Shown piece by piece: positions 1 to 64,000 of a stretch of 64,000 nt of DNA. Both the position numbers and the translations under genes were made by a program. The notes beneath the pieces are model-generated. The model made no database searches, was not told the DNA's origin, and saw only the letters and a list, made by a program, of their open reading frames with translations. The stretch is from Amyelois transitella. Lineage: Eukaryota > Arthropoda > Insecta > Lepidoptera > Pyralidae. Location of the stretch: positions 335,001 through 399,000 of the forward strand of contig NC_083516.1 of NCBI RefSeq assembly GCF_032362555.1, given 5' to 3'. The stretch's first letter is position 1; every line of letters begins with the position of its first letter.

Positions 1-818
1 ACCCCGCGTTCACGTAACCCATTAAATATCAAGTATTTTAGTGCAGTTTTTTACAATGTTCAATTCAGTTTTTATCAGTTTAGCAATAACTTTCATTTGT
101 CAGAGTTTCTTATGTCTTCTTAAATCTTTAGTTTTTGATGTTATTTTCTATTTTACGTAATATTTATGCCGTATAACGAGAATTTTTGTATAATGGCGAT
201 TAGAATTAAGAAGATTCTAATTTTCATAAGTAAGTAATTTATATACCTCTATACTTATTGAGAACTATGGCACGCCCGCTATTTGAATCAGATTAGACCA
301 CATAATAATAAGGAACTTACATGATAATTTTCAGAGCCAGCGATTCAACTACTACTTTATACATATTTCGATTTAAAGAAAATAATAGTTCAAAACATTA
401 CCCTCCTTATAAACACAATGAGGTGCCATCGCGAACACAGATTATTACCAATGATTCACGTAATTGTATACTGCAAATGACCGTAGTGACCAACTTATTC
501 GGTGTACCATAAACTCAAAACTGTCACAAGGGGGCGCCACTTCCTGCTTCCGTTTCCGGCGGTCATTGTGACCGGGACAATATCCACAATGTCAATAATA
601 CCACACCTATACTTAGCAGTTCAGTAGTTTAGATAGTTTATGGTCATAATAATATAGATATACCTTCATAAATAGTAGTAGGTTTGCTGGAAGAGATAAG
701 AGCTCCCAATAACGGGATAAATCAGACTTTGTACAGTTTTAATGTAGATGATTATCCCTTCAACTGTCCAGGTGAACTATATGTATATAATATTTAATTA
801 TTTTAATCTATATTTCAG
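1..818 (+). other. Upstream flank or intron of the smoothelin-like gene
   Basis: AT-rich, without a recognised exon. The acceptor tatttcag at 811-818 implies that the gene continues to the left of the window. Confidence 0.5.
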
Positions 819-8407
<7,589 letters not shown>

Positions 8408-9385
8408 GCCACCGGGCGCCGAGCTCTGGGGAACCAAGCTCTCGGAGCAAATGTACAGATATTTATATAAATTGGTCAGCGAGACTGGATTCCTCAGAGT
8501 TACAATATGATTCTCTTGTTGACATTAATGTAGAAATCGCCATTTCTGATGATTGAGCTGAAGTGTAAGAAGGCAGAGAATCAGATTGAATCAGCGTACA
8601 CGTCTAGCGTAGAGTAGACAAGTAGTTGAAAGCAAAAGTCACAAATGTTTATCGTGGATAGTCCAAAGAGCGTATGTTATTGTTGATTGTTTGTTTGTTA
8701 GATATTTATGTTTGTCGGTGTCCGCCCACCCGTTGTTTCTCCAAGCGCTGTCTCGACAGTCCTCCTACTTATTGTATAATCTCAAGATGTATGTGATTTT
8801 TTATACTAGTTCATAAGTATACTAACATTATGTTATATAGGTCATAGTCTATATATTATTTCGCACGAATCGTCGCGAGAAGTCCCCGGGGATCGCTTTG
8901 GCTTATAAACATAAGGAAGTGGCATCCCCGCGGCGGCGACTGATGCCGCCACAATTTTAACCTTTTGACTATTCGCTATTGAATTTTAAATTGACATTAA
9001 CAGCTTGAAATAATCGCCTTCTGATTAATAAATATTATTATTATGTTAATATATTAAATAATGAAATGAAATAAATATGATTAACAATGTGTCCGCTTTT
9101 TATTTCAAATCAATTTACATCGGTGTTGCTACCAAAGTCATTAAAACTAGGTACATAAGTATTGTCGATATGGCAAGGTAGATGAATGCCGTTGACATTT
9201 CACTTGCTCAGGAGTTTCTAACAAGAATCTTCGAAAGGATAAGAGAAATGAACAGTATTGGTATGCTATCACCCGTATCAATCAGAACCAGCATTCCTGG
9301 TTGGGTCGCCGTGACCACATGACCGACATCAAAAGAAGGAGGATGGCTATAAAAGAGACGAGTAGGTACACGAAGGCGGCCGACA
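8408..9385 (+). other. 3' UTR of the smoothelin-like gene and convergent spacer
   Basis: The 3' UTR probably runs to just after AATAAA at 9070-9075. The remaining 300 bases lead to the stop codon of the minus-strand RING-CH gene and show nothing further. Confidence 0.55.
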
Positions 9386-11580
9386 TCAGGGCTCGGGGAA
9401 TATGAACGGGAGGGTGACCATGAAGGGGTCCGCTATGTTAGTGCTCCGGTCGGCGGTCGGCGAGGCCGGCGGCTGCGCAGCGGAGGCCGAGGAGGGCACG
9501 ACGGTGTCCTGAAATTTAATGAAACACGATTACATAACTTAGAAATCTGACTTCAAATGTAGAACGGACTTGAAATGTTAAAGGGTCTATTCAGGCACAA
9601 GAATTTGTTGAGATTATTTAGGGATTAGCTTGAAATCTTTTGTTGTGTCACCAATGCAGTAACATGTATATGACTACAAAAAACAATATATGCCAGCTGT
9701 GTCTTTTTCCATTGTACAAGTCAATCAAAGCATATAAAATGAAATTAAATTTTAATTATTTTGTGTAAATGATTCGTTATAGAATAGCAACCTGTCACCA
9801 TCTCTGAATCCCTTTACTTATGCTTTATTTGTGGCCTTCGATTTTGTGAGAGGGCTCTGTTCTGCTCGATTGTAGACGTGACATTAGATTTGTATAGCAA
9901 CCTGTGAGGAGCGCCGCGAGACGAGTTCCTCGTCCGCGAGGCTGACGTGCACGTGCAGCGTGCTGTCGCGCCACGCCTGCCACGACAGCTGGTGCTCCTG
10001 GATCTTCAGCAGCATCCACGTGGTCAGCAGACCGTTCAGAGCACCTGTTGTTATGGGTTGATGATGTATTTTTGTCAGAAGAGTATCAATCATATCTAAA
10101 AAAGCAAATCTTTGGTACATAAAAGAGAACATCTACTAGACATTTCCGTCAAGTGCGGATATGTCACCCCTTAAGCTTTTCTAATTTTCAGGAGATAGAT
10201 AATAACCTGATTTTTATAATTGAATTAACATTAACATTGCTTTTTTACATAATTGATTGATAAATAAAAGTATTCAGTAAAAGCTAGACCTATTTCTTAA
10301 TATTTCAAACATCAAAACGCACCTATAATCCCAATAAGCAGCGACGAGAAGAGATTGGCGGCGAGCACCGCAGCGCCGCCCCGCTGCGCGGCCAGCTGCA
10401 GCGCGCGGTCGCAGGCGTGCAGCGCGCGCGCCGTGCCCAGCACCGACGCGGCCCCCAGCGCCGCGCCGCGCCACGCGTCCGCCGCCAGCGCGCGCCCGCG
10501 CCCCGAGCGCGCCCACTCCGCCAGCGAGCGGAGCCAGGACCATCTGGATTTGTAAACAAATGTTTATTGCACTGCTGAAATACGGGATACTTTTTGTGTG
10601 AAACAAATAACAAACAGACTTTACATTCTTAACTTTCACTGTAATTTGAACTAAATGCAATACATTTCATTTATTACATTGAATTATAAACTATGATCTA
10701 AAATGAGTGAACTCGATTACTCATCATAATAATTATGCAATCAAAAAACAATTCTAATTTTTCTTTTCTTTTTTTTTACATCTTTTTAGCGTCTATTACC
10801 AGCCATTAGGTACTCTTATTAAACCAATGAGGTTGCATTACTCTTTTCAAATTGTGATCCCTGAATTGAACAACAAACAAGAGTCAAATTGTGGGACTCA
10901 CACCCATTTCCCTGAACCTGTTCTTCGAAACTTCTTCACATAAGTCAGAGTTACAAAACTCATTTAATTTTTTGAAAGTCTTAGGTTTTTTGAAAGCATG
11001 CGTGCCCGTGCCCTGAGCGCGCCGTCTATGCTAGCCAATGCAGCCATGACTATACTGTATAGTATGTATATAATAGAAACATACGTCATTCGAACTTAGA
11101 ATATCCATTTTGTACACAAACTGTCATCAACTGAAAGTTATTTTTTATGGGATGGAAAAACATATTTTCCTTTATTCCGTTTCACATTTTATGGTGACGT
11201 AGTGATGCCGGCAGAGCTCGAAGTAACAGGTAGCAGTCTACAGCAGGGTAACGAACACCAGTGCCAGCTCCTCCTTCTCCTCTTGAGGATGAGATACTCA
11301 CTCTTACTTGAGGCGTCTAGTGACCATCTCTGAAGATGAAGTGCTCTTACTTGTGGCTTCTCGTGACGATATAATGATGCCTGCAGAGCTCGCAGTAAGA
11401 CGTGGCAGCCTGCAGCAGCCACCTCTCCAAGCAGGTCCTGTGGACAGCTGCAATGGTCCCCCTGCAGGAGCAAGGCCGGACCAGCCGCTCAGCAGACTCG
11501 CCTCCGAAACATATGCGGCAGATGTTGTCAGAGTGACGGCTCCCTGTGAAGCTGGATACTTGCTTTATACCTGATGTGCC
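9386..11580 (-). CDS. MARCH-type membrane RING-CH E3 ubiquitin ligase (C-terminal four exons)
   Basis: Exons on the minus strand are 11580-11351, 10543-10323, 10044-9902 and 9508-9386, all phase-compatible (238 codons plus stop). The first carries a RING-CH (C4HC3) finger: NICRICFGG, a CSCRGT turn, AAVHRTCLERWL and SYCELCRHHY. It is followed by a WLRSLAEW motif comparable to the post-RING region of MARCH2/3. Two hydrophobic stretches come next (around AWRGAALGAASVLGTA and AANLFSSLLIGIIGALNGLL), then a basic WQAWRDST segment. Two membrane passes after a RING-CH is the MARCH2/3 layout. Such ligases ubiquitinate membrane cargo in endosomes and the ER. The frame is open at the 5' end without an ATG, so upstream exons must exist. 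The C-terminal tail is unrecognised. The match to MARCH2/3 is from memory of the family. Confidence 0.75.
11170..11345 (-). pseudogene. Decayed duplication of the RING-CH exon 3' end
   Basis: Directly downstream of the RING-CH exon (ends 11351), a diverged copy repeats its last part. Plus-strand tgatgccggcagagctcga (11201) mirrors native tgatgcctgcagagctcgc (11374), and cttacttgaggcgtctagtg (11304) mirrors cttacttgtggcttctcgtg (11346). In the minus direction it still reads ELCRHHYV but is interrupted. Confidence 0.7.
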
Positions 11581-12016
11581 CTGAAAGAAAGAATAAGATG
11601 GTTAAAACCTAGAAAAGAAGGCTAGAGCTATTCAACTTTTAAATTAGCAAATTTAGAAACCGAAACCGCCGAGCTTGCATGAAGAGAATTATGAATGTGG
11701 ATGAAGTGAAGGAATTATGCAGAGATCGTGGCAAGTGGAAAGATGTAATCTCTGCCTACCCCTCCGGGAAAGAGGCGTGTTTTTATGTATGTATGTATTA
11801 GCAAATTAATCACTTAAGCTGGCACTTCTGTTGCGTAATAACTAAACACCTACTAGTTTAAAATCTAACTAGTTACAAGATGGCTAAGTCAGGATAACAA
11901 GATCAAAAACTAGTTTCTCATCTTGCTATTTTAACTTAGCCATCTTAAGAACTAGATGGAAAAAAAATTGTTGAAAGTATTAACATTTCTACATAAACTG
12001 ATGCTAGTAAAGAAAC

Positions 12017-13836
12017 CTGTTTGTTGAGCAGTAGCGCGCAGACCGATCCGAGGATGGACATGGAGCGACCAGCCGGCTGCAGCAGGGACGAGGCTGGCGA
12101 CGAGAACGCCAGGGAGTCCGCAAACTGCGCGCATAGCATCGAGTCCGCTTCTGGCACTAAATCTGCGAGACAGTATTTGATAAGAAAGTTAATATTGGAG
12201 TCCCACAGGGTAGTGTTTTTGGTCCAATTAGCAGAAACAAATTGAGTAGGGAGTATGCCTACGCAAAAGTGACAATGGATAACAAAAATAGATACATGGA
12301 AATGAGTCACACTTACACCTCCAGAAAAACTACGCTGCGTTTCTCAGATTCTGCTATTTGTTTAATCGTAATGAAATGGTGATAATGATTTTTTTTCATA
12401 CATATTCAAATGTTAGCTAAGGAATAATGTAGTGGTAAATAACGTTGATACTTGGTGAGGCGATTCCAGGTGTTCGACAGCTGATTTCGGTCTGCTGCGC
12501 CACAGTTCGCATTTCCTTTTCGCGTTGGCCACTCTAATAACATTATATCGGTGTTAATAATTATGTTAAGAATGCTTCAATAAATGAGAGGTAGATTGAG
12601 GCGATGTAGCAAGAAACTTTGTTTTATGGCGTAAGTACTTGAAGCATATTTCTTCTTCCAGTTAAATAATGACTGTCAGGGGAGGTACAAAAGGTAAAGG
12701 TGAAAAATTATGACAAACAATGAGGTTTTTCTAATACCACAAAAAGACTACAGTCTTTCTAACAGATAAAAACAAAAGGGAGGTAGTTATTTTCTTTCAT
12801 TCACCGCCCCCTTAAAACAACAAGAGTTAAAGATGGATAAATTCTTACTGTCTGACTGGTGGGTGAGGTAGGCATGTGAATTGAGGAGCAGCTAGACGCG
12901 CTCATGGTGAACCGGCTGTCGGAACGCCCGCCGCCCCAGAACATTAGCAGAGTTTCGCACTCCGCCCCACGGTCCTGCAACAGAATACAAAACTAGTCAT
13001 CACTATCCTGGCATTTTCCCGAATGCATTATCTGGTAAAGAATTGGTAAGAAATGTAAATTTATTATTGTGTAGTGTAGTAGTGCTTGGCTACCTCAATA
13101 GAGGCTAGCCTAGTGAGGAAACCATAGATTAAGGGTTAGATTGAAAAATATAATTTGCAATATACGTAGACAAGATGTCCCAAAGACCATTTATGTAGGT
13201 ATTAGCTGCTATGCTGCGCTGTGTTTTGTGTGTTGCTTCATTTTCATTCCCAGCCCTGGTTCCCTCTATGACCATAAAACGGGAATCGACAAATTAATCC
13301 AGAACAGACACTTTCGAAGCAGATCACAAATTCTTTCATCCTTCAGGCGTTTGCCTTGGAGGTACCGTCTGAAAATTATCGCTAGGTCCGTCTATAAGCA
13401 CTGAACAGGAGTGGACAATGTGGACATTTGTAATCGGCAACGAAGCGACTCTTATCTGACCTTTTCGACCATTTTCATTGCAGAACTTAACCCAGCTTAG
13501 AACTTGGTTGTTGGAAAAACTGGAAGTGCTTTTTTTCTTTAATCGCTTTTAATATAATCAACGAGAATAAACTGAAGTGGTCTATTTTCTAACGAAATGT
13601 GCTTCAACTAAACATGCCATAGAAGTACTGGGCCGTTTTGTACTTACGTGCAGTAGGATATCTTGATAACTACAAGACCTATGAAACTTGAAGTCGATGT
13701 TTCTCAGCGCTTGCTGTATCCGCGGCGCGTACACGGCCGGGGCCAACACGGCGTGTCTCAAGTTCTGGATGGCATCCCGCGGGAACTGCTGGTCGGTGCA
13801 GTCCACCAAACAGCTAAGTGTCACGAACCTTCGCAT
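12017..13836 (-). CDS. Three unrecognised coding exons upstream of the RING-CH exons
   Basis: Minus-strand exons are 13836-13648 (starting ATG, 63 codons), 12974-12849 (42 codons) and 12162-12017. Each has a good acceptor, donor or start, and codon-like composition. They begin MRRFVTLSCLVDCTDQQ, continue with LLMFWGGGRSDSRFTMSASS, and end SILGSVCALLLNKQ. I do not recognise the protein. The 13836 exon joins 12974 in phase. The 12974 exon ends in phase 0 at its strong donor while 12162 starts in phase 1, so either a small exon is missing or the weaker donor 11 bases upstream is used. Exon 12162-12017 ends in phase 0 and would join the RING-CH exon at 11580 in frame. They may therefore be the N-terminus of the MARCH gene or a separate gene. 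Confidence 0.45.
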
Positions 13837-14619
13837 TTTTCATTGTGTTTTTTTGATATCTTCATATTTATTTACAAAAATTTGATTGGAAAAGTAGTTT
13901 GCCATGAATGTGTGTGTCATAATGATGGTTTGGGATTTTGATTAAATTGTGAAATAAGGTCTGACTTAAATTAATTGTGTTTCACTTTTTCTTCTATATT
14001 TGGAAGGCCAAAACTTTCAAAAATAAGCTTTCGAAAATAAGCTAGCCTATAAAAGTGCCCGAAAGCAGTTCAAGAATATAAAATTTGAACTGAAATAAAG
14101 GTGCCGTGTGGTTCTCGGGACTTTAGAATAGAACCACAGATATCTGTCCCAAAAGCCATTAATTTGGGGTTCCTTTTGTAGACGATGGGCTAGCAATCTG
14201 ACACTTTTTGAATCTCAATTCCACTATGAAACCATATATGGCCTTTCACTTTCAATCATGTTGAGACTGTTGACTGTGTCTACCCCGCAAGGGATATAGA
14301 CGGGTCTATGTGTATGTATTTTAAGTAACCACTACCTAATAACGTCGTATTTTGAATCGATTATAAATCGATAAGCAATAATTCAATTTGTTAGTTGCCA
14401 AATGCCTCTTAGGCACAGGACCAGCCGTAAGCTGGTGTCAGTTTGACAAAAATGTGTCAGTGTCAAACTAACGTAAAGTTAGCTGTCAAACCATAGGTAA
14501 AAAAGCGAGGTCAAGCTTTCGGCCGCACGAGTTGTGTTTTTTCTCCCACACGTGAAAAAGTATTGGTTATTCTTGTGAAATACTTTAAATACAAATCAAG
14601 TAAGAAACCTAAACAAATC
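13837..14619. other. Spacer between a minus-strand ATG and eIF6
   Basis: About 780 bases separate two opposed start codons and could act as a divergent promoter region. A decayed copy of the abundant 250-base repeat lies at about 14100-14315. No other gene is seen. Confidence 0.4.
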
Positions 14620-15357
14620 ATGGCGGTCCGTGTACAATTCGAAAATAATAATGAAGTGGGAGTGTTCAGTAAACTAACAAATGCATATTGCCTCGTCGCA
14701 ATAGGTGGGTCGGAGAATTTCTACAGCGTGTTCGAAGCTGAACTGGCTGAAACGGTGCCAGTTGTTCATGTCAGCATCGCCGGATGCCGTATCATCGGCC
14801 GCATGACCGTCGCCAACCGCCACGGCCTGCTCGTACCCTCATCAACGACTGACACGGAATTGCAACACATTAGAAACAGTTTACCCGACAACGTCAAAGT
14901 GCAACGCGTAGAGGAACGCCTCAGTGCACTCGGAAATGTCATCACTTGCAACGATTACATAGCGCTCGTGCACCCAGATTTGGACCGCGACACAGAAGAA
15001 ATATTAGCAGACACATTGAATGTTGAAGTGTTCAGGCAAACGGTTGCAGGGAACGTGTTAGTGGGTACTTATGCCGCGTTGAGCAACCGAGGCGGTCTGG
15101 TGCATCCTAAAACCAGTATACAGGATCAAGATGAGCTCTCTTCACTGTTGCAAGTACCACTGGTTGCAGGAACGGTGAACAGAGGCAGTGACGTCATTGG
15201 TGCAGGTCTAGTAGTCAATGATTGGTGCGCATTTTGTGGCATGGACACTACATCAACTGAAATCTCTGTGATTGAAAGCGTTTTCAAACTCAATGATGCT
15301 AAGCCCACAGCGATCACATCAACAATGCGGGCGTCTCTCATTGACAGTATGTCATAA
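14620..15357 (+). CDS. eIF6: Eukaryotic translation initiation factor 6 (intronless)
   Basis: Single open frame of 245 codons plus stop, exactly the length usual for eIF6. It begins [20 protein letters not shown] and contains the conserved blocks [54 protein letters not shown] and ending [13 protein letters not shown]. eIF6 binds the 60S subunit at the uL14 face, blocks premature joining to 40S, and takes part in nucleolar 60S maturation. The frame is open 19 codons upstream of this ATG, but the start at 14620 matches the conserved N-terminus. The lack of introns contrasts with the exon-rich neighbours. Candidate poly(A) signals are ATTAAA at 15504 and AATAAA at 15926. Confidence 0.96.
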
Positions 15358-18300
15358 TGTTAAACAATGCGTTTCGGAAGTCGCAGTGGCCTGATGTTCA
15401 TGTTGTGGTCTACACCCCAAATTGTCAAGTTTGCACTGTTAAACAGATTGCATAAACGCAACCAATGATCCTTGACCTGTGTTATTCATAAGTAATTATA
15501 ATTATTAAATTCATAAGATATCTTTCATTATTTTACAACCAAGCTTACTAAAGCTCTCCACAGAAATCAGAATATAGGACAATAGGAATACCATAGTTAT
15601 TGTCTTGCAATTGCAATTTTCGGCACAGTCAAAAATCTCAGAACAAATTACATATCTTAGAAGTAAATCATCTCTTCTCTCCCTAAATATCAGACCTGAC
15701 TCCAGAAAATGTGCATTAAAGACTAATTTATTTGGCTTGAACTGTAAATTATATTGATAGTTTATATCAAAGATAACTCAATAATATTAATGTGGTACAT
15801 AACCATAGTGGTTATACACCAATAGACTGGTACATATTCTGATTAAAAGTTTAGTGGAGCCACTAATCTCTTACATTCTCGCCTAGGTAATTATAACATC
15901 TGTGAGTGAAAAAAAAATTGCAAAAAATAAAACAAATTAAGAGTTTAATAATAGTTTATAAACATTTTTTACAACACAAACAGTACCTATCTACAATAAT
16001 TGCCACTGCTTTTCTCTGGAAGTCCTATGCCACCTGGAACCGACACCTTCCACCCTCATCAGACTGAATTGTTTTACATCTGGGTACATTGGTTTTATTT
16101 CAACAAGCAGAATAACCTTAAAAAACGTAAGCACTACTTTTCCAACCCCCCCTTTCTACAAGAGGGAAGTGCATTAATGTGTATGATAAAAAACAGTATA
16201 TAATGAGTACACAGAAAGATTCAATACAGAAGAATACTTGTTGCATATTGCATTCTCAGCTGTAAGGTTCAAAGCACTAAACTGCAAAATTTCATAACAA
16301 GTATCATGAATCACTCTACCACAGAATTCTGTTCTAAGACCATAAATAAACAGAAATTTAATCTTGGAAAAGATGCTATTCACTATTGTATTTTTCATGT
16401 AAATTAATATAGTCCCACTAGACAATACATTTCTCTATCACTAGATAGTTTCGTGACGTGAGGGCGGGGGCGCGGGGGGCGGCGTCTCAACACAAATATT
16501 GCGCAACCAATACGATAACAATACACAACTTTACGCACTAAGCCGGTGCTGATTGAGCGATGCATGGAACATTGCGATTTATTTTAATGGTGAAATTAAC
16601 AATTTTGGTATGGTCGACATCAAAAGTAAAATTTGGTACATGTACCAAATTTCTTTTTCATTAAAATTATATACACAACTTTTTTGCTCTATAAATAAAA
16701 TTAATCTAACCGATTTATAACACATCGCACTGCGATCGATAATACATACAGTCAATCTTTAACATAATGAACTTTATCAAAAAGTAACTTTTCAATATAC
16801 AATTATAACTTTATAATGTGAAATTCAACATATATTTTCAAAATTATTCCTGCCTGAATGATGATTCATCAAGAACAACGAACCATAGGTATCTATTTAA
16901 CTGATAATATTAAATCAGTTTTGTTCCATGTTTCACTCGACCACTACTCTAATAAGTAACAATTTAGTGTCCATAAAACTTATATCTTTTTCAAATTTAA
17001 CAACATCTCGAATAAATCTAAAATTAGGCACACAAATAGCTGCAAATATAATATTTTGCTAGGGTTAAAAGCCGGGTTTATACCAAAATAGAGAGATGGA
17101 ACACTTTTACTATCCCTTTGATGAAGTAATTTATATTAATCTATCATATAATACAACTGCAAAAGAGTTAACTTCTGTGACTACGATTGAAATTAAAAAA
17201 AAAATGCAAATAAGTGTGAGTTTAAAAAGTAAATGGAATTCAATGGTACAGTGAGCCACATAAAAATTTGTTGGTAGATATTTGGTAAGTGACGCTTTCT
17301 ATGACACAAACTGTACTTAACTAAGAGGATACTAAGGAATAAAATAATAAAGCATAACATCTTTATCCACTTTGGTGAAAACGAGGCCTTATTAATTTTG
17401 CTATTTAACAAAAATAAAATATAAATCGATTTTTTAAAAAGCTGCGTGACGCTTAATAACAGTAATGCTAAAATTTTAATAATTACAGTCCTACCAGACA
17501 TCTTTTATAAGAGAATCTACAATACATTATTTAATATTTACACAGTCATAATTTGATTGAAAAAATTTAATTTTCATTAGTTGCCAAGTGCAAAAATCGA
17601 TAACATAATTTTTATAAGTAAAAATCCATTCACAAAAATACATTTATTTCAATATGTACTTATTCAGAAATGTAGACAAGTTCATTAAGTTTATTAATAA
17701 AAAAAAATAATAATAAAAATCTTATTATACTAGTGAGTCATCAATCAATATAAATATCATTTTTATAGCATTTTTCACGGTAAGTGCCTAAATGTACATA
17801 AAATATTCTGAAATATATAAATAAAAAAGACTTGAAACGGACACACACTTTTCTCCCGATGGAATAATAAATTATTTATTACGCATGATTAAATTGATCG
17901 ATGTTAAGCAATTCATTCACAAAATGATTCCACAAAAAGTATTACATACATATGTAACGACTAAATGTAAAACAAAAAATCTTCTAATCAACAAACGAAT
18001 TGAAAAACTACTAAAAGTTTTGATTGTTTTCCGTACCAAAAACATTATACTAGATAACTTTTTATACATTGCACAACACTCACTATCAAAGTCTTTGACA
18101 CATACACTATTATGGCACAAAAATTGGTGAGAAAACATATATATCGGTTCACAATCAGAAACCCTGACACTAGGAGGTAACTTGTAACTATATAATACAT
18201 ATACTGGGGCTTCGCTGATTTATTTATTTATATTACACATAATTTTTTTTTGTGATAAGGACGCCTTTAGCTGCTATGTTTTACTTACATGTGAATTTCC

Positions 18301-19757
18301 TATAATTTACTGTGGTGCAATAGAGAGTTGTATAAATTTACAGATGAACGTTATAAAAGCTAGAATACTATTATCATTAGACTGGGAATAATTATATCAT
18401 AATGACAAAATTAAACAGATAAGAGCCTTAAATAAGGTGCATATGATGACAAAAACATTGTTGTTCAAAATAATTAGATTTAAAAAAATGTAATATAATT
18501 TTCAAAGACTTTCTTTTTCACGAAATCACTTCCAAATTACAGAACAAATGTCAAGTACAAAAAAAAAATAAAGAGGCAAAAATGGTACATTGATAACTAT
18601 TGGTAATACTAGGTAAATATCTATACAAATTGTGTTACTATGTACATTCAAAAATTTATTTCCATTTGCGCGTCGCAGTATCTGAAAATTTTCGCCCCTT
18701 TTGTACTAAAATGTGGTGTATTATATAAACAGTAAGTGCATAAGATATGTGAAGTTTACATAAATGCAGTAGAAGATATAGGATAGAAAAAATATGAGGT
18801 ATTTTTATTGGAAATATTCAATGAAAAACAAATGCTTTTAAATTCGTAAATGTGGACATTGTGCTTAATCTTCCCACGATACAAAGCTAAGTTCACAGTG
18901 CTACTTTGTGCGGTTTTTACATAGACAATAGTACAACTTTATTTGCTCCTGACTGTACATTTCTAATTCACGTCAACATCTACACATCACGCACACTCTC
19001 AGACTTTGATAATACTGCATAAGTTATTATGAGCATTATTTGGACGAAATATGAAAGGTTTGAGAGTTAAGCAATAAGACCATGTCATATTTTACCTTTC
19101 ATAAAGCACATGCTTTTAAATTGAGTAAGTATACATTATTTATAGATTAAATAATGCGATAAATTTTAATAATAAGGCCGCCTTTTGCGTTTCACCTAAT
19201 AAGATACAAATTTAATTTGGAAAATAGTCTTCATCAATAAAGAGAATTTCGTTCATTTTAGACACAAGCATTGAATTACCTACACAGAGAATATAAACAG
19301 TAAAATAGTCTGAAATTAGCCGCGAGCGATTGTTCATTTCATTCGAGTTAAGTTAGGGATTGGCTTACTTCAGACTGGTTAAGACGAAACGAAATGCAAT
19401 TTCAGCTAGATTATAGTTAAATGCACAAGAAAAATATACATAAATGAGAAAAAATATTCAACAATATAAGAAACATTAACTTTTATAATTCGTTCAGTCA
19501 TTTAATTTTCAACTATAACATGATCACTCTCCATCGCTTCTCTTGAGACGGGTCATTTTACAAATATACGTCGATCTTAATTATCAAAATCGGTATAGTC
19601 TTCTATCACGTGGCTCCTTTCCAGGGTGGACGCAACCTGACTGAAATACTAGAAGGATGATGTTTAAAATCGGCCTCTTCAGCATACCATTTCACTTTGC
19701 CGTAATTTCTCCAACAAGCATCCCAGTATGATTTCCTTCCGAAACATCTAGAACCTT
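15358..19757. other. Repeat-poor AT-rich interval, probably eIF6 and Usp30 3' UTRs
   Basis: 4.4 kb between the convergent stop codons of eIF6 (plus) and Usp30 (minus). It is strongly AT-rich, has no ORF with coding character, and lacks the interspersed elements that crowd the rest of the window. Several TTTATT motifs (AATAAA on the minus strand), for example near 17643, 17873 and 18222, could end a long Usp30 3' UTR. A brief GC spike sits at about 16455-16485. Confidence 0.4.
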
Positions 19758-22700
19758 CTAGAAATGGTGGGTAGCCGCTGCAGCAGAGAAGGAGCCGCTG
19801 GGGGGCATGGCGTCAGGTTTTGCGCGTTCATAAAACAGCATGTAAGCTGAACATCTCAGAACTTCTTGGAGGGAGACCTCGTGGACCAGCGTGTCAGACG
19901 TGTACCACCATCTGAACAGGTGATGAAGTAAGTGGGGGGCGGATTTTGAGAGGGCGTGGGGCTGTCGTGTGATGAGTCAGGGTTTTTGTGACTTCATAAT
20001 AGTCAGAGTCAAATATGTAGTCATCATGTGAACTTATGTGTATGTGTACTTTTAAAATTTTATGGATTTTCAACAGTCACCTTTTTACCGTGCCGTGTGG
20101 TTCCCGGCACCAGTACGAAAAGGAATAGGACCACTCCATCTCTTTCCCATGGATGTCGTAAAAGGCGACTAAGGGATAGGCTTACAAACTTGGGATTCCT
20201 TTTTAGGCGATGGATTAGCAACCTATCACTATTTGGACTGTTGGCTCTGTCTACCCCGCAAGGGATATAGACGTGACCATATGTATGTATGTGTATGTAT
20301 GTATGCCTTTTTACTCTTGAGAAAAAAATTATACAATACATCACTTACTGAGAATAGTATGAAAGTAGAAAAACATAATTACCTCTTGGCTTCGAACCCG
20401 TTCCCCCTTCGGTACGTGGCGAAGTGTCCCGAGCGCGGGCCGCCCACGTGCACCACGACCGCCACCAGCGTGTACAGAGCTCTTTCCGTCTCCGCCCCCC
20501 CTGCCGCTCCCCCTCCCCCCGCCGCGTTGAGCGCGCTGATGCTACTGCGCAGCCGACCCTCCCCCACCAGCGAGATCAGATCCGACTGACGGCACCGACA
20601 TATAGGTTCATGTATAGTGTCACTAGCTGTTGCCCGCGATTTCGTTCGTCAAAAGGCGCCTTAGAGACAGCGTTCAAATATTTTTGCGCCATACAAAAAT
20701 TAAGAGTGCGCAGACAAATAAGTGTAAGTTATAAATGTGGCATTATTGTTCTACTAGCTGTGCCCGCGACTTCGTCCGCGTAGAATAGTTGTTTTGGGCA
20801 TCATTGAAGCCATCAAGGATGAATAATTTTCCCCGTTTTTTTTTTCACATTTTCCATTATTTCTTCGCTCCTAATAAATAAGCTTAAAGCCTTCCTCGAT
20901 AAATGGTCTATTCAACACAAAAATAATTTTTCAATTCGAACCAGTAGTTCCTGAGATTAGCGCGTTAAAACAAACAAACTCTTCAGCTTTATAATATTAG
21001 TATAGATGATAGTTTCTGTACAATTCAACACAGTATTTCACAGTGCCGTAAATAAAAGTAATCGCAGCGTTACCGTGGGCTGCTGCGCCTGCGCATACGC
21101 GGCCATGGACAGCGCCTCGGGGAAGGCGACGGGGTCGGCGCGCTTGCTGAGCGCGCCCGCCGCCCACTCCACGCGGCTGATGTGCAGGCACAGGCACGCG
21201 GGCAGCTGGCGCAGGCACACACACACATATAGTCACGTCTATATCCCTCGCGGGGTAGACAGAGACAACAGTCTTGAAAAGGCTGAATGACCACGTTCAG
21301 CTATTTGGCTTAATGATAGAATTGAGATTAATATAGCGACAGGTTGCTAGCCCATCGCCTAAAAAAGAATCTCAATTTTGTAAGCCTGTCCCTAAGTCGC
21401 CTTTTACGACATCCATGGGAAAGAGATAGAGTGGTCCAATTCTTTTTTGAATTGGTGCCGGGAACCACACGGCACACACAGCTGGCACATACATACTTAC
21501 ATATACACATATAGGTATATCACAATTCAAACAGACATATGTGTAGGAAGTTTAGATGGTAAGTTACGTTATTTACTACGGGAGACGGAAGGAGAAAAGA
21601 GGAGATAAATAATCAGTTTTAGAAGTATTATATTGTTGGCCATAAAATAAAAATATTTGACAGTGTAAATTATATCTGACATTATAAACAAACTAATGTT
21701 TAGTTAGGTAAAAAAACTTGGGATTCATATGATATGATTCATATAGATGGCATATATACATGCTAAACAAACCATGGCAACCGTTGCTATGGCGTAGATA
21801 AATGCCTACAATACGTGGCGCCATCTCTACGCAACAAATCACAACAAACAATCTCGCCACCAGTCAAAAAACCAGCGAATAGTCTAAATCGCGCAAGCAA
21901 GGATTTCACCGATTGTAGCATTATATACAACCTCCGACACAACATCGTCTGTCGCTCAGTTCCCCAGGCGTCACACCAGCCTGGCGGGAGATCTTCCCTT
22001 TGGTGGCGGTCGAGCATCGCTCCCGCTACACATATAATCACGTCTTTATCTCATACAGGATAAACAGAGCCAACCGTCTCCGAAGAATCCCAAGTTCATT
22101 CCCCATTCCCTTAGTCGCCTTTAGCAACATCCGTTGAAGAGATGGAGTGGTCCTCCAGAAATGACGGAATCACACGACGCAGAAAAAATATACATACATA
22201 CATATAATCACGTCTATATCCCTTGCGGCGTAGACAGAGCCAACAGTCTTGAAAACACTAATAGGCCACGTTCAGCTATTTGGCTTAGATAGAATTGAGA
22301 ATTGAGATTCAAATAGTGACAGGTTGCTAGCATCGCCTAAAATAAGAATCCCATGTTTATAAGCCTACCCCTCAGTCGCCTTTTACGACATCCATGGGAG
22401 AGAGATGGAGTGGTCCTATTCTTTTCTATTGGTGCCGGGAACCACACGGCACTAACAGAAAAAATATCTAGAGAATTGAATACCTTTCCAAAGCTGACTG
22501 TCCGTATGTGTTTGGTGTAGGCTGTGTCAGTCCCGTTGTTGGGCTCCGGACAGCATTTGTTACAGCGGACACCCTTCACCATCTCCGGGGCTGTGAACGC
22601 TCGTAGAAGACCTGGGATATGAACATTTTGAATGAATAAAGATAAATTAATTGTTTTTACTTATTTATGTACAGTTAGTTGATCAATTATGAGCTGGATA

Positions 22701-25700
22701 GACATAAGTAATAAAAGTAAGCTAAAGTTATTATCCTTCACTCTTTCATCCATATAATCTCGTCTATATCCCTTGCGAGGTAGACGGAGCCAGCAGTCCT
22801 AATGACAGAATTGATGTTAAAATAGTGACAGGTTGCTAGCCAATACCAAGTTTATAAGCTTATTATAAACCTTTAAGCCTCCTACAAAATATTACAGGTT
22901 TTTTGCAAATCCCACGGCAAAGACAGCATTTAGCAGGATTGATGGTAGGTACCCTAAGAACTTTAAATTATGTATGAACACGAGATTTCAAGTACAGTAA
23001 AAAAAAAGGTAACAGACAAACTTACTTTTGCATTTATAATATCAGTTAGGATGTCTATACTGACTGATACATACATATAGTCACGTCTATATCCCTCGCG
23101 GAGTAGACAGAGCTAACAATCTTGAAAAGACTGAAAGGCCACGATCAGCTTTTGATCAGATTGAGATTCAAATAGCGACAAGTTGCCAGCCCATTGCCAT
23201 AAAGAATCCCAATTTTAAGCATATCCCTTAGTCGCCTTTTACCACACCCATGAGAAACGGCTGGAGTGGTCCTATTTTTTTTTTGTATTGGTGCCGGGAA
23301 CCACACCACAAAAGAGGAAAATAGACTTGTTTTGTGGTGAGAAATAAATGATGTATTATTATTATTAAAAATGATTTATTATAAACAAGTCAGTGTCACT
23401 CACCAGGCAGGCTGTAGGATCCGGTGAGACCCGTGCTGGCATTGGTCATCGACAACGATATGCTGTCAAACTTGTCGTAGCGGACGGGGCTCTGAGAAAT
23501 CAAATATTATACTTGTTTATATAAAAATACTGTAGGAAGTATAGTTATAAAAGTTATTTAATTCCTACAGAAGATAGAAGGTGAAAAGAGGAGAGAAATA
23601 ATCAGTTAAAAATCACTATATTATTCAATATATAAATTCAGAACATCTAACAATAAAAATTATTTTTGACATATTTCTAATAAACAACATCATGGCAACC
23701 GTTGCTATGGCGCATACCAAGAAGGTTGCCTACAAGGACCTTACTTAGGGCCTTTGATAAATAAATAGTTAAGAATTTATTTAAACTTTTATTACTTTTC
23801 GCTGTCCACAGCGACCAGGTTAACGGAAGTGAAAGGGTAAGACTTTTGTAAGGCAGCTGGGTGTGAACACTTCAAGAATAGTGATGCTGACCTCCGCGCT
23901 GAGTCATACCTGACCCAACGCAATTATCTGTTATTATTGGGACTTTGGGTCAGGTTCTATTCAGAGCGGACTTACATAAAAATTAATGACTTATATTAAT
24001 CTATACTAATATTATAAAGCTGAAGAATTTGTTTGTTTGTTTGAACAACTACTGGTTTGAATTGAAAAATTATTTTTGTGTTTAATAGACCATTTATCGA
24101 GGAAGGCTTTAGGCTATTTATCATCAAGCTGCAACTATTAGGAGCGAAGAAATAATGGAAAATGTGAAAAAAACGGGGAAATAATTCCTCCTTCAGGGCT
24201 TCAATGATGCCTAAAATCAAAAAAAAATGGGTTGGATCTGTGAATGTAGCCCTGACCTTGGTGGAGCACACGGTGCAGTGCAGCCGGGACGCCAGCGAGC
24301 CGCGGAAGGGCAGCACGGGTGAGACACTCCTTCTGAAGGTGAACACCTGGGTCGGGTCTGTGAATGTAGCCCTGACCTTGGTGGAGCACACGGTGCAGTG
24401 CAGCCGGGACGCCAGCGAGCCGCGGAAGGGCAGCACGGGTGAGACACTCCTTCTGAAGGTGAACACCTGGGTCGGGTCTGTGAATGTAGCCCTGACCTTG
24501 GTGGAGCACACGGTGCAGTGCAGCCGGGACGCCAGCGAGCCGCGGAAGGGCAGCACGGGTGAGACACTCCTTCTGAAGGTGAACACCTGGGTCGGGTCTG
24601 TGAATGTAGCCCTGACCTTGGTGGAGCACACGGTGCAGTGCAGCCGGGACGCCAGCGAGCCGCGGAAGGGCAGCACGGGTGAGACACTCCTTCTGAAGGT
24701 GAACACCTGGGTCGGGTCTGTGAATGTAGCCCTGACCTTGGTGGAGCACACGGTGCAGTGCAGCCGGGACGCCAGCGAGCCGCGGAAGGGCAGCACGGGT
24801 GAGACACTCCTTCTGAAGGTGAACACCTGGGTCGGGTCTGTGAATGTAGCCCTGACCTTGGTGGAGCACACGGTGCAGTGCAGCCGGGACGCCAGCGAGC
24901 CGCGGAAGGGCAGCACGGGTGAGACACTCCTTCTGAAGGTGAACACCTGGGTCGGGTCTGTGAATGTAGCCCTGACCTTGGTGGAGCACACGGTGCAGTG
25001 CAGCCGGGACGCCAGCGAGCCGCGGAAGGGCAGCACGGGCAGCGGCCGCGAGCGCGCGGGCAGCCAGCGGCGCCCCGCCGCGCTCAGGTGGCAGAACGAC
25101 CGGGACACGCCCTTTTGGAAGCGGAGACCCGGGGTTGGCTCTGTAATCACATTGTCACTACATAGTATAAAACAAAGTCGCTATTTTAGTCTGTTTGTCG
25201 GTATGCTTAAATCTTTAAAATTACGCAACGGATTCTGATGCGGTTTTTTGTAACAGGTAGAATGATTCAAGAGGAAGGTTCTTATGTATAATAACATTTA
25301 TAATTTTGCACCCGTGCGAAGCCGGGGCGGGTCGCTAGTATAGAATAGAATAGGTTTATTTTCAAAATTGGATACAAGGTATCACTTATTGACGTCACAC
25401 AACTTAAATCTAATTATAACTACTACCGCTTCCAAAGCGCATGTGTAGAGGAAGCGGCGGAACAAACTATACTGCAGCATTTTCATCGGACGTCAATACT
25501 TCACCATCATCAGAATCTTGGTTGTTCTCAGTGCTTTCAAGGTATGCAAAATAGTAGTCATATTCTAGGATGTAACTCAATCTTATTTATATTTAAAGGA
25601 CAAAAATACCATCTGAACTAACATGTACTATAAATGCGAAAGTTTATTTGTTATCTCTATCTCTACGCGCGCTGGTAAATGCCAGTTTTCTAGAAATATT

Positions 25701-28700
25701 CAAATTGAAATATAAAGAAACAAAGCAAAAGCGTTAGTGGTCGAAATGGTAAGGTGACCAGTTAAAATGGGTGTAGCGCATAAGGTACAGGTTCAAATCT
25801 CAACTAGGCCACGTACCAATGACTATGTTGAAGTTCCGTACATTAGCTGGAACACTTACCGATGCTCTTTTAGTGAAGGAAACATGCATAACCATAATCC
25901 AGTACAGGCTGCCAAGATGCAAATGCCCTGCAAAGATTGCGAAGGTCTCATGATCTGGCTTCATGTAAAAACCTGACTCATCCAATCCAGGGCAGTCTAG
26001 AAAGTGACGTGTGTAACCTTCAGCGGTGAAGATGTACCTGAGACTAAAGCAGGAGCCAAACATAAAATTAAGCTAAAATACATGTACAAGTATGTGCATA
26101 CCCGGATCAGCCAGCCCAGGCTCGTCAGCGGGCGCGGCGGAGGCGGGCCTGGGCGGCGCTCCGGGCGTGGGCGGCGTGGAGTCCGCGCGCAGCGGCCCGC
26201 CGGGCGGCGACGCGGGCGACGCCAGCGCAGACCACGCGCGACCGCCGTTCAGGCCCAGCGCGTCCGAGAGACAGCCGGGCTTCAAATGGAAGAATACTTT
26301 CATGTAATGTTACAGTTTGACAATTTTTACACAGATAGGATACACCTGTGCAAGAGTCGATATTTGTATGGTGAGACAAATATTTGAGCCAATCAGTGCT
26401 CACTATTTGAACCCACAAACTGAACTGTCTATTATGAGCAAGATAGCTTGATATGATTCGTTTTTGGATTTTAAGCTTAATGTATTTGTAATAAAGTTGT
26501 TATTTTATTGAGTATTTCATTCAGCAGTAAGTAGCGCTATCCTGGGCCGTCAAATATTGCCGCAGCTATATACACAAAAAAAAATATTTGTGTCATGTGT
26601 GTGTACTCTAGGAGTCCATAAATTGAATCTGAAAAATATATATCTAAAGGCCAATGTTTACTTATTTATTTTTAAAGATATTAATACCCATAGTTATAAA
26701 TATTTGAGTAGTTTTGCTTTGAGCCCGTGCGCATGATGAATTATATCATGAAAATTAAAAATATTTCTAACTTCTTGAATCGAGAGTACATATTTTAAAA
26801 GTACTTATTCTCAGTTTCCTAATAAATATACTTTCCCAAGGTTACACATTAGGATAACAATGACACCGCCCAAATGGAGGGTCTAAAACACTCATAACAA
26901 GTCAAACAAATATACCTTCTTGGCCATGGCATTAGTCTCCTCCTCAATGCAGGACAGCAAGACGTGCAGCAACTCGTGGGCATCCTGCTGATCTGCGGGC
27001 ACCACCCACCCAGCTGCCCGGAGAGACTGCAGCACCCCAAGTGGACACACAGGTGTGCCACGTGCTGATTCATGGGTTCCATTCACCACTACAGAAATTA
27101 TTTACGTTTTAAATTAATATATTCAAGAAGCATTTTCAATACAGACAGAACCAACAGTTTCAAAAAGACTAAAAGGCCAAGTTAAGCTGTTTATTTGATG
27201 AAATAGATATCGTCCCCTTACTGCAAAAACCAACTAAGTGCATGAAATTAAGTTTCGAGAAATTGACGTTTAAAGGTTTGCACTATCAAATCACTATTAA
27301 GATTGTAACCTTTCAAGAATCTGTTCATGTATTTTTAATACTTATTTATTAAGCTTTAAAGGTAATTAGTACAATAAAAGCAAATCCTCGAATTACTAGA
27401 ATAAATTAAGGAATTGGGGCGAGAGGTGGTGCAAATAAATGGTTTTTACTGTAAAGATTTTTTAACTTTACTACTTAAGTGCCCTAAATATTACTTAATA
27501 TTGGGTTAGTTGCTTTTAATTTAATATTAGAATATCCCATAACTCACTAAAATGTTACAAATATGTTGGTAAAACGAGTTTAAAACACAATTTTGTCGGC
27601 CTTAATACTTTATTATGTATAAAAACTATACCAAATAGTACAATCATCATCATCAATGTTGTTAAAATAAAAAAACAATTCTTTATTAATTTAACATAAC
27701 CAAAATCAAATAAAAAACGTCATACAAAAAGTCTGCAGTTTTAGTGGCTGATTCGTTTAGGTCTGAAGATCCTCTACTGTTATCATCTGAAATATAAAAT
27801 GTGCATAAGTAGTTGTTCTCTGCTAACTTGCAAATACATACATGCATACATACATAAAATCGCCTCCTTCCCGGAGGGGTAAGCAGAGACTATCCCTTTC
27901 CACTTGCCACGATCTCTGCACACTTCCTTCGCTTCATCCACATTCATAACTCTCTTCATGCAAACTCAGCGGTTTCGGGTACTCTTGACCTGAACCTTTA
28001 CTAGGACGTCCTTAATTTGATCAAGATACGTTCGTCTAGGTCTTCCCACTCCGATCTTTCCCTCCACACTCTCCTTGTATATCTGCTTAGTCAACCTGCT
28101 TTCATTCATCCTCTCCATATGACCAAACCATCTTAACATACCCTTTTCTATTCCTGTAACTACATCTCACATCTTCACATCACAACATTCACTTATCACG
28201 CTGTTCTTTATCCGGTGACTCAATTTCACACCGATCATACATCTTAACGCTCTCATTTCCACTGCATTTATTCTGCTTTCGTGCTTCTTTTGCCATACCC
28301 AACTTTCACTCCCATACATTAATGTCGGGACCAACACGCCCCTATGCACAGCCAGTCGAGCGTTTTTGGATAGTTTCTGACTGCTCATAAAGGCATGCAA
28401 AGCTCCATTCACCATGCTCCCCGCGTTCACTCTCCTTTCAATATCACTATCACACTTGCCATCTGATGTAAACTTTGATCCTAGATATACAAACTCTTTC
28501 ACATGCTCAACTTTTTCTCCTCCAATCAAAATATTACATGCTGCCATTTCTTTCTCCATTTCAAAAAACTAGTGTTTTAGTTTTACATACGTTCACTTTC
28601 ATTATTTTCTCCTTCAAAGCTTCATGCATACAGTTTACCATCTCCTGTGACTCTTCCGCTGATGACGCCAGTATAACCTGATCGTCGGTATAGAGCAGAC

Positions 28701-31334
28701 ATTTGACGAGTAACTCATAAATAGGTCCTCGGCCGCTTCTCCAACACAAATTGAAAAGGCAGTACAACTGACTAGCTAATACGGCTTGTCCTGCTTTTAG
28801 CATCTCGACCGACACTCCAGACATACCCAGCAGCCTTACCCGCTTTCATACTATTAAGTGCTTTCACAATTTCGAACATTTCAATTTCGCCTTCCATCTC
28901 ATTCTCTTTTTCTTCGCTATAACATAAATTTTTAATATTTCCTTCCTTTTTTTCAAATAAACTTTCAAAATACTCCTTCCATATCTTAACACACATTCTT
29001 CTCCTTTCACAACGCTACCATCCTGGCATCTGATCCTGGTCAGCTCTCTGGTTATAGTTTTACCTCAGGCTAACCTTACGGATTTCCAGAATACTTTCAA
29101 AAATTTGCAAATATTCTATTCAATACATAAAATGAATGAACCGATTTAGACATGAAAAGACTAGAAGTCGTCGAAAGCCTAAAAGGCGAGGTAAATTAGA
29201 AAAGGGGTGATAGGGGAGATGATGCATCATCTCTCCTGTCACCCCAGATGGATAGACAGACAGACGGACAACGGAGGCTTAGTAATACGGTCCCGTTTTA
29301 CCCTTTGGGTGCGGAACCTTAAAAATGATGTACACATATAAATTCACTTTCAAAACATAACAACTATAGACATTCATTTAAATATCTTTAATTAGCAAAT
29401 AAATAGCATGGTAACATATATGAAATGGTAGCTAGACATGTAATTTTTTGCCATAAGCACTTATACGAGCACTTACGGTCAAATCCGATGGGCTAGATTC
29501 TTCCGCATTTACACTGACTGGTTAGGTATTATTATAGTCACCTAAAAATAAACGATCATCATCACATGCACATTCTTATGTTAGTAGATATAAAAACTGT
29601 TGTAAAATATTGTTAACTAGCTGTGCAAATGTGTGCACCGTAATAGGATTAGTTCCTGAGATTATCGCGTTCAAACAAACAAACAAAGAAAAAATCTCTT
29701 CAGCTTTATAATATTAGTATGATTAAACAAACAAACTAAGCCTTCCCGCCACTCCAGGTCGTACGTAAGTAGGTATTTATCTTAGTAGATGAAAAATTAT
29801 TTATCGTCAGAAATCATCGGTAAAGTACCTACATGCGTATTATAATATTGTGCTATAGTTAGGTGTAATACAATCAAAATATAGATCATAATAATACATT
29901 CCGTTTCAATTTTCAACTAAGTAGGTAACAAAATCATTCTTACAAAAATCTAACCGAAAATTAATTACGTAATGATTTTACTTACCCGCTTTTTTCGTAT
30001 TATTACTTTCACCACATACAAGGTTTAACATTTTTCTAGATCTGGAACTCATTACTATAAAATTATACACACAAAACAACAAATTTAACGATTCAACGCA
30101 GACGCACAGTAAGAGTGACGGTTGAAACGCGACTTACACGGTTTTTGCTGACGGGCTGAATGAAATCAAAGTTTAAAGCTTACAAGTAAAGCCAACCAAA
30201 CTACTTTATTATATTTTTCTTGTAGATAATATTTATTTACGAGGGAAATATGAATCAGTAAAAAGGACTAACAGATCATTAAATATTTCGTAAGTAGGTA
30301 ACATAGAGAATTTTATCTAACAAGTAACTGCTAAAAGCGTGCTAGTATTGTTAAGTATATTTTTGCAGTACTTGAATAAATTTTTTTTGACAAAATTTAA
30401 CATGCCAAAACCATTGAAAATACGATTATTGATATTTTCTGTAAATTTTATTTAAACATTTTATTTAACCACTACACATTACTGTTTTACTGTACAATAT
30501 TTTCAAAATTACATTGTAAGATATCTTAGCGAAAAGCTAAATCAGGAATGAAGCGTCATATCAAAAAACGGGTTTTACCAGCGTATAGAGCTTGAAAAGG
30601 AGATTATGAAGGTGCACTTAACTCAGTTTTGACAAAATGTGACTAATTGGTTTTTGCAGTAAGGGGACGATATTCGAATAGTGACAGAATGCTAGCCCAT
30701 TGCCTAAAAAAAGAATCCCAAGTTAAAAAGCCTATCCCTAAGTCGCTTTTTACAACATCCATGGGAAAGAGATGGAGTGGTCCTACTCTTTTTTTCTATT
30801 GGTAGAAACAAATGTTTTTCTAACATTAAATACCATACTACTACTACTACTTCTAATCACTACTTATATTATAAAGTCCCCTTATATCTCTGTATGTATG
30901 TATATGCTTATCTCGGAAAGTTGTGGACAGTTTTGTTCCTGTTTGAAATGGAAAGGGGGTTTACTAAGGAAAGTTTATACCTATTGGTTTTCTAAAATCT
31001 TAATTGCAATACCAAATCATTGAGTAAAATGTGGCATCTGATAACAAGTTATAAAAGTCCAACCTTCAATAACAGTGTACAGCGTCGTAATCATGCTATT
31101 GTGCGAGTCTGCTTTTGCGTATTTCTTGAGCCAGTCGATAAAGGCAGGACTGGCTGCAAGGGCCTGCAACAAAGTGTTCAGGAAGCATGTCCGGCCCAAA
31201 TTCTGCAGCCCTGCGATCTGTCCACGACGCTTCCTCACGCGCGGCGCTCCTCCAGGGCCCCAGAGCACGAAAGCTCCAACAACCACTGCTGCAGTCAGCC
31301 CCGCAGCCACAAGGATCCTATCTCCCCCATCCAT
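19758..31334 (-). CDS. Usp30: USP30 orthologue: mitochondrial outer-membrane deubiquitinase
   Basis: Nine minus-strand exons join in phase to 496 codons plus stop (human USP30 is 517 aa): 31334-31064, 27088-26916, 26279-26102, 25140-24977, 23491-23404, 22611-22484, 21205-21074, 20585-20383 and 19911-19758. Residues about 7-25 form a single N-terminal membrane segment followed by basic RVRKRR, the USP30 anchor layout. The Cys box GLQNLGRTCFLNTLLQALA gives Cys about 50, the His box SGHFATYRR gives His about 432, and WWYTSDT places a Ser at about 451 where USP30 has its unusual third catalytic Ser. Two CxxC pairs (HCTVC; CNKCC) match the zinc knuckle of the family. It ends SLQEVLRCSAYMLFYER, very close to the mammalian C-terminus. 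USP30 removes ubiquitin from mitochondrial proteins and opposes Parkin-dependent mitophagy. Introns carry many repeats and a 120-base tandem array after exon 4. Confidence 0.93.
20089..20310 (+). repeat. Abundant 250-bp interspersed element (LEP-A here), reference copy
   Basis: Starts gtgccgtgtggttcccggc and ends ccccgcaagggatatagacg plus (TATG)n. Internal landmarks are ggaccactccatctctttcc, ggatgtcgtaaaaggcgact and ttggctctgtctacc. Around 25 copies in both orientations occur in the window. Others that are nearly complete lie at about 21219-21475 (-), 22187-22453 (-), 23070-23307 (-), 33401-33652 (-), 37188-37451 (-), 39526-39775 (+), 41040-41265 (+), 42493-42752 (+), 44299-44552 (+), 61606-61833 (-), 62240-62498 (-) and a copy cut by the window end at 63885-64000 (+). 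The microsatellite tail and absence of coding suggest a non-autonomous element; I cannot assign it to a class. Confidence 0.85.
20755..21007 (+). repeat. Second interspersed family (LEP-B here), reference copy
   Basis: Begins ctgtgcccgcgacttcgtcc and ends agctttataatattagtata, with internal attgaagccatcaaggatga and cctcgataaatggtctattc. Other copies lie at about 23998-24213 (-), 35585-35812 (+), 36165-36290 (+), 55183-55406 (+), 57345-57512 (+) and 61104-61372 (+), plus fragments near 29615-29722 and 62850-62885. The phrase is familiar from lepidopteran genomes, probably the 3' end of a non-LTR element or a SINE. Confidence 0.8.
24241..25039 (-). repeat. 120-bp tandem array spanning the exon 4 / intron 4 donor of Usp30
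   Basis: About 6.7 head-to-tail units of exactly 120 bases, apparently identical by eye apart from the last unit's edge (24229-24240). The copy at 24961-25039 is the native 3' part of exon 4. Each unit contains the exon end (coding PFRGSLASRLHCTVCSTK), its donor AAG|GTCAGG and 44 bases of intron ending in an acceptor-like ttcaccttcag. Seven donors therefore occur at 120-base spacing (GT at 24976, 24856 and so on down to 24256). The unit is a multiple of three and open in the Usp30 frame throughout. Confidence 0.93.
25735..26030 (+). mobile_element. Probable tRNA-derived SINE in Usp30 intron 3
   Basis: Plus-strand head with an A-box-like tagtggtcgaaatgg and a B-box-like ggttcaaatctc about 50 bases apart, then a body reaching about 26030. 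An 87-codon minus-strand ORF across it has no recognised homology and is best treated as repeat-derived. Confidence 0.5.
27845..29100 (-). mobile_element. Decayed LINE reverse-transcriptase remnant in Usp30 intron 1
   Basis: Minus-strand frames read like the C-terminal half of a non-LTR reverse transcriptase, broken by stops and shifts. LLYTDDQVILASS is a YADD-type catalytic box variant, and further downstream come EFVYLGSKFTSDGKCDSDI and LMYGSESWVWQKKHE. The 3' end is near 27850 beside a (TACA)n run. Short pieces of the same 3' end recur at about 11655-11800 (+), 34030-34262 (-), 34975-35185 (+), 46250-46425 (-), 49020-49125 (-) and 50175-50335 (+). Confidence 0.8.
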
Positions 31335-32440
31335 TGTTTGAAACTACGATCAGATAATGCTGTTCTTACATCACCCACAGAACAAACATAGTCGCAGGTA
31401 AACTGCCGTTTTATTTTTAACAGAAATCAGAACAAAATCTTTTGATTTTTGCGTTTATAGAAAATAGAAAATTATTTGTCCCATTCTTGTCAGTCGTTTG
31501 ACATTGACTTGACGACTTTAGGCTCATAGGCTGTGACCCGTTACGTTTTCTAATAACTTCTACAGATTTCTACTATAAACAAGACAAGCAAAGTTTTTTT
31601 AAATTTATAAAAAATATTTTATTATATTTATATGTATATATTAGTGAGTTCGTAGAAACTTTGGTAGCGAGATTTAGAATAAGTAATGTCCAGGCTGTAA
31701 GGCTCTGTAATGCTCTTCCTGAAATGATCTGCGTTCAAACATACTTTGAATGGGTTCTTTCTTCGGCAGATCAATGATGGGTCATCCTAATTTGATATTT
31801 TATGTATGTATATGGATTTATAATGTATTAGATATATCATGTATGTATTTATGCATTTTTTGTAATGTATGCTTTTTTCAGTATGAATGTGCACTTTATC
31901 GCACCACCAACTTAAAGTTTTTCTGTTTGGTCAACTGGTTGACTGCTATAAAATGCCAAACGACATTAAGTCCGCCACAGTTTTAAATAAATAAATATCG
32001 TTGCTATTGACAGTTTTTGAAGTTATTCGTTACAAACACACCATTGTTTATCTTTATTGTTAGTGGAGAAACATGTTAATCCTTTAATTAAAAGTAATTT
32101 CAACATCAAAATCTTTTTAGCACTTAGCGTCTAAAATAGTATTTATTGGATTTAACTAGCAACATTTAAAATGTCAAAATGACACGATCACTTCACGACT
32201 GCCTGCTTCATTCATCTATTTGTGTTGAAAAACAACCTAGAAATAGTTCCAAAACATAAGCTCGGAAATAAAAAGAAATCGTAATATTTAGAGAGCGAAA
32301 ATTTGCTAGTACTTATTTAGTTTCAAAATCAATTACTGTTTTTAGGACGGTGGATTAAATGGTCACAAATAAATATAAACAGTGATGTTATTATCAATAA
32401 TATTTTAGTCTAAAGTTTCTTTGTATATAAAATTGCAAGA
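31335..32440. other. Divergent spacer between Usp30 and Wdr24 start codons
   Basis: About 1.1 kb separates the opposed ATGs and must hold both promoters, or one bidirectional one. At about 31640-31990 there is a fragment resembling the C-terminal end of a LINE ORF2 (plus strand, LCNALPEMICVQTYFEW-like with stops). Confidence 0.45.
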
Positions 32441-35400
32441 ATGATACCATCTAATACTATATGTGTATCACAGGAGGGTCCAGCCAATGCGCTGGCCCTC
32501 AACAAAGACTGCTCACAAGTAGTGATCGCCGGGAGAAACGGTATAAACAAATAAAATCAACATAGTTTATTAGATTTTGACCAAAACATTACAATAAATT
32601 TCATTTATCTTTCAGTATTCAAAGTGTTTTCTATTGGAGAAAATGAGTTTTCGGAAGTTTGCAACCTGAGGGTCGGCAAGAATTTAAATCTTAACTTTTC
32701 TTCCATTGATGTGGCTTGGAGCAGTATTGAAGGTAATTTGAATGCACCAATACCGAGTGTAAAGTTAATGAAGTAATTAATCATTAATTTTCTTAATTAA
32801 ATTTATAATTTGAAAAATTTATTATTATTATTATTTGACATTGAAATATTGACAAAATGATCATAATTAAACAGAGCCTTTATATGCTGCTAATTTAAAA
32901 TATATGTATATAATTCCGACACCTTAAGAGGTAAAATATGTGTTCACAGAAACTGTACCTAAATACAAAGACCTACATTGTATCCATATTCAAGGAATAA
33001 AAGATTATGATTAAAGTTTGATTAAGGCTGTAACCTTGTTTTTTATTATACACTACACATTTTATATTTTTTCCACACTGTTATGTTTTTAATTAAAAAT
33101 TTTGAAATATTAACTATAGTCAAAATAAACTTTCAAATTTAAAATTTGAACACAAAGTTACGGCAAAGTGTGTTCCATAAGATAATCAAAATTTATATTG
33201 TGGGAAAAAGACAATAATATATTTTATTTTTCATGCAGAGAACACCCTAGCAACGGCCGCCACGAATGGAGCGGTGGTGGTGTGGAACCTGGGCCGCTCC
33301 GGCCGCTCCAAGCAGGAACACGTGTTCTCCGACCACAAGAGGACTGTCAATAAGGTGTGTCGAACTTTACTAAACTTCTCTTATCTAAATTAGAACATAC
33401 ATACATATGGTCACGTCTATATCCCTTGCGGGGTAGACAGAGCCAACAGTCCTGAAAAGACTGAATGGCCATGTTCAGCTATTTGGCTTAATGATAGAAT
33501 TGAGATTCAAATAGTGACAGGTTGCTAGCCTGTCGCCTAAAAAAATGAATCCCAATTTTATAAACCTTTACCTTAGTCGCCTTTTACGACATCCATGGCA
33601 AAGAGACGGAGTGGTCCTATTCTTTTCCAATTGGTGCCGGGAACCACACGGCACATTAATCTTGGACATTTCAAAACATGTTACAATTTGTGATCGCTGA
33701 AATGCAATTGGATCCTTTAAGAGTGTGAAAGCAATTCAATAACAAACATCTTTTTCTTTTAATTTCTCATGTCAGGTGAGTTTCCACCTGACGGAGCCGG
33801 CGCTGCTGATCTCCGGCTCCCAGGACGGCATGATGAAGTGCTTCGACCTGCGCATGAAAGAAGTTGCTCGCACTTTCATCAGGTAAGTCCGTTTAAATCA
33901 TCATAAAGCCAATCATCAGTTAACCACATATACTTTACGAAATTTATTAAAAATTCTCTCATTTCTTCTCTTCTTTATTTAGCACTTAAAACTTTATTGC
34001 AATAATAAATGATATTTTATACCTACATAAAACCACGCCCTTTTCCCGGAGGGATAGCCACGAGCTCTGCTTACATCCTTTGCTTTATTCACATTCATAA
34101 CTCTCTTCATGCAAGCTCGGCGGTTTCGGGTACTCTTGACCTGACCCTTTACCAGGACGATTATTTGATCAAGATACGTTCGTCTAGGGCTTCCCACTCC
34201 GACCTTTCCTTCCACACTCTTCTTGTATATCTGCTTAGTCAACCTGCTTTCACATGTGTATTTCACTTTTACTTTTTTTTTAATGTTAGTCCCGTCAAAA
34301 GCCTAGTTATACATGGTGAACATCATTTCTGCCCACCAGCAACACAGAATCGATCCGCGACGTCCAATTCAGCCCCCACCAGTCTAACACGTTCGCCGCC
34401 GTCTCGGAGAACGGCAGCGTTCAGCTCTGGGACGTGAGACGGCACGAGAGATGCCTCCAGCAGTTCACGGCTCACTCCGGCCCTGTGTTCGCATGCGATT
34501 GGCATCCGGACATGCCCTGGCTGGCGACGGCCTCCAGGGACAAGACCATCAAGGTAAGTACATACATATATACGTATACATTCCGTGTGGTTCCCGGCTG
34601 CAATACAAAAAAGAATAGGATGGCTAGCAACCTGTCACTAGTTGAATCTCAATTCTATAGACATACATACATACATATGGTCACGTCTATACCCCTTGCG
34701 GGGTAGACAGAGCCAACAGTCTTAAAAAGGCTGATAAGCCACGGTTAGCTGTTTTGCTTGATGATAGAACGGAGATGAATTTGAATGGAAATGAGAAAGA
34801 AGTATGCAGAGATCTTGCAAAGTGTGGAAAGGTGTAGTCTTTAGTTTCAAGACTCTTGGCTCTGTCTACCCCGCAAGGGACATAGACGTGATTATATGTA
34901 TGTATGTATGTATCATCTCCATTCTGGTTTATTATTTAGTCAGCAAATGTAAACCGGGAGTATGAATGGGATTTTAGTAGGGGGAAGACCTAGATGAACG
35001 TGCCTTGATCAAATCGTGAACGTTCTGGCAAAAGGTCAGGTCAAGAGTACTCGAAATCGACAAGTTGACATTTGTGAATGTTAATGAAGCGAATGCAGTA
35101 TGCAGGGACAGTGACAAACAGTGGGAATATTTAGTCTCTGCCTACCCCTCTGAGAAAGAGGCGTGATTTGTATGTATGAACTAAGTTAGTCCCTAGAGGG
35201 TGCGTTGTTAGTGTTAGCAAATTTGAGAGCAGCGCCAGCGCAACTGACCCATGATTCGCAGATATGACCGGAACTTTGCTGCATATTTAGTGGTCATTTA
35301 GTGCCTTGGCGTATTTTGTTTTTTAATTTTATTCAATTTACATAGGCATACAGATTTTGTGTTACTAGGTCAATCTTGTTATCGAAATGCGAACCGCAAT

Positions 35401-38400
35401 AAAATTGTCTGTCTGTCTGTCTGTTCTATGCGTATGATAACGATTTATGTCATTTGTTATTTATATCATAACATTATTATCCAATAGGTCTTTGTGGGGC
35501 TGTCGACGCGTATGTCCTTCATAAAATATATGATTTTAAACTATCGCGGTGCATTATACTGCTTATAAATACAATACAATGATCCGTGGTCACCGAGGGG
35601 ATGAAAGCAGAAGCTGTCAAGGATGAATGATTTTCCCGGTTTTTTTTTTCACATATTCCATTATTTCTTTGCTCTTCATAGTTGCAGCGTCATGTTATAT
35701 AGCCTAAAGCCTTCCTCGATAAATGGTCTATTCAACGCAAATAATTTTTCAATTCGAACCAGCGCGTTCAAACAAACAAACAAACTCTTCAGCTTTATAA
35801 TATTAGTATAGGTTATTGCTCCCGGCACTTAAGAATCACTCTCATCTCTTTCCAATGGATGTCGTACAGAGCGACTAAGGGAAGGAAATTAGCAAGGATA
35901 ATGTTTTCACGCGGGTGAAGCTACGATTAACAGCCAGCATTAAGATAAATAGCAATAACATGATGTGATGAGTAATGACCACAGCGGTGATATTATCATG
36001 TGGTCACGCGCACGCCAAGTTATCGCCGACCCAGTTCCGCGGCGGAGCGGGTCAGATTATTGTAATGCGCGAATGTTTAATGTTTATCATGCATTTGCCT
36101 TATTTTAGGGTCAACGTGTTTGTTTCCAGACTGTTCTTAGAAATAAAACAAATATTACCTACTAGCTGTGCCAGCAACTTCGTCCGCGTGAAATAGTTGT
36201 TTTGGGCATCATTGAAGCCCTCAAGGATGAATAATTTTCCCCGTTTTTTACACGTTTTCCATTATTTCTTCGCTCCTAAATTATTACGCAGCTTATTACC
36301 ATTAATAATTTTATTTATTGGCGCTACTTTCATACTTTAGTAATAGAAAACTAATAGCCTATTGATATTTATTGCGGGACGTCGTCCTGACGCCCTCACC
36401 AAGTAGCTCGCTATACTCAGTCACTTACTTGCTGGATCTCTTGTGTATAGCTAAACCCACAACCTATTACATACATACATATGATCACGTCTTTATTCCT
36501 AACGGGGTAGACAGAGCCAACAGTCTTGAAAAGACTGATAGGCCACGTTCAGCTGTTTGGCTTAATGATAGAATTGAGATTCAAACACACAACAACTTTT
36601 TTCCACAACCTATTAAAATAGACATTATACTAGTCTAATAAAGATTGTCATAATTCGAATCGGCAATATTCGACTGCGAAGAATAGCGCGACCTACCGCC
36701 GAAACTCAATTAAATAATGCTCTAATTACAAGTAAAGTCTCGTGCTATCTCGCTCACAATAGCGTCAGTTCAATTCGCGGTTTCAAAATGGCGCGCTACG
36801 CTACAATAGGCTAAAATATTTTCGCGCTAAACAAATATTTTAATTCTTCGCTGGTAAGTGAACAAGTGTTGTTATTTTTTTTAAATTAATTTACTACACT
36901 TGTTTACTCAGCAAATTTTTTTTAAATTAATTTATTCGCTGACAGGTATGGGACGTGCACGCGAAGCCAAATCTGGAGCACACTATATACACCATCGCGT
37001 CGGTGGGACATGTGAAATGGAGGCCGCAGAAAAAGTTAGTTTTTTTTTTTTTTTTTTTATATCTATTTTCTTGCTCACACTCAATTGTGCGTGAAATATT
37101 CTCTGATCAATTGGTCTTTTATTCCTGGTGATAGATTTGGAAAAAAAAGTTTTATTTTACGTTCAAGTCTAGAGTTAATATACAAATCATACATACATAT
37201 AATCACGTCTATATCCCTTGCGGGGTAGACAGAGCCAACAGTCTTGAAAAGACTGATAGGCCACGTCTAGCTGTTTAGCTTTATGATGGAATTGAGATTC
37301 AAGTAGTGACAGGTTGCTATCCCATCGAATCGCCTAAAAGAAGAATCCCAAGTTTATAATCCTATCCCTTAGTCGCCTTTTACGACATCCATAGGAACGA
37401 GATGGAGTGGTCCAATTCTTTTTTTAATTGGTGCCGGGAACCACACGGCAGAGATAGCAGCTATACAAATCATATTTGTAAAAAAAAAATATTTAAAACA
37501 ATAACTACATAAGTATCTAAAATATTCGTGCCAAAATTTTGACTGACTTCAAGTCACTCTCTTTGTAAAGGTACCAAATGGCCTCCTGTGCGCTGGTGCT
37601 CGACTGCGCCGTCCACGTGTGGGACGTGCGCCGGCCACACGTCCCCCTGGCGACCTTCGCCGAGCACCGGGACGTCACCACCGCCGTGGCCTGGCAGGCC
37701 TCCCCCCACACCTTCCTGTCCACCAGCAGGGATTGCTCGCTCTATAGACACAGGTAGGAGGATCAGGATAGAGGAACTCGTTCAGCCCGGGTAGAATCTA
37801 AGGAAAATCGAAACTGACTTCAAGAATAATTTAATTCATTGTTTCCTCTGCCCAGGTTCTCGGAAGCGGCCCACCCGGTGCTGTGGGCGAACCCGCACGG
37901 CGTGTGCGTGTCGGCGCGGGGGGAGCTCTCCCACGCGGCGCCCGAGCGGCCCCTCCCCGCCCTCCTCACCGCCCCGCACTCCGCGCCCGCCAGCGAGCGC
38001 CTGCTGCCCGGCCTGGGGTGAGTGCTGCGTCCAGGTGTCGCTGCTCAGACCCCTCCCCGCCCTCCTCACCGCCCCGCACTCCGCGCCCGCCAGCGAGCGC
38101 CTGCTGCCCGGCCTGGGGTGAGTGCTGCGTCCAGGTGTCGCTGCTCAGACCCCTCCCCGCCCTCCTCACCGCCCCGCACTCCGCGCCCGCCAGCGAGCGC
38201 CTGCTGCCCGGCCTGGGGTGAGTGCTGCGTCCAGGTGTCGCTGCTCAGACCCCTCCCCGCCCTCCTCACCGCCCCGCACTCCGCGCCCGCCAGCGAGCGC
38301 CTGCTGCCCGGCCTGGGGTGAGTGCTGCGTCCAGGTGTCGCTGCTCAGACCCCTCCCCGCCCTCCTCACCGCCCCGCACTCCGCGCCCGCCAGCGAGCGC

Positions 38401-40884
38401 CTGCTGCCCGGCCTGGGGTGAGTGCTGCGTCCAGGTGTCGCTGCTCAGACCCCTCCCCGCCCTCCTCACCGCCCCGCACTCCGCGCCCGCCAGCGAGCGC
38501 CTGCTGCCCGGCCTGGGGTGAGTGCTGCGTCCAGGTGTCGCTGCTCAGACCCCTCCCCGCCCTCCTCACCGCCCCGCACTCCGCGCCCGCCAGCGAGCGC
38601 CTGCTGCCCGGCCTGGGGTGAGTGCTGCGTCCAGGTGTCGCTGCTCAGACCCCTCCCCGCCCTCCTCACCGCCCCGCACTCCGCGCCCGCCAGCGAGCGC
38701 CTGCTGCCCGGCCTGGGGTGAGTGCTGCGTCCAGGTGTCGCTGCTCAGACCCCTCCCCGCCCTCCTCACCGCCCCGCACTCCGCGCCCGCCAGCGAGCGC
38801 CTGCTGCCCGGCCTGGGGTGAGTGCTGCGTCCAGGTGTCGCTGCTCAGACCCCTCCCCGCCCTCCTCACCGCCCCGCACTCCGCGCCCGCCAGCGAGCGC
38901 CTGCTGCCCGGCCTGGGGTGAGTGCTGCGTCCAGGTGTCGCTGCTCAGACCCCTCCCCGCCCTCCTCACCGCCCCGCACTCCGCCCGTGAGGAGATCAAC
39001 TCCATCGTCCCCCTGACGTTAGACCTGGTCGCGTCTTTAAGTTTCTGGAGATGACAAACATGATTGATGAAAATCTTAAGCCAAGGTATATTTTTCTGTT
39101 ATATCTAAATAAAACTACACTGCAGCATTTACATGAAAGACTTCAATTTGCAAAAGGCTTTTCTATTCACAGCCGCAAACAACCCCGCGCCGGCTCCCTG
39201 TCGGCGCCGGCGCAGGCGGCGCTGGAGCGGGCCTTCCCCGGCGGCGCGGCGTCCACCCTGAGCCGCTTCCGGGTGCCGTCGGAGCTCGTGTCCGGCGAGC
39301 GGGCGTTGCTGGAGTGCGCGCTGCGGTACAAGATGGCGGGGCAGCCGCCCCACGAGCTGGCGGCGCACAACGCGCAAGTGGCGAGGAGTGTCAGTAGATT
39401 CATGGTCTGTGTTTGTTTATTTACTATTAGTTCGCCCGCGTTAATAAGATATACATACATATAGTCACATATATATATATATATATAATGTCCCAACCAT
39501 GATCCAATACAAAAAAAAAATCCAAGTGCCGTGTGGTTCCCGGTACCAATGTACCAATACAAAAAAGAATAGGACCACTCCATCTCTTTCCCATAGATGT
39601 CGTAAAAGGGGACTAAGGGATAGGCTTCTAAACTTGATATTCTTCTTTAAGGCGATGGGCTAGAAACCTGCTAGTATTTGAAACTCAATTCTATCATCAA
39701 GCCAAAAAGCTGAGCGGGGTCAAACAGTCTTCTCAAGACAGTCGGCTCTGTCTAGCCCGTAAGGTATAAAAGAAAATGGTATGGAAACAAATCGTTTATT
39801 GACTCCACAACAAAATGGCCTTAAGTAAAAATGTGTAGTTATACTTATTATCTCAGGTAAATATACCTGTGGACAATAATCGTTGTGAAGATCTGGTGCG
39901 ATATAGACGTGACTATATGTATGTATGTAAGATTTTGTGTTTTTTTTTTGTTTTACTACTATTTATGGTGTGACTGGTCATGTCCACCGAGCGATGCTCG
40001 GTCGCCCAGGTAGTGCGTCTAACAGCAACGTGTGTAGGTGTCGCACGTGTGGGAGGTGGTGAGCGCGGTGTACGCGCGCCGCGCCGCGCCGCGCGCCGCG
40101 CCCGCGCCCGCGCCGCCGCCGCCGCCCCCGCCGCGCCCCGCCTACCCGCCCGAGCCCGCCTACTGGTAACTATGCCGATACGTGGATGAATGATGATCGC
40201 GGCAAGTGGAAACATGTATTGAATGATGATTTTTTTTAATAAAAAGCTTTTTTTTTTAGTAGTACCTATTAATTTAGAAAAAAAATAATATTAGCCAAAT
40301 CCTCCAAATTTAAGAATAGAATAGAATAGATTTATTTTCAAAATTGCATACAAGGTATCACTTATTGACGTTACATAACTTAAATCTAATTATAACTACT
40401 ACCGCTTCCAAAGCGCATGTGTAGAAGAAGCGGCGGAACAAACTACACTGCAGTGCACTGCATAAGTTATTAACACTCAAAATGACACATTTTGACGTAG
40501 CTCTCCAATGATTTAAGATCTCAATTAACGTTAACCTCTTTTTCAATATAATAAAATCTCTTACAGCACCGTAGAAGAAGAGCCCATGGAGGAAGTGGAA
40601 GAAGAGAGAGTGGAGACCCAGTTCCACAACAGCGGGGTGCTGGGGCTGCCCACCGTCAGCATCTACATCCCCCCGGCCAAGTACAAGCTGAGAGAGGGAG
40701 ATGGTTAGTGCTCGTGTACAAGAAGAGTTTCACAAGAATAGAATAGAATAGATTTATTTTCAGAATTGGATACAAGGTATCACTTATTGACGTCACATCA
40801 CTTAAATCTAATTAAAACTACTACCGCTTCCAAAGCTCAGATTTCAGTAAATTGTTAGAGAGAGGATGGTAAAATTGCTTAGCG

Positions 40885-40944
<60 letters not shown>

Positions 40945-43900
40945 GTCTTTATACCCCACGGGGGAGACAGAGCAAGCAGTCCCGAAAAATATTGGAAGGC
41001 AACGGAACATAAGAATATTTTATACGAATATAAATAAATAGTGCCGTTTATTTCCCGACACCAATAGAAAATAAGAATAGGAATACTACATCATTTTCCC
41101 ATGGATGTCGTAAAAGGCGACTGAGGGAATGACTTATAAACGACGTGCTAGCAATCTGTCACTATTTTAATTTAAATTCCATCATTAAAGCCTACAGCTG
41201 AACGTGGCTTCTCAGTATTTTCGAGTCTGGTGGCTCTGTCTACCACGTAAGGGATGAAGACTTTTGTAGGTTTCATTCGTTGCCTTTCATAGGTGGTGCT
41301 AATTTGGTCGATATTTTTGTAGATGGCGGTAAATTCATCACTTTTTATAGACGGCGCTAATTTCACACAAAGCTTCGAATTAAAGGTAGTAATTTATAAT
41401 CGAGATTTTGCTATACCTACGCAGAGAACCCCGGCTGGATATCGGCTGCGTCCGCGCACTACGTGGACGTGGAGGCGGCTGATTGGACGCTGCCCGAGGA
41501 GGCGTTCCCGCTGCGCAGCGCGCCCGCGCCCCCCGCGCCGCCCACACCCGCGGCACCCCCCGCCCTCGCCCGCGACTGTGATGGTGCGTATCCTACTTGA
41601 TAGATATCTTAGAGTGTTTTACAGGACTTGGAAGCGAGGGATACCTCCTAAATACCTGGTTAGCCGGTGTTATAAAATAAATAAATATACTTATACGGGA
41701 CACATTACACAGATTGAGTTAGCCTCGAAGTAAGTTCGAGACTTGTGTTACGAGATACTAACTCAACGATACTATATTTTATAATAAATACTTATATAGA
41801 TAAACATTCAAGATCCAGGCCAATCGGAAAAAAGTTCTTTTCTCATCATGCCCTGGCCGGCTTCCATCTCTTTCCCATGGATATCATAAAAGGCGACTTA
41901 GGGATAGGCTTATAAACTTGAGGTTCTTCTTGTAGGCGATGGGCTACCAACCTGTACTGATTTCAATCTCAATTCCATCAATAAGCCATACATTATAAAA
42001 CTACTCCATCTCTCTCCCATGGATATCGTAAAAGGCGACTTAGGAATAGGCTTATAAACTTGCGGTTCTTCTTGTTGGCAATGAGCTAGCAATTTGTCCT
42101 CATTTCAATCTCAATTCCATCATTAAGCCATACAGCTGAACGTGGCCTTTCAGTTTTTTAGAAGACTGTTGGCTCTGTCTAGCCTACAAGGGTAGATATA
42201 GACGTGACTATATGTATGTATGTATTGACAGCCTCTGTGGCGCAGCGGTAGTGCCTTTGCCTGAGACACCGGAGGTCCCGGGTTCGAATCCCGGCCAGAG
42301 CATGATAAGAAACGAACTTTCCCTGAATGGCCTGGGTGTTGGATGTTTATCTACATAAGTATTTATTATAAAATATACTATCGTTGAGTTGGTATCTCGT
42401 AACACAAGTTTCGAACTTACTTGGAGGTAATTTGTGCCGTTCTCAACTCAATCTGTGTAATTTGTCCCGTATATATTTATATTGTATAGTAGTTTGCCGT
42501 GTGGTTCCCGGCACCATTAAAAAAAAGAATAGGACCACTCCATCTCGTTCCCATGGATGTCGTAAAAGGCGACTGAGGGATAGGCTTAAAAACTTGGGAT
42601 TCTTCATTTAGGCGATGGGCTAGCAACCCGTCACTATTTGAATCTCAATTCTATCATTAAGCCAAACAGCTGAATGTGGCCTATCAGTACTTTTCAAGAC
42701 TGTTGGCTCTGTCTACCCCGCAACGGATATAGACGTGACCTATATGTATGTAAATACATACTATACAATACTGTACTATATAATACTGTACTATACAATA
42801 CTGTACTATATAATACTGTACTATACAATACTGTACTATATAATACTGTACTATACAATACTGTACTATACAATACTGTACTATACAATACTGTACTATA
42901 TAATACTGTACTATACAATACTGTACTATACAATACTGTACTATATAATACTGTACTATACAATACTGTACTATATAATACTGTACTATACAATACTGTA
43001 CTATACAATACTGTACTATACAATACTGTACTATACAATACTGTACTATATAATACTGTACTATACAATACTGTACTATACAATACTGTACTATACAATA
43101 CTGTACTATATAATACTGTACTATACAATACTGTACTATACAATACTGTACTATATAATACTGTACTATACAATACTGTACTATATAATACTGTACTATA
43201 CAATACTGTACTATACAATACTGTACTATACAATACTGTACTATACAATACTGTACTATATAATACTGTACTATACAATACTGTACTATATAATACTGTA
43301 CTATACAATACTGTACTATACAATACTGTACTATACAATACTGTACTATACAATACTGTACTATATAATACTGTACTATACAATACTGTACTATACAATA
43401 CTGTACTATACAATACTGTACTATACAATACTGTACTATACAATACTGTACTATATAATACTGTACTATACAATACTGTACTATATAATACTGTACTATA
43501 CAATACTGTACTATACAATACTGTACTATACAATACTGTACTATACAATACTGTACTATATAATACTGTACTATACAATACTGTACTATACAATACTGTA
43601 CTATACAATACTGTACTATATAATACTGTACTATACAATACTGTACTATACAATACTGTACTATACAATACTGTACTATACAATACTGTACTATACAATA
43701 CTGTACTATACAATACTGTACTATACAATACTGTACAGTACCCGTCCCGCCCGCCGCGGGGCTGGGCACGGGCGCGGCGGTGTCCCCCGGCGGCTCCGGC
43801 TCGTCGCCCGGCTCCAGCTCGGGCTCCAGCGGGCTGCGCGACAGGAGCGCCGCCGACAGCGACAGGAACATCGTGAGCACATCAATTTATTGTTTTAATT

Positions 43901-46900
43901 TGATATTTGTGTTTATATAATATTATTTTAATTTCAATTAAAATCAATTATAACAATGTATTCTCTCAAGACTGTAGGCTCTGTCTACCCCGCAAGGGAT
44001 ATAGACGTGATTGTATGTATGTATGTATGTATTCTCTCGTTCACATTTCTATTCTAATTCGAAGGTTAGATTAATATGTCATTTTATAAAAAAAATATAT
44101 ACCTACCTACGTACATGTAAAAAAAATTGTAACTGGCCGACGTCTTTGGTTAATAGAATAGAATAGATTTATTTTCAAAATTGGATACAAGGTATCTATC
44201 ACTTATTGACGTCATATCACTTAAATCTAATTATAACTACAATTTAGATATGTAGATATAAATGGAAATACTTAATTTACAAAATATTTATATACTAGCG
44301 CCGTGTGGTTCCCGGCACCAATACAAAAAAGAATAGGACCACTCCATCTCTTTCCCATGGATGTCGTAAAACTCGACTAAGAGATAGACTAACAAACTTG
44401 GGAGTCTTTTTTAGGCGATGGGCTAGCAACCTGTCACTATTTGAATCTCAATTCCATCATAAAGACAAACAGCTGAACGTGGCCTATCAGTCTTTTCAAG
44501 ACTGTCGGCTCTGTCTACCTCGCAAGGGATATAGACGTGATTTTATGTATGCATTTGACTAAATCAATTGTCAATTCCCACACAGATCGAAGAAACCGAG
44601 AGCGGTGAGAGCAACCGTTACCTCTCAGTGAGAACGGACAGCTCCCGGCAGCCGCTGGACCTGGCGCCACACCTGGCGGCCGCCATCAAGCAGCACGCGG
44701 CGCTCGGCGACGTGCAGACTGCTGCGGTGCTCATGCTGGTGCTGCAGCAGCACAGGTAGCGGGGTAGGCAGAGAACGGGGAGCTCCCGGCAGACCCTGGA
44801 CCTGGCGCCACACCTGGCGGCCGCCATCAAGCAGCACGCGGCGCTCGGCGACGTGCAGACTGCTGCGGTGCTCATGCTGGTGCTGCAGCAGCACAGGTAG
44901 CGGGGTAGGCAGAGAACGGGGAGCTCCCGGCAGACCCTGGACCTGGCGCCACACCTGGCGGCCGCCATCAAGCAGCACGCGGCGCTCGGCGACGTGCAGA
45001 CTGCTGCGGTGCTCATGCTGGTGCTGCAGCAGCACAGGTAGCGGGGTAGGCAGAGAACGGGGAGCTCCCGGCAGACCCTGGACCTGGCGCCACACCTGGC
45101 GGCCGCCATCAAGCAGCACGCGGCGCTCGGCGACGTGCAGACTGCTGCGGTGCTCATGCTGGTGCTGCAGCAGCACAGGTAGCGGGGTAGGCAGAGAACG
45201 GGAGGTCCCGGCAGCCCCTGGACCTGGCGCCACACCTGGCGGCCGCCATCAAGCAGCACGCGGCGCTCGGCGACGTGCAGACTGCTGCGGTGCTCATGCT
45301 GGTGCTGCAGCAGCACAGGTAGCGGGGTAGGCAGAGAACGGGAGGTCCCCGCAGCCCCTGGACCTGGCGCCACACCTGGCGGCCGCCATCAAGCAGCACG
45401 CGGCGCTCGGCGACGTGCAGACTGCTGCGGTGCTCATGCTGGTGCTGCAGCAGCACAGGTAGCGGGGTGGGCAGAGAACGGGCAGCTCCCGGCAGCCGCT
45501 GGACCTGGCGCCACACCTGGCGGCCGCCATCAAGCAGCACGCGGCGCTCGGCGACGTGCAGACTGCTGCGGTGCTCATGCTGGTGCTGCAGCAGCACAGG
45601 TAGCGGGGTAGGCAGAGAACGGGAGGTCCCGGCAGCCCCTGGACCTGGCGCCACACCTGGCGGCCGCCATCAAGCAGCACGCGGCGCTCGGCGACGTGCA
45701 GACTGCTGCGGTGCTCATGCTGGTGCTGCAGCAGCACAGGTAGCGGGGTGGGCAGAGAACGGGCAGCTCCCGGCAGCCGCTGGACCTGGCGCCACACCTG
45801 GCGGCCGCCATCAAGCAGCACGCGGCGCTCGGCGACGTGCAGACTGCTGCGGTGCTCATGCTGGTGCTGCAGCAGCACAGGTAGCGGGGTAGGCAGAGAA
45901 CGGGGAGCTCCCGGCAGACCCTGGACCTGGCGCCACACCTGGCGGCCGCCATCAAGCAGCACGCGGCGCTCGGCGACGTGCAGACTGCTGCGGTGCTCAT
46001 GCTGGTGCTGCAGCAGCACAGGTAGCGGGGTAGGCAGAGAACGGGGAGCTCCCGGCAGCCCCTGGACCTGGCGCCACACCTGGCGGCCGCCATCAAGCAG
46101 CACGCGGCGCTCGGCGACGTGCAGACTGCTGCGGTGCTCATGCTGGTGCTGCAGCAGCACAGGTAGCGGGGTAGGCAGAGAACGAGGAACTCCCGGCAGC
46201 CCCTGGACCTGGCGCCACGTCTGGCGGCTCTCAGTTCTCAGTGAGAACGGAAAATCACGTTTCTTTTCCCGGAGGGGTAGGCGGAGACTTCATCATAACT
46301 GTCTTCATGTAAGCTCGTGGGTTTCCGGTATTCTTGACCTGACCTTCTGCTAGGACGTCCTTAATTTGATGAAGGTACAATTGCCTTCCCACTCCTACCT
46401 TTTCATTCACACTCTTGATGTTTCTAATTCTTTAAAAAAGAATAGGACCACTCAATCTCTTGCCCAAGGATATCGTAAAGCGCGACTAAGGGATAGACTT
46501 ATAAACTTGGTAATATTTTTTTTAAGCGATGGGCTAAGAACCTGCCTCATTAAACCAAACAGCTGAGCGTGGCCTGTCATTACCGCAAGGGATATAGATG
46601 TGTTACGTATACCGGTACGTAAGTAATATTCTCATAGATTAATTGATGATGATAATCATCCTGATGTATAATTACAGGAGCGACCTGTTCCCTTACATCG
46701 ATGAGAATCTCCAAGAGCAATGGCTTCTGGGCTACATCGAGCTGCTGCAGAGGCACAAGCTGTGGAACATCGCTACCGAGGTGAGTGTGCTTCTGTATCT
46801 AATTTCGATACGTACTTCCTACATGACATGACTTAGTGACAGGTTACTAAATGTGTATTTTCATATAATAAGAGAGAAAAAAAATTGTAGAATCAGATGC

Positions 46901-48756
46901 CACGCCAATAAGTGTCGTGTGGTTACTGGCACGAATTGAAATAATAATAGGACCACTCCATCCCTTTCTTATTGACGTCGTAAAAGGCGACTAAGGAATA
47001 GGCCTATACAGGTGACATTTAAAACAACTGCATCCTTTTAAACATAGACTATGTATACCCATGCTTCTGAGCTGTTTGAGCCTATTTTTATTTAAATTAA
47101 ACGTCATCATTTTCACATTTTAAAAAACCCTCAGAAACTACGTCACACGCTTTATTGAAGACCAATACTACAAAAAGAAATTTAAACTAAACATGTAAAT
47201 AAATGTCTAAAAAATAAATTATTTTTCTAGTATCAAGATCAAGTAAAGTACAGAGTTGTCGAAATCGCTCAGCTGAATGAATTGTGTCGTTGACCTCTGA
47301 ATCTTACGCGTCGCTTTTCCGCCGGCCGGGGTGAAAAAATATGACGTATTTACGATCGTAGATTTTGATACTTTTATTTTTTTTCGTACTTTCTGAAATA
47401 TGAACCGATAATTTTCTTTTAACGTTTTTTAATATCCTTTAGATGAGTACACTTAACAGTTAAATTCATGCAGTTGAATTAAAAGTCACCCTGTATACTA
47501 GAGACTCTTCTTTTAGACAACCCGTCACTATTTGAATCTCAATACTACCATTAAGCCGAGCAGCCGAACGCGGCCTTCCGGTCTCTCGACGACTGTATGT
47601 GTGTGTGTGCGCGTGCGCAGGTGATCCGCGCGTCGTGGGCGGGCCGCGTGTGGGCGCTGTCGCAGCAGTCCACGGGCGTGGCCGTGTGCTGCGCGCGCTG
47701 CGGGCGCCGCTCGCGCCCGCACGCCGCCTGCGACCGCTGCCAGCCGCGCCGCCACCCCGACACCTGCAGCGTCTGCCACCAGGTCACTGACACCCATATC
47801 ACCACAATACCCTCACTCTCAGTTAATATCCCCTCAATAACTCACTCACTTACAGTTATTATCTCCTCAATAACTCACTCACTCATTCACAGTTATTATC
47901 TCCTCTATAACTCACTCACTCACTCATTCACAGTTATTATCTCCTCTATAACTCACTCACTCATTCACAGTTATTATCTCCTCAATAACTCACTCACTCA
48001 CAGTTATTATCTCCTCAATAACTCACTCACTCACAGTTATTATCCCCTCAATAACTCACTCACTCACTCACAGTTATTATCTCCTCGATACCCTCACTCT
48101 CAATCAATAAAACCTCATAGATTTAACTAACGCCATCTAGTGATAACGCCGTGGCACTAAACCATACAAATTTTTTAGTTGCTCGGCGCGTTTTATTGAG
48201 TAAAAAATCGCGTTAGCAACGGGACCATGAGGGAGAAGTGTTTCTCATAATCCCATTATTTTCCTACCAAAACCTTTGATAGGTTCGAGACTAAATATCA
48301 TTAATTTAATCATAATTTTGTTTATCTTATCATTTAATAACCAAACAAACGCTATGGTGGGTAGCATGACACGCGCGACTCCGTTTTTATCGCGCCGAAA
48401 ACTATCGCTGTTTCGCTTCACATTACGTCTTGAAACGAGACAGCGATAAAAAGTCACGCTTGCCACGCTAAAAATAGTGTTGGCTCTGTCTATCCCGCAA
48501 GAGATATAGATGTGGCCATATGTACATATGTATGTATGTGCCACGCTACGGGGTCTAGTTGGTCGAAACTGAACATTTATATCTTCACCAAGTGTACCAG
48601 CTCCAAGTTCCTCCCGTCTGGTTCCAGGTGGTGCGGGGCCTGTACGCGTGGTGCCAGGGCTGCTCGCACGGCGGCCACCTGCGGCACATGCGCGACTGGA
48701 TGCTGCAGCACCAGCTGTGCCCCGCCGGCTGCGGCCACCAGTGCCAGCTCGGCTGA
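32441..48756 (+). CDS. Wdr24: WDR24 orthologue: GATOR2 complex subunit
   Basis: Seventeen phase-consistent exons give 813 codons plus stop (human about 790): 32441-32540, 32616-32732, 33239-33354, 33776-33882, 34340-34553, 36946-37034, 37571-37753, 37856-38017, 39173-39404, 40038-40165, 40567-40703, 41425-41583, 43739-43872, 44586-44755, 46678-46780, 47621-47782 and 48628-48756. Residues about 15-320 form a WD40 propeller ([75 protein letters not shown]). A proline-, alanine- and acid-rich linker follows. A helical segment ([40 protein letters not shown]) precedes a Cys/His zinc module at about 725-813 ([41 protein letters not shown]). WDR24 is part of GATOR2 at the lysosome, which counteracts GATOR1 and permits TORC1 activation by amino acids. 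Three tandem arrays and one satellite lie at its exon edges. Confidence 0.95.
37948..38985 (+). repeat. 100-bp tandem array spanning the exon 8 / intron 8 donor of Wdr24
   Basis: Exactly 100-base units, apparently identical by eye. Ten donors G|GTGAGTGCTG occur at 38018, 38118 and so on to 38918, followed by a partial unit that diverges at about 38984. Each unit holds the last 67 or so bases of exon 8 (coding [19 protein letters not shown]), the donor and about 31 bases of intron ending tgctcag. The first donor is the native one: using it puts exon 8 in phase with exon 39173-39404. Read-through stops at once (TGA in the donor), so the copies are intronic. Confidence 0.93.
40313..40460 (-). 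repeat. Third interspersed family (LEP-C here), reference copy
   Basis: Landmarks are agattattttcaaaattg-like ends with TAGAA/TTCTA repeats, tatcacttattgacgt, and accgcttccaaagcgc followed by actgcagtgca. Same-strand copies occur at about 25340-25485, 40735-40835 and 44153-44245. Opposite or diverged relatives occur at about 8100-8275, 57140-57345 and 60600-60800. The terminal pentamer repeat suggests target-primed insertion (LINE or SINE type). Confidence 0.7.
40887..40941. repeat. (AT)n microsatellite
   Basis: About 27 uninterrupted AT dinucleotides in Wdr24 intron 11, directly beside the tail of an interspersed repeat copy (acgtctttatacc). Confidence 0.95.
41850..42225 (+). repeat. Two tandem partial LEP-A copies
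   Basis: Two copies of the middle of the element (ggatatcataaaaggcgac at about 41878 and ggatatcgtaaaaggcgac at about 42022) lie in the same orientation. They are followed by a single shared end with a (TATG)n tail. Confidence 0.7.
42228..42480 (+). mobile_element. tRNA-derived SINE
   Basis: The head resembles a tRNA: ctctgtggcgcagcggtagt (A box) and ccgggttcgaatcccgg (B box with its T-arm), 73 bases in all but with an imperfect acceptor stem. A unique body follows (about 42300-42480). It lies in Wdr24 intron 12, directly after a (TATG)n tail. I read it as a pol III SINE rather than a functional tRNA gene. Confidence 0.75.
42758..43738. repeat. 15-bp satellite array ending at the exon 13 acceptor of Wdr24
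   Basis: About 65 units of ctgtactatacaata, each in one of two forms that differ at a single C/T position (tacaata or tataata). All reading frames are open because the unit is 15 bases without stops, which creates long meaningless ORFs. The last unit, ctgtacag, supplies the acceptor AG (43737-43738) for Wdr24 exon 13, so there is no normal pyrimidine tract. Confidence 0.95.
44586..46250 (+). repeat. 140-141-bp tandem array spanning the exon 14 / intron 14 donor of Wdr24
   Basis: Eleven donors CACAG|GTAGCGGGGT follow one another, with GT at 44756, 44897, 45038, 45179, 45319, 45459, 45600, 45740, 45881, 46022 and 46163, and a partial unit ends near 46248. Each unit contains the 3' part of exon 14 ([20 protein letters not shown] and onwards), the donor and about 23 bases of intron. 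Units fall into variant classes at the junction, for example ggggagctcccggcag, ggaggtcccggcag and gggcagctcccggcag, so the array is not perfectly homogenised. The phrase ctcagtgagaacgg occurs both in native exon 14 (about 44626) and at the far edge of the array (about 46237). Confidence 0.92.
47813..48115 (+). repeat. Minisatellite after the exon 16 donor of Wdr24
   Basis: About eight imperfect units of 30-43 bases built on the core cagttattatctcctc plus a variable number of ctcact repeats. It starts about 30 bases after the donor at 47783. An apparent ORF across it is a repeat product. Confidence 0.85.
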
Positions 48757-50522
48757 TGCGCGGGCGCAGCGGCACGCTCGGTAAGCCTGTGCGGCGATCT
48801 GACCATAGCAGGGGAAACTAACTCATATTGGATCTTGATAAGCTGAAGATTGGGCCTATTCCCCTTGTTACCTTTTAGGGTTTTGTGAGTAAAGAGATGA
48901 TATGGTACTTTTTAGAACAGAAACCAAATTTAGAACTCTTTCTTCCTTCTGGGCCAGAAGGAAGAAAGAGTTCTAAACTTGGCAACCTGGACTAAAGCCA
49001 GAAGTTCTGGCTTTAGTCCAGGTTGCCACGATCTCTGCATACTTCCTTCGCTTCATCCACATTCATTACTCTCTTCATGCAAGCTCGGCGGTTTCGGGTA
49101 CTTTTGACCTGACCCTTGTACTCTATCGAATATAACTTTTTTTTTATCTTCAACAGAAATACTGGCGAAGCGCCTACTGGGAACCAACGGTACTTGTCAA
49201 GATTAGTCTACATCTAGTCGCATGCCTATAAGCTTTGACATAGAATCAAATATAGTACAACGATGATTATGTTGCTATCATACTGATATTATTTTTGTAT
49301 CACAGTTATAAAGTTAACCATATGTTAAGAACAATATCGTAGAGATGACGTTAACTCAACTATCATTAGTTAAATATCGTCAACCGAAATACAAATTATT
49401 ATTTTTTTATTAATTATTATGGGACATGACTAATTTTACTGAATTATTGTCATATCTTTTGGTTTCACAATATTGGTTGACGAAGCGTCAGTGTAGAAGC
49501 GGTAATAACCGTAAGTGAATACTGTGGCCGACTGACGACGCATAGAACAAGCTTCTGTGCTTAAACCTACATATGTATGTTCCTGTATGTTTTAAAGGAA
49601 ACACTCAGTTGCGATGTCCCGAAATTCCCAGAGGAAACCGACTTTTTGAAGATAATTTAGATTGAAAACAAAATAATCGCGCACAAAATGGTTCCACATT
49701 GATAGCCCAAAATACCATTGAGAAGTTGAACTCTCATAAAGGTGAAGTTTAAGTCCCAGAATGATAAGAGTATCACGGTTTTGCAAAAAGTTAAATTATT
49801 GTTATTTTGAACTTATAAATCGTTGAATTCCCATAATGTTCACATTTATATTTGAATCTTAACGAACCTCTTCAAAACAAACTTCCTCAAACGCTCGAGT
49901 TTAAATTGATAATGTGTTTTTAAGTTGACATACACACGTTGCCAGACACTCGAACTAATATTGAATATATATTTAATGAATATTAAACAATGGTACAGTC
50001 AAGCTTGTAAAATAAAATTTTAAGATAAATGAGAATATATTTTATAGACTGAATATTGTAAATATTTTTGTTATGATTTGTTGTAATATATTTAAAGAAT
50101 TTGATTTTTGATTATTTTTTTTACCCTAAAGCAAAATCTCCTCAGTTTTTCTGTGGTGTGGGCACGGCTAAACGAACGTATCTTGCATCAAATAAGAGAC
50201 GTCCTGGCGAAAGGTTCGGTCGAGAGTTCTCAAAACCGCCGAGCTTGAAGAGATAAAGTTTCTGTATGGGAATGAAGCGAAAGAAGTATACAGGAATCGT
50301 GGTAAGTGAAAAGGTGTAGTCTCTGCCTGCTCTTTCAGGACTGAGTCGAATAGAAAGAAAACAGGATTTTTTAAATACGTTTATTAAAATCAATTATAAT
50401 ATCTATTTAGTTCATATACAGCCACATAAATTATTAATAGTACGTACCTACTAAAGTAATACGGATGATGAAGTGAGATCGCGATATCGACTACCGATAA
50501 CAGATGGCGCCATCAACGGAAT
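48757..50522. other. Wdr24 3' flank
   Basis: AT-rich sequence containing the paired palindromes, LINE 3'-end fragments (about 49020-49125 and 50175-50335) and a possible LEP-C relative at 49440-49530. The Wdr24 poly(A) site is not certain. No gene is seen. Confidence 0.4.
48929..49028. repeat. Two adjacent perfect palindromes with 24-bp arms
   Basis: Palindrome 1 spans 48929-48977 with 24-base perfect arms around a single G at 48953. Palindrome 2 spans 48980-49028 with 24-base perfect arms around a single G at 49004. Only two bases separate them. They lie just 3' of the Wdr24 stop, and the second abuts a LINE 3'-end fragment. Confidence 0.95.
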
Positions 50523-51845
50523 ACATTCAGTCAGAAAAGTATCGGGAATGGATTATTTATTTATGGTTCCAAATTCAAATTTTTGTTTTTTTTGTTGTTG
50601 TTAGATTGGCAAAACTGTTTTCCATTTTGGCGCGGAGTTTGAGTTGCATCTGTTGTTTACATTAAATACAGTGCTATTTTTATTTATATCATATCTAGTG
50701 TGTATTGCTAATTTCATAATGGATAAAAACATCGAACAAAGAGTTTGTCTTAAATTTTGCATTGCCAATGGAATATCGTGTTCGGAGTCACTGAAAATGT
50801 TACAGAAGGCTTACGGTGAATCGACTTTATCAAAAACTCGTGCTTATGAGTGGTACAAAGCGTTCAAAAGCGGTCGAGATGTGATGGAAGATTTGCCTCG
50901 CTCTGGTAGGCCATCAACGTCTGCAACTGAAGTTAACATCGCAAAAGTGAAGGAAATAGTGACTGAAAATCCTCATTCAACTTTGAGAGAGATAGCCACC
51001 GAACTTTCTGTATCTCACGAGTTGATCCGTACCATTTTAACTAATAATTTGGGTATGAAACATGTTGCCGCTCGGCTAGTCCCAAAAGACCTGAATTTTT
51101 TCAAAAACTCAATCGCATGAGAGTCGCTGAGGACATGCTAGAACGAGTCAATTCCGACCCAACATTCATGAAACGCATTGTTACTGGTGACGAGACGTGG
51201 GTTTACGAGTTTGACATGCAAACTAGTCAACAAGCTTCGGAGTGGCGCCTTCCAACTGAACCGAAACCGAAAAAACCACGCCAAAGTCGTTCAAAAGTCA
51301 AAGTCATGTTGACTGTTTTCTTTGACTATCGCGGTGTTGTGCACTCGGAATTCTTGCCGGAAGGTCAAACGGTAAATAAGGAATATTATTTGAGTGTTAT
51401 GCGGCGTTTAAGAGAGCAAATCCGACGAAAAAGGCCAGATTTGTGGAAAGAAAATTCTTGGATTTTGCACCATGATAATGCACCTTCGCACAAGGCCATC
51501 ATTGTGAACGAATTTTTAACCAAACACTCAACAAATACCATCGAGCAACCACCATATTCACCAGATATGGCTCCAGCCGACTTTTTTCTTTTTCCTAAAC
51601 TCAAATTACCACTTCGTGGCACCCGTTTTCAATCGGTAGAAGACATAAAAGAGAATTCGCGGCGAGAACTGACCTCAATTCCGGAAACAGCGTTTAAAAA
51701 ATGTTTTGATGATTGGATTATTCGTTGGCGTAAGTGTATCGTTTCTAAAGGAGCATATTTTGAAGGTGATAAAATAAATTTGGATGAATAACAAACAGTT
51801 TATGTATTATTGATCTTTTCCCGCTACTTTCTTGACAGAGTAGTA
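50523..51845 (+). mobile_element. mariner-family (Tc1/mariner, DD34D) transposon
   Basis: About 1.3 kb, the usual mariner length. The left end cattcagtcagaaaagtatc and the reverse complement of the right end (actctgtcaagaaagtagc) form imperfect terminal inverted repeats, both followed by cgggaa. It carries one transposase gene, broken by a single frameshift. The exact ends and the TA target duplication are estimated by eye. Confidence 0.85.
50719..51791 (+). pseudogene. mariner transposase, one frameshift
   Basis: DNA cut-and-paste transposase. The first part (from ATG 50719) has the paired helix-turn-helix region with RAYEWYKAFKSGRDVMEDLP and the linker SGRPSTS. The second part, in a different frame, carries the catalytic acids in TGDETWVYEF, HHDNAPSHKA and YSPDMAPADFF; the last two Asp are separated by 34 residues, the mariner DD34D signature. 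The two frames meet at a run of six T near 51085. Frame 1 then ends at TGA 51118-51120 while the second frame runs to TAA at 51791. A one-base loss in the T run explains the break. The body is otherwise intact, so the copy looks young. Confidence 0.9.
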
Positions 51846-52404
51846 TATACAATATATCGACAGTGATATAATTATTTCGTCTCAAAAGTTTAATTCACAA
51901 AAATACATTTAAATACTGATTACTACAGATTTTCAAATAAAACAATTATAAAAATGTTATTTTGTCAACAAGTTTAGTTCTATTTCTGTATGAAGTACTT
52001 ACACACACACAAACACACATGGGGTCCTGGCTAGATCAATGTCTAAATACAACCACCAAATGTCAACTGATAATGCAGTAAACTATATGTAACAAAACCC
52101 TGCCCGATCTTAAAAAGTCACCTAAAAGACAAAATAAGAATTGAAAATTACTTATAAAATAAAAATTTTGAAATTTGAAAATTTTAAGATAATTTAAATA
52201 GCCTTAGCGGCGGCATGCGCAGATCGAGTGACGAAGAACAAATGAGGAAAAAGAACCATTTTTTCAAGACACAAACATTCGGAATTTGTGTATTTTCCAA
52301 TTCGGATCGGAATTATTGTTACATTTGGTAGCAATGTCAATTAATGATAGCAGATGGCGCCACCAGATGACCACGCTTTCGACTTTCGCTAACAGAGGGC
52401 GCTG

Positions 52405-52521
52405 TCAGCAGATGATGCAGCACGGCGGCCGGCAGCGGGCGCCCTCGGGCTCCGGCGGGGGCTCCTCCAGCGCCAGGCCGCGCTTCAGCCGCGACATCTG
52501 CCGGATTAGAGTCAGGAACGC
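52405..52521 (-). CDS. Candidate alternative last exon of Ral (38 codons, CAAX CIIC)
   Basis: On the minus strand, after acceptor tcccacag at 52522, a phase-0 frame reads AFLTLIRQMSRLKRGL and ends RPPCCIIC then TGA. The start is similar to the native Ral last exon ([13 protein letters not shown]), the phase matches Ral exon 3 (phase 0), and it ends in a prenylation-type CAAX box preceded by another Cys. It lies 3.4 kb beyond the standard last exon. Alternatives are a decayed exon copy or the tail of another Ras-family gene, but I see no other GTPase exons between. Confidence 0.5.
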   Translation of the reverse strand, partial: AFLTLIRQMSRLKRGLALEEPPPEPEGARCRPPCCIIC

Positions 52522-55500
52522 CTGTGGGACCCCCCAATATAAATAATCCGGATGGAATAATTGTTAGCAAGTGGGTCAATGAATATTTTAAAAAAATATT
52601 ATACTCCTTCTTCGCTGATTTTTCTTGAGATTTCTTTCACATAATAAAAACAAGGTTCAGTTATAAATCCCAAACGCTATTCCCTTAATTATCGCATACG
52701 GTATCGACATGAATTGTTTTTCAAAAACGATATTCATATAAATTAAATGACCGATTTACTTTATATTTTAGTTCACACACATATTTAAAATCCACATATC
52801 AAACACATCGGTTTAGGTGTTCAGGATATAAATAATAAACTAAATTTTGCAAATCAGTATATTTCTGTCATCTCCAGTTCGAGTTGTACGGTACGTACGT
52901 GAACTAAACTAGCCTATAGGATTCAGTACATGAGTAGAAAACACGGCATTCTAGCCGCTTTACCGCTAGACACATTCACCGCAGCGCTTTAAATGTATCG
53001 ATAACGTAAATGACGTCTCGGTCATATTAAATTGGCCTTTAACCAATAAAATCTATTAAGTTATCTTTCTAATTGATTGAAACGGTATTATTCCCGATTA
53101 ATTTAAGAGTTCTTTTTTTTTGTTTTCTTTTCATAACCTATTAGGTTCTAACGTCACAAAATTATCTTTAATATATTAAATATTGTATAAATATTACAAT
53201 TATTGAACAATAAAGGATTCTTTTTTATTTGGATATTTCCTTCAGCTTTCCAGCGCTGCAGCAAACATGTCAAATCCATACAAAATTCATTACACCAGTA
53301 AACTAATAAATGTTAATCACAAAAATATATAATATTTCCTGCTTTACAAACGAAAAGGAATGACACTACAGTTTATACATGCACAATACATGTAACCCTA
53401 TATAATTTATATAACGTTGGCAGTACGAACTGACTTATACATAATTTTATAACCTGTTTAATTGTATAATTCTACATGATAACTATATTTCATTAAACTG
53501 GATATTTTCCATATACCTTGAATCGCGTGGCGGGTTATTTCATATTCACAATAATAGTTAAAAGTATTGAAGGCGAGTGATACCGAAAGATGTTAAAACA
53601 ACTCCCGACATATTTATTATTTCGCACATTTAAAGTTGTTTTGCGTGAAGTACCAAGGTTTCACTGAAAATATTAGCTCGTAATACTGAGAAACTTTGAC
53701 CCAATCAAAATATTGAAATGTCCTGTCTGTGTCGTTGATTCTTTTAATGATTTTTTCAATATTCTTATTATTTAAGCACAACGACGACAAAAGTATCACA
53801 AAAAGCAATATACTTAATCGGAACACATTCAATATGTCAACCAGAGTCAAAAGTCGAGTCGTTTGTGAAATACCCTCCACAGTTAGAAACAAACACGCAC
53901 ACAAGTGCAGACGAGAGCAGATCAGCCTCCCTCCACCCATCATCATCATTTCTTATCATCGACCATCACCGGCGAGAGGTTCAGGTGTATCTGTCTCCGA
54001 CTGTACCGCCTCTACAGTGGACCACATAGAGAAGTATCCATTTATAACGCAGGTGCGTAAGGGAGTGCACACTTTTCTATATAGCCCACTGTAATTTATA
54101 CCCAGTCTTCATATTGACTTTAATAATAAATTTATTAATGGCGAATTGGCCATCCCTAATGAGACCGGCAAAAAGCATAATCAAGATTATATCTACTTTT
54201 TATTCCAATAAATTTGACAGATCTGTCACCGGTAGTACAACTATCGGCCGCGAGAGGGCGCTCTGTTGCGAAAAGGAGATGTTTAAAGCTTAGTTCCCAC
54301 GGGCTTACTTTTCACTGACAAATATATCAATATGTACGAGTATATCTGTTTGAACCAAATATTTAAAGACGATATTTTACGGTGTACCCTCTTCCTTACT
54401 GAGATCATACACTAGTCTCAATATAATTTACAAAAAAAAAAAATACAAAATATCCGGCGTCTTGTAATTTTATCATCTCGCATTATAGATCACCCCCTCT
54501 AGTTTCCAGTCACATAATAAATTAACAATACAACGACATACCTACAAATTACGAGTACAAAATGAGCACATATAGCAATAATTACACATAGTATATGTAG
54601 TGAAGTTGTGAAATACAAAAAACTGAGGCAGCATAGTGTTACATTAAATTCTTTAAATCAATTTCGTTTAAGGATGCTTTATCATAATATTATTTACATC
54701 ATTGAACAAAATCATAACGTTAAATGTTACTAAGCTTGCTTTGAAATTCAATATATGCCACCGCAGTCTAATAAGACAATATGACAGTATAGACATGAAC
54801 CTTTGCACGCTAACACTCCCACGTTTGGGGGGAACACAATTAAAACACTAAATTTTCACTTTTTTTTAAAAGAAATATTCGAGTATTAGATAATCACCAA
54901 AGATCATAAACTTGTGTTTCTGCGCGACCATACAATAAACCAGCATACACATAACATTTAGCGCTTATTTTAAAATAAATACAAAACTTACATTAGCATC
55001 CATACGTATTGATTAACATTGACTTGGAAACATATCGATATTGACAAATATCACTAAAAAAAACAATAATCTACATTTCTACACAAAATAAACCGGGTTA
55101 TGCACGAAATTTGAACAACTTTCTTGTCAGGAATAATATTTTACACGTTACAAAAATTCTCTTCCTTTGATTATTGTCCACTAGCTGTGTAGAATAGTTA
55201 TTTTGAGTATTATAGAAACCCTCAAGGGTGAATAATTTCCCCCGTTTTTTTTTCACATTTTCCATTTATTGCAGCGTGATGTTAAATAGCCTAAAGCCTC
55301 GATAAATAATATATTCAATGCAAAAAGAATTTTTCAATTCGAATCAGTAGTTCCTTAGATTAGCGCGTTCAAACAAACTCTTCAGCTTTATAATATTAGT
55401 ATAGATAAGTTTTCAAGTCAACATTGGGTCACCGTCATCACTATCGGAACGTGCAAGCGCAAAGCTTAACATTACAAGAGCTGTTCGCGATGAAACGCCG

Positions 55501-55909
55501 CCGAATCACTCAGTCGCGCTTCACCGCGACCAGGTGAATTGCCAGCACCAAAATGGGCGAATATCATATTACAATTTATACATAGCCGTCGCTTATACTA
55601 GCACATCGCGGCTCATCTCCTGAGCACTGCGCGCTATTAAATGTGTGAGTAATATATTGAAAGTGTCTTAAAAAAAATATAATAATCAATCTGCAAATAC
55701 TTTAGTGAATTACAGTGTAAGTTATTCTCTAAATCACCAATTTAAAAGTGACAAAAAAAAAATCATTACAATCATTACTATCTGATAATAAACAACAGAA
55801 CATTCAACCTTTAATAGTAAATTAAAAAAAAAAAAAACAAAATGGCGCCGAAAAAAAAACAAACACAAACAAAACACTCACACATTCACAGCGAGCGAGC
55901 CCTAACATC
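52522..55909. other. AT-rich interval between the two possible Ral ends
   Basis: Probably the Ral 3' UTR and flank on the minus strand. A LEP-B copy lies at 55183-55406. A 121-codon plus ORF at 53729-54094 has no coding character I recognise. No other gene is seen. Confidence 0.4.
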
Positions 55910-58900
55910 CTACAACACGGTGCACTTGAGTTTCCTGCGCTTGCGATCCTTGAGCGCGCCGTTGGGGGCGCGGCTGTCCTCGCACTTGCGCGACCGGATC
56001 TCCCGCATCAGGTCGAAGAACACCTGCGGCACACACACACATACACACATCACCAACGCTGCCTCCACCGCGGACGACACGACTCACAAACAAACATCCC
56101 AAACATATAGGTATATAGTCCAACCAATATATATAGATACTTTATATAGGATATTTGTGCCGTGTGGTTCCCGTGACCGATAGAAAACGAGAATAGGACC
56201 ACTCCATCTATTTCCCGTGGATGTCGTATAAAGGGTTAGGCTTATAAATTTTGGATTCTTCTTTTAGGCGATTGGCTCCCAACCTGTCACTATTTAAATC
56301 TCAATTCTATTAGTAATCTGTACCGTAAACCATCTCCAAGTTGTATAAATAGTGCTAGTTCCAACAGATACAATACATTCACGTCTATATCACTTGCGGG
56401 GTAGATAGAGCCAACAGTCTTGAAGAGACTGATAGGTGTTTAGCTTTATGATAGAATTGAGATTCAAACAGTGACAGGTTGCTAGCCCATCGCCTAAAAA
56501 ACGAATCCCAAATTTAAACGCCTATCCCTTACTCGCCTTAACGGCATCCATAGGAAAGAGCTAGAGCGGTCCTATTCTCCAGTGCACACACGGTCTTCCT
56601 GGTCATTCGAAGACCATAGGTTCCTTGCACCGCGCACGGATTACAGACATTACTGACTGCATGTACCGACCTTGTCCACGTTGTCCCTGGTCTTAGCGCT
56701 GGTCGCCTCAAAGAAGAATCCCAAATTTAAACACCTTACTCGCCTTTTACTACATCCATAGGAAAGAAATAGAGCTGTCCTATTCTCCAGTGCACACACG
56801 GTCTTCCTGGTCATTCGAAGACCATAGATTCTCTGCACCCCTCACAGGTTACAGACATTACTGACTGCATGCACTGACCTTGTCCACGTTGTCCCTGGTC
56901 TTAGCGCTGGTCTCCACGTACGGCACCTGCCACGCGGAGGCGCGCTCGCGGCAGCTCTCCAGGGGCACCCGCCGCTTGTCCGCCAGGTCGGACTTGTTGC
57001 CCACCAGCAGGAACGGGATGTTCTCGTCGTTTTTCACTCGCAGTATCTGCTCCCTGTAACGTGTTTATACTTGTTTTGTCAAGATGCGACGAACAAAACG
57101 AACTTTGAAGTGATACCTCAACAAAATTCAAAATTTTTATTCATTATTATAGGATACTATATATCGCTTAATAATTGTCAAAACGTATGGTTTAACAACA
57201 TTGGTTGACGTCAAATAAATTACTTAAAAACTAAGTTTACTGCCGCTTCCAAGGCGTCAGTGCAGAAGAAGCGGTAACAAACTGCACTGCAGCATTTTCT
57301 TCAACAACGTCAACTTCACAATATTAATTAAAATTAGAATAGAATAGAATCTGATTCTGGGTATCATTGAAGCCCTCAAGGGTGAATAATTTTCCCCTTT
57401 TTTTTACATTTTCCATTATTTCTTCTCGCTCCTAATAGTTGCAGCGTGATGTACATAATATAGCCTAAAGCCTTCCTTGATAAATGGTCAGTGGCAGAGC
57501 TGAAGGTAACAGCTAGTATCTTATGTTATCCATTAATTTAATTACCTGAACTCTTGTGTGGCGTCGAAGCTCTCAGGCTCTGTGATGGAAAACACGCACA
57601 GGAAGCCCTCCCCGGACCGGAAGTAGTTGTCCCGGATGGCCGCGTAGTCCTCCTGCCCCGCCGTGTCCAGGATGTCGATCTGAACCTCCTCCCCGTCTAA
57701 TACTACCTGGAATTTAAAAAGAAAGTTTGAAAATATAATTTCGTTAACTTTAAGGAATATTAAACTCAAGAGAATCATCATATATATATTTTTTAATTAC
57801 CGCTTTCCCTGGTGTCAAGACATACATACAAACATATAATCACGTCTATATCCCTTGCGGGGTAGGCAGAGCCAACATTCTTGAAGACTGTTAGGCCACG
57901 GTCAGCTGTTTGGCTTGATGATAGAATTGAGATTCAAATAGTGACAGGTTGCTAGCCCATCATCGACAATTAACTCGACTAACACTGAACACAATAACAC
58001 GAGTTTAACAGTGAACCTGCTAAATGTAGCTGCTTCCAAGCTGGTTTTGAACCCATGATCTTATAACACCACTAGACATATCCACTAACAAAAGTGGCGT
58101 GACGTGTTCTGCCGTTGAAAGAAAGCAAAAGTCATGCCCTCAACATTGTTTCCATAAGTGCTAATTACTACAAAATCTACGCCACACGATGATGAGCTGT
58201 GACTCACTTCCTCACACCTCTCTTCACCGCGTCGTGGTGAGTCAATCATGATTGCAATATCGATGACCTCGAGGGTGAACAACACGTGCACAGTAGACCT
58301 TCCAATTGAAAGCGATTCTGGGGTCTGACTTGCCGCTGTATTTAAACATGCCCTTTTAATATTCTAAGTGGCTGTAGAGTCTGCGTCTTTTATATCTTAT
58401 AAAATTCTCGTGTCACAATGTTCGTTCCCGTACTCCTCCGAAACGGCTCGGCTGATTCTCATAAAATTTTGTGAGCTACTCAATATACAATGTGAGTAGG
58501 TCTGAGAATCGGTCAACATCTACTTCTCATACCCCTTAGTGATAAGGGTTTTACATGGTCTACGCCTGAATTCTTCACTATGATACTAGATCTTACTTTC
58601 TTTCTACACCATGAATTGGAGAGTGAGGGCGGCAGCTTCCCGACGCCGCCGGAGCCAACCATGATCACCTTGTGCAGGGTGGGCTGCGCGCTCGGCTTCT
58701 ACACCATGAGACCAAGTCTTATCTTCTTCAGCTGTCTGCCTTAATAAGCTCGTAGTCCTCACAAAATCATCATGCATAAACTAGAGCATTCCACCCTGTT
58801 TAACATAGAGTACTCCTGACTACTTCACCGTGAGACCAGGTCTTACCTTCTTCCTATAGCTGTCCGCTTTAGTGGGCTCGTAATCCTCCACAAACTCGTC

Positions 58901-58999
58901 ATACATGAACTGGAGAGTGAGGGCAGACTTCCCGACGCCGCCGGAGCCGACCATGATCACCTTGTGCAGGGTGGGCTGCGCGCCCGGCTTCTTCGACAT
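55910..58999 (-). CDS. Rala: Ral small GTPase (RalA/RalB orthologue)
   Basis: Four minus-strand exons, 58999-58847, 57706-57546, 57053-56879 and 56023-55910, join in phase to 200 codons plus stop, the usual Ral size. The P-loop GSGGVGKS (residues 18-25), effector region [12 protein letters not shown], switch [21 protein letters not shown], the NKSD guanine motif and the ETSAK motif are all present, and the C-terminus is basic (KDRKRRKLK) with CAAX box CTVL, fitting geranylgeranylation. [12 protein letters not shown] followed by [17 protein letters not shown] is diagnostic of Ral rather than Ras or Rap. Ral acts through the exocyst and RalBP1 in secretion and actin control. An acceptor-like cttccag about 30 bases upstream of the ATG suggests a 5' UTR intron. 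Tandem partial duplications flank exons 1 and 3. Confidence 0.95.
56157..56580. repeat. Two LEP-A copies in opposite orientation in the Ral last intron
   Basis: A plus copy at 56157-56335 and a minus copy at about 56376-56580, both diverged. The minus copy extends into the local duplication that reaches Ral exon 3. Confidence 0.7.
56480..56912 (-). repeat. Two-copy 208-bp tandem duplication over the Ral exon 3 donor
   Basis: The exon 3 end and donor (plus-strand cttgtccacgttgtccctgg at 56879) recur 208 bases away at 56671, together with the intronic flank ccagtgcacacacggtcttc and part of a LEP-A copy. The distal copy keeps 34 bases of exon and its donor, so it is a partial pseudo-exon. Divergence is modest. 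Confidence 0.85.
58570..58800 (-). pseudogene. Decayed tandem copies of Ral exon 1 and its donor
   Basis: Two partial copies lie in intron 1 immediately 3' of native exon 1. One (about 58570-58700) retains the P-loop coding region (plus-strand cttcccgacgccgccggagc). The next (about 58700-58800) retains the exon end and donor (gagaccaagtcttatcttct against native gagaccaggtcttaccttct). Spacing is about 125 bases. Substitutions and deletions make them non-coding. Confidence 0.8.
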
Positions 59000-59117
59000 G
59001 ATCCCGTGATGGTGGCACTTGGTGCCTCGCTGGAAGACAGAAAAGGCATCGTTAGTCTCAGCTGCAGGCCATTAGACATTCAGCGCACCTCGCACTCCTC
59101 TCCAGTGATAAATAACT

Positions 59118-59526
59118 AGTGCCGTGAGGTTCCCGGCACCATTACAAAATATAATAGGACCACTCCATCTTTTTCCCACGGATGTCGTAAAAGGCGACTA
59201 AGGGATAGGCTTATAAACTTGGGATTCCTCTTTTAAGCGATGGGCTAGCATCCTGTCACTATTTGAATCTCAATTCTATCACAAAGCCAAACAGCTGAGC
59301 GTGACCTATCAGTCTTTTCAAGACTGGTGGCTCTGTCTACCCCGCTAGGGATATAGACGTGATCATTTGGCTTTATGATGGAATTGAGACGGGTTGCTAG
59401 CTCATCGCCTAAAAGAAGAATCCCAAGTTTATAAGCCTGTCCCTTAGTCGCCTTTTACGACATCCATGGGAACGAGATGGAGTGGTCCTATTCTTTTTTT
59501 TATTGGTGCCGGGAACCACACAGCAC
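59118..59526. repeat. Inverted pair of LEP-A copies upstream of Ral
   Basis: A plus-oriented copy at 59118-59362 directly abuts a minus-oriented partial copy at 59363-59526, giving a potential hairpin with about 160-base arms. It lies just upstream of the first coding exon of Ral, in a 5' intron or promoter region. Confidence 0.8.
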
Positions 59527-59804
59527 GGCAAGTATATTTTAAAATACATACTAAACCCAAGATATAAAATAGATACGCATTCAAGTTCAATCAGAAAAAG
59601 ATCTTTTTACATCATGCATCATAGCGATGTGAGCATGTACCCGGAATTAACGCCAGATCGAAAAAGACAGACCAGTAGACATGGCTCCATCCATCAGTAC
59701 CGAAACAGCTAAGGGTGGTACACACTAAGATGAAAGGACAGAGTTAAGTCCACAGTTCTCACACAAACTAAACTGAAAACATCGACAAGGTTACAACAGC
59801 AGGC

Positions 59805-60218
59805 CAATTCTGCTATTTGTTAACCGAAACAGTTCGGATGCGTTTCAGCTTGGTTACAGTTGCGTTTATATTGTCAAACGGTATTCCAGTAACTTTACGT
59901 TGATAGCTGAAACGCAAATGAAACGGAAGCGGTTGGTTATTTGCTGCCGATGCAAAACTGTAACTTTGGACAATTCAACCAACGCAGAACCGTTGCGTTT
60001 CGGCCGGACCAATTGTCAAAAACTTATCAGAATACGAAATAATAGCCGAACGGCAAACGAAAGGTTACGTGTCCTTTAGCAGAATACGACAACCAAACAG
60101 TTTCGGATGCGTAACCAATGCGTTACGGCTTCGTTTTGACAAATTGCTAGGAGAATACCAAAAGTTGTAATCAATGCGTTTCCGATCCGTTTGGGATTAA
60201 AATAAAATAGCAGAATTG
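59805..60218. mobile_element. MITE-like element with 14-bp perfect terminal inverted repeats
   Basis: 414 bases bounded by caattctgctattt at 59805-59818 and its exact reverse complement at 60205-60218. There is no coding capacity. The interior is full of gtttcgg/ccgaaac and ttgtcaaa motifs in both directions. A related fragment gattctgctatttgttt occurs near 12345. A target duplication is not obvious. It is probably a non-autonomous DNA transposon. Confidence 0.7.
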
Positions 60219-60219
60219 A

Positions 60220-63200
60220 GATGCAGATTCTTCTTACGAGCTTCAAGGTTAGAACGCAGAAGATAGAAAATATATCTTTTGCGAAGAAAGAAAAGGGATC
60301 TAGCATGAAACAAGTTGCTTAAAAATTAAATACATACGTCGAGTCGGCAATGCTCAAAAGTTACGATTATATGAGTATACAGAAAAAACATGAAGCCTTC
60401 TTATCTGCTAAACAAATACGTGCAGTTATTGAAAGAAAATACACAAGAGTTGTAGGTGGAACGGATGTATGAACAAGGTAAAGGCATAACTTTAGTAATA
60501 AACTTAACCGTATTCAATTTCAATACAACAGTTCGAGGAAAGCGGCTTTTAGATAACATTCACTTCTTTCCACATTTCTATTCCAAGTTTGGATAATTGT
60601 GAAGTTGACGTTGTTGAAGAAAATGCTGCAGTGCAGTTTGTTACCGCTTCTTCTGCACTGGCGCTTTGAAAGCGGCAGTATACTTACTTTTAAGTAATTT
60701 ATTTAACGTCAACAAATGTTGTGAAACCAAAAGTTATGGCAATTATTAAGTGTTATTAAAGTGTCCTATGTATATTAATAATAGTTTTGAATTTTTGAAT
60801 TCCTCTCAATAAACATGTAAACTCGCATCAAAGACTTTTGGAATATTGGCAGAATAAATACAGAATTTTGGCATGACAATAAGTATATCAACAGCGATTT
60901 GACGCGAAAACTCCTCTTTATCAAAATAAATAATACTTGATTGCTTACAAGAGCATCTAAAGGACATTCCATACGATGCTTAGCAGGATCTAATTATTGA
61001 AAAAGGTAATTTGAAAATCCAGATTTCTGCACTGAAAAATCTTTTATTTACTTGATAAAAGAAAAATTCTAATTCTGTTAGCAAATCAGAATTTATGGAA
61101 AACTAGCTGTGCCCGCGACTTCGTCTGCGTGGAATAGTTATTTTGGGCATCATTGAAGTCCTCAAGGAGGAATAATGTACCCCGTTTTTTTTCATATTTT
61201 CCATTATTTCTTCGCTTCTAATAGTTGTAGCGTGATGATAAATAGCCTAAAGCCTTCCTCGATAAATGGTCTATTCAACACAAAAAGATTTTTTTAAATC
61301 GAACCAGTAGTTCCTGAGATTAGCGCGTTCAAACAAGCAAACTCTTCAGCTTTAAATTATTAGTATAGATAAGTTAAAATTGATCAATTTTACGGAAAAG
61401 AAATAAGTAGTACAAGTTTATCGGATTATTACCAGTGCGTCGGTCCAAACTCGACGTTTACGTCCTGTCTAGACACAATTAACGCCGACTACAGTTATGT
61501 ACGACATTCCCTTTATCGGCATGCACTAAATATCTGCGGCGTGTTGGCATAATAGTGACGCAAATCAGATGTATTGTTATATGACATTACAAATTATAAA
61601 CCATAAATACATACATATAGTCACGTCTATATCCCTTGCGGGGTAGACAGAGTCAACAATTTTTAAAAGACTGAATGGCCACGTTCAGCTATTTGGCTTA
61701 ACGATAGAATTGAGATTCAAATAGTGACAGGTTGCTAGCCCATCGCCTAAAGAAGTATCCAAAGTTTGTTTGTTTGGAAAGAGATGGAGTGGTCCTATTC
61801 TTTTTTGTATTGGTGCCGGGAACCACACGGCAATTATAAACCAAATACTTGAAAAACCAAGTATCATGAAAAATTCGTAAGTAGTTTTTTGTGTACTTAG
61901 GAATTTTTCATGTCAGTGGCTAGTATAAAATATAATTTCTGGACTTCTTGTTAAACCCACATATGTATAAACCGTGGTTAAACCAAAAATAACTGTACAC
62001 AGAGGGTTTCTCACACCTTCGGTCAGTTGTGTAGGTACTCGAAACTGTAATTTAGCGACCACAACTAAAACATTCACCATTCAAACCTTTATGTTTGTGA
62101 AAGTATTTTTATTGCAGAACATAAAAAAACGGTGAAAGTTAAATTATTTTTAATTTTCCATATACTAAACCCGTCTAATATGATGTATTTTTTTATTTTT
62201 GGCTAGTCCTGTGGGCTAGTCTATCTGTTACAAAAAATACATACATATCAAATACAATCACGTCTTTATTCCTTGAGGGGTAGGCAGAGCCAGCAGTTCC
62301 GAAAAGATTGATAGGCCATGTCAAGCTGTTTAGCTTAATGATAGAAATGAGATTGAAATAATGACAGGTTGCTAGCCCATCGCCTAAAAGAATTCTAAAT
62401 GTATAAGCCTAATACCTTAGTCGCCTTATACGACATCCACGGGAAAGAGATGAGTGGTCCTATTCTTTTTCCTATTAGTGCCGAGATCTACACGGCATCC
62501 AAAGATATCCTACAAGAAAACTTAGTACAAAATGTTTCATGTCATTACAATTAAAAGTATTTGGGAAGCTATAAATTAACATAGACAAAACTACAGGAAA
62601 TTTAAACGTAACATTAGAATATAAATCACAGCATGGACAAATAAACATCATACTTTGTTTTCACAGACTGGCGTTCCGAGAAAATTCCTAAATAGTAAAG
62701 AGTTGCGCTGTATGTATGTTTGTGGGCGGAAACTGCCCAGAATGGAGTAGATCAGATTATGGATGACGCCACGCCGCTTCCTTTTAGGGCTATCGAGTTT
62801 GAAGACTATAGTTACTGCCTTTTTAAGGCATTTACCCATGTATTATAAGTCACTAGCTGTGCCCGCGACTTCGTCCGCGATATTAGTGAATAATCTCCGA
62901 GGTGTTTTTTACCGACTTCGAAAAAAGGAAGTTCTTCGACCGTTCTATTAATTATTATTGACTATGGATTAACATAATTCCTTTGATAATTTATTTATTT
63001 ACATTGTTCTATTCAAGCCAAGGTCACGACCAACAAGCCACTTACCAGCCGTGCAAACCAATTAAATCGATATTTAGCTTCTGTAGGTACGCGACTGTAC
63101 CTATCTAGAATGGCACGGTCATGGTGTCATTAAGGTCATCAAGGAGGTAATGACTCGTACGATTCTAACAATATCTCATTGTGACACTTACCTACTTGGA

Positions 63201-64000
63201 TAACTGTCGTAATAAGTACAGTGGGTCCGAGAGATATCGGGACTTCGTCTTTAGTGGTCATCGGAAAGTGGCCTTAGTATCTCCTGGTCCCACTGTACAT
63301 AAAATTACGTCTCTGCATAGAGATGAAAGCAGACACAACATCTTTCCACTTGCAAAGATGTATTTGTTTTTGTTTAGGAAAAATGACAAATATATAATTT
63401 TATTGTCAAATATTCTTAATTTTATGTTCTATAATATAGTTATGTTAAACTGATTATTTCTCTCCTCTTTTCTCCTTCTATCTTCTGTAGGAATAAATAA
63501 CTTTGTAACTATAGGTACTTCCTACGAAATACTACCGATCTTACTTTTGCTTATATCGTTAGGCACTTCATTATAATCAGCGTAGCCCAATTTGACGTGA
63601 CGCTTTCTGATGGTATATAGAATATCTACAACGTAAGAGTGCGATTACAACTTAAAAGAGAACATAGAATTCATGACTATAGGGTTCAAAATCCGACGTA
63701 CAAATATGTTTATGGTGCCCACGGTAATTAGCAAGGAAAAGTGTTTTAATTGTCGCGGGAACATTGCACGTTTTGACTTTTAAAGAGAAATTGTACTGAC
63801 ATACAAATGCAAGTTAGAGTTAGGGTTTTAACAGATTTATATTTCTTCTTTTTTCTTTTTTTAAGGCCTTAGAAAAAGAAACCTGTCTGTATTCGAATCT
63901 CGGTTCTATCATTAAGCCGAACAGCCGATCGTGGCCTATCAGTATTTTCAAGACTGTTGACTCTGTCTACCCCGCAAGGGATATAGACGTGATTATACAT
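60220..64000. other. Gene-poor repeat region at the right end
   Basis: Holds LEP-C (60600-60800), LEP-B (61104-61372) and LEP-A copies (61606-61833, 62240-62498, 63885-64000). A piece near 63450-63530 is shared, inverted, with 21580-21620 and 23570-23610. No exon could be supported. Confidence 0.5.

Follow-up and report, generated by a model that had tools for sequence, protein, structure and literature searches.

How does the end of an exon, together with its splice signal, come to be repeated in tandem in the intron behind it, and why should this be found six times in one stretch of DNA? Within the 64 kb analysed here (the window), the terminal part and splice signal of six exons in four genes (Usp30, Wdr24, Ral and a RING-CH gene) are tandemly copied into the downstream intron. 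Such recurrent duplication of exon 3´ ends with their donors had been claimed in an original prediction, and Tandem Repeats Finder, self-BLAST and gene models bear it out: in 6/6 cases the repeated piece starts within the exon, passes the GT donor and has its extra copies downstream of the native exon, as the prediction held. Most likely, repeats have expanded in the ordinary way in GC-rich DNA and persist because the first splice signal is still functional, an explanation which leaves the absence of such repeats at the acceptor edge unaccounted for.

Six duplications and the exons they copy

The whole window was searched by Tandem Repeats Finder and by masked self-comparison (self-BLAST), with 18% of it masked as dispersed repeats by self-match. 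These repeats hint at a moth or butterfly. The six cases were first picked by a reader of the sequence, and the systematic scan then added no exon-overlapping duplication except low-complexity matches. Local same-strand duplications with E 0.001 or better after masking comprised the six exon cases, a 15-bp array, a 33-bp array, GC-rich low-complexity matches (10490/11000 and 40074-40152/41509-41572) and one 22-bp match, in a printed list that omitted hits starting inside five already known tandem arrays. Tandem Repeats Finder reported five units of at least 100 bp; four cross donors and one is intronic. Among the long-unit, exon-overlapping local duplications of the window, donors are crossed in six of six and acceptors (28-29 modelled) in none. 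The features are as follows:

11351..11580, minus strand: native RING-CH exon, RINGv match in Pfam with E 1.5e-16; donor CAA/GTAAGA
11194..11327, minus strand: two partial, decayed copies from the end of the RING-CH exon, of which that at about 11301-11327 contains the donor
24977..25140, minus strand: native exon 4 of Usp30, whose 3´ end bears the 120-bp array; donor AAG/GTCAGG at 24977; joined to the next exon, it is open and aligns to solved USP30
24228..25039, minus strand: Usp30 array, 6.8 x 120 bp, 99% (Tandem Repeats Finder)
37856..38017, plus strand: native exon 8 of Wdr24; donor GGG/GTGAGT; the spliced model aligns to solved WDR24
37950..38984, plus strand: Wdr24 exon 8 array, 10.4 x 100 bp, 100% (Tandem Repeats Finder)
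44586..44755, plus strand: native Wdr24 exon (exon 14 of the original prediction); donor CAG/GTAGCG; match to solved WDR24 across the exon junction
44630..46228, plus strand: Wdr24 141-bp array, 11.4 x 140-141 bp, 97% (Tandem Repeats Finder)
56879..57053, minus strand: native exon 3 of Ral; donor AAG/GTCAGT; spliced Ral is open
56490..56915, minus strand: tandem duplication at Ral exon 3, with two copies about 208-213 bp long (self-BLAST)
58847..59029, minus strand: native exon 1 of Ral; donor AAG/GTAAGA; Ras match in Pfam
58610..58786, minus strand: two decayed copies of the Ral exon 1 end and donor region (self-BLAST)

Exon coordinates were placed by eye on GT/AG. Homology backs Wdr24, Ral, Usp30 exons 1, 2, 4 and 5 and the RING-CH exon; the coordinates of Usp30 exons 3 and 6-8 and of the second RING-gene exon come from GT/AG by eye, without homology. 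The first Wdr24 donor coordinate was one base off in all analyses. Usp30, Ral and the RING-CH gene all lie on the minus strand, and RINGv, Ras and UCH are matched in Pfam.

The Usp30 unit joins 63 bp of exon end to 57 bp of intron; its full copies are identical and the last one adjoins a dispersed repeat. In Wdr24, which lies on the plus strand with 16 exons found from 32474 to 48756, the exon 8 unit consists of 68 bp of exon and 32 bp of intron and its array ends inside a partial exon piece, and the 141-bp unit consists of about 125 bp of exon and 16 bp of intron, with 11 donors spaced 140 or 141 bp apart. In a correction to the original prediction, both Wdr24 arrays end in a partial exon copy rather than in plain intron. 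For Ral exon 3, Tandem Repeats Finder gave 56527-56912 (208 bp, 1.9 copies, 91%), the measured unit containing 31 bp of exon. Around Ral exon 1, self-BLAST paired 58610-58709 with 58904-59001 (90%) and 58696-58786 with 58820-58915 (78%). In the RING-CH gene it paired 11194-11246 with 11363-11418 (80%); the score of either RING-CH copy was reached in 0/1000 dinucleotide shuffles, the stretch of the donor-bearing second copy having been chosen after inspection.

Taken over all cases, divergence among copies spans 0 to about 22%, which agrees with the predicted range from perfect to decayed. Among the four measured units the exonic share is 63, 68, 125 and 31 bp, with no common distance to the donor, and the GC content of the six units is 0.47 to 0.77. 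Minisatellites have units of roughly 10-200 bp. Three of the arrays are series of head-to-tail unit copies and belong to this class; Ral and RING-CH have only 2-3 copies. As repeats lying across an exon-intron boundary, all six long-unit, exon-overlapping cases qualify, every one at a donor.

Part of this regularity might be an assembly artefact, with copy number inflated or homogenised in polishing. The exon 8 array of Wdr24, in which 10.4 copies run over 1035 bp without one difference, is what a consensus artefact could give as well. We nevertheless regard an artefact as improbable, given that the 141-bp array contains ordered variant copies, that the last copy of each Wdr24 array is partial or altered and that the Ral and RING-CH copies are diverged.

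Not all tandem repeats cross donors. A 142-bp unit repeated 1.9 times (41863-42134) is confined to an intron, where it sits within a dispersed repeat, and a GC-rich 22-bp unit (41521-41574, 2.3 copies, 78%) is a short-unit case in the interior of the Wdr24 exon 41425-41583. Both short-unit arrays in Wdr24 adjoin exons. The AT-rich 15-bp array of 65 copies at 42759-43736 occupies the intron end, the usual place of a polypyrimidine tract, and stops right at the AG that precedes the exon at 43739; the 33-bp array of 8 copies at 47812-48099 starts about 29 bp past the donor of the exon ending at 47782. Downstream of the Wdr24 stop codon, at 48924-49028, there are two adjacent long palindromes, one with 29-nt arms (97%) and the other with 24-nt arms (100%), the arms being 1 nt apart in each. 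Two overlapping reading frames at 50605-51791 resemble a mariner-type transposase.

Native donors and possible use of the copies

Splicing from the native donors gives uninterrupted models for Wdr24 (in two pieces), for Ral (200 residues) and for Usp30 exons 4-5, and the WDR24 and USP30 matches span the exon of the 141-bp array and the Usp30 exon junctions. Usp30 exons 4 and 5 are joined in an open frame (CTVCSTK/SPVRYDKFDS) with an insert-free alignment to solved USP30. Since no in-frame junction connects the Wdr24 exons at 39173 and 40567, the model was treated in two pieces; these match solved WDR24 7uhy_C with E 3.2e-42 and 1.9e-37, and the best hit of one of them is 9dx1_C (1.9e-38), listed as Nucleoporin SEH1. 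The region of the WDR24 alignment that holds the repeated piece of exon 8 shows gaps and little conservation, so that the native end of this exon rests on the open frame and on matches either side. Because conserved Wdr24, Usp30 and Ral sequence is obtained in open frames with the native donors, the additional copies are most readily taken as passengers in the introns.

What use of a later donor would do differs between arrays. In Wdr24, the native frame meets TGA at 38019-38021 directly past the exon 8 donor and TAG at 44757-44759 directly past the donor of the exon at 44586; with a stop in the first codons past both donors, splicing from a later one would cut the protein short. The native frame stays open from end to end of the Usp30 array, so that later donors there would add blocks of 40 residues.

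This openness is one reason to ask whether the copies are in use, the arrays supplying alternative exon ends or cassette exons, protein variants or new introns. There is a human precedent, in that minisatellites at exon-intron boundaries are reported to alter splicing (PMC2812944). The original prediction further held that a CAG precedes each copied exon piece in the three long arrays. A CAG indeed stands directly before the piece in the 141-bp array and 1 bp before it in Wdr24 exon 8; in Usp30 it lies 13 bp upstream. Scored with an acceptor matrix built from 27 of 29 acceptor coordinates (two not ending in AG were dropped), these CAGs reach 3.6 (Wdr24 exon 8), 3.4 (141-bp array) and at most 1.8 (Usp30, outside the four best); the 27 modelled acceptors have a median of 8.7 and a minimum of 0.9. 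Some candidate exons would be acceptable: from the predicted CAG to the donor, a Wdr24 exon 8 copy measures 69 nt and keeps the frame, and a Usp30 unit CAG scoring 5.4 yields 90 nt, in frame. Another AG in the Wdr24 exon 8 unit scores 8.7, equal to the modelled-acceptor median, but yields 83 nt, out of frame. The 141-bp array copy measured from its CAG has 125 nt and is out of frame, with a 1-bp deletion in three of ten copies, and the Ral and RING-CH copies are decayed. Introns have a minimum length, and the distance from a donor to the next such CAG, about 16 to 44 bp, is too short for introns between adjacent copies, with skipping of one copy possible. With the CAGs adjoining exon pieces at 3.6 or less, a designed series of CAG-preceded cassette exons is rejected as a general account. 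Intron gain would mean a new intron relative to orthologues, bounded by duplicated splice signals; in a comparison with solved protein chains, the coding sequence from native donors matches WDR24 and USP30. On balance, we find it hard to believe that the copies are in use.

Placement at donors: chance, base composition and mutation

When units are placed at random over the gene spans, a donor is crossed in 18.5% of placements ignoring GC and in 26-32% with unit GC at least 0.45 to 0.65. Six unit lengths were used (the last two being copy distances), with dispersed repeats and extra copies excluded; forbidding placements that touch extra copies lowers the simulated donor share, and the RING-CH donor was one base off in this simulation. 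With GC-matched units crossing a donor in only this fraction of placements, six of six are unlikely by chance, about 3e-4 to 1e-3 (4e-5 without GC matching; powers taken by hand). The claim that the placement is not random therefore stands. Donors make up somewhat under half of the simulated units that cross one edge only, so six to none has a probability of about 0.01-0.03.

The array donors resemble the 22 other donors in most respects, in a set of measures compared without multiple-test correction and with the RING-CH donor again one base off. Exon GC (p 0.33) and donor match (p 0.86) do not differ, and predicted DNA folding is slightly stronger (p 0.07). Sense-strand G skew shows no difference between the two groups (exon skew -0.047 vs -0.050, p = 0.85; second skew measure p 0.57), and the G-quadruplex score shows no significant excess at the array donors (p 0.18, 0.56). 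R-loops, proposed in the original prediction as a cause, thus find no support in exon ends without sense-strand G richness, and a role of R-loops or G-quadruplexes was set aside. Attraction of duplications by stronger donors was dismissed on the consensus match.

What does distinguish the array donors is the start of the intron. Its GC content (first 16-30 bp, with the RING-CH donor set right) is 0.43-0.69 at the six array donors vs a mean of 0.31 at the 22 others (p = 0.0008, likewise uncorrected); a 60-bp version of this measure is partly circular because it includes copied exon. Taking flanks with GC of at least 0.43 over 30 bp, there are 7/29 acceptors, with no duplication, and 9/28 donors, 6 of them with arrays (Fisher about 0.01, by hand); this threshold, like the GC cut-offs of the placement, was set after the data were seen. 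A GC asymmetry between donor and acceptor flanks is not supported as the cause of the bias, the flanks being alike. Since acceptor flanks are as GC-rich and yet free of arrays, GC continuity may explain which donors were hit but not why acceptors were spared.

This leaves room for a mutational process peculiar to the 3´ ends of exons and linked to transcription or splicing, which repeatedly duplicates donor-spanning DNA; examples would be R-loops, nascent RNA bound by U1, or stalled replication at the edges of exons. It would be consistent with the six crossings of donors and none of acceptors, with their low probability under GC-matched placement and with the similar GC of donor and acceptor flanks. 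Against it, the array donors have neither G skew nor a significant quadruplex excess nor a higher consensus match, the break positions relative to the donor vary widely, selection yields the same donor-only pattern, and the six events come from a single, perhaps atypical window. We consider such a process unlikely. Of the donor-biased mutational process originally suggested, recurrence, the range from perfect to decayed and non-random placement hold; the targeting of donors is unneeded, as GC-rich edges and selection give the same pattern. A broader form of the idea would make exon 3´ ends hot spots, at which donor-spanning DNA is duplicated much more than acceptor-spanning or intronic DNA of equal GC wherever a GC-rich exon runs into a GC-rich intron, so that many conserved genes would carry spare arrays of 5´ splice sites. 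This we put forward as a distinctly doubtful speculation.

Origin of the arrays and comparison with known boundary repeats

We suggest, with somewhat more confidence than doubt, that the arrays are minisatellites born in genes, where repeats grow in GC-rich DNA and donor-crossing copies are tolerated because the native donor suffices. A possible course of events would begin with a GC-rich exon that continues into a relatively GC-rich intron and is duplicated once in tandem. Judging from the junctions, this first duplication might have arisen by microhomology-assisted template switch or by end joining, the intronic end of the duplicated stretch apparently lying inside a dispersed repeat in two cases. 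Copy number could then rise by unequal exchange or slippage, as the order of variant copies suggests. The native first donor would presumably still be joined to the next exon in RNA and give a normal mRNA, and the extra copies would stay as inert intron sequence and decay. Donor-crossing duplications would be kept because the first, native donor gives normal mRNA. The first AG at an acceptor tends to be chosen, and duplications across it, like those inside a coding exon, would in most cases harm the mRNA and be removed; a copy crossing the acceptor would place a foreign first AG before the true exon.

Where a tandem duplication arose by template switching or microhomology end joining, a short common sequence is typically left at its junction. 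The pre-duplication intron end is not recoverable for Usp30 and Wdr24 exon 8, and junction readings are limited to the 141-bp array and Ral exon 3. In the 141-bp unit, an intron piece resembling the dispersed-repeat stretch GGGGTAGGCAGAGA (located at about 11.76 kb, minus strand) is joined to the exon at a common GAGA. The Ral exon 3 junction lies inside a dispersed repeat, with repeat AGGC/GATGGG joined to exon GGA/GACC at a common GA. The lack of fixed unit ends, together with 2-4 bp common with dispersed repeats at these two clear junctions, points to ordinary minisatellite birth and growth.

The succession of types among the ten full copies of the 141-bp array, A A A B B' C B C A D, is compatible with unequal exchange. 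All six columns that vary fall at positions 11-40 of 141, around the GGGAGCTCCC palindrome (44766-44795 in the first extra copy); such clustering has a probability of about 0.002 if the events were six and independent, and of 0.04 if they were four. A confinement of variants to 30/141 bp is not expected from whole-unit exchange, and exonic conversion between copies or a hairpin-linked hot spot could be the cause.

The minisatellite account starts from what can be read directly at this locus: the anatomy of the duplications, a normal coding sequence through the native donor, decay of copies, GC-rich intron starts at array donors and common bases at two junctions. Selection would be the simplest reason for the donor-only pattern. 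One observation speaks against selection: wholly intronic duplications should be the most tolerated, yet there is only one other long-unit array (41863-42134) beside two short-unit arrays. Were the donor-only pattern found genome-wide, it would offer a direct means of telling biased mutation apart from selection at splice sites, and the arrays would serve as natural experiments on the choice that the spliceosome makes among as many as 11 nearly identical donors. Gene annotation can also be led astray by such arrays, from which new exons and introns might arise.

Donor-crossing arrays in insects are not described among the literature matches listed (titles and abstracts), an absence that is no proof. 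An exact 33-bp array-unit pattern had 0 matches in a viral contig collection, and a 29-bp dispersed-repeat pattern had 0 in a genome contig collection. The ATP2A1 example of Hellsten 2011 is reportedly cited alongside a potato tandem duplication across an exon edge. In that potato case, a tandem duplication across the intron 1/exon 2 boundary created a new intron (PMC4974935). The likeness lies in the tandem duplication across an exon edge; in potato the acceptor side was involved and a new intron arose, whereas here donors are crossed and any new intron would be hypothetical. Tandem repeats derived from dispersed repeats have been described as well (PMC3389668), and two units here likewise end within dispersed repeats; unlike those, the present units mix exon, intron and repeat.

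The closest parallel is offered by human genes of segmental duplications, in which internal tandem repeats (minisatellites) at exon-intron boundaries are reported to affect splicing (PMC2812944). Common to both are minisatellite units at exon-intron boundaries. The human repeats occur in genes of recent duplication and have on average 4 copies of a 30-bp unit, whereas here the units are 100-208 bp (four clear cases), the genes are conserved, the donor side is affected and the normal protein is still encoded. What is notable against known boundary repeats is the combination of long units, conserved genes and six donor crossings with no acceptor crossing within 64 kb.
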